From the NCBI GenBank assembly GCA_900322135.1, contig ONYP01000005.1:1-52091 (forward strand): a stretch of 52,091 bases of DNA, written 5' to 3'. Each line of letters opens with the position of its first letter. Positions within the stretch are counted from its first letter, which is position 1. A program made the position numbers and the translations under genes. Shown here piece after piece: positions 1-52,091 of this stretch. Origin of the DNA: an uncultured Prevotellaceae bacterium (GTDB lineage: Bacteria; Bacteroidota; Bacteroidia; Bacteroidales; Muribaculaceae). Under the pieces are notes generated by a model, which saw only the letters and a list, made by a program, of their open reading frames with translations, was not told the DNA's origin and did no database searches.

Positions 1-84
1 CTGGGCCTCGGGAGAACCAGTGTCAGTATTGCTTTTGCCGTAAGTGCCAAAGATCTCTTTCTTTTTCTCTGAATCTAAGTACAT
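1..84 (-). CDS. rpsO: 30S ribosomal protein S15, N-terminal part (runs off the window)
   Basis: The reverse strand reads MYLDSEKKKEIFGTYGKS followed by NTDTGSPEAQ, the characteristic N-terminus of bacterial S15. S15 is a primary 16S rRNA-binding protein of the small subunit. Only 28 residues are inside the window; the ATG is at 84-82 and the frame is open to base 1. The stretch between it and ung (85-181) is short and AT-rich and shows no gene. Confidence 0.9.
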   Translation of the reverse strand, partial: MYLDSEKKKEIFGTYGKSNTDTGSPEAQ

Positions 85-181
85 TACAATTAGTTTTTAT
101 AAAAAATATTTCGAAAAGCGGTGCAAAGATACTGCAATTTCCTGAACTGGCAAGCGGTAAGCTGCATTTTTTTCAGAAAAA

Positions 182-847
182 TCACCACTCGATGGGCGAC
201 AAACCATGCTGAACCAGGTAGTCGTTGGCACGGGAGAAATGGTGCGTCCCGAAGAAACCTCCCCGATTGGCCGATAGGGGAGAGGGATGTGCCGCCGTCA
301 GCACCAGATGGCGTGAGCGGTCGATAAACGCGCCCTTGCGCTTCGCATAGGCTCCCCACAGCATGAACACCAAGTGCTCGCGCTCCTGTGCCAGATGAGC
401 GATGACATGGTCGGTAAACTCTTCCCATCCTTTCCCCTGGTGCGATAGCGGCTGATGGGCCTGCACTGTCAGTGTTGCGTTCAGCAGCAGCACACCCTGG
501 CGCGCCCACCGCGACAAGTCACCGCTGGCAGGAATCGGAGCACCCACATCATCATGTACCTCCTTGAAAATATTCATTAGCGAGGGAGGGAAAGGCACCC
601 CCTCGTTCACACTGAAGCACAGTCCATTGGCCTGTCCGATGCCATGATAGGGGTCCTGTCCCAGGATAACGACCTTGACAGCGTCAAACGGCGCAGCGTC
701 AAATGCCGCAAATATTTGTCGGCCAGGAGGAAAGACTTGGTGAGAACAGTATTCCTGGCGCACAAACTCAGTCAGCTGCTTGAAGTAGTCCGACTCCCAC
801 TCATCAGCCAGCACGCGCTTCCACGATGGTTCAATACGCACATTCAT
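182..847 (-). CDS. ung: Uracil-DNA glycosylase (family 1)
   Basis: Removes uracil from DNA as the first step of base excision repair. Family 1 landmarks are visible: the water-activating motif GQDPYHG near residue 66, a PPS segment (PFPPSLMN), the LLLNATLTV segment and the C-terminal HPSPLS motif with the catalytic His. The ATG at 847 (MNVRIEPSW) gives 221 residues, normal for the family. A longer in-frame extension to 877 would start inside the promoter region, so I prefer 847. A minus-strand TAnnTTTG box (875-882) lies just upstream. It is a chromosomal housekeeping gene flanking the tRNA that serves as integration site. Confidence 0.95.
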   Translation of the reverse strand: MNVRIEPSWKRVLADEWESDYFKQLTEFVRQEYCSHQVFPPGRQIFAAFDAAPFDAVKVVILGQDPYHGIGQANGLCFSVNEGVPFPPSLMNIFKEVHDDVGAPIPASGDLSRWARQGVLLLNATLTVQAHQPLSHQGKGWEEFTDHVIAHLAQEREHLVFMLWGAYAKRKGAFIDRSRHLVLTAAHPSPLSANRGGFFGTHHFSRANDYLVQHGLSPIEW

Positions 848-871
848 AATGATGATTTTTAGTCTAAGCTG

Positions 872-902
872 TTGCAAAGTTACAGAAATTACTATAATTT
901 TG
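872..902. promoter_or_regulatory. Back-to-back promoters for tRNA-Arg (+) and ung (-)
   Basis: On the plus strand TTG at 872-874 and TAATTTTG at 895-902 fit the Bacteroidota -33/-7 pattern with about 20 bp between them, about 28 bp upstream of the tRNA. On the minus strand TAACTTTG (875-882) fits a -7 box for ung. The two promoters overlap. This is pattern matching only. Confidence 0.55.
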
Positions 903-929
903 TGCCCACATTTCCGGTAAATGTGAAAT

Positions 930-1001
930 GGACCCGTAGTTCAATGGATAGAATAAAGGATTCCGGTTCCTTCGATTGGGGTTCGACTCCCCACGGGTTC
1001 A
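930..1001 (+). tRNA. tRNA-Arg (anticodon CCG), integration target
   Basis: A full cloverleaf can be folded by eye. The acceptor stem is GGACCCG (930-936) against CGGGTTC (994-1000), with discriminator A at 1001. The D arm contains the usual GGATAGAA-type loop. The anticodon stem AAGGA/TCCTT carries the loop TTCCGGT, giving CCG. The T arm is GGGG-TTCGACT-CCCC. CCA is not encoded. Its 3' end is duplicated immediately downstream, and its last 13 bases plus one recur at 32518, which marks it as the attachment gene of the element to the right. Confidence 0.93.
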
Positions 1002-1084
1002 CTATTATTGTTTAATATTTTCAATTATTCGATTGGGGTTCGACTCCCCACGGGTTCACTATTATTGTTTAATATTTTCAATTA
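971..1084 (+). repeat. 57-bp perfect tandem duplication of the tRNA 3' half plus downstream 26 bp
   Basis: Positions 971-1027 and 1028-1084 are identical. Each unit holds the 3' part of tRNA-Arg (from the anticodon stem through the T arm and acceptor) followed by an AT-rich spacer. The second unit therefore carries a tRNA remnant without a 5' half. The sequence left of the att core in the second unit is still tRNA sequence, unlike the right end at 32518, so this is not a leftover attR. Confidence 0.93.
989..1002 (+). other. attL core candidate (second copy at 1046-1059)
   Basis: CCCCACGGGTTCAC is the T-stem/acceptor 3' end of tRNA-Arg plus one base. Because of the 57-bp duplication there are two possible left cores (989-1002 and 1046-1059). 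The sequence does not tell which one was used last. Confidence 0.65.
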
Positions 1085-1132
1085 ACACACTGAAAATCAA
1101 TAATATATAAAAAGTATTAAGGAGCAGATTCT

Positions 1133-1162
1133 TAATTTTTGGCGACTTTTTGGCGACTTATT
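1133..1162 (+). repeat. Left terminal 30-bp direct repeat, integrase arm-site candidate
   Basis: The stretch contains two abutting copies of the 11-mer TTTTTGGCGAC and is identical to 32352-32381 near the other end, in the same orientation. Tandem short repeats just inside both ends are what arm-type sites of tyrosine integrases look like. The functional role is inference. Confidence 0.8.
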
Positions 1163-1265
1163 TAGCGTAAAGCAACATTTCGTCATACCTGGAATTGGTC
1201 GTTAGCGGCATAGATGACCGATTAAAAATGATATCAATAGGTTCTAAACAACATTCAAAATTAAC

Positions 1266-2162
1266 ATGGATAAGAACGAGTTTTCCAACGGCGAACATTA
1301 TTTTTTAGCCCCAGGAGAGCGTATTGAAGTGACTGCTGAGGAGCTAGCGTCTCAGCGCAGGACACCGCAATTAGTTAAAGAGTTGATTGAGAGCTTATAC
1401 CGGGATAAGGTTGATTTGAAGCACTTTATCCAGGCATACCAACTCATTCTGGATAATCACATTACTGTAAAAGGGGCGCGCCGTGTACCGTCAGATACCG
1501 GACGTCAACTTATCGTCAAGTTATACGATACTATTGAGCCATATCGTTCGCTGTTACTCGAGACGAATGACCATGGCCCTTACCCAGCACGAGAAGTATA
1601 TGACCTCAGGTGCGCAATGGTTGCTATCATAAGGATGTACGACGAGTATTGTTCAGGTATTCGCGATCTGATAGTACCTCCCATGCCTCAACAGGCACCG
1701 CCGACGCTGGCACCTGCTGCATCATCTACCGCCGTCCTCACAGGAGAAGTTTCCGATGATGCCGCTGAGAGCGTTGTGACCGCTGTGCAAGAAAAGCCTA
1801 AAGGACGTAAGAAAGTTGAACCACATGTCGACCGCGATGAACTGGCCACTTATTTCAACGCCTTGTTCAAAGGACTCCGCGGGAACCCTGACTATTTTTC
1901 AGATTTAGTTAAAGAAGTGGAAAGCCTCACGTCATCAACAGATCTTGGCAGGGTAGCATACCTGATTTACAACAGTACCGAGTATGTCGTAAAAAGGCAC
2001 GCAACGTTCTCTGAATGGATGCGCGTGTTCTTTAAGATCGTTGATGTGCGATGTCCTAAAGATGTTCGTGAAAATAAGTACAAGCCGAATGCCACGTTTA
2101 AGAATCGCTTTTACTTTCTGCCCTATAACGACCAAGCTCATGACGACCAAACTCAAGGGTAG
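1266..2162 (+). CDS. Unknown element protein, 298 aa
   Basis: Not recognised as a named family. It is soluble and mostly helical by composition. An N-terminal helical region (about residues 1-135) is followed by a Pro/Ala-rich linker (about 140-190) and a C-terminal region (about 190-290) ending in NATFKNRFYFLPY. I have an impression, not a match, that this type of C-terminus is common in Bacteroidales mobile elements. It is the first gene inside the left end, is followed by a clear terminator (2247-2277), and stands apart from the downstream replication genes. A regulatory or DNA-processing role is possible but not shown. Confidence 0.7.
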   Translation: MDKNEFSNGEHYFLAPGERIEVTAEELASQRRTPQLVKELIESLYRDKVDLKHFIQAYQLILDNHITVKGARRVPSDTGRQLIVKLYDTIEPYRSLLLETNDHGPYPAREVYDLRCAMVAIIRMYDEYCSGIRDLIVPPMPQQAPPTLAPAASSTAVLTGEVSDDAAESVVTAVQEKPKGRKKVEPHVDRDELATYFNALFKGLRGNPDYFSDLVKEVESLTSSTDLGRVAYLIYNSTEYVVKRHATFSEWMRVFFKIVDVRCPKDVRENKYKPNATFKNRFYFLPYNDQAHDDQTQG

Positions 2163-2246
2163 TGATTGGCTACTTTTTTGGGGTTTTGGCGTCAATAATA
2201 GGTAATCCCCTTTTTCTCCCCTCATCTCACCTCAATAATTTTATTT

Positions 2247-2277
2247 AAGGCACTGTTTTTCAGTGCCTTATTTTTTT
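2247..2277 (+). terminator. Rho-independent terminator after the first element gene
   Basis: A 9-bp perfect stem AAGGCACTG / CAGTGCCTT with a T5 loop is followed by a run of seven T after one A. Confidence 0.9.
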
Positions 2278-2280
2278 ATC

Positions 2281-2456
2281 ATTATCCCCGAATTGGAGTA
2301 AGATCGCCGTTTTTAGAACTTTGCATCCGTCAACCGCCGCGTGGACCTGCTTGGACTGGATGCAGAGGTGTATACCGAGAGCCGAGCAGCCGAGCCATAA
2401 GCGGAAGACCGGCAAGGTGGGTCCTGAACCGAAGGCTAGCCCGACCTATTACTACA
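2281..2456 (+). other. GC-rich untranslated leader upstream of the HTH/RepA-like genes
   Basis: No convincing gene. The stretch is clearly richer in G and C than the flanks from about 2330 and contains AACTTTGC near 2317, a partial -7-like box. A 36-codon ORF (ATG at 2360, ending inside the start of the next gene) would encode a basic peptide with RKTGKVGPEPKASPTYYY. A structured leader or regulatory leader peptide is possible; I cannot decide between them. Confidence 0.35.
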
Positions 2457-2792
2457 ATGAAGGACTATAGTTCTTTATTACAGCTTGCTAAGGAGTGCCC
2501 GGGCCTGCAAGTGTCGATTACACTGGGCGAACTGGTTGAGGCGAACAGGCAACTGATCGCTGAAGTGAAACAGGAATTAGAACAACAGATAGCTGATTCC
2601 AAGGCCGAGACCTATATCAGCCGCGAGAAGGTGATGGAAATCACCGGCAAGAGCTCGACGACGATCTGGCGCTGGCAGAAGATCAACTACCTGGTTCCTG
2701 TTTCATCCGTGGGCGGCACCTATAGATATAGGATGAGCGACGTCCGCAGAATCATGGAGGGTGGTGACACCCAGGAAGGAGATGCCGTATGA
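2457..2792 (+). CDS. Helix-turn-helix (excisionase/MerR-like) protein, DUF3853-like
   Basis: 111 residues. The N-terminal half (about 1-55) is helical and charged. The C-terminal half (about 58-105) carries a winged-helix DNA-binding pattern: YISREKVMEITGKSSTTIWRWQ, then GGTYRYRMSDVRRIM, typical of helix-turn-helix 17/excisionase domains found in Bacteroidales mobile elements. The stop overlaps the start of the RepA-like gene (ATGA, 2789-2792), so the two are translationally coupled. Likely a regulator of the replication genes or a recombination directionality factor. The family name is from memory. Confidence 0.75.
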   Translation: MKDYSSLLQLAKECPGLQVSITLGELVEANRQLIAEVKQELEQQIADSKAETYISREKVMEITGKSSTTIWRWQKINYLVPVSSVGGTYRYRMSDVRRIMEGGDTQEGDAV

Positions 2793-4087
2793 GTAGGCCT
2801 AAGAAGTGGACTTATCCATTCGAAAGTACGAAGAAGGCGTTCACTCCCCCGAAGGAGGCGTTGGGCGAATATCCCTTCCCCGTCAAGAGGGACGACCTCG
2901 TTGACGGCCATGATTCAACGAAACAGTTGGGTGAAGTTGCGGCAACAGCCGATAACCTCACCGATGGCAATGATTTCTCGCTGATCGACAATCCGGTGGA
3001 GAGTCCTGACGTGAAGCAAATCTCGGTCGAGGAAGCTGGTCCCGTTGGTGCCCAGGACTCATCCAGGCAGGTGAGCACTGGTTCTAACGAGGCTAGCGCC
3101 TCTGGTCCCGACTTCTCGCTGATCGACAATCCGGAGAAGGACCCTAACGTGGGGTTGTTCACGGTCAAGACTGCGAATCAGGCCATCAAGGACGCTAAGA
3201 GCAGGCCGGTGCCCCGATACCTGTTCGGACAGCTTTGGTACGAGGGCGAGAGGTGTATTTTGTTCTCTGATACCAACCGAGGCAAGACCATTCTTGCTAT
3301 GCAGATTGCTGATGCCATTAGCAGTGGTCGCCGTTCCACGATGGGCTTGGCGATGGATGCCCCAGCACAGAAGGTCGCCTACTGTGATTTCGAACTTTCA
3401 GAGATGCAGTTCAGAAAACGCTACAGCGATGCCAACGGTAATGATTATCTGTTCTCAGATAATCTGTTGCGCATTGAGATTGATCCCGACGCTGTCTGCC
3501 CAAGTGGATACAGCTTTGAGGATTATATCAAGATGTCGTTGGAACAGCTTGTCGTTCAGCATGGAGTAAAGGTCCTTATTATCGACAACATCACCTACCT
3601 GAACAAAGCATTGGAGAAGGCCAGTGACGCCGCGCCTCTGATGGATTGGTTGAAGCGCCTTGGCAGTCGTTTTGGACTTTCAATCCTCGTTTTGGCTCAC
3701 ACGCCTAAGCGCCCTCTGTCAAATCCATTCACGGAGAATGATCTGGCTGGGAGCAAGATGTTGAGCAATTTCGCTGATAGCATCTTCGCCATCGGTGCCA
3801 GCGCTAAGGACTCCAGCTTGCGCTATATCAAGGAACTGAAACAGCGCAATGAGCCTTACAGGTACGATGCAGACAACGTGATCGTGTGCGAAATCGAGAA
3901 GCCTAGTAACTTCTTGCAGTTTACCTTCCGCGGATATGGGTGTGAGCGCGATCATCTTACCGCAACCCAGAAGGACGAAGAGGTCAGGCGTGCCAAGGAA
4001 TTACAAGCCCAAGGTAAGACCCAGCGCGAGATTGCTGCACAGATGGGTGTTTCCCTCGGCAAGGTCAACAAACTGCTGAAGCCGTAG
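2789..4087 (+). CDS. RepA-like AAA/RecA-fold ATPase (replicative helicase-type)
   Basis: 432 residues. An acidic, probably disordered N-terminus (about 1-140) carries two copies of an FSLIDNP segment. The RecA-fold core follows: a Walker A-like SDTNRGKT (about 160-167, lacking the usual first Gly), CDFELSE, a Walker B VLIIDN (about 262-267), and LVLAHTPKR with DLAGSKMLSNFADSIF, as in RepA/DnaB-type plasmid helicases. The C-terminus ends in a small HTH (QREIAAQMGVSLGKVNKLLKP). It is coupled to the upstream HTH gene and followed by the GTTCA array and a Toprim protein, so a role in replication initiation or helicase loading is likely. Confidence 0.82.
   Translation: MSRPKKWTYPFESTKKAFTPPKEALGEYPFPVKRDDLVDGHDSTKQLGEVAATADNLTDGNDFSLIDNPVESPDVKQISVEEAGPVGAQDSSRQVSTGSNEASASGPDFSLIDNPEKDPNVGLFTVKTANQAIKDAKSRPVPRYLFGQLWYEGERCILFSDTNRGKTILAMQIADAISSGRRSTMGLAMDAPAQKVAYCDFELSEMQFRKRYSDANGNDYLFSDNLLRIEIDPDAVCPSGYSFEDYIKMSLEQLVVQHGVKVLIIDNITYLNKALEKASDAAPLMDWLKRLGSRFGLSILVLAHTPKRPLSNPFTENDLAGSKMLSNFADSIFAIGASAKDSSLRYIKELKQRNEPYRYDADNVIVCEIEKPSNFLQFTFRGYGCERDHLTATQKDEEVRRAKELQAQGKTQREIAAQMGVSLGKVNKLLKP
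2975..3134 (+). repeat. Pair of 22-bp direct repeats inside the RepA-like gene
   Basis: Positions 2975-2996 and 3113-3134 are identical and in the same frame, encoding FSLIDNP twice in the disordered N-terminal region of the ATPase. Protein similarity extends a little further (NPxExxPxV), pointing to an internal duplication of about 138 bp. Confidence 0.85.
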
Positions 4088-4094
4088 TCTCACC

Positions 4095-4153
4095 GTTCAC
4101 GGTGTTCATGGTTCGGTAATCGTGAACAAATTGAACAAATGAACACCGTGAAC
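4095..4153. repeat. GTTCA array A: iteron-like repeats within a 15-bp inverted repeat
   Basis: GTTCACGGTGTTCAT (4095-4109) is a perfect inverted repeat of 4139-4153. Read on the minus strand, the right part has four GTTCA units with 9, 8 and 9 bp periodicity and matches arrays at 20302 and 30829. It lies between the RepA-like and Toprim genes, where an origin or operator would be expected. Confidence 0.85.
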
Positions 4154-4171
4154 ATTTTTAACTAACTGAAT

Positions 4172-5134
4172 ATGAATAAACAATATAAATATAGTTTAGC
4201 TAAGAAGGGCAAGTGGATCTGCCCTGAGTGCGGGCACAAGACCTTCGTGTGCTACGTCGACGAGAACGGTGACGTGCTTGACGAGAGCGTAGGTAAGTGT
4301 GACCGTGCCGACAAGTGCAATCATCACTACCCGCCGCGCGAGTATTTTCAGGACAACAACCTGCCGATGCCCCGCATGTCGCCAACGGTTCAGCCCAGCT
4401 TGCCTGCGTATGTACGGCCGAGCTACATGGATCCTGATCTGCTTAAGAGGTCGGTCTTGGGCACTGAAACCCACACCAATCACCTGGTAACGTATCTGGG
4501 TTCAAAGTTTGATGCTGAGACCGTCAAGCAGATGAAGCACGACTACTACATCGGCACCTCAAAGCATTGGCCCGGCGCTACTGTGTTCTGGCAGATTGAT
4601 CAGTTCGGCCACATCCACGCAGGTAAAATCATGCTGTATAACCCTGCGACCGGCAAGCGTGTTAAGGATCCGTTCCCACACGTCACCTGGGCTCACACGG
4701 CATTGGAACTGCCCAATTTCAGCTTGAAGCAGTGTCTCTTCGGTGAGCACCTTCTCCGCAAGCACCCGGACAAGAGCGTGGCCATCGTCGAGAGTGAAAA
4801 AACCGCGATCATCCTTGGCGGCGTCTTGGGCGACTGTATAGCCGTTGCCTGTGGTGGGTGTAGTAATCTCACACCGGCCATGTGCGGACCGCTGAAGGGT
4901 CGTGACGTCATCCTGTTCCCCGACAATGGGAAATATCATGAATGGGCTCAAAAGGGCTTGTCGCTGGCTAATTTGTTCAAGGGTCTGAGGGTGTCGCATT
5001 TTATGGAGAACTTGCCTGGTTGCATGCATGCCGGTGATGATATTGCAGATTACATTGTGAGAGAGTATATGGGTTGGGCTCAACGTTATGATGGTGTTGT
5101 ACCTCTTGACTTGGACCTCATCCGACTGAAATGA
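4172..5134 (+). CDS. Toprim/zinc-finger primase-like protein (DUF6371-like)
   Basis: 320 residues. The N-terminus has a zinc-binding pattern (CPECGH near 18-23, then KCDRADKCNHH), as in CHC2-like primases. The central region contains WPGATVFWQID and KIMLYN strands. A Toprim-like core follows: VAIVESEKTAIILGG (about 204-218), VACGGCSNLT and VILFPDNG. This layout matches proteins that Bacteroidales elements carry as DUF6371. A primase or primase-accessory role next to the RepA-like ATPase is likely. Assignment rests on motif recognition. Confidence 0.78.
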   Translation: MNKQYKYSLAKKGKWICPECGHKTFVCYVDENGDVLDESVGKCDRADKCNHHYPPREYFQDNNLPMPRMSPTVQPSLPAYVRPSYMDPDLLKRSVLGTETHTNHLVTYLGSKFDAETVKQMKHDYYIGTSKHWPGATVFWQIDQFGHIHAGKIMLYNPATGKRVKDPFPHVTWAHTALELPNFSLKQCLFGEHLLRKHPDKSVAIVESEKTAIILGGVLGDCIAVACGGCSNLTPAMCGPLKGRDVILFPDNGKYHEWAQKGLSLANLFKGLRVSHFMENLPGCMHAGDDIADYIVREYMGWAQRYDGVVPLDLDLIRLK

Positions 5135-5195
5135 ACTATTAACTGATGGCTGGGGTGGGTAACCCTCACCCCTGGCTTTTTAAAAATATCTGAAA

Positions 5196-6041
5196 ATGAC
5201 AAAATTAGTAATTAGAAAAGGAACCAAAAAGATTGATGCTCATCAGTACAAGGGTGATCTCGACATTAGCGAGCTCATCATTGCCGACACCGTTGAGGAA
5301 ATAGGTGTTGGGGCGTTCAGCGGATGTGCTAATCTCAAGATAATCACTCAGGGAACAAGTCTCCATACCATCGGCTGGGATGCATTTACCCGATGTAATT
5401 CCTTGAAGTCGTTGTATTTGTCTGATTCGGTCAAGCGAGTCGGTAGCGAAGCCTTTTCCTGCTCAGGCTTGACTTACGTTGAGTTTGAAGATAACGACGA
5501 CATAAGCATTTATAACTGTGCCTTCGCTTTTTGCAGACGACTTGCATGTGCGATCTTACCCTATGGCTTGAAACATATCTGCGGAGGGACCTTCCTTGGA
5601 TGTACCAAACTCGAGGACGTTTTCATCCCTGGGACTGTAAAGAGTATTGGAATGAAGGCGTTCAGTGAGGTCGCTGCCAAGCAGATAGAACTGCCTGATT
5701 CAGTCGAAGTAATTTATTCGAATGCGTTTGAAATGTCAAAACTCACCAGCATAGTCGTCCCCAATAGTGTTTTTGAGATTCATCATTCTGCCTTCGCTCA
5801 ATGCAGTGATTTAAGAAGTGTTGACGTCGGCAAGTCCGTTGTGTGCGTTGGAAAAATGGCCTTCGCGGAATGCCCTTCACTCAACGAGGTGACGTTCAGG
5901 AGCACCATTATCGGCTCCATCGGGACTTATGTCTTTAAGGGCTGTAAGGGCCTCAAGCGCATCAATGTGCCTGCCTGTGCGATGGACCAGTACAAGCGCT
6001 TATTGCCTAAGCATCTGCACAAGAAGCTGGTGGAATTCTGA
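5196..6041 (+). CDS. Cytoplasmic BspA-like leucine-rich repeat (LRR_5) protein
   Basis: 281 residues made almost entirely of LRR_5/BspA-type repeats of about 23 residues (for example VEEIGVGAFSGCANLK and VKSIGMKAFSEV), ending in a cap with LPKHLHKKLVEF. Unlike surface BspA proteins it has no signal peptide and no C-terminal sorting domain, so it should be cytoplasmic. It follows the Toprim gene by about 60 bp, is on the same strand and is the last gene before the opposite-strand cargo run. Role unknown; protein-protein recognition is the usual function of the fold. Confidence 0.82.
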   Translation: MTKLVIRKGTKKIDAHQYKGDLDISELIIADTVEEIGVGAFSGCANLKIITQGTSLHTIGWDAFTRCNSLKSLYLSDSVKRVGSEAFSCSGLTYVEFEDNDDISIYNCAFAFCRRLACAILPYGLKHICGGTFLGCTKLEDVFIPGTVKSIGMKAFSEVAAKQIELPDSVEVIYSNAFEMSKLTSIVVPNSVFEIHHSAFAQCSDLRSVDVGKSVVCVGKMAFAECPSLNEVTFRSTIIGSIGTYVFKGCKGLKRINVPACAMDQYKRLLPKHLHKKLVEF

Positions 6042-6143
6042 TAGCCCCCTCGTCTAAGCGTCATTCAGGATGCAGTGACAACATCATGGGAGCGGCGGTT
6101 AGTCGTTCCCTTTTTCGTGCCCATAGGTTGCTTCTGGGCGCGT

Positions 6144-6644
6144 TTAATAGACTGATTGGGTGTCGCTATCGCCTGGGGGTGGCAGAGGGAGTCCACGGCC
6201 TTCTACGCCGGTCAGAGCGATATAGCCTTCACGCAGCGGGTTGAAGTACTCATCAAGGCCATAGAAGTAGTGTCCCAGGCGGCATTCATCGAGGGCGAGT
6301 TTGAACCACTCCACATACTCAGGATCGCTACCGTGGGCGTTACGGGCGAGGCGCGGGTATTCCTGGATGAACCTCTCAGCATTCTCACGTGGGGTCATGC
6401 CGCTGTCGTCCCAAGGCAGGGTGCAGTCAGGAGTGTATAGTGCCTGGCCGTCCCCGCGCTGCTCGTTGAAGAATGCGCCACACCCCTTCCACGTGTTTTT
6501 CTTTATCGTGAGCCAGCAGCGGTAACACATGCCGTTGGAGCTGATGTACGGGCACACACGGAACAATTCATAGCCCATTTTGTGAAGTTCAGCGACCGTC
6601 TCGTAGTACCTGACGAATCGGGCGTGTATATCTGCTTCTGTCAT
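6144..6644 (-). CDS. Unknown protein, 166 aa, last gene of the cargo run
   Basis: Not recognised. The sequence has several Cys residues (CPYISSNGMCYRC near 30-42, then KGC and DC) that could bind a metal, many aromatic residues, and a Pro-rich tail (LPLPPPGDSD). It is encoded 39 bp after the preceding minus-strand gene and is followed by convergent 5196-6041, so it closes the 11-kb minus-strand run. No secretion signal. Confidence 0.65.
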   Translation of the reverse strand: MTEADIHARFVRYYETVAELHKMGYELFRVCPYISSNGMCYRCWLTIKKNTWKGCGAFFNEQRGDGQALYTPDCTLPWDDSGMTPRENAERFIQEYPRLARNAHGSDPEYVEWFKLALDECRLGHYFYGLDEYFNPLREGYIALTGVEGRGLPLPPPGDSDTQSVY

Positions 6645-6683
6645 CGTTTCTTGAACTTTAGCGCAGGTAGGTAGTTGTAGCAG

Positions 6684-7067
6684 TTATTCGTCATCATCGT
6701 CCAATTCTTCAGGCGTGGGGTAATTCCACAGGAACGAGTGAAGGTGGAATACGATTAAAACATTAAGATCCTCACCGCTATAGATCAGGATATTATCATC
6801 CTTCTCAATGCTTGGTGTATATTTCCAGTCCTCGCTAAGCTCTTTAAGCCTTGAATAGTCCGATCTCGCAATGTAATGCTGATAATCTACACAATTCTGC
6901 CTGATGAAATGAATGTCGAGAGCCCATCCCTTGTAGGTGTCCTCCGTCTTTTCCGAGTGAAGAAAGTCTTCAAACTGGGGCATGAGTAGACTTCCCAATT
7001 CCTGGTCGAGTATCAGCCAAGGTTGTCGGGCTAGCGGCAATAGTTGTTTTTCATTCTGAATTCTCAT
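6684..7067 (-). CDS. Unknown protein, 127 aa
   Basis: Not recognised. Small acidic soluble protein rich in Trp/Tyr/Phe, with a tail of consecutive Asp/Glu (EELDDDDE). It starts 3 bp after the stop of the upstream gene, so it is almost certainly co-transcribed and perhaps coupled with the 208-aa paralog gene. An acidic partner or immunity-like role is conceivable, but nothing in the sequence proves it. Confidence 0.65.
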   Translation of the reverse strand: MRIQNEKQLLPLARQPWLILDQELGSLLMPQFEDFLHSEKTEDTYKGWALDIHFIRQNCVDYQHYIARSDYSRLKELSEDWKYTPSIEKDDNILIYSGEDLNVLIVFHLHSFLWNYPTPEELDDDDE

Positions 7068-7070
7068 AGC

Positions 7071-7697
7071 TTATTGATGCTGCTGGTAGTAGTTGATGCA
7101 GTCTTGCTTCAGTTCCTTGCTCCAGGCGTAGCCATAGTAGTAGCATGCTAAGTAGTCATAGGCTTTGTCATAGTCGCGGCGGAAAGTTTTGGCCAACTCC
7201 TCAACTAAGACATCATCCAGCTGGTCCTTGAAATAGGATTCAGGGGCTATTTCACAAGGATCCTCGTTGAGGAACAACTTGCCCAGCTCCATTGCTTCGT
7301 CGTGATCCAATTGGACATCCATTTTCACGTCCTCGGTCGATCCGCTTGTTAATGCCTCAAAGGTATAGGTCTTTTCGATAGCGTACCTCGACACCCTCAG
7401 GAGGATTGTGCCCTTGACGCACGGGGCCTCCATGACGATGGTGTCACGGTCCCATACATAGCCTGGTGTTCTCGAGCCGGCGACCTTTACCTTCGTCTTA
7501 CCGTCGTGCAGGATCTGGCTCAATTCGTCCTTGCCATATTCTTGCGGCCTGAACTTGACGTTCCTCAGTCGCTTGAAAAGACAAAAATAATTGCCGTTCA
7601 AGATGATGTCGTCGACGGCGGCCTTGGTGATACGCTCGACAGGGATGATGGGATCTCTCCTGTCATAATGGTTTCTATGGCCTAATGGTACTCCCAT
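7071..7697 (-). CDS. Unknown protein, 208 aa; full-length member of a tandem paralog pair
   Basis: Not recognised. It begins MGVPLGHRNHYD and contains VERITKAAVDDII, QILHDGKT-like LSQILHDGKTKVKVAG, TPGY and TIVMEAPCVKGTILLR. These blocks are shared in order with the gene directly upstream (7710-8042). The C-terminal about 95 residues (acidic, then Tyr-rich with YDYLACYYYGYAW) occur only here. The 5' untranslated stretches of the two genes are also similar, so the pair arose by tandem duplication. Confidence 0.7.
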   Translation of the reverse strand: MGVPLGHRNHYDRRDPIIPVERITKAAVDDIILNGNYFCLFKRLRNVKFRPQEYGKDELSQILHDGKTKVKVAGSRTPGYVWDRDTIVMEAPCVKGTILLRVSRYAIEKTYTFEALTSGSTEDVKMDVQLDHDEAMELGKLFLNEDPCEIAPESYFKDQLDDVLVEELAKTFRRDYDKAYDYLACYYYGYAWSKELKQDCINYYQQHQ

Positions 7698-7709
7698 AAT
7701 AGATGGTTT

Positions 7710-8042
7710 TTATGGTTGCAGTGGGGTGCGGAGCAGGATGGTGGCTGACACGCAGGGGGCCTTCATCACAATGGTTCTGTAACCCTCTTTATAGCCGGGC
7801 GTTTTTGAACCGGCGACCTTAACGCGGGTCTTGCCGTCGTGCAGGATCTGGCCGAGGTTGTTTGTGCAGCCGTCATACTCCTTGAACGTGCTTGAGCCGT
7901 CCTTTTGGTATAGGCAATCGTAGCTCTCGCCGTAGATGATTTGATCGACCTCGGCCTTGGTAATCTTCTCAACACAGACATGGTTGCTGCTCTCGCCCCA
8001 TGACATTCTAGCTTTTCTTCTTCCTCCTAATGGTACACACAT
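7710..8042 (-). CDS. Truncated paralog of the neighbouring gene, 110 aa
   Basis: Starts MCVPLGGRRK and repeats the blocks VEKITKAEVDQIIYG, LGQILHDGKTRVKVAG, KTPGY and TIVMKAPCVSATILLR of the downstream gene, then ends abruptly after TPLQP, exactly where the next copy's upstream region begins. It is therefore missing the C-terminal half. It may be a remnant of duplication with recombination or a functional single-domain version; the frame is intact and well spaced within the run. Confidence 0.6.
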   Translation of the reverse strand: MCVPLGGRRKARMSWGESSNHVCVEKITKAEVDQIIYGESYDCLYQKDGSSTFKEYDGCTNNLGQILHDGKTRVKVAGSKTPGYKEGYRTIVMKAPCVSATILLRTPLQP

Positions 8043-8063
8043 AATGATATGGTTTTATGATTG

Positions 8064-9122
8064 TTATTGGTTTTGTTGGTCTAATGCCTTAGCGTAGTCG
8101 CCGTAGGTATCGACGATGACGATCTGGTCGAATTTCCTGTTGTAGCGCTGTGCCCATGATTGGACGGCCTCGTAGGCGCTCCTGGCCCCCTCTACCGATG
8201 AGCCGTTGACTGTGGCGGTACACAGGAAACCTATTTTCTTGCACCGTTGATCGCGCAACTGCTTCAGGCACCTGAAAATGACGTCGTGGAGTCGTTCCGG
8301 CGACGGGATACTCTTGAAAACGTGCTGTACTAGGGGCGGCTTACCGTCATAGCTCTTGCACGCGTGCCCTAAGTCATCTTGGTCGGCGCCCCTCAACACC
8401 GCCAGCCCTGTGGCCCCATAGCTCTCGGTATCGAATAGGCTACCCTCGCCAAGCCTGATTTTCTTATCCTGCGTACCAGTTAATATCATTCCTCGCAATT
8501 GGAAGGCAAAGCGGCCATCGCGGCACTCGGTCCATGCATCTACGTCGGGCACATGAACGAAGAGTTGACCTGCATATCGGATTTCCCGCTTTAAGTCAGC
8601 CCTTCCAGCATCGGTCGAGGCCACAAGGAACGCGGTACGGCTGATGCCGCCTTGCTTGTAGAGGAAGCTATCCTGGTCGTATTTTTCGGATAGCCTATAG
8701 AGCCTGGCGAAGAACTGCATGGCATCGGGTTGTCCTTCATCGGTAACAAAGTAGCAGTACTCTTCGCAGGGATATTCCCAGTCGGCCTCACGATAACAAC
8801 CGGTAACACCGTTAAATTTGAACCCATACTGCTGTAGGTCGGCTTTGAGCAACTGGTTACGGGCAATATTCTCATCAAGCGAATAACCGCCCCTAAAGGC
8901 TGTCAAGACCACGCATGTGTGCTGTTTAAAGGCTCGCTCTGCCCTCTCGAGGGTCAAGGCATCGTCATCGGCTGGTGCTGTTGCTGCAATCGCTATCTGG
9001 CCTGGCTTGAGGACTCCTCTTAGCAAATTACGGAGTGCCGCCATTCTCAGCCTTTGGCACCTTGCGTTCAGGTCAGCGTAAACCTGCTCTATATGCTGCT
9101 GTGATATCATTGACTCGTTCAC
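8064..9122 (-). CDS. Possible DUF3293 + macro-like protein, 352 aa
   Basis: Residues about 60-170 have the look of DUF3293: VVLTAFRGGYSLDEN, then a cluster with GCYREADWEYPCEEYCYFV and a helical LYRLSEKYDQDSFLY segment. The C-terminal about 120 residues (ATGLAVLRGADQDDLGH, RLHDVIFRCLKQLRDQRCKKIGF, AYEAVQSWAQ, QIVIVDTYGDYAKAL) follow the helix-strand order of the C-terminal half of macro domains, which bind ADP-ribose. Both assignments are by eye and moderate to weak. It is 15 bp after the methylase gene, so probably part of the same defence cargo. Confidence 0.6.
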   Translation of the reverse strand: MNESMISQQHIEQVYADLNARCQRLRMAALRNLLRGVLKPGQIAIAATAPADDDALTLERAERAFKQHTCVVLTAFRGGYSLDENIARNQLLKADLQQYGFKFNGVTGCYREADWEYPCEEYCYFVTDEGQPDAMQFFARLYRLSEKYDQDSFLYKQGGISRTAFLVASTDAGRADLKREIRYAGQLFVHVPDVDAWTECRDGRFAFQLRGMILTGTQDKKIRLGEGSLFDTESYGATGLAVLRGADQDDLGHACKSYDGKPPLVQHVFKSIPSPERLHDVIFRCLKQLRDQRCKKIGFLCTATVNGSSVEGARSAYEAVQSWAQRYNRKFDQIVIVDTYGDYAKALDQQNQ

Positions 9123-9137
9123 TGCTTACTTGATAAT

Positions 9138-12100
9138 TTAATCTTCTCCAGCCAATCTGAATTCAAGTTCATAATTTTTCACAAACTCGATTTCTTCTTC
9201 AGATAGACCATAAATCGGACCCAAGAAGTCGTCAATTCTGTCGATTATTGGCTTTGAACGAACAATTTTATATTCTTTAAATTCTGAAACATTATATCTT
9301 GAAGCACCTGATGACACTCGCACATTGGCATTTCTTTCTATATCAGCACAATATTCATTATATAAATTCTCAAGATATACAATCTGCCCGTCTGTGAATT
9401 CAGGTACAGGAAATGATTCAATTTCAAAACTCTTCCAATCAAGATTGTTCGAATATATCTGATAAAACCAGAATGATAAATTACTACTTAAAGCACAGCC
9501 AATTGCTTTGGCGTACTTTGAGCTAAGATATAATGGCTTTTCTTTCGTTGACCCGGTACTGTAGTCTGTTACCACTTTGAAATATCGTCCACCTGTAGTG
9601 CGATAATAGATGGGGCTTCCTGTTGGCTCTTTATATTCCGAAATCTCTGGAAATTTGAAAATCTTATCCAATATATCTTGCTCAATCGTCCTGCCTATTT
9701 TAGGTATACGCCCAACTTTCAGGTATTTTGAAACTTCAGCAAATTCCAAATTATTCACTAAATCTTGAAGGTTGAAGTTGCCTCCTTTGCGATACATTTT
9801 AGTAGAATAGATTCTCTCGAGGGGGGATAATGTTTTTTCAAACGACAGTATTGACGTGTTGACTGTCGCATTCTCAAACACAGGTTTTGGACGAACTGCA
9901 TATGAAGATATGCGCACAACTTCACAATTATCGAATAATAGTTTATGAACGCCAGTCAATGAATCACTTGATGTAATGGATATGGGTATAATATATGTCA
10001 TAAAACCGTTTCTCACTACACTATTGAATCCTTTTTCAATAAATAAGGTATAGGTGTCCAATGATCCTTTTTGAATGCCGGGTATAGTTTTCGCTGTTTT
10101 ATATTTTTGCTTGAAAAACCGCTTTTCTTCATTTGTGAGAGAAGCGCCATATGGTGGATTACCTATCACCACATCAAAACCATCTTTAACACCGAGCATC
10201 CACTCTGCATCAAAGTACGGCGACGATGCATTTTGGTCAAACATGTCCCAACCAGCAAGCAGTTCAGCCTCACTATGACCGACAAAGCCGGTGTCTTCGA
10301 TGGCGTTGGCGAGGGCTTGGCGGGTGGTCTTGATGGCTTCTTTCAACCGCTGCTTGTCCACATTGCGCTTGGCCAAGAAAATCTTGTGGTTCAATTCCTT
10401 GAGGCGCTCTTTATATTTGCGAACATCCTTATTACTCTCGACCAATGAACCATCATACTCAACAGGGATAAGCGTGTTGGCTGCGACAAATTTCGATTCC
10501 AAATTGGGCAAAGGACGAATACCAAAATTAGATATAGCATCAGTGGTCGGCTTCTGGTCTACGACGAGCGATATGAAGAAGCGCAGCTTGGAGATTTGAG
10601 CAGCAATGGGAAGAATGTCCACGCCGTAGATACAGTGCTCTATGAGGTAGAGCTTACGGGCATAGTCCGGGTCGTTGATGCTGCGGTTAAATGCTTCCTC
10701 GATGTCGGCGAGTCGGGCCTTGCGCTCATCCTCGGTTTCCGTAGAGAAGGCCTTGCGTGAGCGCTCAATGGCGAGGTCAATCATGAACTCCTTCCACATC
10801 TCATTGGTGGGATCGAGCTGGCGCAGCATATGCACCATCTGCTGGAGCACACCCATCGGGAAGGCACCCGAGCCACAGGCGGGGTCAAGCACACGGCAGT
10901 TGTACAGCGCCGCCATCACCGTCTTGCGCTGCTGCTCATCAAGGTTGGTCTCGTCGGTGGCATAATTGAGCAAGCGCCGGTATTCGGGCTCCAGTTCGTC
11001 GCCACAGATGCGTTTGAGGTGCGCCACCAGACTCTCGTCCACCATATACTGCACAATCTCGCGGGGCGTATAGAACGAACCCGTCTGTTTGCGTGCAGAT
11101 TTTTGTGTATCTTCATCATATGATGCCAAAAGATTCTCGAACACCTTGCCCAACAACTCGGGGTCGAGCGACACTTCCTGATCTAGCGGGGTATTCTCTT
11201 CGATGGTAAATGAATAGCGTTTTAAGATATCTATAATGCCTCGAACGGAAACACTCCTTCTATTTCTATCACCATACCACTCTGAAAGGTCAACACTATG
11301 GCCAACCTCGTCACCGAAGAACAGGTAGTCGGGCAGGCTCAGCTGCTCTAGGCTCTCGCGAAGCTCTGAGAATCCATCATAATACAATCCACGCGGCTTA
11401 TCATCCAGACAGTCGAACAACCCACCATTGAGGAAAGGTACGCTGCTGTTGGCCAAAGCGACAAACTTCTCGGCACCACCCTCCATGAACTCGCTCTCGT
11501 AGCGCATCAAATTGTTCACATTGTAGTCACGGTTCAGACGGTTACCCGTGACTGTAGCACGGAAGCGGCGGTTGTTGGCCACGTCCTTGCCCTCGGCCAC
11601 AATGGGACAGTTGAGCATGGCGAAAAACAGGTTCTGAAGCACTAGACGATAGTAGTTGCTCTTCTCGGGGTTATAAATCAGATTCTCGCGGTCGTGAGGA
11701 TTGAAATTCTCGATAAGGTTTTCGCGGATATACTCTTCATTGAAGAACTCCTCGGGAATCAATTTCTTCTGCTTAAGGAACCACACAAATATCAGGCGCG
11801 TGATCAAGCGGATGCAGGCCTCGTGATTGAATTTGGCATCGTCTTCACGGGTGTTAAGATCGTTGGGGAAGCGTGCCACTTGTACAGCCCAGGCATACCA
11901 GTCACTAAGCTCGCTGTAGAATTTCTTGGTCAACAGCTCGCTGGAGAATACCTCCATCCAATGCTTATAGAGTTCCTCAAACGTGGAATACTGCTTGTCG
12001 CCCAAGCTCACAAGGATGTCCAAGTGACCAGGATGCGTTTTAGAGCATTTGATATTACGCAGGATGCATACCTTGCCGACCTTCTGCCCTGTGGCCTGTC

Positions 12101-12599
12101 TCCATTGCTGGGAATACTCCATTCGCTCACAGGTGGATAGAGAGATTAGGTCGTCCTGACGTATCAACAGTATCACCGGGTTGGCACAGGCGATGTGATT
12201 AAATGCGCGAGTGAGTGCTGCTGCTGCCGTGCGGGTAAGGTTGGCATCATGCTTGGCATCACATGCAAAGATGAACATACCGTCATACTTGTCACCTCGT
12301 TGCATCATGTTTGTGATGGCTTCAAGGTTCTCATCGGTTTTGCTACCCAGCAGTGACTGGTCATTTACAATACCGATGAAGAAGGTTTCATCAATGGAGT
12401 CAAGCGCATCGATTAAATACTGAGGCATGGGGCCATCATAAAGGTCTGCAACTTGAATAGGCTGAGCGCTATCACGGTCAAACTGGATGCCCAGCTTGTC
12501 GAGCAGCGTAGCGGTGGCGTTAAATAATGCACCCTTGTCGCGGGCAGTGAATTCACTCAGTGCTCTGATGAATTCTTGGCGTTTATCTTCTTGTGACAT
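9138..12599 (-). CDS. Eco57I-like adenine-specific DNA methylase / restriction protein
   Basis: About 1153 residues. The N-terminal 500 residues are of a kind seen before type IIG/ISP-like methylases and do not show an obvious catalytic motif to me. The methylase core has motif I LDPACGSGAFPMG (about residue 570) and motif IV NPPYG (about 812), which define N6-adenine amino-methylases. The remainder is a target-recognition-like region (YYRTTGGRYFKV, FWFYQIYSNNLDWKSFEIESFPVPE). A longer reading frame begins at TTG 12611; the ATG at 12599 gives a 17-bp overlap with the helicase gene, indicating coupled translation. Likely modification, and possibly recognition, subunit of a restriction-type system. 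Confidence 0.85.
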   Translation of the reverse strand: MSQEDKRQEFIRALSEFTARDKGALFNATATLLDKLGIQFDRDSAQPIQVADLYDGPMPQYLIDALDSIDETFFIGIVNDQSLLGSKTDENLEAITNMMQRGDKYDGMFIFACDAKHDANLTRTAAAALTRAFNHIACANPVILLIRQDDLISLSTCERMEYSQQWRQATGQKVGKVCILRNIKCSKTHPGHLDILVSLGDKQYSTFEELYKHWMEVFSSELLTKKFYSELSDWYAWAVQVARFPNDLNTREDDAKFNHEACIRLITRLIFVWFLKQKKLIPEEFFNEEYIRENLIENFNPHDRENLIYNPEKSNYYRLVLQNLFFAMLNCPIVAEGKDVANNRRFRATVTGNRLNRDYNVNNLMRYESEFMEGGAEKFVALANSSVPFLNGGLFDCLDDKPRGLYYDGFSELRESLEQLSLPDYLFFGDEVGHSVDLSEWYGDRNRRSVSVRGIIDILKRYSFTIEENTPLDQEVSLDPELLGKVFENLLASYDEDTQKSARKQTGSFYTPREIVQYMVDESLVAHLKRICGDELEPEYRRLLNYATDETNLDEQQRKTVMAALYNCRVLDPACGSGAFPMGVLQQMVHMLRQLDPTNEMWKEFMIDLAIERSRKAFSTETEDERKARLADIEEAFNRSINDPDYARKLYLIEHCIYGVDILPIAAQISKLRFFISLVVDQKPTTDAISNFGIRPLPNLESKFVAANTLIPVEYDGSLVESNKDVRKYKERLKELNHKIFLAKRNVDKQRLKEAIKTTRQALANAIEDTGFVGHSEAELLAGWDMFDQNASSPYFDAEWMLGVKDGFDVVIGNPPYGASLTNEEKRFFKQKYKTAKTIPGIQKGSLDTYTLFIEKGFNSVVRNGFMTYIIPISITSSDSLTGVHKLLFDNCEVVRISSYAVRPKPVFENATVNTSILSFEKTLSPLERIYSTKMYRKGGNFNLQDLVNNLEFAEVSKYLKVGRIPKIGRTIEQDILDKIFKFPEISEYKEPTGSPIYYRTTGGRYFKVVTDYSTGSTKEKPLYLSSKYAKAIGCALSSNLSFWFYQIYSNNLDWKSFEIESFPVPEFTDGQIVYLENLYNEYCADIERNANVRVSSGASRYNVSEFKEYKIVRSKPIIDRIDDFLGPIYGLSEEEIEFVKNYELEFRLAGED

Positions 12600-15500
12600 A
12601 TTCCCAAACAATTAAGTCAAAGTTCTCAGTTTTGAATTTATCTTCCAGTAGCTGCTGCTTGCGGTCGGCAGCAGGAGTGCTAATAATGCGGCGGCGCAGT
12701 TTGTCCTTGAGGTTGCTCATGGCTTGCTGGGGCACATGAGACTGCATCCACTGCTTGAGCACGGCTGAGAGGCGTGTGATGCGCTCAGTGTCGTTGTCGG
12801 TGATCCAGGCGGGAACGAAACGGTCGGCTTTCTTATTCTGTCGCAAGAACTCGAGGACTTCGGCCTTGTTAATCTCTTTAATCTGGACCTCGGAGTCGAC
12901 AGGCTGGCACACGAGGTAGAGTTCAGTGTACTTGTGATCCTTTTTGCCCTCAGGCTTCTTAGGATAGCCAACAAGAGCAATAAGGCTTTCGGGCATGTCG
13001 GGGAAGGCCTCTGAACCATTTTGGAAGCCCGAGAATACTCCGTTAGGTATCTTGCGATAGAAGTCCTGCTGCCGCTCGTAATACTCGACAAGATCCTGTC
13101 TGTAGGTCTCAAACGAGAAATCCTTGAGCGACAAGGTGCGCGGCGACTCGATGTCCGAGATACTGTTCTCGGTCAGTTCCTTGAGCAGACGGTCGGCATT
13201 CTTGTCTTGAATGGTATTGTCCTGAACCATTTGCAGATATTTCTCGTTGGGGGGCAGAACCTCGGTGCCGACAAGGTTCATGATGGTCATTCGATTCTGG
13301 ATGCGGGCTTCGAGCGCCAAATACTCCTCAAATGATGTAGCGGGCCAGAAGTTGACGCAAGAGATGGTCTTGTTGGGGGAGCCGATGCGGTCGATACGTC
13401 CGAAGCGTTGGATGAGGCGCACTGGGTTCCAGTGAATATCGTAGTTGATCTGCAGGTCGGCATCCTGGAAGTTCTGACCCTCGCTGAGACAGTCGGTGGC
13501 GATGAGAATGTCGATGCCGTCGTCGAGCAGCTGAGCGTAGCGGGGGCGATGCTGATGAATCAGTTCCTTCCAGAGGTCGTAAGGTACAACCCAGCGCCGT
13601 TTCTCGTCGTTGAAATAGCGCTCCCTGTCAAGATTAGCCTCGTCATAAAGGCTGCTCCAGTCCAGCTCGTTGTGCATCTTGCTGAAAGGCGCAAAGCTTT
13701 GCAGTACCTCGGTGAAATTGGACTTGGAATGGTTGCCGGTTGTATAAATGTTCTGGCCTGATACCGATGCCATGCGGTCGAAGCCACGGGCCTGAAGCTC
13801 GTCGAACAGGAACTTCGCTGTGTCGGCATAGGCCGTGAAGATGACCACCTTTTTGTTGGGCAAGGTCTTCTTCTTGTTAAGTATTTCGGTAAGCTTATCG
13901 AGCTTGAGGTCTTGCTCCTGCTGTGAGCGGTACTTCTTCTCAAAGTCCTGAAGAGCCTTGTAAATCTTGGTCAATTGATTCACGTCGTGCTGGAGACCGC
14001 GCTTGAAGCCACCCAAGTTCTTGAGGTCTGACAGCTTGATCTCGCCCTTACGCAGCGAGAAGGTGTCGTCGATGATGTCATCATCCTCATCGTTGATATC
14101 GTCCTCTGGGTTGGGAAGTGTGCCGTTGGCCTTGTTCTCCTCAAAGGCGAGCACCAGTTGCAACGTCTGCTCGTGGATATCCAGCACCTTCTTGATGGTG
14201 GTCATACACGAGTACCATGAACTCTCCAGACGCTTCAGGAACAGGATGCTCATCATTTTAACGAGGAAACGCTCACGGTTGATGTCATCGTTCCATTCAG
14301 CAGCGGCCTCCTTGCGTGCTGCCTTGGGGGTCTCATGGAGATACATACTCGGTTGGTAGGCTGTGAGGGCCAAATCCTCGAATGCTTTATATATCTGTTC
14401 AGTCGAGGTGAACGGCCCGAAGTGGTCCACGCCTTGATAGACGTTATCTGGAGCGGCCTTCTCGGGGAAGCCCAGATCCTCGCCTAGGGTCTTCTCGATG
14501 AGTTTACGGGTGCGGGCGACAATCAGCTTATCCGTCAGGTTAAAGAAGCGCTGGGGCAGCATCTTGATAAAGCTGCCGATGGTCCTATCGGGCTCGTCGC
14601 ACCATTGCTTGTACTTGTACTGCGCGTCTCTGAAGGTGTTGCTCAAGGACTCCACTCCAAACTCGGCGTTGTCAAAAGCCTGGTCGTCACCGTGGCCGAT
14701 AAGATTGAACTGACCCTTCACGTCTTTAAGGCCGGTATTAATGGGAGTAGCAGAGAGCATCAGCACCTTCACGTCACGGCTCTCTTGGCCTGGCTGGTTC
14801 TTGATGAGGGACTCCAGCAGGTCGATGTAACGTGAGGACTTCTCGTTACGCAGGTTATGGCTCTCGTCGATGACCACGAGAATTCGTTTGCGTGTCTGTA
14901 GGTAGTCAAGTCTGTAGCGGTTATAGGAGAGCTGCATGCGGTCATTCTGGAAGTCTGTGTGGAAGCGCACTTGATAGTCGAACTCGTCTTTCTCAAATCG
15001 GGATTGGGCACCCTTAAGGTATTGTGTCCAGTTGTGCTCTAGTTTCTTAGGGCATAGCAGGACAGTGGTGTAGTTCTGCGTCTCGAAGTACTTGATGACG
15101 GCTAGCGCCGAGAAGGTCTTACCCAAACCGACGGCATCTGCAAGAATAGCGCCGTTGTACTTGCGCAGCATCTTGATGAGCGAGATAACGCCCTTCTGCT
15201 GATAGTTGAACAGCGTGTTCCAGATGACGCTAGTCTGCAACAGGCTCATGTCCTTCTGGTGCTCAATGCCACCTTCCAGGTCAAGGTCTGCGTTAAACAG
15301 TTCAAACAGGATCTTGTAGTAGATCTCCTCGGGTGAGTATTTGCGGAAGTACTCCTTGATCTTGCGGATGAAATACTCCTTCACCGGCACCTTGGGAGAG
15401 CGCTTGTTGTCGCTATCCTCGGGGACCTCGGTGCGTGCCTTGGCCCAGATATCCTCGTACCACTTGCGCAGCTCGGTGTAGTCGGCGTTACTGTTGTTGC

Positions 15501-16002
15501 AGGTCTCGGCGATATTCAGCTCGACGTTGGGCACGGCCTTCAAGCCGATGCCTGCCGGGGTCAGGTTGCTGGAGCCCGTCACGTAATAGTTGGAGTGAGT
15601 CGGGTTGCCGTTCCTGAAGATATAGGCCTTGGCGTGGCAGAAGTCGGGTATCTCGGCACGCATATCAACATTATCACGCTCGAGGAACGCGATGGCCTGC
15701 CTGGCATGCTTATCGAGGTTGCCGATGTTGGATATGTCCATATCATCGCTCAGCAGGTTGACGATCACATCCTTCTTGTAGTCGTCACCCACCATCTCAG
15801 ACGAAATGATGCGGTAATAGTTCTCCTCGGGCAGTTCCTCGTATAGCTTGCTGAGGGAGAAGATCGTGAAATAGCCAGTCACGATATCCATCTTGCCTGT
15901 TTCCCCGGTATCTTTACTGGAGTAGGTCTTCAAGAAATCCCACACGGTAACAATGTCTATACCATCATTCGGGTAGCGGTCAACTTTATTGTCTATCAGC
16001 AT
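12583..16002 (-). CDS. PLD-nuclease-SNF2 helicase fusion (defence-type)
   Basis: 1139 residues. The N-terminal phospholipase-D-type nuclease domain has HAKAYIF (about 123) and GSSNLT (about 143). The SNF2/superfamily 2 helicase has Walker A ADAVGLGKT (about 288-296), DESH (379-382), SATP (417-420), and motif VI QRFGRIDRIG (about 862-872) preceded by ATDCLSEGQNFQ. A long charged insert lies around 600-680. SNF2 helicases fused or linked to PLD nucleases beside adenine methylases occur in anti-phage systems (DISARM has DrmD, DrmMI and DrmC as separate proteins). Here the nuclease and helicase are one chain. Overlaps the methylase gene. Confidence 0.88.
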   Translation of the reverse strand: MLIDNKVDRYPNDGIDIVTVWDFLKTYSSKDTGETGKMDIVTGYFTIFSLSKLYEELPEENYYRIISSEMVGDDYKKDVIVNLLSDDMDISNIGNLDKHARQAIAFLERDNVDMRAEIPDFCHAKAYIFRNGNPTHSNYYVTGSSNLTPAGIGLKAVPNVELNIAETCNNSNADYTELRKWYEDIWAKARTEVPEDSDNKRSPKVPVKEYFIRKIKEYFRKYSPEEIYYKILFELFNADLDLEGGIEHQKDMSLLQTSVIWNTLFNYQQKGVISLIKMLRKYNGAILADAVGLGKTFSALAVIKYFETQNYTTVLLCPKKLEHNWTQYLKGAQSRFEKDEFDYQVRFHTDFQNDRMQLSYNRYRLDYLQTRKRILVVIDESHNLRNEKSSRYIDLLESLIKNQPGQESRDVKVLMLSATPINTGLKDVKGQFNLIGHGDDQAFDNAEFGVESLSNTFRDAQYKYKQWCDEPDRTIGSFIKMLPQRFFNLTDKLIVARTRKLIEKTLGEDLGFPEKAAPDNVYQGVDHFGPFTSTEQIYKAFEDLALTAYQPSMYLHETPKAARKEAAAEWNDDINRERFLVKMMSILFLKRLESSWYSCMTTIKKVLDIHEQTLQLVLAFEENKANGTLPNPEDDINDEDDDIIDDTFSLRKGEIKLSDLKNLGGFKRGLQHDVNQLTKIYKALQDFEKKYRSQQEQDLKLDKLTEILNKKKTLPNKKVVIFTAYADTAKFLFDELQARGFDRMASVSGQNIYTTGNHSKSNFTEVLQSFAPFSKMHNELDWSSLYDEANLDRERYFNDEKRRWVVPYDLWKELIHQHRPRYAQLLDDGIDILIATDCLSEGQNFQDADLQINYDIHWNPVRLIQRFGRIDRIGSPNKTISCVNFWPATSFEEYLALEARIQNRMTIMNLVGTEVLPPNEKYLQMVQDNTIQDKNADRLLKELTENSISDIESPRTLSLKDFSFETYRQDLVEYYERQQDFYRKIPNGVFSGFQNGSEAFPDMPESLIALVGYPKKPEGKKDHKYTELYLVCQPVDSEVQIKEINKAEVLEFLRQNKKADRFVPAWITDNDTERITRLSAVLKQWMQSHVPQQAMSNLKDKLRRRIISTPAADRKQQLLEDKFKTENFDLIVWEYVTRR

Positions 16003-16079
16003 AGTATTATCGGTTATTGCTGTTCATACTTTCAAACCTGCAAAGATAATGATTTTTCTTGAAAAATCCATGTAAAATA

Positions 16080-17072
16080 TCACCCACGGCGCTTGCCTCC
16101 GGATTTTTTCGTGCTTTTGGATCGGATAGCATAACTGCGCCTGATGGCCTTGACTTGTTTTTGGTGCTGTATCTGCTCGAGTGTTGGGTAATGGGGACGT
16201 GGACGATACGACCGTTGTGATGGGGCATGAGATTGCTGCTGCGACACGAAGACGGCATGGGGAAACTCGTGAGCCTCGTTAAAGTGAAGCTGGTAGCCGG
16301 GCCATTGCTTCTGAGTAATGGTGATAGCGTTGAGTTTATCTTGTTCCGTGAAGCGTAGGCCGAGTATGGGCTCGTCTCCAAAAGGATTGCTGAAACCAAC
16401 TGCCAGCCCGACAATTCCATCGCTATTCTCGTTGCGTAGGGCGAAAATTCCACGATTCAGGCGCGTTGACTGGCATCGGGGACAGCTCTTATTGAAACAC
16501 ACGTTCACGCTGTCGGGGTATTGAAGTTTTTGCATCAAATTGTTACACTCCTCAGCCGAATGGACAACTATTCGCACCAGTACAATGCCGTTGTCATCAT
16601 AGAACCTCATGGTGTTATCTTCCACATCATGCGTGAAAACGATCTCAATAGCCACAACCACATTAACGTTCTCGTCGAATAGCGCTACATCAGGGCGAGC
16701 CACATCCAGGTCTTTCTCCATCTGCACGGACTTAGCCTTCTTGAGAAGGTTCGCTTTAAAAATCATACCACACTCGGGGCAAGTCCATGAGACAGGCAGG
16801 TCACGATGATTTTCTATCGCTGATTGCAATATCTCGAAGACGCCTTGTTTGACGAACTTGTGGATATCCGACTCTGAGGGACCAGTACACTTGGATTTGC
16901 TTTTATGGCTGAAATGATCCTGGTGAGCACGAGGTCCATCACCTTTTTTGCGGTACGTCAGGGGTTGATGACAGGTGGGACAGAAGTACTCTTGATTTTT
17001 CTGGGCGTGCTCAATGCTGACAAAATTGCCATTTTCATCTAATGCCCAGGGATTTAGCAACATCTTTTCCAT
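16080..17072 (-). CDS. CoiA-like zinc-ribbon PD-(D/E)XK nuclease
   Basis: 330 residues from the ATG at 17072 (MEKMLLNPWALD); an upstream extension overlaps the promoter. The N-terminus resembles competence protein CoiA: YFCPTCHQPLTYRKKG, then HQDHFSHKSKSKC. It is followed by a zinc ribbon WTCPECGMIF and a nuclease-like core RPDVALFDENVNVVVAIEIVFTH (catalytic D...E-x-V/I order) and a further CPRCQS pair. It is the first gene of the minus-strand cargo run, 77 bp before the helicase, so probably part of the same defence locus rather than a competence gene. Confidence 0.75.
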   Translation of the reverse strand: MEKMLLNPWALDENGNFVSIEHAQKNQEYFCPTCHQPLTYRKKGDGPRAHQDHFSHKSKSKCTGPSESDIHKFVKQGVFEILQSAIENHRDLPVSWTCPECGMIFKANLLKKAKSVQMEKDLDVARPDVALFDENVNVVVAIEIVFTHDVEDNTMRFYDDNGIVLVRIVVHSAEECNNLMQKLQYPDSVNVCFNKSCPRCQSTRLNRGIFALRNENSDGIVGLAVGFSNPFGDEPILGLRFTEQDKLNAITITQKQWPGYQLHFNEAHEFPHAVFVSQQQSHAPSQRSYRPRPHYPTLEQIQHQKQVKAIRRSYAIRSKSTKKSGGKRRG

Positions 17073-17116
17073 ATAATTATGATTTAAATTTCTACTGATA
17101 ACTATTACACGCGCGG

Positions 17117-17124
17117 CAAAGTTA
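17117..17124 (-). promoter_or_regulatory. Candidate -7 box of the cargo operon
   Basis: TAACTTTG on the minus strand, about 45 bp upstream of the chosen start of the CoiA-like gene. A matching -33 element is not obvious. The divergent gap 17073-17283 holds no gene. Confidence 0.5.
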
Positions 17125-17283
17125 CAGCTAAACAGTGCCATTTTTAGGCGCTATAAATCCTAAAAAAGTTAATTTTTTCGTGAAATTGATGTGAAACGTG
17201 AAAAACGCGCGCCATTTCCATCCCAAGCCTTATCCTTGAATAGAGCGTAAATGCTTGATGTGTAAATTTTTAAGTCAAATAAT

Positions 17284-17625
17284 ATGTTTCAACTTTTACA
17301 GGCTATGTTCTCGTCAATGGCGGAGACATGGCATGGGCCGACGATGAATGTGCGCGCTGCCATACCTGAGGCTCAACCGGAAAAGAGTGTTAATAGCGCG
17401 CCGTCGGTGAAGGGTGATCCCTACGCTGGCGATATACACAGGCTCGAGGATGCACTTAACGAAGGTCATCCTCTTGATAATGGTCGCTGCATCGAGATTA
17501 CATTGCAGGACCTGTTACAGATCATCCCGAAGAAGCGCAGACGTATTGACGCTTATCGGGGCTTAGTGAGTAGGCTCGACAAGATGGGCGTGACACTCAC
17601 GATTAACTCTCAAAAAACTAAATGA
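17284..17625 (+). CDS. Unknown small protein, 113 aa
   Basis: Not recognised. The N-terminal about 50 residues look disordered. The C-terminal half (GRCIEITLQDLLQIIPKKRRRIDAYRGLV) is helical and basic and could bind DNA. It is the first gene of the plus-strand run after the cargo region, divergent from the CoiA-like gene, with the next ORF starting 1 bp after its stop. Confidence 0.6.
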   Translation: MFQLLQAMFSSMAETWHGPTMNVRAAIPEAQPEKSVNSAPSVKGDPYAGDIHRLEDALNEGHPLDNGRCIEITLQDLLQIIPKKRRRIDAYRGLVSRLDKMGVTLTINSQKTK

Positions 17626-17626
17626 G

Positions 17627-17818
17627 ATGATTAAAAATTTAAAGAATGGCGACTTGTACAGTAACCGCAAGGACGCCAAAAACAGACTCGGCGGGCTTGG
17701 TGCTTACAACTCGTCGATGAGAAGAGGAGAGTTGCTGTTCGTCAATGACAGCAGCCTGACGATTAACCACTTAAATCAGAAGCTATCTTATGAAAAGGAA
17801 GGGAATTTACTATGGTGA
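17627..17818 (+). CDS. Unknown small protein, 63 aa
   Basis: Not recognised. A basic, Asn-rich protein (NGDLYSNRKDAKNRLGGLGAYN). It is placed tightly between two plus-strand genes, and its 3' end overlaps the GIY-YIG gene by 29 bp, the spacing expected for a real member of the operon. Confidence 0.5.
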   Translation: MIKNLKNGDLYSNRKDAKNRLGGLGAYNSSMRRGELLFVNDSSLTINHLNQKLSYEKEGNLLW

Positions 17819-18323
17819 GGTTTATAAGTACACCTTAAAAGCGACAGAGAAATCAACAGCCAACGGTGATGCCGGGAAATGCTATATCGGGCAGACTGGC
17901 AACACAAAGAAACGTCAAGGCGATTGGGACAGCACAGATCTCAAGTATGCCGGACCTAAAATAAACAGAGCGAGGGAGATATATCCTCCCGAGGACTGGG
18001 TGCGTGAGGTACTTTTTAGCGGATTTTACATGAAGGAATCCACGCGAAAGAAGAAAATTGATGCTATGGAGACGGCGATGATCCGGAAATATGACTCTGT
18101 GAATAACGGATTTAACACTTCCTACGGCCGTGGCATGAAGGGCCTACATCACTCAAAGGCGTCCAGACAGAAAATCTCACAGGCGCTACGTGGTATCAAG
18201 AAAACCGAAGCTCACAAGAAGGCCATGTCCGAGGGTAAGAAAAAAGCCAAGCAGAGAAGGCTGCGCCAAGAACGGAAACTTCAACGGCAACAGCAGCAGC
18301 AATCCTTGAACTCGGCTGCATAA
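17790..18323 (+). CDS. GIY-YIG endonuclease-like protein with NUMOD3-type tail
   Basis: 177 residues. The N-terminal GIY-YIG pattern is YKYTLK...KCYIGQTGNTKKRQGDW, with the conserved Arg in the following helix (KINRAREIYPPEDW) and a Glu in AMETAMIRKYDSVNNGFNTS. The C-terminus has HSKASRQKISQALRGIKKTEAHKKAM, typical of NUMOD3 DNA-binding repeats in homing endonucleases, and ends in a Gln/Lys-rich tail. It could be a free-standing homing-type nuclease or a nicking enzyme serving the element, since it sits directly before the primase-like gene. Confidence 0.82.
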   Translation: MKRKGIYYGEVYKYTLKATEKSTANGDAGKCYIGQTGNTKKRQGDWDSTDLKYAGPKINRAREIYPPEDWVREVLFSGFYMKESTRKKKIDAMETAMIRKYDSVNNGFNTSYGRGMKGLHHSKASRQKISQALRGIKKTEAHKKAMSEGKKKAKQRRLRQERKLQRQQQQQSLNSAA

Positions 18324-18339
18324 CATTAACTTATTGATT

Positions 18340-20070
18340 ATGAAGATAGATAGTAATTTCGTATTTAGAGTTAATGTTAGCAACGACAGCTACACGACCA
18401 AGAGCGAAGCCTCGGCCTGTCTCAGTAGGGCCGGGGCTGAGGCTGTCGGCAAGGTGAAAATGGCGTTCAGGGAGACGAGCCTTACCGTTGACCAGTTTCT
18501 TCAGCAAGCCCTCACCGGCCACTCGTTCTGTAACCTGTTCGACTATGACCCCAACCAGAAGTATTGGATCGAGACGAGCGCGGGCAAGCGCTACCAGTCA
18601 TATCCAGTTTACCGTCAGGGCCGCAACAAGGGCTGTATGAAGTTGAATTTCAAGAGTGACAGGTTCTTTCGTGGGAGCCAGACAGTGTTCGTGGATATCG
18701 ATTACACGCGGTTCAAGACGATACCCGAGTACCTGGATTGCCTCACGCTCAAGCCTACCTGTGCATATATGTCCTATTCCGATAAGCTGGAGAAAGATGG
18801 CATCACGTCTCGCCGGTTCAGGTTGGTTTATGTGCTGGACCGTGAGTTGAACAAAATGAACATGAACATCGTGAACAGGTATCTCACGGACTGCATCATC
18901 AGGGACACAGGGGAACCTATGGCCGATGAATGTGGTACCAGGGCAAGCCAGTATTTCAATGGTGTCAGCGGTAATGGCGAGTATTATGTCACGTACAACA
19001 TCTTTTCACGGCTTGATTTTCCTGATAGCCTGCCGGATGTTACTGTTCAACCACCGTCCCCAACGTCGCAACAAACATCACTGCCGACCGTTGAATTTGA
19101 TGATCGCCTGTTGCATGATATGGGCACTATGGACTACCAGACGTTCATGCACTATAATTCACTGAAATACTGTTACTTTTATAGGACTGATCGCGCAGAG
19201 TGGATAGATGGGCTTTACCAGCTGACCGACGAGAGCTACCTTCAGCTATGGTGGCACCGAGAGACGATCACCGACGGCAACCATAGGCGGCGTACACTCT
19301 TTAAGCGCGCCTGCCTGAGAAGATTGATGAACTATGATGTAGACGCTAACACGCTGCTGTTCAATATGTATTTGGATTTTCATCGGTTCATCGACAACAG
19401 CGACCATATCATTACATTGGACTCTCTCACGCGAAGAACCAGGCGGGCGATGACGATGACCTATGACGAGCTGAGGGATTATTGCAAGTATGAGATCAAT
19501 TACTGGAAGAACCACAGGCCAAAGTTCATCATGCATCCCAAAGCGCCGAAGTCACAGGCATTCATTAACTACGTCACCAAGCGAATCCATTATGCTGAAC
19601 TTGACCTCAGCTATGACAGGACGAAATCGGTTCAGGACAATGCCGCTGCGCTTGGTATATCCCCGGCCACACTGTATCGATATTGCAGTGACAGGTACAT
19701 CGAGACGAATCCAGGGAAGGGCCAGACGTATGTTCAGAAGCGTCAAGCCAAGAAACAGGACAAAGCTGACAAGAAGGCCACGTTTATGCTGTATTATGAT
19801 CCGAACCTGTCAGCGGCCAAGAATCGTGAGAAAATGTTACAGTATGGCTTGAATCTATCAGTTGGGACGATACGTAACTGGGGTAAGGAATACGCCATGC
19901 CATCCACACCCACTCCGTCAACGTCCCCATCACCCGAGAGCAGCATCCTCAACTTAGGCCCGATCAATTTTACCGTGCCGTCGTTTAAAGGCGCATGGTG
20001 GAACTCATGGGAAAACGATCCTCTATATGCTGAGTATGAGGCCAAGTGGAGAGAAGCATGTAGACGTTGA
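18340..20070 (+). CDS. Primase-polymerase-like replication protein
   Basis: 576 residues from the ATG at 18340 (an in-frame TTG lies two codons upstream). The archaeo-eukaryotic primase type is suggested by TVFVDIDYTRF (DID about 119-121), CAYMSYSDKLEKDG and RRFRLVYVLDREL, then ASQYFNGVSGNGEYYV, the order seen in plasmid and phage primase-polymerases. Two HTH-like segments follow: VQDNAAALGISPATLYRYC (about 440) and KNREKMLQYGLNLSVGTIRNWG (about 500). The tail is Pro/Ser-rich. A strong terminator follows. Likely the initiator or primase of the element; the exact family is uncertain. Confidence 0.72.
   Translation: MKIDSNFVFRVNVSNDSYTTKSEASACLSRAGAEAVGKVKMAFRETSLTVDQFLQQALTGHSFCNLFDYDPNQKYWIETSAGKRYQSYPVYRQGRNKGCMKLNFKSDRFFRGSQTVFVDIDYTRFKTIPEYLDCLTLKPTCAYMSYSDKLEKDGITSRRFRLVYVLDRELNKMNMNIVNRYLTDCIIRDTGEPMADECGTRASQYFNGVSGNGEYYVTYNIFSRLDFPDSLPDVTVQPPSPTSQQTSLPTVEFDDRLLHDMGTMDYQTFMHYNSLKYCYFYRTDRAEWIDGLYQLTDESYLQLWWHRETITDGNHRRRTLFKRACLRRLMNYDVDANTLLFNMYLDFHRFIDNSDHIITLDSLTRRTRRAMTMTYDELRDYCKYEINYWKNHRPKFIMHPKAPKSQAFINYVTKRIHYAELDLSYDRTKSVQDNAAALGISPATLYRYCSDRYIETNPGKGQTYVQKRQAKKQDKADKKATFMLYYDPNLSAAKNREKMLQYGLNLSVGTIRNWGKEYAMPSTPTPSTSPSPESSILNLGPINFTVPSFKGAWWNSWENDPLYAEYEAKWREACRR
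18847..18877 (+). repeat. GTTCA cluster inside the primase-like gene
   Basis: On the minus strand four GTTCA units lie within 31 bp, resembling the intergenic arrays but with different spacing. The plus strand encodes the Asn/Met-rich segment LNKMNMNIVNRY. Confidence 0.6.
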
Positions 20071-20101
20071 TTTTTCTGAATTTTTACTCATTATATTTTA
20101 C

Positions 20102-20140
20102 CGGCAGGACACCCATCAAAAGGTGTCCTGCCGGGTTTCA
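20102..20140 (+). terminator. Strong terminator after the primase-like gene
   Basis: A 12-bp perfect stem CGGCAGGACACC / GGTGTCCTGCCG (20102-20113, 20122-20133) with an 8-nt loop is followed by T-rich sequence. Confidence 0.85.
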
Positions 20141-20188
20141 TTTTTCATCTCAAAAGCATGAGTAGTTATTTGATATAACTACTACTAT

Positions 20189-20285
20189 TATAGTAGAATG
20201 AGAAAAACGCACAATTTTTGTGCATTATTATCTGGTTTTGAGGGGTATTATAATATAGTAGAATGAGAAAAACGCACAATTTTTG
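20189..20285 (+). repeat. Two 32-bp direct repeats 65 bp apart
   Basis: Positions 20189-20220 and 20254-20285 are identical and include TAGTAGAATGAGAAAAACGC. The first copy runs into a small hairpin (GCACAA/TTGTGC). They lie in the 370-bp gene-free gap between the primase-like gene and the small gene at 20438, right before GTTCA array B. Confidence 0.9.
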
Positions 20286-20301
20286 ACAATCCCCCGATAT
20301 T

Positions 20302-20335
20302 GTTCACGGTGTTCAAATGTTCAAGCTGTTCACGT
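20302..20335 (+). repeat. GTTCA array B: four iteron-like units
   Basis: Begins GTTCACGGTGTTCAAATG, with GTTCA at offsets 0, 9, 17 and 26. It is nearly identical over 34 bp to array C (30829-30862) and matches the right part of array A in reverse orientation. Confidence 0.88.
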
Positions 20336-20437
20336 TCAATCTTCACCCCCATGACAACCCCGAAGAAGCCTTATATATATATAACTGAGATTTAACTAAC
20401 ATTTTTATTAACAACTAATTACAATAACAACGACATT

Positions 20438-20566
20438 ATGAGACGACTTTTGAAAATTATTGACAACCTGGCCCGGCTTATCGCTGTGATCGACATCGGA
20501 AAACAGATCAGCGAGCACCTGGCCTCAAAAAAGGACACCACGAAAGATGAACAAGCAAAGAAATGA
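20438..20566 (+). CDS. Small unknown protein, 42 aa
   Basis: MRRLLKIIDNLARLIAVIDI followed by a Lys/Asp-rich tail; an amphipathic N-terminal helix. The 3' end overlaps the next small ORF (ATG at 20547), and an AT-rich upstream region ending in ACGACATT precedes it. Plausible but short. Confidence 0.5.
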   Translation: MRRLLKIIDNLARLIAVIDIGKQISEHLASKKDTTKDEQAKK

Positions 20567-20735
20567 AATCGGAGACTTAATCGACGTGGCGCTTGAAGTT
20601 TTTGAAACATCAGGCAACCTATTAATTCAACTTAAAAACCTAGCGACCGCACTCAGGACCATGAGGAAGTCGCGACAAAACAACCAAACCAACAATGAAC
20701 AACGAACAACAAGAAATGCAGATCATCCCTACTGA
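20547..20735 (+). CDS. Small unknown protein, 62 aa
   Basis: Begins MNKQRNEIGDLIDVALEVFE, helical, with a basic polar tail that overlaps the start of the DUF3871 gene by 41 bp. The overlap chain 20438-20547-20695 suggests an operon. The tail may be only read-through of the overlapping gene. Confidence 0.45.
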   Translation: MNKQRNEIGDLIDVALEVFETSGNLLIQLKNLATALRTMRKSRQNNQTNNEQRTTRNADHPY

Positions 20736-21750
20736 CGGGATCATCGCAGCATCACCTTCCGTCATCAACATTGACGCAGAAGAAATCGAAGACGCAGTGG
20801 TACTGGACGACATCGATCCGGACAACCACCCAAACTTTATCGAGAGCAACACCTCGGCGGTAACGCTTGAGGAACTCACCGAGAAATCAATTGTACCGAC
20901 CTTCGCGGACAACACGCTCACCATTAGCCACCAGGCTTTTATCAAGAGCGTCATCGAGGCCGGCAAGACCATCTTCGGAGAACTTACTCCTGTAGAGATC
21001 AGGGTATCGCATCAGATTAACGGGCGCATCCCATCGGCTCTGCACAAGAAGACTAGCGAGCTTAGAGACAACGAGAAGACCATTTACTACCAACGTATGG
21101 CATTTGTTTGCCATGTTGCTGGTCTTACGCGTTTTATCAACGGCCAGCCTGTGCACCTTTGCATCGGCGGCGTGAGAGCTTACAACGAAGACAAGCTATT
21201 CGGACGCGAGAGCCCCATGAAATTCAAGATTTTTGTGGGCTGGCAAGTTCGAGTATGCAGCAACCTCTGTTTGACCTGTGACGGTTTTACAGGGAATTTT
21301 GACGCACTGACCGCATCCGACATCAAGGAACGGGCACTGCAACTTTTCAGCGGGTTCGATCCACACAAGGACGAGAACCTGCGCACCTTGGAGGCCCTGG
21401 GTAATACCAGGATCACCGAAGAGCAGTTCTGTGGCATTATCGGCCGCCTGAGACTTTATCAGGCTCTGCCCACCGCCACACGCAACGAACTCGGTCTGCC
21501 CAACGTTATTCTGGGCGACCAGGCAGTTAACGCAGCAGTAAGAGGCTACGTCGAGAACCCCAACTTCAAGAAGGAGGCCGACCTCGACAGCATCACCTTA
21601 TGGCAACTACTCCAGCTATTCAATGAGGCTGTTAAGCAGACCTACATTTCACAGTGGCTGGAACGCAACCAAAACTGCACTGACTTTACCTTTGGAATCC
21701 AACAAGCGATCGACGGGTCCAATCCCGCCTATAGCTGGTTCCTTTCGTAA
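20695..21750 (+). CDS. DUF3871 family protein
   Basis: 351 residues. The order of blocks matches what I know of DUF3871, a Bacteroidales mobile-element family: IRVSHQINGRIPSALHKK, EKTIYYQRMAFVCHV, LCIGGVRAYN, FKIFVGWQVRVCSNLCL with CDGF, ITEEQFCGIIGRLRLYQ, NFKKE then LWQLLQLFNEA, YISQWLERNQN and SWFLS at the end. Molecular function is unknown. Its place before the ERF/exonuclease pair suggests a role in element DNA metabolism. The acidic N-terminal 60 residues look disordered. Confidence 0.85.
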   Translation: MNNEQQEMQIIPTDGIIAASPSVINIDAEEIEDAVVLDDIDPDNHPNFIESNTSAVTLEELTEKSIVPTFADNTLTISHQAFIKSVIEAGKTIFGELTPVEIRVSHQINGRIPSALHKKTSELRDNEKTIYYQRMAFVCHVAGLTRFINGQPVHLCIGGVRAYNEDKLFGRESPMKFKIFVGWQVRVCSNLCLTCDGFTGNFDALTASDIKERALQLFSGFDPHKDENLRTLEALGNTRITEEQFCGIIGRLRLYQALPTATRNELGLPNVILGDQAVNAAVRGYVENPNFKKEADLDSITLWQLLQLFNEAVKQTYISQWLERNQNCTDFTFGIQQAIDGSNPAYSWFLS

Positions 21751-21797
21751 AACAAACCATTTTACATAGCAACGAGGCACGACACCTCAATGCTCCC

Positions 21798-21838
21798 GAA
21801 GAGGGGGTTATCACTTCACCGTGATGGCCTCCTCTTTC
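21798..21838 (+). terminator. Hairpin after the DUF3871 gene, possible terminator
   Basis: GAAGAGG and ATCAC pair with GTGAT and CCTCTTTC across a short loop, giving a long imperfect stem followed by ATTTT. The T tract is weak, so partial termination or RNA processing is as likely. Confidence 0.5.
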
Positions 21839-21886
21839 ATTTTAGACAACAACCCTTTTTACTAACATTTTAAAAATCAACGCAAA

Positions 21887-22555
21887 ATGAAAGATTTGAT
21901 TCAATCGCTGATCTACATTCAGCAACACCTGATCGTGCCGAAAGACCAATTTAACAGCTTCGGCAAGTACAACTACCGCAGCTTGGAGTCTATCCTCGCT
22001 GCCATCAAACCGTTACTCCGCAGCCAGAACTGTGGAATCCGCTTTGAAGACGAGGTAATCGAACTGGGAGGACGAACCTTCCTGAAGACTACACTCTACT
22101 TCTTTAACGACAAGGGTGAGACCATCACCACGTCGGCTATCGCCGAGCATACTGCCACCAAGACCGGCATGGACGCAGCCCAGATCACTGGCGCCGCTTC
22201 CAGCTACGCACGCAAGTACGCCATGAATGCCATGTTCGCCATAGATGATACAAAGGACGTTGATAGTGACAGCTACCACCGTGAACAGACCAAGCCCCTT
22301 CCCGAGGAACCCGCTAAGAAGGCACCGGCACGAAGGACACGAGCCACATCCGCATCGGCCCAGGCTACCACGCCCGCGACCAAGGATCCCCGCTATGCTG
22401 CTATCGAAGCGGCATTGGCTAAAGTGAACGATATAGACTCACTTATAGAGCTTTACGAGCAACACCGCATGGAGGTCGAGAACAATCCCGACATCAAGGC
22501 CATGTTTTCGCGCCGTAAGCAGGAAATTCACAAATCCACCGTAATCACATTCTAA
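21887..22555 (+). CDS. ERF-family single-strand annealing protein
   Basis: 222 residues. The ERF core has FNSFGKYNYRSLESILAAIKPLL, LKTTLYFFNDKG and then TGMDAAQITGAASSYARKYAMNAMFAIDD, including the family signature around GxxSSYARKYAL. A low-complexity Ala/Thr/Arg linker (about 135-165) and a small C-terminal helical domain follow. ERF proteins anneal complementary single strands in phage-type recombination. The exonuclease gene begins 4 bp downstream, giving the classic annealase-exonuclease pair. Confidence 0.92.
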   Translation: MKDLIQSLIYIQQHLIVPKDQFNSFGKYNYRSLESILAAIKPLLRSQNCGIRFEDEVIELGGRTFLKTTLYFFNDKGETITTSAIAEHTATKTGMDAAQITGAASSYARKYAMNAMFAIDDTKDVDSDSYHREQTKPLPEEPAKKAPARRTRATSASAQATTPATKDPRYAAIEAALAKVNDIDSLIELYEQHRMEVENNPDIKAMFSRRKQEIHKSTVITF

Positions 22556-22559
22556 CGCT

Positions 22560-23471
22560 ATGACAATGATTCGATTAAACGATTCTGGCGTGGTTTTCAA
22601 CAAGGAAGCCCACACCTATCACCTGGAGGGCAAGGAACTCTCCGGCATCACGAGCGTTATTCAGCGTCAGCTCTTTCCCAACGAGTATGACGAGGTTCCT
22701 GAAGAGATGATCCAGGCTGCCGCCCAGTACGGTAAGTCGGTTCATGAATCATGTGAGCTTTTCGATCGTATGTGGGTTAACGACGGCACCGTTGAGGTCG
22801 CCGACTACATCCAGCTGACCCATTCCAATCAACTTGTGCACGAGGCTAGCGAGTATCTTGTTACCGATACCAAGCATTATGCCTCAAGCATCGACAAGGT
22901 GTACCGCATTAACCAGGACACCTTCACACTGGCTGATATCAAGACCTACGGCACCTTCACCCCCGAGAAAATGGAGCGTGCTAAATGGCAGTTGAGCATC
23001 TATGCCTATCTGTTCACGCTCCAAAACCCCGGGGCAAAGATTGATAGGCTACTTGTGATCCATCTCCGCAGCAAGGGGAAGGACCACATCAGCGAGATTA
23101 TTGAAGTTGAACGCATTCCCGCCAACATCTGCAAGGCCCTGCTCGAAGCGGACCTTAACGGCGAGACATTCAACAACCCTTACTCCATCCCTGCCGACAT
23201 CAAGGCGCAGGAGATGACCATTCGTGAACTCATCCAGACGAAACAGCAAGTTGACGATGAACTCAAGCGCATTAAGGCCGACATCCTGTTACGCATGGAG
23301 GCCACCAACGCGAAAATCTGGGAGACGGACAGCATGAGGATCACCCGTAAGCTGCCGACCCAACGAGAGAGTTTTGATCTGGGACGCTACAAGGCAGACA
23401 ACCCCGATCTTGACCTGAGCGATTACATGAAGGTCAGCAACGTATCTGGCAGTGTGCTGATCACTATCTAA
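22560..23471 (+). CDS. PD-(D/E)XK exonuclease (phage RecE/Cas4-like)
   Basis: 303 residues. It opens with a typical exonuclease prologue (AHTYHLEGKELSGITSVI), then GKSVHESCE (conserved His), SIDKVYR (catalytic Asp) and FTLADIKTYG (D-x-K), followed by the WQLSIYAYL helix with conserved Gln and Tyr. The C-terminus has a helical segment and KADNPDLDLSDYMK. It would resect DNA ends to supply single strands for the adjacent ERF protein. Confidence 0.88.
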   Translation: MTMIRLNDSGVVFNKEAHTYHLEGKELSGITSVIQRQLFPNEYDEVPEEMIQAAAQYGKSVHESCELFDRMWVNDGTVEVADYIQLTHSNQLVHEASEYLVTDTKHYASSIDKVYRINQDTFTLADIKTYGTFTPEKMERAKWQLSIYAYLFTLQNPGAKIDRLLVIHLRSKGKDHISEIIEVERIPANICKALLEADLNGETFNNPYSIPADIKAQEMTIRELIQTKQQVDDELKRIKADILLRMEATNAKIWETDSMRITRKLPTQRESFDLGRYKADNPDLDLSDYMKVSNVSGSVLITI

Positions 23472-23488
23472 CCGACATTACTAACCAC

Positions 23489-23533
23489 GCCAGGAGAATG
23501 AAATTGACATCAACCATCAACCGTTCTCCTGGC
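23489..23533 (+). promoter_or_regulatory. Hairpin between the exonuclease gene and the next gene
   Basis: GCCAGGAGAA (23489-23498) and TTCTCCTGGC (23524-23533) form a perfect 10-bp stem with a 25-nt loop. It ends six bases before the ATG I prefer (23540), so it may be a terminator, attenuator or RNA-stability element. Confidence 0.6.
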
Positions 23534-23539
23534 ATTCTT

Positions 23540-23845
23540 ATGAACAACTTGAACAAAATGAACACGAACATCAATGAGAGTCGCGAATACAAAGTGGCTA
23601 AAGAACTGGAGCGAGTACTTAATGACTACAGCTTCAATCCCGACCGATTTACCGCAGCCATCCCATCGTTCCACAAGACGCTGGAGCAGAACTTTATGAG
23701 GCTGATTATCGCCTGTATCAAGTTTATGGCCGATGATAGCAACCGTTTCATCGACCTGCGTAACAAAGGTTCCCACGAGGCAGCGGTCATTCTTGCCAAA
23801 GCTTTAGAGGAACATAAGGACGAAATATACTTACCATTCATTTAA
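23540..23845 (+). CDS. Unknown small protein, 101 aa
   Basis: Not recognised. The ATG at 23540 is preferred because the alternative at 23498 lies inside a hairpin stem. The N-terminus MNNLNKMNTNINESREYKVA is encoded by a GTTCA-type cluster (minus strand, 23541-23572) and may owe its composition to that DNA element. The rest is helical (FMRLIIACIKFMADDSNRFI). Confidence 0.6.
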   Translation: MNNLNKMNTNINESREYKVAKELERVLNDYSFNPDRFTAAIPSFHKTLEQNFMRLIIACIKFMADDSNRFIDLRNKGSHEAAVILAKALEEHKDEIYLPFI

Positions 23846-23858
23846 AACCCAACCAATT

Positions 23859-24356
23859 ATGAACATCAACATTGAATTATTTAAGCGTTACAAGCCCGAC
23901 AAGAAGGTTCAGATCATCATGAATTTTACTGAGGACGAGCTTATGGCTATCACTCCCGCTACTATAACAAGAATCATCAAGGAAGTGGGAACGAGACTTT
24001 ACAGATCCAGGGACAAGCGGCTGTGGATTCCCGATAGATTCCGCACAGGCAACCATTGGAACAGTACCTTCAACGCTGTGGAACTGATCAAGGGCAAACT
24101 GTATGTGAGCCTTTATGTCCAGTACTCCAACACCGATACCGACACCGACGCCACCTACAGCGACTTTTTTGCGCGGGGAGACTATCGCAGCCATATCTGC
24201 TATGAGGATCGCTATGGAAATCCACATACGGACTATTACACCTATACACCGAGCGACAAGGCCAGGGCAATAAGATCCTTGCTGCTCACCTATGTTCAAC
24301 GCAAATACAAGAGCTATTATGACAAGAAAGAAGCAGAACAAGAGAACGCTGGCTGA
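23859..24356 (+). CDS. Unknown protein, 165 aa
   Basis: Not recognised. Soluble and rich in Tyr, Arg and Asp; it contains LYVSLYVQYSNTDTDTDATYSDFF and a basic C-terminal helix YVQRKYKSYYDKKEAEQ. It starts 13 bp after the previous stop in a run of closely packed small genes. Confidence 0.62.
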   Translation: MNINIELFKRYKPDKKVQIIMNFTEDELMAITPATITRIIKEVGTRLYRSRDKRLWIPDRFRTGNHWNSTFNAVELIKGKLYVSLYVQYSNTDTDTDATYSDFFARGDYRSHICYEDRYGNPHTDYYTYTPSDKARAIRSLLLTYVQRKYKSYYDKKEAEQENAG

Positions 24357-24612
24357 GAAACGGCAGGAACATCACACCACTGCCGACAAACCAGCCAATC
24401 CGTCATTCCGCAACTTTACCGTAAGAAGGACGATCGAGATACACCTGACGACCATTAATCCACAGCTCACCCAACGAGATGCCGAATTCTATGTGGACGG
24501 CAACTTCTATGTGAGAGGACAACTGGACGGCAAGTATCAGGACTTCTACCTCACACGCGTAAAAATGAACTATAACAACCGCAAAAATTCAACTGACAAT
24601 GGCAAAGACTAA
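24319..24612 (+). CDS. Unknown small basic protein, 97 aa
   Basis: Not recognised. The ATG at 24319 (MTRKKQNKRTLAEKR) overlaps the previous gene by 38 bp; a longer start at 24292 is possible. A strongly basic N-terminus is followed by a predicted beta-rich part (FTVRRTIEIHLTTI, EFYVDGNFYVRGQLDGKYQ). Its stop overlaps the start of the next gene. Confidence 0.55.
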   Translation: MTRKKQNKRTLAEKRQEHHTTADKPANPSFRNFTVRRTIEIHLTTINPQLTQRDAEFYVDGNFYVRGQLDGKYQDFYLTRVKMNYNNRKNSTDNGKD

Positions 24613-24847
24613 GAACAAAAAGCTCACCATCAAATATTGGTGTAGCCTATCGAGAGGATCAAGGGAACGAGCATTGAAATTTTGCTTCCCGATATCTCCG
24701 AGCATAGTAGAGATGCTGCTCGATGAGAAACCGACGACGAGTGAAATCAAGAATGGTTTTTGGCTAGTTGTGTTCCAGAGAATTACGATACCCCGGGACC
24801 ATAGCTACTACAAGACCTGTTTTATGAACCAAACCTATTTAGCTTAA
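24599..24847 (+). CDS. Unknown small basic protein, 82 aa
   Basis: Not recognised. It begins MAKTKNKKLTIKYWCSLSRG and overlaps the upstream gene by 14 bp. No signal peptide or known motif; kept because of its operon-like placement. Confidence 0.52.
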   Translation: MAKTKNKKLTIKYWCSLSRGSRERALKFCFPISPSIVEMLLDEKPTTSEIKNGFWLVVFQRITIPRDHSYYKTCFMNQTYLA

Positions 24848-24852
24848 CGATT

Positions 24853-25194
24853 ATGGGATTCAGATTACATGTTGCTACCACTTACAACGTAGAATGGAGC
24901 AACGCAGTAGGATTCAATCACAAGATCCAAGAATTTTACGGCCTGCTCGATACATGTGGCTGCGAATACACTAATGAAGAATTTGACGTTGATTTCGAGG
25001 TGCTGAAACAAGACTGGCGCCGCGTTATCGATAAACTGAAGGAACTCGATACCTTGCCCGATGATGAGGCCGAGGAAATCGAGATGCGAGTTAAAGATTT
25101 ACAATGTACAACCGATGAGGTGATCGACAAGATGGAACGCCTGCTGACGATGGGTGAACCTGACAGCGATTACCTTCACCTAAGCTTTTTCTGA
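24853..25194 (+). CDS. Unknown small acidic protein, 113 aa
   Basis: Not recognised. Acidic and helical (DDEAEEIEMRVKDLQCTTDEVIDKMERLL). The opening GFRLHVATTYNVEW and the two-Cys CGCEY pattern are of a kind I associate with small hypothetical proteins of Bacteroidales phages and elements, without a family name. The next gene starts two bases after its stop. Confidence 0.58.
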   Translation: MGFRLHVATTYNVEWSNAVGFNHKIQEFYGLLDTCGCEYTNEEFDVDFEVLKQDWRRVIDKLKELDTLPDDEAEEIEMRVKDLQCTTDEVIDKMERLLTMGEPDSDYLHLSFF

Positions 25195-25196
25195 TT

Positions 25197-25559
25197 ATGA
25201 TCGACAACGAAGATTACAATTTGAGGCTGGCCAAATATATATGGGCTATCCTCACGAGCCACCCCATCATCCTTATGTCCTGGGGCATCGATCCCAAGAC
25301 GGTAAAGACGATTGAGCTCGGACTGGAATTTCACGTGCAAGGCTTCAAGCATACCGGCCTTGTGAGAGTGACCTTAAATGAAGCTGAAGACCTGTTTTGT
25401 GTGACGCTTATCGACGACAATGGCACAACCGTTGATACCATACAATCGGTTTTTTGCGACAATTTAGTGGCTGTGATAGACGATGCTGTAGAAAAAACCG
25501 AGAATTACGAAAAGTCAATTTGTGCGGAATACGGCATAATCACAGAATCTGAAAAATGA
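25197..25559 (+). CDS. Unknown protein, 120 aa
   Basis: Not recognised. Soluble, acidic, with alternating hydrophobic strands (KTIELGLEFHVQGF, GLVRVTLNEAEDLFCVTLID). Last gene before a hairpin (25561-25606) and the serine recombinase. Confidence 0.56.
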   Translation: MIDNEDYNLRLAKYIWAILTSHPIILMSWGIDPKTVKTIELGLEFHVQGFKHTGLVRVTLNEAEDLFCVTLIDDNGTTVDTIQSVFCDNLVAVIDDAVEKTENYEKSICAEYGIITESEK

Positions 25560-25560
25560 C

Positions 25561-25606
25561 AGAATGGTGGGATTCTCAGGGCGATTCTTGAGGGTTCCAC
25601 CATTCT
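25561..25606 (+). terminator. Hairpin between the small-gene run and the serine recombinase
   Basis: A perfect 10-bp stem AGAATGGTGG / CCACCATTCT encloses about 26 nt. No clear T tract, so termination is uncertain. It is the third large intergenic hairpin in this run, after 21798 and 23489. Confidence 0.5.
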
Positions 25607-25645
25607 TGAACAATACTAAACCCACGTTTAATATGTTTCAAACTT

Positions 25646-26323
25646 ATGAATAATATTGCATATGTCGCTTACCTACGTGTATCGACCCAACGACAAGGAG
25701 CTTCGGGGCTGGGATTACAAGCACAGCAAGACATCATCAGAAATTATCTCAAAGGCGAGGTTCCAATAGCTGAATTTGTGGAAGTTGAGAGCGGACGAAA
25801 AACACAGCGTCCCAAGCTACACGAGGCATTGGAGCTCTGCAAGAAGGAGAAGGCCACACTGATCGTCGCCAAGATGGATCGACTCTCAAGAAATGTGACC
25901 TTTACGAGCCAGCTTTTGGATGCAGGCATAGAAATCATATTCTGTGACTTCCCAAGAGCAAACAGATTGGTACTAACGATTATCGCAGCCATCAGTGAAT
26001 ATGAGGCTGGATTGATTCGTCAGCGTACCAAAGCCGCCCTACAGGTCAAGAAGGAGCAGGGACATAAACTCGGCAAACCTGAGAACCTGACGGGCAACAT
26101 GGAGAAAGCTATCTCAAACAGCAGGCAGGCGAACCAGGAGAAGGCAGCCAACAACGCTAACAACAAACGCGCCGTGGCCATGCTGAAGATCCTAGTGCGA
26201 GACAGCAACAACCTGAGTGAGATGGCTAGAATATTAAACAACGAGGGTTTCACGACCAGCAGAGGAGGCAAGTTCACCGCCAAGCAGGTCTCGATCCTCA
26301 TTAACCGTTATCAATTAAAATGA
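25646..26323 (+). CDS. Serine recombinase (resolvase/invertase family)
   Basis: 225 residues. The N-terminal catalytic domain has YLRVSTQRQGASGLGLQAQ with the nucleophile Ser13, VEVESGRKTQRPKL, VAKMDRLSRN and the AAISEYEAGLIRQRTKAAL helix E region. The C-terminal DNA-binding part (about 180-225) has an HTH (LSEMARILNNEGFTTSRGGKFTAKQVSILI). It is of small resolvase size, not a large serine integrase. In a replicating element it could resolve multimers or invert a segment. The next gene overlaps its stop (ATGA). Confidence 0.93.
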   Translation: MNNIAYVAYLRVSTQRQGASGLGLQAQQDIIRNYLKGEVPIAEFVEVESGRKTQRPKLHEALELCKKEKATLIVAKMDRLSRNVTFTSQLLDAGIEIIFCDFPRANRLVLTIIAAISEYEAGLIRQRTKAALQVKKEQGHKLGKPENLTGNMEKAISNSRQANQEKAANNANNKRAVAMLKILVRDSNNLSEMARILNNEGFTTSRGGKFTAKQVSILINRYQLK

Positions 26324-26541
26324 TTAAGACTATCAAAGAATTACTGATTGAGTGGTGGGTCGAGAACACTACTACCCGCATGCCTCTCCCGACTATCTAC
26401 ACTTATGAAGTCAACGTGGATGGCAAGATAATCCACATCGAGAGTATGAGCAGAAGCAGGATGTACGTTCACTACAAGGCGAGAAGGAAATATCCCACCG
26501 CCAAGTACATCCGAGTTATTAACCAAACTAAAACCTATTGA
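26320..26541 (+). CDS. Unknown small protein, 73 aa
   Basis: Not recognised. Coupled to the recombinase by an ATGA overlap. It contains YTYEVNVDGKIIHIESMSRS and a basic RRKYPTAKYIRV end that suggest a small beta-alpha fold. Confidence 0.55.
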   Translation: MIKTIKELLIEWWVENTTTRMPLPTIYTYEVNVDGKIIHIESMSRSRMYVHYKARRKYPTAKYIRVINQTKTY

Positions 26542-26544
26542 GCT

Positions 26545-27123
26545 ATGCCTAACTGGGCTTCTGTAACTTATGAGTGTGTCGGCGATCCCAATCACATCCG
26601 ACAGCTCCACGATGCGCTGAAATATATCGATAAGCGCAAGACATCCATCGTCCCTAACGGATTTGGAAAATGGTGGCTTGGAAATCTCGTGACTAAACTC
26701 GGCGGCAACTGGGAGGACTACCCATGCCGTGGCGACATCACCAGTTATTCACTCGAGAATGAGACCACACTGATGATCTGGCAAAATACCGCCTGGGGAG
26801 AACAGGAAGGCGTGAGAAAAATCATCGAAGAGAAACTGCCCAGCATCAAGGTTTACTTCCAAGAGGAGGAACCGGGGTGCAGCCTATTCGCGACCAACAG
26901 CTTTGAGCACTTCCCCGAACGATACCTGTTGGACAGTTATGATGAACCGCTGTACTTCGAGACCATCAATGAAGCGGCCAAGTGCGTATCGGACATCGTC
27001 GGCCATCCTGTAGAGCAGAGCGTCGAAGCCATAGACCAGGCCCTCGACGACTACCTTGAGGTGCATGAGGACAACGACACTTGGTACAGCTTCCACGAGT
27101 TTATCGAGGACCGAGAAGGCTGA
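26545..27123 (+). CDS. YubB/Api92-like ferredoxin-fold protein, 192 aa
   Basis: The start MPNWASVTYECVGDPNHI, the small-residue pattern that follows, GKWWLGNLVTKLGGNW, and LMIWQNTAWGEQEGVRKI resemble the Api92/YubB ferredoxin-like family (formerly DUF1281) seen on plasmids and phages. Function unknown. It starts three bases after the previous stop and ends the plus-strand run, followed by a strong terminator. Confidence 0.65.
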   Translation: MPNWASVTYECVGDPNHIRQLHDALKYIDKRKTSIVPNGFGKWWLGNLVTKLGGNWEDYPCRGDITSYSLENETTLMIWQNTAWGEQEGVRKIIEEKLPSIKVYFQEEEPGCSLFATNSFEHFPERYLLDSYDEPLYFETINEAAKCVSDIVGHPVEQSVEAIDQALDDYLEVHEDNDTWYSFHEFIEDREG

Positions 27124-27156
27124 TACAACATGAGACTATGTAGAGTGAACATGAGA

Positions 27157-27185
27157 AAAGACGGCAATTTTGCCGTCTTTCTTTT
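27157..27185 (+). terminator. Rho-independent terminator of the plus-strand run
   Basis: An 11-bp perfect stem AAAGACGGCAA / TTGCCGTCTTT with a two-base loop is followed by CTTTTTC. It may also serve the convergent gene on the other side. Confidence 0.88.
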
Positions 27186-27242
27186 TCATTCGTCCTCGCA
27201 CCGCCGAATGACGAATGCGTGTTTTTTCGCGTCAAGGGTGCA

Positions 27243-29684
27243 TTAATTCTGCGAGACGCGCACAGCACGGACGGTAAACCCGAGGTGGCGCATTTGGTCG
27301 TTGCACCCGTAGTCCCAATTGCCCATCTCGAATTGGAGGCCGTAAGCGTTGGGCGGGTAGTAATCGTAGCTCGAGTAGCCGGGGTGGAGCGTGCGCGACC
27401 AATCGTAGCCGTAAGAGCCCGCGCCGACGAGCGACTCGTGCCAGCGGTTGCCGGCAGCGGGCAAGAACATGGCGTTACCGTTCGGGCCGGTGACCAAATG
27501 ACCCTTCACGCCATTGCGCTGAGTCCACTGCCAAGTGCAAGAATTAACCAGCTCCAGAATCTGCCCCTTCGACGGCATGCGGCCACCGGGATAATGGGCG
27601 CACGCCGCGTCGTCAGACGGATCCAACTCCGTCTTGTTATCCACAAAGCCTTTGTAACCATACAAACTATTGGTGCAGTACTTGGTATATCCACTATAAT
27701 CATCGTCGCTCCGGTACCACTTGTAGGTGTTGTTGTCATAGTAATCCTTGGGATCGGTCTCGCCCCAGGCGAAGTAGTCGCCGTAGTCCTCTGGACTACT
27801 GGCTCCCACGTTGCGCGTCGCCCAGATCGTGCCACTGGGCAGGCCCAGGTCAACCCAGTCACCCTCCTCGTCCTCCTTCTCAATCTTGAAATTCTCTCCC
27901 TTCCTGAAAATGTGGGTACCGAAGATGGTCACATAGGGACATACGCGGTAGGTCTTGTCCTTCTCAAGTGCATAGGAACTGATGTAGGTCTCAATGTACT
28001 GAGTCTGGTTGGTAGCTGAGAAGCCATCGTCGTAGTAGGGCTTCTCGCTGACATAAGTCCAATTTTCGCGGCTCTCGTCTGCTAGACCGTAGGCGAAGCC
28101 GTAGTCCTGTTCGGGCAGCAATTGGTAGAATGGCTTGGTCAAGTCCATCGAGAAGCGCACCTGCTTGGTATCATTGGGCATCGGGCTGTCGGGTGACACT
28201 TGGAAGTTGGTAATGCTGGGGGTAATACCGCAAAAGTCATAGAGTTTTGTCTCCAACAGTGTGATATTCTGTTTCCACTTGAGATTCTTCTTGCCTAACT
28301 TGAACTTGGCTTCCAAGCCGATGTCCACACCTGCCGAGAAGGTCACCTGGTCGTCGTAGTCCAGCTCGATGTCCTTCTTGAGAGTGAACGCAAAGTTGCC
28401 CTCGGCTTTGACCCACGGACAGATGGGCACGCCCACGTTGAAGATGTCGTTAGCTCCGTATAGGCTCACGTCAAGCGTGGGGTGCAGTGTGGCGGTAACG
28501 GCACCGTTGATACCCACCTTTGGAGCGAAAGTCTCGCTCAAGCGGTCGTTCAGATGACCGTCGCCCAGGGCACCGCAAGAGAAGCTGGTGGTGAAATTGT
28601 GGTTCTTGCCCGTGATGGGGTCGGGCGTGGGCGTGTAGATATAGCTGAAGCCACCCTCGGCCTGGGCTGCCACAAAACGGCTCTTGAGATACACCTCGCC
28701 GCTGAGGTCAGCTGTCAGGAACACGTCGATGCGCGGCGTGAACACGATGGGTATGTAGCCAGCCATTACCACGACGGGCTTGAGATTGACGGTGAACAGC
28801 TTGATGCCGTCATCGCCCAGCAGGGGCACCGACCCCTCGGCCGAAATCTTGCCCAGAATGTCGGCACTGATGTCGGCATTTCCTTTCAGGCCGATGCGCT
28901 GAACTTTCTTGTTGCGAGAGTTGTATATGAAATTCATATCAATCGAGGGATTGATATAGGCAATGAAACTCACAGGGTAAGTTTTGTCCTGATCGCCATC
29001 GAGGACAGCCGCTTCATCGGCTGCCGACACGTTGCTGATGATTTTTATGCCGCTACTGCCGATTTTCACGCCCAGACGGAGGCTGGTGGAGAAACCAACG
29101 CGTTCGGGAGCCTGGCCTGGGACCTGAATGGTGACGTACTGGCCCTGCTCCTGCATGGGGACGGGCAGGTCGTAGTCGCCGTCGGGAATCACCTCCTCGA
29201 GTGAGGCGTTGGTGGTGGTCATCACGCACTGGCCGCCGGAAGTCTGTACCGACTCGACGCGGCGCAGGAAGCCCACCGGGGCAGTGTCGGTGATGCCGCT
29301 AACAATGATTTCGCCAATTTTGGGTTCGGCACCCGGATCACAGGTGACGGTGACCGAGCCATCAGTGACAGTGATGACGCGCCCCTCGGTGGGGCCATCG
29401 TCGCCATAGACATGCACAACGGCGGGAGCCTCAGCCCCGCCCAGGATGATGTCGATGATGACGTTGATGTCGGCGATGTTGATTTCGCCGTCACCGTTCA
29501 CATCGGCAGCAGCGGTGAAGCCGTTGCCGTCAAGGATGAGGTCAATCACGACGTTGATGTCAGCGATGTTGACCTCAAGATCGCCATTCACATCGCCATA
29601 GAGCCTCTGCTGCGCATAGGCTGTGGCGGGTAGCATCAGTGCTCCTAACAGCAGAATGAGGGATTGTAGGACTTTCTTCATCAT
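27243..29684 (-). CDS. Secreted protein with N-terminal dockerin and C-terminal FISUMP-like domain
   Basis: 813 residues. Signal peptide (1-24, ending AYAQ), then directly a two-repeat dockerin (about 27-85; GDVNGDLEVNIADINVVID and a second calcium loop DVNGDGEINIADINV). A long central beta-rich region follows, and a C-terminal domain (about 610-813) opens with WVDLGLPSGTIWATRNVG and contains GGRMPSKGQILEL and the FTVRAVR end, the Fibrobacter succinogenes paralog (FISUMP) type. Likely surface or extracellular, possibly binding a cohesin. It lies inside the mobile element as non-replication cargo. The dockerin at the N-terminus is unusual. Confidence 0.85.
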   Translation of the reverse strand: MMKKVLQSLILLLGALMLPATAYAQQRLYGDVNGDLEVNIADINVVIDLILDGNGFTAAADVNGDGEINIADINVIIDIILGGAEAPAVVHVYGDDGPTEGRVITVTDGSVTVTCDPGAEPKIGEIIVSGITDTAPVGFLRRVESVQTSGGQCVMTTTNASLEEVIPDGDYDLPVPMQEQGQYVTIQVPGQAPERVGFSTSLRLGVKIGSSGIKIISNVSAADEAAVLDGDQDKTYPVSFIAYINPSIDMNFIYNSRNKKVQRIGLKGNADISADILGKISAEGSVPLLGDDGIKLFTVNLKPVVVMAGYIPIVFTPRIDVFLTADLSGEVYLKSRFVAAQAEGGFSYIYTPTPDPITGKNHNFTTSFSCGALGDGHLNDRLSETFAPKVGINGAVTATLHPTLDVSLYGANDIFNVGVPICPWVKAEGNFAFTLKKDIELDYDDQVTFSAGVDIGLEAKFKLGKKNLKWKQNITLLETKLYDFCGITPSITNFQVSPDSPMPNDTKQVRFSMDLTKPFYQLLPEQDYGFAYGLADESRENWTYVSEKPYYDDGFSATNQTQYIETYISSYALEKDKTYRVCPYVTIFGTHIFRKGENFKIEKEDEEGDWVDLGLPSGTIWATRNVGASSPEDYGDYFAWGETDPKDYYDNNTYKWYRSDDDYSGYTKYCTNSLYGYKGFVDNKTELDPSDDAACAHYPGGRMPSKGQILELVNSCTWQWTQRNGVKGHLVTGPNGNAMFLPAAGNRWHESLVGAGSYGYDWSRTLHPGYSSYDYYPPNAYGLQFEMGNWDYGCNDQMRHLGFTVRAVRVSQN

Positions 29685-30028
29685 ATTATCGATTTAGTTG
29701 GATCATCAAGTATTCCACCCGCAAAGTTAGTGATTTATTGCTATCTACAAAATATTACGATGTGATAAGCCCCAAAATGTCGTGCTGTGCATCACCTGTC
29801 GCTGACAATATGTCGCGCTACTATGTGAAAATAGCGCCTTGGTTGTCAGCTATAAGCAAAAATGGCAGACTGGTTTTCTCTGGCACAGTAATTGACGGCT
29901 GATTAAACGAATTCGCTTTTTGACATGATGTTTGAATGTGTTAATTAACTTTTTTGTATAATTAATTTTTGTTTTTTATATGATTACAAACAACATTTTT
30001 TTTAATCATTTTTTTAAAAACAAACATT
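29685..30028. other. Gene-free AT-rich gap
   Basis: About 340 bp between the divergent dockerin-protein gene and the small plus-strand gene. AT-rich, especially 29930-30028. No ORF, repeat or hairpin that I would defend. Confidence 0.5.
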
Positions 30029-30406
30029 ATGACAAAATTTAGTGAATTTTTAGCTGCCAACACCGGCAGCGCAGGCAATGGTGAGGTAGAATTCTACACT
30101 GAGAATCAGGTACTACGAGCCTACGACTGGGACGAGGACAGAATCCGTGCGATTAGGTGGCATTTTGATAACCTAAGACGATGGAAGGATGATGTCGACA
30201 TCGAATCTGAAAGTAATGAGGACCTCTTGGAGCAGGTGGAGGAAATGTACATCAGGTATCTGGTCGAGACTAGATTAATTGATGAAATGGTCCGCGTTAA
30301 CAAAGCAACAAGAGTTGATCCGGAGATTCTAGTCAATGGACTCATTGCGGAAGTAGGTGCATGCGAGCGTTTCATTGCCGAAAACGGCATCGATGCTTTG
30401 GGCTAA
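30029..30406 (+). CDS. Unknown acidic protein, 125 aa
   Basis: Not recognised. Acidic and helical (DWDEDRIRAIRWHFDNLRRWKDDVD, then SNEDLLEQVEEMYIRYLVET). Stand-alone gene with a good terminator downstream and an AT-rich upstream region, so it has its own transcription unit. Acidic single-gene units in such elements are sometimes DNA mimics or anti-restriction proteins, but nothing here proves that. Confidence 0.65.
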   Translation: MTKFSEFLAANTGSAGNGEVEFYTENQVLRAYDWDEDRIRAIRWHFDNLRRWKDDVDIESESNEDLLEQVEEMYIRYLVETRLIDEMVRVNKATRVDPEILVNGLIAEVGACERFIAENGIDALG

Positions 30407-30425
30407 ATACCTCATCTAACAATTA

Positions 30426-30464
30426 GAGCGAGATCGGAATTATCCGGCCTCGTTCTTTTTTTTT
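30426..30464 (+). terminator. Terminator after the 125-aa gene
   Basis: Imperfect stem GAGCGAGATCGGA / TCCGGCCTCGTTC followed by nine T (30456-30464). Confidence 0.85.
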
Positions 30465-30828
30465 GATTAGCTATACTGCACAATCCAATGACGAAGAAAA
30501 AAAGAAGTCGAGACCTGCACCTCTTCGGTGTTAGCCTCGTTAGCTTCTTCTCCAGACTCGCTGTCGGTTTGATTATGCCGTCTTGAGGGCACGGTCTCCC
30601 CGACAGGTGATAACGCCTGGTGATGGCGGTGCTGGACGACTCTTCGCCGCCCAGTCCATACCATCGGGTTATATGTTGTCTTTGCCCCTCATGCCGCCAG
30701 CGTGCTCATTGTTAAGCCAGCGGTCCTCTTGGGGGCATGTGTTTCTCTTACATATAAGGGTTCTTCCGGCCCAAAATTACCAGGTATCCACGCACGATGA
30801 TGGCATGCTCATGGGTAGGGTGGGGCGT
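30465..30828. other. GC-rich gene-free gap before GTTCA array C
   Basis: About 360 bp, richer in G+C than other gaps here. Short ORFs exist on both strands, but none has coding character or neighbour spacing. It could hold an origin or transfer site or a non-coding RNA; no motif is decisive. Confidence 0.4.
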
Positions 30829-30862
30829 GTTCACGGTGTTCAAATGTTCAAGTTGTTCACGT
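30829..30862 (+). repeat. GTTCA array C: four iteron-like units
   Basis: Same 34-bp pattern as array B (one internal difference, C to T at the 25th base, within the 34 bp), starting GTTCACGGTGTTCAAATG. It ends 16 bp before the stop codon of the convergent integrase gene. Confidence 0.88.
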
Positions 30863-30878
30863 GCGGAATGACTGAACG

Positions 30879-32297
30879 CTAATTGATCAGGTCAACCGCC
30901 TTCTTCTTCGCCTCACGTTCAATTTTGCGGTATCTGGCGAACTCCCTGCTGCCTTCGACATGGCCTGACATCGAACTGATCAGGTTGGGGTCCTGAATCT
31001 GATTGTATAACAGACCGACGAACGTACGGCGCGCAAGGTGGCTGCTGGCAATCTCGTAGAAAGGCTTTTGGGTTTGCTCACCGGATACGGGGTCAAGGAT
31101 CGTGACCATACGATCTATACCACATATCTTGAACACCTCCTTGATGGCTTCATTGTATTTCTGCGAGCTGATGAACGGCAGTAAAGGGTTGCTGTTGACT
31201 TTACTCTTGTATGACGATAGATCAACGTTACAGTACTTCTTGAGGATAGCGGTGGCTCGGTCATTCAAGGGAACCTCTGCCGTTACCGGCTTGTTATCTT
31301 TGGTCTTTCTTGGGATATACTCGATCTGACCGTTCACAACATTGTCGGGTGTCATCTTCAGCAGGTCTCCTACACGGCAACCTATCAAGCATTGGAATAT
31401 GAACACGTCTCGCTGGCGCTCCAGGTGCGGCTTGCTCGATAAGTCAAAGTCGGCAATCTTGTTGCGCTCCTCTAGAGTGAGGATGATGGGAGTGCCGTAT
31501 TTCTCTGCCTTAATCTCAACGCCGTCGAATGGGCGGTTGGTGCTGTACCCCTCTTTGTTGAGCCACAGGAAAAAGCGCTTCAGCTTCTTCTGCAAGTTTA
31601 CAATATGGTTGTCGCCGCGCTCCGTGATCTTAGGCGACTTGTGTTTTTGTGTGATCTCGGCTGGATAATCCCGCAGCAGCTTCTCAAATAACTTTGGGTT
31701 CTTCTGAGCAAGCTCGTGCTCCCGTCTGAAGTAATCGAAGAAGTCAATGATAGTTTCCTTGGATATGGTGTCGATATCGAGTGTGAAGTCTTTGTTGCGT
31801 TTGCGCTTGTAGCCCTGGTAGCGTCCCAATGCCCGCTCCAGCACCCTGAAAGACTTGGTACTGCCGAGTGGATAGTTTTTGGTCTTGAGGAACAACTCAA
31901 ACCAATCGAAAAACGATTTCTTCTGCTTGGGCTTCGGCTTGGCTGTAGTGGTGACGGCAGGAAAGTTGAAATCATGGATCAGTTTCTTCAACCAATCGTT
32001 AGGCACGTTGCCCTTGTCTATCTCCTGGAAGGATGATTGAACTAAAGACGTGATGGCGGCAAGGCGTTCGCTTTTCTGTTGCAGCTCGTCCTTCAGTTGC
32101 TTGCGTTCCTTGCTAAGCGTGCGCCATTTCGGGATAATAATGCTCTGGGTGGCATCACTCCAATGATCTGGGTGAACAAAGACATTGGTCTTCGTTCGCT
32201 GGTTAACATGCTTACCGTGAAAGAAACGGATCAATACCTCGTGCTGCGAGGTGACTTTATCAGATTTCGTTGATAATGATAGAATAATCGTTGCCAT
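30879..32297 (-). CDS. Tyrosine integrase of the element
   Basis: 472 residues from the ATG at 32297 (MATIILSLSTKSDK); a longer frame to 32324 is less likely. The N-terminal arm-binding domain is of the Bacteroidota type (LIRFFHGKHVNQRTKTNVFV). A SAM-like core-binding domain spans about 120-230. The catalytic domain has GCRVGDLLKM (Arg about 305), SSHLARRTF (His-x-x-Arg about 418) and SGHVEGSREFARYRKI (His/Gly and the nucleophile Tyr about 455). It points inward from the right end, 220 bp from the attR core, with the terminal 30-bp repeat just upstream. Confidence 0.95.
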   Translation of the reverse strand: MATIILSLSTKSDKVTSQHEVLIRFFHGKHVNQRTKTNVFVHPDHWSDATQSIIIPKWRTLSKERKQLKDELQQKSERLAAITSLVQSSFQEIDKGNVPNDWLKKLIHDFNFPAVTTTAKPKPKQKKSFFDWFELFLKTKNYPLGSTKSFRVLERALGRYQGYKRKRNKDFTLDIDTISKETIIDFFDYFRREHELAQKNPKLFEKLLRDYPAEITQKHKSPKITERGDNHIVNLQKKLKRFFLWLNKEGYSTNRPFDGVEIKAEKYGTPIILTLEERNKIADFDLSSKPHLERQRDVFIFQCLIGCRVGDLLKMTPDNVVNGQIEYIPRKTKDNKPVTAEVPLNDRATAILKKYCNVDLSSYKSKVNSNPLLPFISSQKYNEAIKEVFKICGIDRMVTILDPVSGEQTQKPFYEIASSHLARRTFVGLLYNQIQDPNLISSMSGHVEGSREFARYRKIEREAKKKAVDLIN

Positions 32298-32351
32298 ATA
32301 TACTGCTTTCTGTGAGATATGCAAAGGTAGTAATTTTTAGCGATATGACCA

Positions 32352-32381
32352 TAATTTTTGGCGACTTTTTGGCGACTTATT
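32352..32381 (+). repeat. Right terminal 30-bp direct repeat, integrase arm-site candidate
   Basis: Identical to 1133-1162, with two tandem TTTTTGGCGAC units. It lies 54 bp upstream of the integrase start, so it could also serve integrase autoregulation. Confidence 0.8.
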
Positions 32382-32517
32382 ATTAAACAAGTGTAACAAG
32401 GTGAACTCAACTGTAATGTGGCTGTTTATTATAAATGCAATATAATCAGTAAGTTAGAAACGTAAATCGCAGATTGACGGTAAGAATGAGAAAACACGTT
32501 ATTTCGTAGAAGGTAAA

Positions 32518-32531
32518 CCCCACGGGTTCAC
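32518..32531 (+). other. attR core
   Basis: CCCCACGGGTTCAC, identical to the 3' end of the tRNA plus one base. The sequence left of it (GAAGGTAAA) differs from the tRNA, as expected for the element side, and chromosomal sequence follows. The gap 32532-32774 holds no gene. Confidence 0.75.
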
Positions 32532-32774
32532 GGTGTGAAAAGATAATCAATTGGTTTTCAGTTGGTTGTCTTTTTGTTTTATGGGGTGTTGCACGACAAA
32601 TGCATGTCTTCGTCATGATTCTCTATTTTGGGGATGCTGGAATACGGGAATCTCTTGAGGCAAAAGTGGTCTGGTTTAGCGAGATACAGATTGATTTAGA
32701 TGGAATGTGTTTAATTACGCAACGAAATCCAAATCGATAATATGTATAAATGCTGTTATTTAAGGAGAAATACT

Positions 32775-32782
32775 TACTTTTG
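32775..32782 (+). promoter_or_regulatory. Candidate -7 box of the efflux operon
   Basis: TACTTTTG matches TAnnTTTG. Its closeness to ATG 32791 argues for the later in-frame ATG at 32806 as the start of the adaptor gene. Confidence 0.55.
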
Positions 32783-32805
32783 CAACTGAAATGAGAAAGA
32801 TGCTT

Positions 32806-33909
32806 ATGAAAAGATATGTTTTTCTGCTATTAGTTGTGCTGGCTGTAATCAGTTGCACCGAGAGCAAAAAGGTGGAGCAGAAGGCTCCTGTAAGAGTGAA
32901 AACTCTGGTGGTGTCACCTGGCATGACGGACAATGCGCAGACCTATGTAGGCATTGTAGAGGAGCGTGAGGCTACTGCGGTGAGTTTCACCAGCATGGGC
33001 GTGGTGAAGCGTATTCTGGTCAAGGAGGGCCAGATGGTTAGTCGTGGTCAGTTGTTGGCCGAAATTGATCCGACCACTTCGAGCAACACTGTGGAGGTGG
33101 CGCATGCATCGCTCAATCAGGCCAAAGATATGGTGAAGCAGGCTGAAGCCACCTATAACCAGGCCAAGGATGCGTATGACCGCATGAAACTGTTGCATGA
33201 CAACGGCTCGCTGCCAGAGGTGAAATGGATTGAGGCAGAGACGCGTCTCGCCCAAGCTACATCAGCCCTCAATACAGCGCGCTCTGGTGTAGCCTCGGCA
33301 ACCGCTACAGAAAAGATAGCCAGAAAGGGCCTTGCTGACACGCGTCTCTACGCGCCTGTGAGCGGTGTCATCGGCAAGAAGCAACTGGTGGCGGGAGAAA
33401 CAGCATTGCCTTCACAGGCTGTGGTGAACATACTCGACATCTCAACCGTGAAGGTGAAGGTGTCGGTGCCCGAAGCAGAGATTGGCAGCATCAATGCCAA
33501 CACGCCAAGCAGTATCCATGTGGATGCCATCGGGCGCAGTTATCGGGGAGGCAGAATAGAGAAAGGGGTGCAGGCAGATGCCCTCACACACACCTATGAT
33601 ATCAGGATCAATGTAGGGAACAGAGACTTTAAACTCTTGCCGGGCATGGTGGCAAATGTCAGTTTCAATTCAAGCGGAACTCAGGCCATCGGGCGCCAAT
33701 CGGTTCCCGTGACATCGGTGCAGAAGAAATCCGACGGCACACTGTTTGTCTGGACAGTGGACAGTAACAATACCGCCCATCGCACCAAGGTGACGATAGG
33801 TGAAACGCATGGCAACTATGTGACAGTTGTAAATGGGCTGAGCGTCAATCAGCGCATCGTGACTGAGGGATACCAGAAACTGAGTGAAGGAACAAAAGTA
33901 GTGTACTAG
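32806..33909 (+). CDS. RND efflux periplasmic adaptor (membrane fusion lipoprotein)
   Basis: 367 residues from ATG 32806, giving a clean lipoprotein signal MKRYVFLLLVVLAVISC with the lipobox Cys. The biotinyl-lipoyl-like halves are around GVVKRILVKEGQMVSRGQLLAEIDP and ADTRLYAPVSGVIGKKQLVAGET, separated by a helical hairpin (NQAKDMVKQAEATYNQAKDAY). The beta-barrel and membrane-proximal domains follow. It bridges the inner-membrane pump encoded 1 bp downstream and the TolC-like channel. First gene of a three-gene efflux operon. No regulator gene is adjacent; the mobile element ends just upstream and may have separated one. Confidence 0.93.
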   Translation: MKRYVFLLLVVLAVISCTESKKVEQKAPVRVKTLVVSPGMTDNAQTYVGIVEEREATAVSFTSMGVVKRILVKEGQMVSRGQLLAEIDPTTSSNTVEVAHASLNQAKDMVKQAEATYNQAKDAYDRMKLLHDNGSLPEVKWIEAETRLAQATSALNTARSGVASATATEKIARKGLADTRLYAPVSGVIGKKQLVAGETALPSQAVVNILDISTVKVKVSVPEAEIGSINANTPSSIHVDAIGRSYRGGRIEKGVQADALTHTYDIRINVGNRDFKLLPGMVANVSFNSSGTQAIGRQSVPVTSVQKKSDGTLFVWTVDSNNTAHRTKVTIGETHGNYVTVVNGLSVNQRIVTEGYQKLSEGTKVVY

Positions 33910-33910
33910 T

Positions 33911-36900
33911 ATGGGACGCAAGATGAAATGGCTGAAGTGGCCATTGGAACATTACCCGATAACGCTGCTCATCATCGGCATCTTCTTTGTGTTGGGTATT
34001 TTTGGCATGTATGACATGCCCAAGGATGAGTTTCCTCATGCCATCATCCGTCAGGGTGTGGTGGTGGCGGTATATCCTGGTGCGACGACCGAGGAGGTGG
34101 AACAGCAGGTTGCCCGTCCGCTGGAGCGGTATCTTTTTACCTATGGAGAGGTCAATCGTGTGAAGACCACCACGACTTCACAGAATGGCATGTGCATCGT
34201 GATGGTGAGGCTTAACGATGATGTGAATAACAAGGACGAGGTGTGGAGCAAAATCAAGCATGGTCTGAACGGCTTCAAGTCGCAGTTGCCCTCTGGCGTA
34301 TTGGCCATTGTGGTGAACGATGACTTCGGCAACACCTCGGCACTGCTCATAGCCATTGATAGTGACCAACGCAGTTATCGTGAGTTAAAAGAATACAGTG
34401 ACGAACTGGGAGACCGTCTGCGCAGGATACCCTCGGTAGCCAATGTGAAATTGTTTGGCGAACAGAAGGAGCAGATATCACTCTATGTCGACCGTCAGCG
34501 TCTGCAGGCTTATGGGGTGGGGCAGCAAATGCTCTTTTCGCGTCTGCAGTCCCAGGGCATCATCACGATGAGCGGAGGCATTGATGACGACGATCAACAA
34601 ATACCTATCCATGTAGAGGCTCAGGACAATAGCGAGCAGGAAATTGCTAACCAGATTATCCTTTCTGACCCGATAACGGGCAAGGTGGTCCGTGTGCGCG
34701 ATGTGGCACGAGTGGTCAGGGAATACGAGCCGATGTCGAGCCGCATAGAGCAGGACGGACATCCCTGTGTGCTGCTGTCAATGGAGATGAATCCCGGCAA
34801 CAATGTGTTGCAGTATGGGCGAGAGGTGGACAAGGTGCTCGACGATTTCCGTGAGAACGAATTGCCCGATGATGTAAAAGTCACACGCATTGCCGACAAG
34901 CCTAAGGTGGTGTATGCCAGTATCTCCGACTTCTTGCGCGACCTGCTGATTGCTATGCTCGTCATCATCCTGGTGATGATGGTGCTCTTCCCGCTGCGCT
35001 CGGCTATCGTGGCATCCATCACCATACCGTTGAGCACATTCGTCTCGGTGGCTTTCATGTATATGCTAGGCATTGAACTGAACATCGTGACGCTGGCAGC
35101 GCTGATTGTAGTGCTGGGTATGGTGGTCGATAACTCCATTGTGGTGATAGACGGCTATTTGGAATATCTCGGAAAAGGGTGCGAACCTAAGCGCGCGGCT
35201 ATAGATTCTGCCAAGCAATATTTCATGCCCATGATGTTGGCCACCATTTGCATCTGTGCCATCTTCTATCCTTTCCTGATCACCATGAAGGGTATGTTCC
35301 ACGACTGCCTGAAGGACTTTCCCATTACTGTCACCATCAACCTGATGGTATCGCTGCTCCTGGCTGTGACATTGATTCCTTTCCTGGAAGTCAAACTGAT
35401 TAAGCCGGAAAATGTGAAAACTGACGGGAATGCCATCACCAAATGGGTGCAGAAGACCTATGACAAGGTGCTCGACTTTACTTTCCGTAATCCCTGGATG
35501 ACCATCGGTGGCGGCATCGCTGTCATCTTGTTGTCCACAATCATCATCCCGACGCTGAAGATACGCCTCTTCCCCTATGCCGACCGCGACCAGTTTGCTG
35601 TGGAAATCTTCCTGCCTGATGGCAAGAGTATGGCCGAGACTACTGTATTGGCCGATTCTGTCAGTCATGTTCTGGCCAGGGACGAGCGTGTCAAGGGTAT
35701 CACCAGTTTCATCGGCTGTTCCTCGCCGCGTTTCATGGATGCCTATGCGCCACAGATGGCAGGCAAAAACTATGCTCAATTGATTGTGAACACGCAATCA
35801 GACAAGGCAACGCTCGACTTGTTGGCACAATATCAGCCGCAGTTGGGAGAAGCCTTCCCTAATGCCTATGTGAAGTTCAAGCGACTTGACTATCTGGAAG
35901 TCAGCGAATTGGAGTATCGCTTCTATGGCGACAATCTGGACTCCCTGCATGTGGTGGCAGAGCGGCTGATGGAGCGTATGCGCCAGATGCCAGAGGTGGA
36001 ATGGGTACACACCGATTACTATCAGCCTCAACCCATCATCAATGTTGAACTTGATCCTGTCGCCTCGGCGCAGTTGGGTGTGACGCGTTCCACGGCACAA
36101 CTGGCATTGAGCTCAACCTCGAGCGACCTGCGTGTGGGACAGATGTGGGAAGGAGATTATGAGTTGCCCATTGTCGTGAAAGACGATGCCGACATAACAT
36201 TCTCGGACATCGCTAACCTGGGTATCTCATCACCGATGTCGATGGCATCGTCGGGAATCAACCAGAGCAACAGCACCGTTCCACTTCGGCAGATAGCAAA
36301 AGTGTCACCCCAATGGAGTGAGAGCCGCATCATACACCGTGGAGGTGAGCGTTGCATCACGGTGACAGGGCACTTTGTGCAGGGCGCATATACGGCTCCC
36401 ATCGAGAAGGAGATAGCCCGCATCATGCAGCACGAGATTGAGATACCTCAGGGCGTACGCTCTGAGGTGGGAGGCGAGATAGAGTATGGCGATGAGGCTT
36501 TGCCACAGATATTTGGTGGCATTGTCATCGCCTTGATCATCGTGTTCTTCTTCCTGCTGTTCAATTTCAAGAAGTTTGGCATCACGACGATTTGCATGGT
36601 TGCCCTTGCGTTGATGATACCGGGTTCTCTGATTGGATTAGGGCTGATGGACCGCTCCTTGGGACTCACCTCTATCTTTGGCCTTATCACATTGATGGGA
36701 ATGATCATGCGCAACGAGATCTTGATTTTCGAGCATGCGATTGACCTGATTAAGAAATATGTGGCTGAACATGGGGATTGGACTATTGACCGCCAGGGTT
36801 ATAACAACGCCGTGAAGCAGGCGGCCTATGAGGCCGGCAAACGGCGTATGGTGCCCATCTTCCTCACGACAGCCACTACCGCCGTTGGTGTGGTGCCGAT

Positions 36901-37024
36901 GATTATAGCACAGAGTTCGTTCTGGATGCCTGTGGGCGTCACTATTTTTGCAGGTGGTATCGGTTCGCTCATCATGGTGGTAACCATGCTGCCCGTGATT
37001 TATTGGAAAGTAAGTCTAAAGTGA
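33911..37024 (+). CDS. RND-family efflux pump permease (AcrB/MdtB type)
   Basis: 1037 residues, normal for the family. It opens with the first membrane helix (YPITLLIIGIFFVLGIFGMY), then the typical YPGATTEEVEQQVARPLE of the porter domain. The second membrane block contains VVLGMVVDNSIVVIDGYLEY with the proton-relay-type Asp region. A second repeat with FGLITLMGMIMRNEILIFEH and the C-terminal helices follows. Inner-membrane proton-driven exporter working with the flanking adaptor and outer-membrane gene. The substrate cannot be told from sequence. Confidence 0.95.
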   Translation: MGRKMKWLKWPLEHYPITLLIIGIFFVLGIFGMYDMPKDEFPHAIIRQGVVVAVYPGATTEEVEQQVARPLERYLFTYGEVNRVKTTTTSQNGMCIVMVRLNDDVNNKDEVWSKIKHGLNGFKSQLPSGVLAIVVNDDFGNTSALLIAIDSDQRSYRELKEYSDELGDRLRRIPSVANVKLFGEQKEQISLYVDRQRLQAYGVGQQMLFSRLQSQGIITMSGGIDDDDQQIPIHVEAQDNSEQEIANQIILSDPITGKVVRVRDVARVVREYEPMSSRIEQDGHPCVLLSMEMNPGNNVLQYGREVDKVLDDFRENELPDDVKVTRIADKPKVVYASISDFLRDLLIAMLVIILVMMVLFPLRSAIVASITIPLSTFVSVAFMYMLGIELNIVTLAALIVVLGMVVDNSIVVIDGYLEYLGKGCEPKRAAIDSAKQYFMPMMLATICICAIFYPFLITMKGMFHDCLKDFPITVTINLMVSLLLAVTLIPFLEVKLIKPENVKTDGNAITKWVQKTYDKVLDFTFRNPWMTIGGGIAVILLSTIIIPTLKIRLFPYADRDQFAVEIFLPDGKSMAETTVLADSVSHVLARDERVKGITSFIGCSSPRFMDAYAPQMAGKNYAQLIVNTQSDKATLDLLAQYQPQLGEAFPNAYVKFKRLDYLEVSELEYRFYGDNLDSLHVVAERLMERMRQMPEVEWVHTDYYQPQPIINVELDPVASAQLGVTRSTAQLALSSTSSDLRVGQMWEGDYELPIVVKDDADITFSDIANLGISSPMSMASSGINQSNSTVPLRQIAKVSPQWSESRIIHRGGERCITVTGHFVQGAYTAPIEKEIARIMQHEIEIPQGVRSEVGGEIEYGDEALPQIFGGIVIALIIVFFFLLFNFKKFGITTICMVALALMIPGSLIGLGLMDRSLGLTSIFGLITLMGMIMRNEILIFEHAIDLIKKYVAEHGDWTIDRQGYNNAVKQAAYEAGKRRMVPIFLTTATTAVGVVPMIIAQSSFWMPVGVTIFAGGIGSLIMVVTMLPVIYWKVSLK

Positions 37025-37050
37025 TTTCATTTACTATTACATATCCGAAT

Positions 37051-38394
37051 ATGATAATGAAAAAGATATTGGCTTTCGTGCTTTGTTCCCTATGCTGTGG
37101 CTTTGTATCAGCCCAAACCTACACATTGGAACAACTGAAGGATTCTGCCCTGCACAACAATTTCGCCATCCGTTCCGCACAATATGACATTGATGCCGCC
37201 AGCCAGCAGCGCAAGGAGGCCTTTACTAAGTTTTTCCCCAATGTCAGCGGTACGGGACTGTGGTTTAATGCAAACAAAAGTATGGCGCAGACAACCATCA
37301 CGCCTTCTGAGATGATTTCCCCCGAGTTGGGTGCAACTCTGGCTCAGATGTTCCCTCCTGAAGCCCTTGCCGCCCTCGCTAGTCCCGTCAGCATCTCGAT
37401 GATGAAAAATGGGGTCATCGCTGGCGTCCAGGCCGTACAACCCGTTTTTGCCGGCGGTCAGATAGTCAACGGCAATAAGTTGGCCAAGGTGGGTGAAGAT
37501 GTGAGCAGGCTGCAGATGCGACTCTCGGAAAACGAAGTGGAGATGACAGCCGAGCAGTACTTTTGGCAATTGGTCTCTCTTCAGGAGAAGATGAAGACTG
37601 TCGAGGCTGCCGAGATGCTGCTCAACGACATTTGTAAAGATGTGGATGTGGCAGTCCGTGCGGGAGTAGCCATGCGTAACGACTTGCTGCAAGTGCAACT
37701 GCGCCAGAATGACATCGCAAGCCAGAAACTCAAGATACGCAACGGTCTCTCCCTGGTACGCATGCTGCTCACCCAGTACTGCGGCCTTCGCGACACATCG
37801 TTCGCCATCTCTTATCAGACAGAAGCCGTCCCTCCCGCGAGATTAAAGCAAGACCATCAACAGGCCCTGCTGAGAACGGCCGAATACCAATTGTTGGGTA
37901 AACAGGTCGAGGCTGCTGACCTTCAGAAGAAAATCGCTATTGGTCAGAATCTCCCGTCTGTTGCTGTCGGGGCCGGTTTTAATTATCATAACCTCTTGGA
38001 AAAGAATCAAGCCTTCGGAATGCTTTTTGCCACCGTTAGCGTGCCCATCTCGGACTGGTGGGGCGGCTCTCACACTGTCAAGCGTAAGAAACTTGAGCAT
38101 CAAGAGGCACAAGAGCAACTTTCAGACAACGCCGAACTCTTGAAAATAAGGATGCAGAGTGCGTGGAATAGCGTGGAGGAATCCTATCAGCAACTGCTGC
38201 TCGCCCAACGAAGCATCGAACAGGCCGAGGAGAACCTGCGCCTGAACCGCGATTACTACGATGTCGGCATCTCAAAGATGAGCGACCTGCTTGAAGCACA
38301 ACTGCTCTATCAACAAGCCTGCGACAAGCGAACCGATGCCTTTGCCGATTATCAGAACAAACTACTTGAATACCGCCAGGCTACCGGACAATAA
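37051..38394 (+). CDS. TolC-family outer-membrane efflux channel
   Basis: 447 residues from ATG 37051 (MIMKKILAFVLCSL, signal peptide ending VSAQ). The longer frame from 37003 overlaps the pump gene and adds a non-signal extension. It has the two homologous helical halves of TolC proteins (YTLEQLKDSALHNNFAIRSAQYDI; SEDLxx-like helices; ATVSVPISDWWGGSHTVKRKK; LNRDYYDVGISKMSDLLEAQLLYQQA). Completes the tripartite pump. Confidence 0.93.
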   Translation: MIMKKILAFVLCSLCCGFVSAQTYTLEQLKDSALHNNFAIRSAQYDIDAASQQRKEAFTKFFPNVSGTGLWFNANKSMAQTTITPSEMISPELGATLAQMFPPEALAALASPVSISMMKNGVIAGVQAVQPVFAGGQIVNGNKLAKVGEDVSRLQMRLSENEVEMTAEQYFWQLVSLQEKMKTVEAAEMLLNDICKDVDVAVRAGVAMRNDLLQVQLRQNDIASQKLKIRNGLSLVRMLLTQYCGLRDTSFAISYQTEAVPPARLKQDHQQALLRTAEYQLLGKQVEAADLQKKIAIGQNLPSVAVGAGFNYHNLLEKNQAFGMLFATVSVPISDWWGGSHTVKRKKLEHQEAQEQLSDNAELLKIRMQSAWNSVEESYQQLLLAQRSIEQAEENLRLNRDYYDVGISKMSDLLEAQLLYQQACDKRTDAFADYQNKLLEYRQATGQ

Positions 38395-38768
38395 ACAGAT
38401 ATTGGCGAATTTACGGTCTTCAATCCTTCACAATCAAGAAACAGACAGGCAGAAAACAAAAGCACAATATTGAATGGCTGGTGAAATGTTATTTCATCTA
38501 AATGGTTGTGTCTATAATGGTCTGTTTTCTTTGTCCCGCCCTGTGGGCTCGCTTGGTGATGAATGCGATTGATACGCAGTCGATTGCACTTTTCTTTTTA
38601 ATGGTTTTGCCATTGGCTGTGTTGCGGCACTGGTCGTGAGGCGTAACTGAAATAGGCTGGGCGGGTTGTTGGTTGTTGCTTGTTGCTTGTGGTTCAAGTA
38701 TGATAAGCGCATAGCGGTAGACCAGTGGGGCTTGCCCTGTGATGATACAGATCTCAATGGCTTGGGGG
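38395..38768. other. Gene-free gap after the efflux operon
   Basis: 374 bp between convergent genes. An 81-codon minus-strand ORF exists but is Ser/Gln/Thr-rich without recognisable features. No strong terminator seen. Confidence 0.45.
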
Positions 38769-39641
38769 TTAAAATAGGGAGGCTAGTTGGGAGTAGAGGT
38801 AGTTGCCGAAGGAGATGAGGAGCCAGATCATCAGGGCGATGAGCACCAGCAGCAGGACAAGTGCAATGGCCGATTGCATGGCGCGTTGGTTGACCTTCTT
38901 GATGACGGTTGTGTCACCGTCGACAAAGCCTTGTATCATGTCCATGTTCTGCTTGTTGGAACGGTGAAAAATGTCGATGATGTCACCCACAAAGAATGGT
39001 AACATGCCCAGCAGCACATCGCGCAGGGCGTTGTTCAGCACCGCCAGCGTGAGCGGAACGCTCTTGATGACGCTGGTCGAGAAATAGACAAAGGGCAGGG
39101 CACTCAGCACGGCGATGACATCGCCCCAGCCGGGAATCAGGCCAAGAATCGAATCGATGTAGTAGCGGTCCATGTAGCGGGTCACGATGCCCATGTAGTA
39201 ATAGGCCCTGTTGTTCATCAGGCGCTTGCGGCGCAACATCCGTTTCTCTTCTTTGGCCGTTGGCAGGTATGTGATCTGTTGCCCGTTCTCGTCAATTTCA
39301 ACGACTTCGACGGGGACTGTTTCGGCATCGTCGACGGCTCGATGACTGATTCTCTGCCAAAAGTGGCGTATGGCGTCCTTGGGCGAATAGAGGAGCATCC
39401 GGGGGCCGGCCCAGCGCATCACTTCCCTGATCTGCTCCCGCTCGGCGGGGGCATAGCAGTGGGTGGGACAGTCCTTGCAGGCGGTTTTATTCTCACCATA
39501 CCTGCAATGGTCGAGGCGGCGACAAGCATACTCTGCCAGATGCTGATATTCCTCTGGCACAGTGTCGGCCTTCAAGCGATGGCGGCAATATAGCTCTATC
39601 ATCTTGCCGACGGTCTCCTTTTCTTGCTCAATGCGGTTCAT
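38769..39641 (-). CDS. YgbA_NO-DUF4112 fusion protein
   Basis: 290 residues. The N-terminal about 110 residues match the nitrous oxide-stimulated promoter family (YgbA): IELYCRHRLK, YACRRLDHCRYGENKTACKDCPTHCYAPAEREQIREVMRWAGPRM with its conserved Cys set, likely metal- or thiol-reactive. The C-terminal part (about 150-290) resembles DUF4112: YIDSILGLIPGWGDVIAVLSALPFVYF, LGMLPFFVGDIIDIFHRSN and a final membrane helix (ALVLLLVLIALMIWLLISFG). So a cytosolic Cys-rich head on a membrane tail. The domain names are from memory. Confidence 0.75.
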   Translation of the reverse strand: MNRIEQEKETVGKMIELYCRHRLKADTVPEEYQHLAEYACRRLDHCRYGENKTACKDCPTHCYAPAEREQIREVMRWAGPRMLLYSPKDAIRHFWQRISHRAVDDAETVPVEVVEIDENGQQITYLPTAKEEKRMLRRKRLMNNRAYYYMGIVTRYMDRYYIDSILGLIPGWGDVIAVLSALPFVYFSTSVIKSVPLTLAVLNNALRDVLLGMLPFFVGDIIDIFHRSNKQNMDMIQGFVDGDTTVIKKVNQRAMQSAIALVLLLVLIALMIWLLISFGNYLYSQLASLF

Positions 39642-40122
39642 TTGCTGTCAAATTTGGGCCTTATCGCCGCGCAAATATACTATAAAAATGTGGATACCGC
39701 TTGATTATATCCATTTGATGTGTTTGTCATCGTTGCCTGACGGTGATGGAACCGCTGTGAAACACCGGCCTGTGCTGCCGGTCTCTCGCCGTGCCTGGCC
39801 GCTGTTGGGGGATTGGCAACCACCCTGTCGCCGTTCTTGTTTGCTAATTGGAATGGTTGATTATCAGACGGTTGCTTAGCGGCTTGCAGCGACGGGGCAT
39901 CTTGTGGAATCTCATGAATGGCCAGCGGAGGAAGGCGGGCGTGAGGAGGTCAACAGCGTGCAATCGTTTGCGCTTTTTTTTTGCCATGTGGAGTAGGGCA
40001 GTAATGAATAATGTAAATGGGAATCAGTAATTTTGGTGACTACAAAATCAAGCAGGGCCTATCGGGCTCATCCCACCATCGGAATAGCCAAAAATCAAAA
40101 CATAACTTTAAAAACGATTGAT
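39642..40122 (+). promoter_or_regulatory. Upstream region of the amylase gene
   Basis: About 480 bp without a supported gene. TAATTTTG at 40028-40035 fits a -7 box and would give an approximately 80-nt leader before the amylase ATG at 40123. The rest shows nothing I can name. Confidence 0.45.
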
Positions 40123-43100
40123 ATGAAGAAGACATTTACGCTGATTCTTGCGCTTGTGGTGTCGCTGTTGACGCTGCAGGCAAGCGCTCAGATGTATATC
40201 GTGGGCGATGCGCCGTTCGGCAACTGGAATCCTGCCGGCGGCGTCCTGATGACCGGCCGTCCCGACGGCACCTACATCTACACGGCCACCATTAGTGGCA
40301 AGGTGTATTTTGTGTTTGGCACGGCATTGGCTTCGTCATCTGATGACTGGAGCACATTCAACAACAACTATCGCTATGGCCCGCTCACCGACGGGCAGGT
40401 GGTTAACACCAACACCTGGGTGACGACACAGCGCAGCCCCGAGGGCGCCTATTGCTTTACAGGCGACGGGTCGGTGTACCGTTTCACATTTGACACGATC
40501 AACAAGCGCTTCAGGGTTGATAACGAGAGCGCTCCTGTTGACCCCGTCACGGGCCATCTGTTCATGCTCGGCGAGGTGGGAGGCAACTCGTGGACTCCCA
40601 ACAATGGCGTTGAGATGACCACGACCGACGGCAATGTGTTCACCTCGACGGTGACCTTCAACGGTGAGCACAGTGAGGAGGACGCCAATGTAAGTTACTT
40701 CTCATTCACGACCAAACTGGCCAGCGGCAGCGATGACTGGAGCAGCATCCAGTCCTACCGCCTGACACCCATCGCCGACGAGGGAACCAACTTCTGGGTG
40801 ACTCCGGCGATGCTGGGTCATACCATCGCGCTGAATGAGCTGGGCACCAATGTGGATGTGGCCTTCCGCATTCCCGCCGGCACCTACACCGTCACCGTCA
40901 ATGTGAGTGCGCGCACTTGCGTCATCACACGCGAGAGCGGCGGCGGTCCCGTGGCCGGCAAGGGTTGGCCCGCGATGTATGGCGGCGTGATGCTGCAGGG
41001 TTTCTATTGGGACAGTTACAAGGCTACTCGCTGGTCGACGCTGACCGATAATGTTCAGGAGCTGGGCCAGTACTTTGATGTGGTGTGGGTGCCCAACTCG
41101 GGCAGCGTTGACGCCAACGGCGTGGGCGAGAGCATGGGCTACATGCCCGTCTACTGGCTGAAGCACAACAGTTGCTTCGGCACCGAGGCGCAGTTGCGCG
41201 GAATGATTGATGCCTTCCATGCCCACAACACCAGTGTGCTGATGGACATGGTTATCAACCACAAGAGCGGCAAGACCGGCTGGGTAGACTTTGCCAACGA
41301 GACCGTGACCGGCCCCGTGACCGGCGAGACCTACAGCATGACCTGGTCGCTGGCCGACATCTGCAGCACCGACGAGTGTGCCGCTTCGGGCTATGCCGTC
41401 ACGGGCGCTGCCGACGAGGGCGAGGACTTTGACGGCAGCCGTGACCTGGACCACACCAGCGCCAATGTGCAGAAGAATGTCAAGACCTACCAGCAGTACC
41501 TGATGAAGGAGCTGGGCTATGACGGCTTCCGCTATGATATGTGCAAGGGTTATGCGGGCTACTATGTGGGTCTGTACAACCAGGCCAGCGAGCCCGCGTT
41601 CTCGGTGGGAGAGTATTGGGACGGCAATCCCGAGACCCTGCGCTGGTGGCTCAACGAGACCAAGCAGGACGACCGCATCCAGACCGCTGTGTTTGACTTC
41701 GCGCTGAAGTACCCGATGCAGAGCGCCTTTGGCGGCGGCACCTGGAGCGCCCTCAACGACAAGGGCCTGGCAGCCGACCCCAACTATCAGCGCTACTCGG
41801 TGACCTTTGTCGACAACCACGACACGGGTCAAAATACCAACTATGACTGCCTGAAGACCAATGTGATGCCGGCCAATGCCTTTATCCTGACCATGCCCGG
41901 CACACCGTGTATCTTCTACAAGCACTATCTGACCTATACCGACGAGATCAACAACTGCATCAAGGCCCGCCGTGCTGCAGGCGTCCACAACCAGAGCGCC
42001 ATCATCACCCAGCAGGAGAGCAGCGGCGGCTACATCCTGGAAACCCAGGGCACGCGCGGCAACCTGTACCTGCAGGTGGGCGGTGCCACTGCCAACGGCT
42101 GCCCCTACGGCTTTGAACCGGTGCAGAGCGGTGACGGCTACGCGCTGTACATCACTTACGGCATCGACTGGCGCCATGTGGGCAAGGACGGAAGCATCCT
42201 GGGTTATCCCGTAGTGAGCCAGCCCGCCGGCAACTATGTGGGCAATGTGAGCTTGACGGTTGCCCCCAGCGCGAGCGGCACGAAACTCGTCTACACGACC
42301 GACGGCAGCGAGCCCACCGTCACGAGCACGCTCATCACCTCGTCGACGCCGCTGACCTTTACCGAGAATACTACGCTCAAGGTGGGTGTGCTCAACGGTG
42401 ACCAGGTCGAGAACATCGAGCACTACATCTACACCATCACCGATGCCGCCACCACGGGCATCAACATCTATGTCAAGAGCTCCAAGGCCAATGCCCGCAT
42501 CTGGGCCTGGACCGACGAGGGCAGCGTGACGGGCACCAGCTGGCCAGGCAAGAAGATCAACAGCCTGGACAAGGTGACCGTCAACGATATCGAGTGGTAT
42601 TGTCTGCATGTAGATGCCGACGAGGTGAATGTCATCTTCAACAACGGTACTGGCGGTTTCGAGAACCAGACGGCAGTCATTGATGTGACGCGCGACGTCT
42701 TCTTCATCTATCCCAACACCGACCTGTCGACCTACAACTATTCGGCAGGCGACACCTATCTTGATGTGACCGAGCGCTATGCCGGTGCCGGCAGCGCCAG
42801 TTACGAGAAGGTGTATGTGATGGGTAATATCAACTCGGCCGGCTGGTTGCCCAACAACGGCTTCGAGATGACGACGACCAACGGCGAGAAGTATACCGCG
42901 ACCATCAATTTCGTGGACCCCTACGGCGGCTACAGTTACTTCAGTTTCTCGACCGCCCTGGCCTCTTCGTCGAGTCAGAGCGCATGGGCTGAACTTGCGG
43001 GTAAGCGCATGGGTGCCATGACGAATAACTACCTGATTAGCCAGCCGTTGCTGGGTTCCAACCTGAATGTCGTGGCCGGCGAGAATTCCTTCAAGATTGC

Positions 43101-43365
43101 CACGGGCAAGTATAACCTGACGCTTTACCTGAGCCAGGGCATCCTTGTCGTGGAGAAGTGGACCGAGCCCCAGCCTGTCGTTCGCGGTGATGTTACCGGT
43201 AACGGAGAGGTTGATGTCAACGATGTGACGGCCTTGATCGGTTACATCCTCACGGGTAATGCCACCGGACTGAATCTGGACAACGCCCAGTGCGACAACA
43301 TCAGTGACATCGACATCAACGATGTCACCGCCCTGATCCGCTTTGTGCTCAATGGCTCTTGGTGA
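40123..43365 (+). CDS. Secreted modular alpha-amylase (GH13) with starch-binding and dockerin modules
   Basis: 1080 residues from ATG 40123 (MKKTFTLILALVVSLLTLQASAQ signal peptide). Two N-terminal beta-sandwich modules (VGDAPFGNWNPAGGV; LGEVGGNSWTPNNGVEM) recur as a third near the C-terminus (MGNINSAGWLPNNGFEM). The GH13 catalytic domain shows all four regions: DMVINH (about 373), GFRYD (about 468), VGEYWD (about 496) and FVDNHD (about 562). Then come a chitobiase C-terminal-like module (LVYTTDGSEPT), a CBM26-like module (IWAWTDEG...SWPGKKI) and a two-loop dockerin (VRGDVTGNGEVDVNDVTALI). Degrades starch outside the cell. Confidence 0.93.
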   Translation: MKKTFTLILALVVSLLTLQASAQMYIVGDAPFGNWNPAGGVLMTGRPDGTYIYTATISGKVYFVFGTALASSSDDWSTFNNNYRYGPLTDGQVVNTNTWVTTQRSPEGAYCFTGDGSVYRFTFDTINKRFRVDNESAPVDPVTGHLFMLGEVGGNSWTPNNGVEMTTTDGNVFTSTVTFNGEHSEEDANVSYFSFTTKLASGSDDWSSIQSYRLTPIADEGTNFWVTPAMLGHTIALNELGTNVDVAFRIPAGTYTVTVNVSARTCVITRESGGGPVAGKGWPAMYGGVMLQGFYWDSYKATRWSTLTDNVQELGQYFDVVWVPNSGSVDANGVGESMGYMPVYWLKHNSCFGTEAQLRGMIDAFHAHNTSVLMDMVINHKSGKTGWVDFANETVTGPVTGETYSMTWSLADICSTDECAASGYAVTGAADEGEDFDGSRDLDHTSANVQKNVKTYQQYLMKELGYDGFRYDMCKGYAGYYVGLYNQASEPAFSVGEYWDGNPETLRWWLNETKQDDRIQTAVFDFALKYPMQSAFGGGTWSALNDKGLAADPNYQRYSVTFVDNHDTGQNTNYDCLKTNVMPANAFILTMPGTPCIFYKHYLTYTDEINNCIKARRAAGVHNQSAIITQQESSGGYILETQGTRGNLYLQVGGATANGCPYGFEPVQSGDGYALYITYGIDWRHVGKDGSILGYPVVSQPAGNYVGNVSLTVAPSASGTKLVYTTDGSEPTVTSTLITSSTPLTFTENTTLKVGVLNGDQVENIEHYIYTITDAATTGINIYVKSSKANARIWAWTDEGSVTGTSWPGKKINSLDKVTVNDIEWYCLHVDADEVNVIFNNGTGGFENQTAVIDVTRDVFFIYPNTDLSTYNYSAGDTYLDVTERYAGAGSASYEKVYVMGNINSAGWLPNNGFEMTTTNGEKYTATINFVDPYGGYSYFSFSTALASSSSQSAWAELAGKRMGAMTNNYLISQPLLGSNLNVVAGENSFKIATGKYNLTLYLSQGILVVEKWTEPQPVVRGDVTGNGEVDVNDVTALIGYILTGNATGLNLDNAQCDNISDIDINDVTALIRFVLNGSW

Positions 43366-43407
43366 GCTTGAAGTGGGTTAGGAGTTAGAAGTTAGGAGTT
43401 AGGAGTT

Positions 43408-43443
43408 GGCATCCGCGCCCTTTTGATGAGGGGCGCGGATGCC
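43408..43443. repeat. 13-bp perfect hairpin, preceded by short GTTAGGA-type tandem repeats
   Basis: GGCATCCGCGCCC pairs with GGGCGCGGATGCC around a 10-nt loop. Just before it, 43381-43407 is a short tandem array of (A)GTTAGGA-like units. It lies between convergent genes, so it may terminate both; there is no T tract. Confidence 0.75.
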
Positions 43444-43468
43444 TGTGTTGTGTGGGCTGTAAACTTTA

Positions 43469-44644
43469 CTACATCGTGGACTCGACCTGCTTGATGAGTT
43501 GGTAATTGAAGCGCTCCAGGTCGGTGAGGCGGACGGGCTTGTCAGATTTCCTGTACCACGGCTGGGCGTCGAAATAGCGCTGTGTGGCAGGGTCCCTGAA
43601 TGTGTCGCCGTGACGGGCATAAATCTCGGCCCGCATGAGCGTCAGCACCTCCTTGGGGAACAGTTCCAGCATCTTGTGTGTCAGCGGGATGACCGATGCA
43701 AACGCCCACTTGCCCTCCAGACCCTGATAGGGCGTCTGTACCTTGGTGAGCATCGCAGTGTCACCCTCGTTGCCGATGGCGGGCATATGCTCGACGAAGC
43801 GCTCGTCACGAACCACCACGGCCTGCAGCCCCTCGACGGTAAAACGGATGTTCCACTCCATCGGGCCCATGATGGCCGCAGCACCGCCTCCGCCTGGCAT
43901 CTTGCCCCAATTGGGGCTGCTGGGGTCGCCGCGGCTGACGCGCCGGCTGCCATAGAGGATGTCCACCGACTTAAAGTCGCGGTTGATGTAGTAGCCGTTC
44001 AGTATACCGGGGTCGGTATCATACTCGCTGCCGGTGTAGAAAGGGCATTTGGGCCCGAACACTGCGTTGTGGCCGTCGGGTAGGGTGTAGTTGCCCATCA
44101 TGATGTGTTGGGCCAACGATGTCCAGGTGCCATCGTTGCGCTGATCGTTCGTGATGTTGTGCAGCACCATGACCGGGCGGCCCTGGGCATTGCGTCCCAC
44201 CAGCAGGATGTGGCCTGCGACCTGCTCGACACCGACTTTGACATCGGGCCTGTCTGACAAGACGATGCTGCGCCCCTTGACCTTGAGGGGCTTGATGGCG
44301 ATGATGTCTTCAGGGATATCGCTCTGCGGTATCGGGCTGAAATAGACCTGCCGGTCATCGTTGTCATAGAATGACTCGTAGATGCAGACGCCGTCGGTCC
44401 ACAACTGGCTGTCGTCGCCGAGCAGGTACTTGGCCGTGGACAGGACCTTGAGCGGCTTCTCACGCGATGCCATGCAGTCGGCGATTTCGCTGTTCAGGTA
44501 AGTGACAACATCGCGATCGTCCAGGTATATGCGGGAATAGACCCTGCGCTGGGCGTGTGACGGAACCGGTAACAGTGACGCGAGCAACACCAGCGAGAGG
44601 ATGAGCAGTCGGCAGCAACGGCCGTGGCAGGGTGATATCTTCAT
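43469..44644 (-). CDS. Secreted YARHG-domain protein
   Basis: 391 residues from ATG 44644 (MKISPCHGRCCRLLILSLVLL, signal peptide ending PSHAQ); the longer frame to 44785 would run into the ruvC fragment. The C-terminal about 60 residues form a YARHG domain: ALTLMRAEIYARHG-type motif, YFDAQPWY and LTDLERFNYQLIKQVE. The middle is beta-rich and unrecognised (ILLVGRNAQGRPVMVLHNIT). Extracytoplasmic role unknown. Divergent from the truncated ruvC, with overlapping promoter regions. A decayed copy of its N-terminus lies at 44917-45188. Confidence 0.82.
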   Translation of the reverse strand: MKISPCHGRCCRLLILSLVLLASLLPVPSHAQRRVYSRIYLDDRDVVTYLNSEIADCMASREKPLKVLSTAKYLLGDDSQLWTDGVCIYESFYDNDDRQVYFSPIPQSDIPEDIIAIKPLKVKGRSIVLSDRPDVKVGVEQVAGHILLVGRNAQGRPVMVLHNITNDQRNDGTWTSLAQHIMMGNYTLPDGHNAVFGPKCPFYTGSEYDTDPGILNGYYINRDFKSVDILYGSRRVSRGDPSSPNWGKMPGGGGAAAIMGPMEWNIRFTVEGLQAVVVRDERFVEHMPAIGNEGDTAMLTKVQTPYQGLEGKWAFASVIPLTHKMLELFPKEVLTLMRAEIYARHGDTFRDPATQRYFDAQPWYRKSDKPVRLTDLERFNYQLIKQVESTM

Positions 44645-44671
44645 TGTGGCAAATGGGATTGGTGAATGTCG

Positions 44672-44720
44672 CAAAGGTAATGCTTTTTCTTGTAAAGGTG
44701 TGGAATAATAGTTAATTTTG
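44672..44720. promoter_or_regulatory. Divergent promoters: YARHG gene (-) and truncated ruvC (+)
   Basis: Minus strand TACCTTTG (44672-44679). Plus strand TTG at 44690-44692 and TAATTTTG at 44713-44720, 20 bp apart. The plus-strand -7 box and its distance to the ATG resemble those of the main ruvC (49281-49288), so the duplication included the promoter. Confidence 0.55.
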
Positions 44721-44729
44721 CAGCCAGCA

Positions 44730-44957
44730 ATGGAGAAGCAGTTCGAGAATATCATCATCGGCATCGACCCGGGAACCAATGTCATGGGTTATGCCCTGCT
44801 GGGCGTGAACGGCAAGAAGCCCGAACTCATCGTCATGGGCGTGCTGCAGCTGGGCCGCATGGAGGACCACTACATGCGCCTGCGCCACATCTATGAGCGC
44901 GTGAGCGGCGTCATGCACAGATACCATCGGTATAGAAGTATTCTCTCTCCTTGTTGA
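44730..44957 (+). pseudogene. Truncated ruvC copy (5' third only)
   Basis: Positions 44730-44914 match 49300-49466 with five substitutions plus an 18-bp segment absent from the main copy. The encoded [20 protein letters not shown] has the first catalytic Asp, and ELIVMGVLQLGRM retains the strand that the main copy lacks. Similarity stops at 44914, and the frame then runs into unrelated sequence (MHRYHRYRSILSPC) and a stop. The other catalytic residues are missing, so it cannot be an active resolvase. Confidence 0.9.
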
Positions 44958-45188
44958 GAATGATTTTGGAAGGCTTCACTATCGAGAGCTTTCCCGTGTG
45001 CGAGGTCCATTGGCAGGTCGTCAGTTTAATGATTGTGTTTTGATGTCACGCTCGTTGAGATAACACCGAGCACAGCGCTCAAACTACTGCCCCTGGATTG
45101 TCAGCGCACTTGTCAATAACAAGATGAACATCAACGACCAGCACTTCATGTGCCCGATGGCTATATGGTGTAAATGCTTCATCATCAT
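44917..45188 (-). pseudogene. Decayed 5' fragment of a paralog of the YARHG gene
   Basis: From ATG 45188 the minus strand encodes a signal-peptide-like segment (SLMFILLLTSALTIQGQ), a TAG stop, then CYLNERDIKT in the same frame. In a shifted frame it gives KLSIVKPSKIILNKEREYF followed by YTDGIC. These align in order with IYLDDRDVVT and LKVLSTAKYLLGDDSQLWTDGVC of the intact neighbour. The fragment ends at the truncated ruvC junction. The remaining gap to 45437 is AT-rich and holds the upstream region of the LRR gene. Confidence 0.6.
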
Positions 45189-45437
45189 ATTTTGTTATGT
45201 ATATTATTTGCAGAATAACTGCAAACCATGTGGAAAACAATATTTTTTGGTTTTGTTGAGGTGAGGGTGTATTCCTTTAAATTTTTTGAAAAATATGACA
45301 GGATTTGGTGTATTATGATGAAACTGTTATCTTTGCAGGAAGATTGCTGCGCAATCTATTATATGGTTGGATTCTAGAAATTTTGCACTTGCTATACTTA
45401 TCTTGATATAAACAATAACACATATATAATAATCATC

Positions 45438-48400
45438 ATGAAACAGATAATCAAAATAACCTTTCTGCTAATGGTTTTTCTCTTGCCATTAGTCGCCATT
45501 GCCCACGATTTCGAGGTAGATGGCATCTACTACAACATCACCAACGAAAACGAGGTATCGGTGACCTACCAGGGAACAGATGAATTTTCAGCAGCATATA
45601 TGGGAGATATAATCATTCCCAACATAGTAACCTATGATGGCAAGACCTATTCCGTCACTTCTGTTGGCGTTGCAGCTTTCGAGAATTGCTCTGGTTTGAC
45701 AAATATATCTATTCCCAATTCTGTCTTCTCCATTGGATGCGGTGCGTTTGCTTTTTGTACTAGCCTAGCTGGCGTCACTATTGGTAACTCGGTCAATTTT
45801 ATTGATATAGAAGCATTTACGGGATGTACTGCTTTAATGCGTGTAAATATCACTGATTTGGCTGCATGGTGCAATATTGAATTCAGCAGGGTAAACTCTA
45901 ATCCTCTTGAACAAGCACACCATCTCTATCTGAATGATGAAGAGGTGACAGATTTAGTTATTCCAAATTCAATCACTTCTATTAAGGATTTTGCGTTTGC
46001 AGGTTGTTCTGATATAACCAGCGTAACGATACCCAATACTGTTGCTTTTATTGGTAGTGGGGCTTTCTGTTACTGCTCTGGGTTGACTGGTGTCAGCATA
46101 CCCAATTCCGTCTCTACTATTGGTAGCGGTGCGTTTATTGAATGTACAGGCCTGACTAGCGTCTCCATTGGTAATTCTGTCATGTCCATTGACAACTCCG
46201 CTTTCTATGGTTGTTCCAATTTGATGAAAGTGAATATCACGGATTTAGCTGCATGGTGCAGTATTGACTTTGGCTCTGATGCAAATCCACTTGAAGTAGC
46301 TCACCATCTTTATCTGAATGATGAAGAAGTTATAGATTTAATGATTCCCAATACAGTGACTTTTATTAGTGATGAGGCCTTTTCTGGTTGCTCTAGCTTG
46401 GTCAGTGTCACTATTCCTGAATCTGTTACATCCATCGGTAAAGAAGTGTTTAAGGGTTGCACGGCCTTAGAGACTCTTAACTATAATGCCGTGTCGTGTT
46501 CAGATTTCAGCTCTGGACTAAATAATCCTTTTCCATATCCTGTTATGATTACAACAATTCATTTAGGTGACAATGTGCAGAGGATTCCAGCTTTCTTCGC
46601 TTGTGGATCGGGCATCACTGATCTTATTATCCCAAATTCGGTCACAGCCATTGGCCGTGGTGCGTTTGAGAGGTGTGAGAATCTAATCAACATAATTATC
46701 CCCAGCTCTATTACATCCATTGATGGTTGGACATTTGCTGGATGTAGAGGATTGACTAAAATTGATATTCCGAATTCTGTAGTTTCTATTGGTGAATATG
46801 CGTTTTTAGAATGTGTCGGACTAAATAGTATCATTATTCCTAACTCAGTTAATACCATTGACAGTTGTGCTTTTCAAGCATGTAAAGGCTTATCAAGCAT
46901 TGTTATACCAAAATCTATTACAGTTCTTAGTAATGGGTTATTTTATAACTGCACAGGCTTAAGCGGTGTCACGATACCTAATACCATTACTTCCATAGGT
47001 GATGGTGTCTTTGCAGATACCTATGAGTTAAAGAGTATTACCATCCCTAAATCGGTAACCTTCATTGGTGAGTATGCTTTTATTAACAGTGCAGTGAGGG
47101 ATGTTGTATGTAAAGCGGAAACTCCACCGACAATTGGCGGTGATGGCGCATTCGATATGATTTATAATTGCACATTATATGTTCCAGCAGCATCGATTGA
47201 AGTCTATCGAACGGCAGACCATTGGAATTTTGGCAACATCCTACCCATAGAGGGCAATATTTTTGATAATTATCTCTCATTACCAGACACTACGGTATTC
47301 CATGGCGACACTATTGTCATACCTGTGAGTATGAACAATGATGAGATGATTATGGCTTTCCAAACGGATATTTATTTACCTGAAGGATTCAGTATCGTGA
47401 CCGACGAGAACGATGAATATGTCATTACACCATCGGGTCGACTGACGAGTGACCATATTATTCTGGCCGATAACCTGAATGATGGAGGAGTGCGTGTAAT
47501 ATGTTATACGCAATCAGCACAACTCATTGATGGTTATGATGGTGACTTGTTCTTCATCACAGTAGCTACACCTGCGGATGCTGGGGGAGACTATAGTATT
47601 TATTTAAGAAACTCACGACTGACAAAGTCTGACTATACAGAACTCAGAGCCCCTGATGAAGTTGCCGTTCTTAATGTGATGACCTATACTCCTGGTGATG
47701 TGAACGATAGCCGCACTATCACGGTTACTGACATTGTGTTAACTGCACAGTATATCCTCCAGAACGATCCCGAGCCGTTTATCTTTGCGGCGGCCGACAT
47801 GAACGGTGATGGAGAGGTGACAGTAACTGACATCATGCTTATTGCCCGCCTCATCCTCTATCCCACGATGAACGTACCCCGTCAGGCCCCCGCATTGACG
47901 GTAAATGACGATAGCATGAGTGGCGAGGCTGTCACGCTCAAGGTTGGCGAGACCCGCAGGGTGAGCATCCTGCTCGACAATGTGATGGCTTACAGCGCAT
48001 TCCAGTTTGACCTGAACCTGCCTGACGGCCTCACGGCAAGCAACTTTGCATTGACAGACCGTGCAGGCAGCCATGACCTCGATGTGAACACACTCACGAA
48101 CGGTAACATCCGAGCCCTGTGCTACTCTCCTGCTATTGAGGCCATCGATGGCAACAGTGGCGTCTTGTTGACCTTTGATGTGATGGCAACTCAGCGGGTC
48201 ATGGGCGACATTACCGTTGATGGTATTGAACTTGTCACCACCGCCTGCCAGACCGTTCGCCTTGACGCCTTTACTATTGGTGTGAACAATGTGACTGCCG
48301 TCAACGAGTTGGCAACTGGCAAGGCCATTGAGCGCGTGGAATACTTCAATATGGCTGGTCAGCAACTGGCCAAGCCAACTACTGGTGTCAACATCGTCGT

Positions 48401-48449
48401 CACCACCTATACCGACGGTACCCGCACCACCACTAAAATCATCCAATAA
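45438..48449 (+). CDS. BspA-like LRR surface protein with cohesin-like and dockerin modules
   Basis: 1003 residues. Signal peptide (1-22). BspA/LRR_5 repeats occupy about 60-590 (many IPNSVTSIGxxAFxxCxGL units) and include two copies of an interrupting module (NITDLAAWC...HHLYLNDEEV). Then a cohesin-like beta-sandwich (about 615-745), a two-loop dockerin (about 753-810; GDVNDSRTITVTDIV and DMNGDGEVTVTDIM), a second cohesin-like domain (about 830-950; RRVSILLDNVMAYSAFQFDL) and a C-terminal tail (YFNMAGQQLAKPTTGVNIV) of the type IX secretion sorting type. Likely cell-surface adhesion or scaffolding. Lies between the two ruvC copies. Confidence 0.88.
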   Translation: MKQIIKITFLLMVFLLPLVAIAHDFEVDGIYYNITNENEVSVTYQGTDEFSAAYMGDIIIPNIVTYDGKTYSVTSVGVAAFENCSGLTNISIPNSVFSIGCGAFAFCTSLAGVTIGNSVNFIDIEAFTGCTALMRVNITDLAAWCNIEFSRVNSNPLEQAHHLYLNDEEVTDLVIPNSITSIKDFAFAGCSDITSVTIPNTVAFIGSGAFCYCSGLTGVSIPNSVSTIGSGAFIECTGLTSVSIGNSVMSIDNSAFYGCSNLMKVNITDLAAWCSIDFGSDANPLEVAHHLYLNDEEVIDLMIPNTVTFISDEAFSGCSSLVSVTIPESVTSIGKEVFKGCTALETLNYNAVSCSDFSSGLNNPFPYPVMITTIHLGDNVQRIPAFFACGSGITDLIIPNSVTAIGRGAFERCENLINIIIPSSITSIDGWTFAGCRGLTKIDIPNSVVSIGEYAFLECVGLNSIIIPNSVNTIDSCAFQACKGLSSIVIPKSITVLSNGLFYNCTGLSGVTIPNTITSIGDGVFADTYELKSITIPKSVTFIGEYAFINSAVRDVVCKAETPPTIGGDGAFDMIYNCTLYVPAASIEVYRTADHWNFGNILPIEGNIFDNYLSLPDTTVFHGDTIVIPVSMNNDEMIMAFQTDIYLPEGFSIVTDENDEYVITPSGRLTSDHIILADNLNDGGVRVICYTQSAQLIDGYDGDLFFITVATPADAGGDYSIYLRNSRLTKSDYTELRAPDEVAVLNVMTYTPGDVNDSRTITVTDIVLTAQYILQNDPEPFIFAAADMNGDGEVTVTDIMLIARLILYPTMNVPRQAPALTVNDDSMSGEAVTLKVGETRRVSILLDNVMAYSAFQFDLNLPDGLTASNFALTDRAGSHDLDVNTLTNGNIRALCYSPAIEAIDGNSGVLLTFDVMATQRVMGDITVDGIELVTTACQTVRLDAFTIGVNNVTAVNELATGKAIERVEYFNMAGQQLAKPTTGVNIVVTTYTDGTRTTTKIIQ

Positions 48450-48458
48450 TAATTGACT

Positions 48459-48522
48459 GTCTGCGAATTAAACGAATGATGAGCGCGGATGCTAATTCGA
48501 TGAATTCGTTTAATTCGCAGAC
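48459..48522. terminator. 19-bp perfect inverted repeat after the LRR gene
   Basis: Arms 48459-48477 and 48504-48522 pair perfectly around 26 nt (left arm GTCTGCGAATTAAACGAAT). Could be a terminator or a small palindromic repeat; no T tract. Confidence 0.75.
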
Positions 48523-48569
48523 ATAAAAAGTATGCGGATGTAGAGTTATTCGCAGAAAAAAGTAAACAA

Positions 48570-49205
48570 ATGAAGAGGATACTATTATTGATGATGTCGG
48601 TAGCTGTGGCGTTAGTCGCCGTTGCCGACCGCTTCTATATCGAGGACTTAACGATTTGTGCTGGCGATACCCGCACCGTTAGCATCCTGCTTGACAACGA
48701 GGCGGAGTACACTGCCTTCCAGAGTGACCTTTACTTGCCCGAAGGGCTGACGGCCACAGGTTTTGTGCTGACCAACCGCAAGCACTCCAATCATACGCTG
48801 TCGGTGAGTACGCTGTCTGACGGAGGAATTCGCTTATTGTCTTACTCGGTCAAGGTCAAGCCCTATAGCGGCAACAGTGGCGCCCTGGTGTCATTTAGTG
48901 TGACTGCGAGTGATGATTTTACCGGCCCTGCAACAATTGTTGTGTGCAACACACTGTTCACTACCATGACGGGCGTTGAGGTGCCGCTGGCTGATGAGAC
49001 CTGCACTGTGAGGCTTGGACTCAAGGGTGATGTGAATTGCGATGGCCTTGTTGATATCAATGATGTGACCATGATGATTGACCATGTATTGGGTAAACCA
49101 GTGGAAAACTTCAATACTTATAATGGCGATTATAATAACGATGGTATCATTGACATTAACGATGTGTCCGACACGATTGAAAGAGTTCTTGGCAATGTAA
49201 GCTGA
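48570..49205 (+). CDS. Small secreted cohesin-dockerin protein
   Basis: 211 residues. Signal peptide (about 1-19). One cohesin-like domain (about 22-148; RTVSILLDNEAEYTAFQSDL, LPEGLTATGFVLTNR) is clearly homologous to the second cohesin-like domain of the upstream LRR protein. Then a C-terminal two-loop dockerin (about 151-209; GDVNCDGLVDINDVTMMID and GDYNNDGIIDINDVSD). It may bridge dockerin- and cohesin-bearing surface proteins. Followed by a good terminator. Confidence 0.87.
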   Translation: MKRILLLMMSVAVALVAVADRFYIEDLTICAGDTRTVSILLDNEAEYTAFQSDLYLPEGLTATGFVLTNRKHSNHTLSVSTLSDGGIRLLSYSVKVKPYSGNSGALVSFSVTASDDFTGPATIVVCNTLFTTMTGVEVPLADETCTVRLGLKGDVNCDGLVDINDVTMMIDHVLGKPVENFNTYNGDYNNDGIIDINDVSDTIERVLGNVS

Positions 49206-49234
49206 TATCAAGGACAGGTATTAAGAACAGGTTG

Positions 49235-49274
49235 GCCGAGGATAATGCTCAATTTTTTTGGCATTGTCCTCGGC
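49235..49274 (+). terminator. Terminator after the cohesin-dockerin gene
   Basis: GCCGAGGATAATGC (49235-49248) pairs with GCATTGTCCTCGGC (49261-49274) with one G-U pair. The T-rich run is in the loop, so this is a strong hairpin rather than a textbook terminator. Confidence 0.7.
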
Positions 49275-49280
49275 TTCTAT

Positions 49281-49288
49281 TAACTTTG
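49281..49288 (+). promoter_or_regulatory. -7 box of ruvC
   Basis: TAACTTTG, 11 bp before the ATG, with TTTG at 49257-49260 as a possible -33 element about 20 bp upstream. Confidence 0.5.
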
Positions 49289-49299
49289 TTGGCTGATTA

Positions 49300-49845
49300 A
49301 TGGAGAAGCAGTACGAGAATATCATCATCGGCATCGACCCGGGCACCAACGTCATGGGCTATGCCCTGCTGGGCGTGAACGGCAAGAAGCCCGAACTGCA
49401 GTTGGGCCGCATGGAGGACCACTACATGCGCCTGCGCCACATCTATGAGCGCGTGAGCGGCGTCATTCAGGAATATCTGCCCGACGAGATGGCCATCGAG
49501 GCCCCGTTCTACGGCAAGAATGTGCAGTCGATGCTCAAGCTTGGCCGCGCCCAGGGCGTGGCAATGGTCGCTGCCCTCAACCGCGAGATTCCCATCACCG
49601 AGTACGAGCCCCGCAAAATCAAGATGGCCATCACCGGCAACGGAGCCGCCAGCAAGGAGCAGGTGGCAATGATGCTGCAGCGCACGCTGGGCATCGCCGA
49701 CGAACAGATGCCTGCGCTGCTCGATGCCACCGATGCCCTGGCTGCAGCGTTGTGCCACTTCTATGAGCGCAACAAGCCCTTCCAGAGCAAGGGCTCCAAA
49801 TCCTGGAAAGCGTTCATCGCCCAGCACCCCGACCGCGTCAAGTGA
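49300..49845 (+). CDS. ruvC: Crossover junction endodeoxyribonuclease RuvC, with an internal 6-residue loss
   Basis: 181 residues. RuvC cleaves Holliday junctions with RuvAB. The catalytic acids are present: [13 protein letters not shown] (Asp near 11), [23 protein letters not shown] (Glu), and [13 protein letters not shown] (two Asp). Compared with the truncated upstream copy and with my memory of the family, residues IVMGVL are missing between KPEL and QLGRM (18 bp, in frame, flanked by CT repeats). That segment should be a beta-strand of the RNase H-fold core, so activity is questionable unless the deletion is an assembly error. Confidence 0.92.
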
Positions 49846-49987
49846 AAAGGGCAAAACCATCGTTTCCCCTATATTTCTATTGGCCTTGCTATTTCTGGTT
49901 AATCCTGGGCGGCCTTTAAACCATTTGTGCGTTTATGAGTCTTAATAGTAAGAAGAACAAGTTATAACCTGATTAAAACTAAAAATT

Positions 49988-50530
49988 ATGAAACGCTTGA
50001 TTTTAATGGCAGTGATTCTCTGCCTCGCAACAGGATTGACAATGCAAGCACAAGTGAGTCGCCAGAGGGGGATAAAGCGTGCTCAAAACAGTGAACAGGT
50101 AGTTACCGGTCCCCAGTCTCAGCGTGTAGCTGGGAAACCGCAGCGCAATGACAAGCAGACCAGGGTGATAACCGACAACGAAATCAAGAAGAAAGAGGCT
50201 GACAAGGCTCGCAACGACCCCGCACGGAATTACCATATCGCGTTGAAGAGAGTAGAACGCGCCCAGAAAAAGGTGGATAACACTCAGCGCAAACTGGAGA
50301 AACTGCAGCAGGATCTCGTCAATGAACGAATCAAGGTGGCCGAGAAAATCACATCTGGCAACGGCTTGACCACCGAGGTGGCATCGGTTCTGGAAAAGGC
50401 ACTGCAGGAAGTGGATGAGAAGTACGAAGCCAAGATTGCAGGAGCCCGTACCGCCTATGAAAATGCGCTGCTCGACCTGGAGCATGCCAAAAATTATCTG
50501 GCTGATGCCGAGATGGAGTACAAGCGTTAA
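49988..50530 (+). CDS. Secreted coiled-coil protein of unknown function
   Basis: 180 residues. Signal peptide MKRLILMAVILCLATGLTMQ followed by AQ; a basic polar segment (about 23-75); then a long coiled coil (about 78-180; ALKRVERAQKKVDNTQRKLEKLQQDL, EVASVLEKALQEVDEKYEAK, LDLEHAKNYLADAEMEY). Probably periplasmic. No family recognised. Own transcription unit with a terminator downstream. Confidence 0.8.
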   Translation: MKRLILMAVILCLATGLTMQAQVSRQRGIKRAQNSEQVVTGPQSQRVAGKPQRNDKQTRVITDNEIKKKEADKARNDPARNYHIALKRVERAQKKVDNTQRKLEKLQQDLVNERIKVAEKITSGNGLTTEVASVLEKALQEVDEKYEAKIAGARTAYENALLDLEHAKNYLADAEMEYKR

Positions 50531-50550
50531 GTGTTAAAATCAATATCATC

Positions 50551-50586
50551 AGGATGGGGTCATCAAACCTGGCCTCATCCTTTTTT
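50551..50586 (+). terminator. Terminator after the coiled-coil gene
   Basis: AGGATGGGG and CCTCATCCT form an imperfect stem followed by T6. Confidence 0.8.
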
Positions 50587-50764
50587 AGTGCCGTATCCAT
50601 AACGGTCTGGTGCGTCTATAACAGTTTTATTATCAGCGAAATGGGTGAATTTCCTCTGACTTTATGCAGGTGCTGGAGAGGGCTGTTTTTAGTTAAATCT
50701 GTTAAAGTGGGAGATTTGTTAATAATTCTTTTGGCTAGTCTCTTGCGGGGTGGGAAAAAATGCT

Positions 50765-50951
50765 TACCTTTGCACTCGAATTGGAGACTATAACGAAAAT
50801 GTCGATTTATTCATTAGGTATACCCTTCAGGATAACTTGTAGCGGTGAGGCTGCCAGCCAGTTTTATAACCCGCTGCAGGAGAGGGTGTCCAGCGATAAA
50901 CGCGCTGTATTTTACGGGAAGAGTGCCGTAAATGCAGCGCGAAACTTTTTT
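50765..50951 (+). ncRNA. Candidate leader RNA/small RNA ending in a hairpin before the TonB receptor gene
   Basis: TTG (50743-50745) and TACCTTTG (50765-50772) form a good promoter. About 130 bp later a stem 50902-50916 / 50926-50940 (GCGCTG...ACGG with CCGT...CAGCGC) is followed by T6 (50946-50951), 60 bp before the receptor ATG. This would be a leader with an attenuator or a separate small RNA of about 170 nt. A 62-codon ORF (ATG 50799, MSIYSLGIPFRITCSG) overlaps it and is a weak alternative. Confidence 0.45.
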
Positions 50952-51010
50952 AGAAAACATTCATTTTTATACAATAATTATTAATTTTACTTATTATTAA
51001 AAGTTTTACT

Positions 51011-52091
51011 ATGTTGAGAACAGTTAAACTTATGGCATTGGTGGCAATGTTCTTTGTGGCATTGTCAGCAAGTGCTCAGGTGACAACTTCGGCGCTGTCC
51101 GGTGTTGTGACCGATGAAAATCAGCAGGCGATGATCGGCGCTACGATTACCGCATTGCACACGCCCTCGGGCACTAAGTACAACGCCGTGACCAACATGG
51201 ATGGCCGTTACACCATCCAGGGTATGCGTCCCGGTGGCCCCTACACCGTCAGCGTGTCCTACATCGGCTACGATCATTGTCACTGCCGCTGCCACCAAGT
51301 TCAGGGCAGAGAAAACCGGCGCAGCCACTAACATCAACAGTGCCCAGATTACCAATCTGCCCACTGTTACCCGCAGCCTGACGGACATTACCCGTCTGTC
51401 GCCCTTCGGTGGTAACGGTATGAGTTTCGCCGGTACCGACGGTCGTACTGCCAACTTCACCGTTGACGGTGCCAACTTCAACAACAACTTCGGTCTTAGC
51501 GACAACCTGCCTGGTGGTGGCAACCCCATCAGCATCGAGGCTATCGAGGAGATGCAGGTCGTTATCTCGCCCTACGATGTTCGTCAAACCAACTTCATCG
51601 GTGGTGGTGTGAACGCTATCACCAAGAGTGGTACCAACATGTTCCGTGGCAGTGCCTACATCTTCCACCGCAACGAGAACATGCGCGGTGACGCTGTACA
51701 GCGCACCCAGATCGGTCAGGCCCGCGAGAAATTCAAGGTGACCACCTATGGTGCCACCATCGGCGGTCCGATCATCAAGGACAAACTGTTCTTCTTTGTG
51801 AACGGTGAGATGACCAAGCAGCCTACTATAGTCAACACCTGGGTTGCTTCACGGGACGGTGTCGCTGTTCCCGACCAGTACATCTCGCGCACCACGCTCG
51901 CTGACCTGGAGCGCGTGAGTGACCACGTGAAGAGCAAATATGGCTATGACACGGGTTCATGGACCAAATTCCCCGCCGACGAGAACAACTACAAGATCCT
52001 CGCCCGTCTGGACTGGAACATCAACCATGACCATCACCTGGCCCTGCGCTACAACTACACCAAGAACCGCTATTGGAGCAATCCCAATGCG
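51011..52091 (+). pseudogene. TonB-dependent receptor (Oar-like), frame broken by an internal deletion; runs off the window
   Basis: Signal peptide (MALVAMFFVALSASAQ) and a carboxypeptidase-regulatory-like domain (ALSGVVTDENQQAMIGATIT...GRYTIQGMRPGGPYTVSVSYIGY). At about 51270 the frame shifts by +1 and continues open to the window end with IVTAAATKFRAEKTGAATNI, a plug domain (FTVDGANFNNNFG, IEAIEEMQVVISPYDVRQ, VNAITKSGTN) and early barrel strands. The usual 35-45 residues between the YIGY strand and the VTA segment are absent, so the break is a deletion with frameshift, either real or an assembly error. Confidence 0.82.

Follow-up and report, generated by a model that had tools for sequence, protein, structure and literature searches.

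GTTCA arrays in a Bacteroidota integrative element as probable iterons of its RepA-like helicase

The element, its helicase and primase genes, and the arrays

The window (the whole stretch of DNA analysed, 52,091 bases) holds an element of about 31.5 kb integrated at a tRNA-Arg gene. The limits of the element were deduced from the tRNA-end repeats, in which the 14-bp sequence CCCCACGGGTTCAC occurs at 989, 1046 and 32518, and a relative in G187 aligns with it up to both limits. The 3′ end of the tRNA gene has a tandem second copy just downstream, at about 1022–1060. The features of the locus are:

930..1002, + strand: tRNA-Arg (CCG), integration target (ARAGORN and Rfam)
1003..32531, no strand: integrative element, limits deduced from the tRNA-end repeats
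2457..2792, + strand: excisionase-like HTH_17/MerR-type protein, a rival candidate binder (HTH_17 2.5e-5, just below Pfam's cut-off; PHROG 66 2.6e-9)
2789..4087, + strand: RepA-like AAA_25 helicase (Pfam AAA_25 5.7e-16)
4095..4153, no strand: array A, proposed origin, two GTTCA units and a degenerate third (+) facing four (−)
4172..5134, + strand: DUF6371 protein with zinc ribbon (Pfam 8.2e-58), predicted DnaG-type primase fold
18334..20070, + strand: large protein with weak HTH matches (HTH_17 3.8e-4, below Pfam's cut-off)
18848..18876, − strand: array D, four GTTCA units within the ORF 18334–20070
20186..20285, + strand: two 35-bp direct repeats adjoining array B
20302..20338, + strand: array B, five GTTCA units in a single direction
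23541..23563, − strand: array E, three GTTCA units
30829..30859, + strand: array C, four GTTCA units, 19 bases past the integrase stop codon
30879..32324, − strand: tyrosine integrase (Phage_integrase 3.2e-7; PHROG 216 3.9e-22)

The helicase carries a C-terminal HTH (residues 406–430, about 4004–4078), predicted to be Sigma70-r4/HTH_23-like, and its structure model, which is weak overall (mean pLDDT 60), places helices at residues 392–407, 412–419 and 423–429. Fold matches of the model include DnaB, T7 gp4, T4 gp41 and KaiC, those with titles among the 50 listed being DnaB, T7, T4, KaiC-type and Dmc1 structures. Within the helicase family, Pfam recognises AAA_25 in 14 of 14 proteins and DnaB_C in 10 of 14, and neither a D5 nor an MCM family is among the 25 of 34 Pfam families listed. 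Helicases of the D5 type are no more than distant relatives of the DnaB type. The model of the DUF6371 protein has 27 PDB matches with E ≤ 1e-3, all of them DnaG-type, T7, T4-primosome or Twinkle structures (TM (query) 0.32–0.47); with a zinc ribbon and a TOPRIM-type catalytic fold (Pfam and fold matches), it would be a DnaG-type primase by fold, and its activity is predicted on that basis. The protein encoded at 18334–20070, in which a Pfam scan found no catalytic domain, looks primase-like by eye only.

Three GTTCA arrays had been claimed in an earlier note on this DNA, and they are real and non-random: exact matches to GTTCA-N4-GTTCA-N3-GTTCA-N4-GTTCA lie at 4123–4153 (−), 20302–20332 (+) and 30829–30859 (+), none arises in 100 dinucleotide shuffles, and a search of the window allowing up to three mismatches found no further copy of this 31-bp pattern. 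The start-to-start spacing of 9, 8 and 9, the single base difference between arrays B and C over 34 bp, and the perfect 15-bp inverted repeat of array A (4095–4109/4139–4153) are also as described there. Array A also has a second arm, which faces the four-unit arm. To the earlier account are added a fifth unit of array B (20302–20338) and two more clusters of at least three units, arrays D and E, whose counterparts in G187 occupy aligned positions (42759–42787 and 28951–28972, respectively). All five clusters of at least three units in the window lie within the element, as had been proposed for the arrays; 118 permuted 5-mers average 0.29 such clusters in the same 52,091 bases, versus 5 for GTTCA.

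Array A fills the gap between the helicase and DUF6371 genes, beginning 7 bases after the helicase stop codon and ending 18 bases before the primase gene start codon. Its facing arms also form an RNA hairpin (−31 kcal/mol, z −4.84), followed by AUUUUU, which could act as a terminator or attenuator between the two genes. As an explanation of the arrays this is highly improbable, because it leaves unaccounted for the lineage-specific word every 9 bp, the one-directional arrays (B to E, and that of a related locus, L206) and the covariation with a DNA-binding tail, all described below or above.

Arrays in related elements and in unrelated DNA

Genome-wide, the 31-bp pattern with up to two mismatches has four matches (genome 82.55% complete by tool), three in the window and one on contig C49, and the exact three-unit pattern is found at the same four places. 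The expectation that the pattern would occur only in the element thus nearly holds within its own genome, the one extra copy sitting in a duplicated fragment of element DNA. By itself the pattern also occurs outside this element: at least 117 stretches of the species-genome collection carry it, and among the 117 matches listed, 14 share the flanks of this element, as far as inspection by eye shows, and 103 look unrelated, 84 of the 103 lying outside any ORF of at least 100 aa. Sharing of the pattern alone was rejected as a sign of kinship because of these 103 stretches. ORF clustering around the pattern stretches (first 20 groups) is dominated by relatives of this element, joined by L035, L059, L065, L108, L131 and L136; of the remaining groups, one is a set of viral contigs that are nearly identical, and none of the others exceeds three loci. 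A helicase relative is encoded in five of the 117 listed and 6 viral stretches (L039, L060, L121, L131 and L136), and the helicase search found none in viral contigs. The array B segment recurs adjoining surface-protein genes. In G187 about 9 kb lie between two copies of array B, and array B as a recombination site is only noted here because flank homology accounts equally well for the shared breakpoints.

Conservation in related elements, the test that the earlier note had set, was observed for arrays A and C. Array A is present in the four nearest primase-gene relatives, window included (at least 59% identity), and was not found in the fifth, G256 (50% identity). In array copies mostly fetched by the exact pattern, 20 of 20 unit positions are invariant, as are 6 of 11 spacer and 36 of 70 flank positions, and the right arm of array A gives 20/20 for units versus 7/11 for spacers; the unit value is largely built in, most rows having been retrieved by the pattern itself. 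Since that count is circular for units, conservation was recounted through the flank of array C, using the 10 loci in which the match extends to base 103 or beyond of the 129-base query. All 10 keep the array, with four units and a first spacer that varies (CGGT, TCTT, GCTT, ACTT), the first unit of one locus (L282) lying partly within the aligned flank. The remaining 15 flank matches lead to other DNA: they lie within the flank's first 91 bases and span just 44 to 75 of them, a segment that recurs as a dispersed repeat across the genus.

Beside DUF6371 relatives of at most 50% identity (L155–L180, L139–L150), no GTTCA array was found except for one weak cluster in L155, and helicase homologues have other words at that place. 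Many related Bacteroidota elements have, at the place of array A, an array whose units are approximately 5 bp long and in most cases spaced by 9 bp, with words such as GTTCA, GTTAC, GTACG, GTCCC and GTTCC (word classes were set by eye for 48 of 57 helicase loci, and the covariation and prediction tests below make no use of them). A periodic 5-mer downstream of the helicase gene exceeds all 100 shuffles in 28 of 37 loci. Among the nine misses, L181 and L196 have repeats within the 3′ end of the helicase gene, L197–L199 probably do as well, given their almost identical C-terminal peptide, and L209 is truncated at the end of its contig. At spacings of 8–10, the helicase-side gap was ranked against the other windows of its locus, which number 55 to 184; it is strictly the best in 22 of 41 loci and is not in the other 19.

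Arrays lie away from the gap in L131, L222 and L227. The latter two, reached by the helicase only (cores 46% and 45% identical to the window's, tails like those of the GTTCA group), have no array downstream of the helicase; each has a GTTCA cluster upstream, irregular in spacing (6, 12, 9 and 6, 11, respectively), and GTTCA is the sole clustering word there out of 60 permuted words. In L224 the upstream GTTCC units include three GTTCA units among them, yet the L224 tail is not of the GTTCA type, and in L136 GTTCAA arrays lie downstream of a DnaB-like gene whose product shows no aligned HTH at the C terminus. Of nine stretches of about 19–40 kb from outside the window's genus, eight have their class-word clusters exclusively at the helicase gene, and the ninth has none. 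The helicase–array–primase module occurs in chromosomes of Bacteroidota and on plasmids of Bacteroides, Phocaeicola and Butyricimonas (8 records).

The arrays might instead be selectively neutral, belonging to a type of intergenic tandem repeat that is common in Bacteroidota and having become fixed beside the helicase gene by chance. The 103 unrelated-looking loci among the matches listed, most with the pattern outside ORFs, and the recurrence of the array B segment near surface-protein genes are what such repeats would produce. We give this explanation very little credence, given that units are kept while spacers vary in loci not selected by the array, that arrays adjoin one gene family in many lineages, and that their word covaries with one 25-residue segment of the helicase.

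Covariation of the array word with the helicase HTH

With helicase core identity removed, the word correlates with HTH identity at a partial r of 0.416 (n = 38 loci; largest of 5000 permutations, 0.200), and three other settings gave 0.293, 0.281 and 0.404, each matched by 0 of 5000 permutations; by this comparison of sequences the word tracks the C-terminal HTH beyond overall helicase similarity. Sequences more than 90% identical in the core had been dropped (57 to 43), L209 and L247, whose tails are incomplete, and L189, whose tail could not be aligned, were left out of the covariation and prediction tests, and loci with too few periodic pairs were removed (40 to 38 for covariation, to 33 for leave-one-out prediction). 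L189 has a GTTAC array despite its unalignable tail. Along residues 126–430 the signal is highest on the HTH; segments without HTH overlap reach at most 0.19, values that are biased towards zero because core segments belong to the controlled core.

In leave-one-out recovery of the word, the nearest HTH gives 21.7 of 33, the nearest helicase core 17.0 and random choice 4.0, and with cores less than 60% identical the values are 11.7, 10.0 and 3.0. Recovery from just the recognition helix scores 16.8, 13.2 and 12.3 for the three limits in turn. As a predictor of the word, the HTH thus appears only moderately better than the core. Compared with its neighbours, the helicase HTH is the segment that the word seems to follow better: the DUF6371 protein gives 0.162 versus 0.542 for the HTH in the same 24 loci, and the upstream HTH_17 protein, compared over its whole length, gives 0.242 versus 0.444 in the same 25 loci.

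The last comparison bears on whether the arrays are operators, through which the excisionase-like HTH_17 protein, or the helicase as a repressor, would control the operon and other element genes. Array A ends 18 bases ahead of the primase start codon, other arrays adjoin integrase and recombination genes, and the word does correlate, weakly, with the HTH_17 protein. Such a role is nevertheless unlikely to be the explanation, as the helicase HTH gives the higher value in the same loci, array D lies within an ORF, and beyond the window's genus the clusters are confined to the helicase gene in eight of nine stretches, the ninth having none. Arrays B and C may still serve as operators of a single regulator acting across the element, and autoregulation by the helicase may occur and could coexist with an origin function.

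A candidate origin and its relation to known systems

We consider it likely that the arrays are iterons which the RepA-like helicase of this same element recognises through its C-terminal HTH, with array A as the most likely origin. Array A has the tandem short repeats, regular spacing and adjoining candidate initiator gene of an iteron-type origin, and its word is matched, by covariation and with moderate prediction, to the DNA-binding domain of that candidate initiator. The earlier description of the arrays as initiator-binding iterons is accordingly well supported for array A, with the helicase HTH as the likely binder, and for arrays B and C it draws on conservation and motif identity. Helicase subunits would dock on the two facing half-arrays of array A through the HTH, the helicase ring would be loaded at their side, and the product of the adjoining gene, the DUF6371 primase, would begin synthesis, so that the excised element is copied. 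Arrays B to E may be extra docking sites of the same helicase, possibly controlling copy number, recombination or gene expression. A wider proposal, which we put forward tentatively as possible rather than probable, is that self-docking replicative helicases are phylum-wide in Bacteroidota mobile elements: recognition helix and 5-bp word (often GT and three variable bases) would co-diversify, facing 3+3 half-arrays would offer one site per hexamer subunit, and in the window's lineage the sites would have spread to integrase and recombination genes, tying excision to replication.

In RSF1010 (RepA/RepC/RepB′), a RepA-type hexameric helicase and a primase operate with iterons that a separate protein, RepC, binds; in the window element, unlike RSF1010, the helicase itself appears to carry the domain that reads the DNA. 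PLE RepA is an element-encoded initiator that binds repeats, placed in RepA_N and described with neither helicase nor primase activity predicted (PMC7145576). The window resembles that origin in its repeats and element-encoded initiator, with binding predicted here, and differs in that its candidate initiator is a helicase.

SaPI Rep and SCCmec Cch2 are described as mobile-element helicases with a C-terminal dsDNA-binding domain, downstream iterons (5 nt in Cch2) and a priming protein in the operon, Cch2 being placed with the D5 helicase family and compared with MCM and DnaB (PMC7581432). The window module, by sequence and model, likewise has a helicase with a C-terminal HTH, short iterons directly downstream and a primase gene alongside. 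It differs from that description in its AAA_25/DnaB/T7/KaiC-like scaffold, Sigma70-r4/HTH_23-like tail, DnaG-like primase and a word diversified across many lineages. We propose that it may work like SaPI Rep and Cch2, and it is not classed with them because no D5-type helicase domain appears among the Pfam families and fold matches listed. On the best reading, array A as a docking origin would parallel these systems, which use another helicase type.

Searches of the open-licence PMC literature found no account of this helicase family together with its arrays, and maintenance of excised IMEs stands under the heading 'An Unexplored World' in a 2017 IME review (PMC5704250). The module offers a concrete candidate origin, initiator and primase for Bacteroidota elements, on plasmids and in chromosomes, and the helicase family forms a natural series of DNA-binding tails beside their predicted target words, so that it becomes directly testable by what code one type of HTH recognises its word and whether elements are incompatible with one another.

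Another close system is the replication and excision region of Bacteroides IMEs such as Tn4555 and NBU1, which that review covers. The window element differs from these IMEs in its cargo, and a Pfam scan of 20 window proteins recognised no relaxase. The resemblance is seen on plasmid NZ_CP103142.1, which carries, in order, Tn4555 tnpA, an integrase, tnpC, an excisionase, an AAA ATPase, DUF6371 and a hypothetical protein; the AAA ATPase gene of this plasmid (L251) contains a GTCCC array at its 3′ end.

GTTCA arrays of the element and their conservation

All five clusters of GTTCA units found by a scan of the window for at least three units lie within the integrative element (inferred limits 1003–32531), compared with a chance expectation of 0.29 clusters per word, the mean over 118 permuted 5-mers. 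Three of them are the arrays described in an earlier note, each recovered at its place as an exact match to the four-unit pattern, which had no match in 100 shuffles of the window.

GTTCA clusters of the window and the tRNA gene at the element's end
930–1002: tRNA-Arg gene whose 3' end is repeated at the element ends
4123–4153, minus strand: array A, four-unit exact match (pattern search)
18848–18876: array D, further GTTCA cluster (scan for at least three units)
20302–20332, plus strand: array B, four-unit exact match (pattern search)
23541–23563: array E, further GTTCA cluster (scan for at least three units)
30829–30859, plus strand: array C, four-unit exact match (pattern search)

As had been claimed, arrays B and C are identical but for a single base, and array A includes a perfect 15-bp inverted repeat; in array A a second arm faces the first (4095–4153). 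The window's genome assembly contains the four-unit pattern four times; the fourth copy is on contig C49 (3112–3511, locus L011), within approximately 400 bp that are 93% identical to window 19943–20344 and adjoin genes judged by eye to resemble leucine-rich and dockerin surface proteins. The array B segment, composed of the 3' end of the open reading frame at 18334–20070 and the array, is also present at L015:2279–2698 and near position 2445 of L069. Its copies in L011, L015 and L069 adjoin chromosomal dockerin/leucine-rich surface-protein-like genes, and its array-side junction is nearly identical in C49 and in genomes G164 and G187.

Conservation in related elements, a check named in the earlier note, is seen for arrays C and A. 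Array C was sought through its upstream flank, which has some match in 19 of 101 genomes of the genus; four units are present in all 10 loci (9 genomes) whose flank match reaches the array, with a first spacer that differs among them. Array A is found in the four nearest primase-gene relatives (located by protein, the window counted); in genome G017 its arrangement is altered. An earlier column count of unit conservation was circular in part and has been set aside. The approximately 330 bp beside array C (30497–30828) belong to a stretch that G187 shares at 96% identity and have no Rfam match; window 30700–30760 occurs again elsewhere in the genus.

Helicase tail and array word

Array A begins 7 bases after the stop codon of the RepA-like helicase and ends 18 bases before the start codon of the primase-like DUF6371 protein. 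The helicase has an AAA_25 match and a predicted structure similar to DnaB, T7 gp4, T4 gp41 and KaiC, in which the last three helices look like a helix-turn-helix (HTH); of 14 helicase relatives, 7 have an HTH_23 match and 7 a Sigma70_r4_2 match. The DUF6371 model gave 27 structure matches with E ≤ 1e-3, to DnaG-type, T7, T4-primosome and Twinkle proteins, with moderate TM scores. As RNA, array A would form a strong hairpin between the two genes (window 4085–4175, z −4.84).

Relatives of the helicase turned up in 27 of 393 genomes from the order, in 14 of 395 from the phylum and on 8 plasmid records. Many have an array, placed immediately downstream of the gene or within its 3' end, but built of a different word: GTTCA(C), GTTAC(A), GTACG, GTCCC(A), GTTCC, GTGCC, TTTCC, GTACA and others. 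Periodicity exceeded that of all 100 shuffles in 28 of 37 loci, and at spacings of 8–10 the gap scored strictly higher than every other segment of the locus in 22 of 41 cases. The commonest spacing is 9: among loci with at least three pairs it accounts for 75 of 129 intervals, a total that also counts ten 7-bp intervals from an unrelated L189 repeat. Facing half-arrays have 3+3 units in 13 and 3+4 in 6 of 48 tabulated loci, some of which are near-identical. In stretches of approximately 19–40 kb round nine helicase genes from other genera than the window's, class-word clusters occur solely at the helicase gene in eight; the ninth, in G505, has no such cluster at threshold.

With helicase-core identity removed, word similarity follows HTH identity (partial r = 0.416, 38 non-redundant loci, 0 of 5,000 permutations; 0.281–0.404 in three other settings, each 0 of 5,000). 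Sliding along helicase residues 126–430 gives 0.416 on the HTH and at most 0.19 outside it, the core segments being themselves part of the controlled quantity. At the same loci, the upstream HTH_17 protein reaches 0.242 against 0.444 for the helicase HTH, and the primase 0.162 against 0.542. Two loci found by helicase alone, L222 and L227 (core identity to the window's helicase 46% and 45%), carry tails of the GTTCA type; no array lies downstream of the helicase, and each has an irregularly spaced GTTCA cluster upstream, GTTCA being the sole clustering word among 60 permuted. L131 has a 22-unit GTTCA array 1.9 kb from a helicase with a GTTCA-type tail, and weighs less because it was chosen for its array.

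Three observations count against the HTH reading the word. It predicts the word only moderately better than the core does: leave-one-out recovery was 21.7 of 33 for the nearest HTH, 17.0 for the nearest core and 4.0 at random, and 11.7 versus 10.0 with cores less than 60% identical. L224 has some GTTCA units with a tail of another kind. On a viral contig (L136:4600–5320), a DnaB-like helicase gene whose product has no aligned C-terminal HTH is closely followed by several GTTCAA arrays.

The best reading of these sequences is that the helicase would dock on its own iterons through its C-terminal tail, with array A as a candidate origin and the primase encoded beside it; arrays B to E may be additional docking sites. 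In PMC7581432, SaPI Rep and SCCmec Cch2 are described as helicases docking through a tail, with short iterons (5 nt in Cch2) downstream of the gene. The window's module, as proposed, would work in the same way, but is not classed with them because its helicase scaffold is of another type. No description of this helicase family with its arrays was found in the open-licence PMC literature searched.

The element, its relative and GTTCA arrays elsewhere

The tRNA-Arg 3' end is duplicated at 1046–1059 and 32518–32531, and a tyrosine integrase lies close to the far end. At the left end it stands in tandem (965–1060), as if scarred by an earlier integration or excision. Besides the helicase and DUF6371, the element encodes an excisionase-like protein and a resolvase and carries recombination genes (ERF, exonuclease). 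A related element in G187, a genome from the window's genus, can be aligned as far as both ends; each of the five arrays has a cluster at the corresponding position there, and array B occurs a second time. The two array B segment copies there are direct, with approximately 9 kb between them (C11, ~32.2–41.5 kb; L013:12140–12340 and L014:1320–1580); in the copy beside the open reading frame, the original stop codon and part of the terminator are missing. G187 retains the BspA-type leucine-rich repeat gene that immediately follows DUF6371 (5196–6041) and has different genes in place of the defence-like cargo at 8064–17141 (a PglX/DISARM-like methyltransferase and a large SNF2/DISARM-like helicase, with matches below NCBIfam cut-offs).

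GTTCA-type arrays, mostly intergenic, with mixed 8/9-bp spacing and often with facing copies after them, also occur in many Bacteroidota and some other genomes (L016–L132), among which no common neighbour gene was found. In one of these stretches, from a goat-reticulum genome and with no helicase relative found, a DUF6371 relative (L035:2225–3187) and a GTTCA array that is otherwise unrelated lie approximately 1.3 kb apart.
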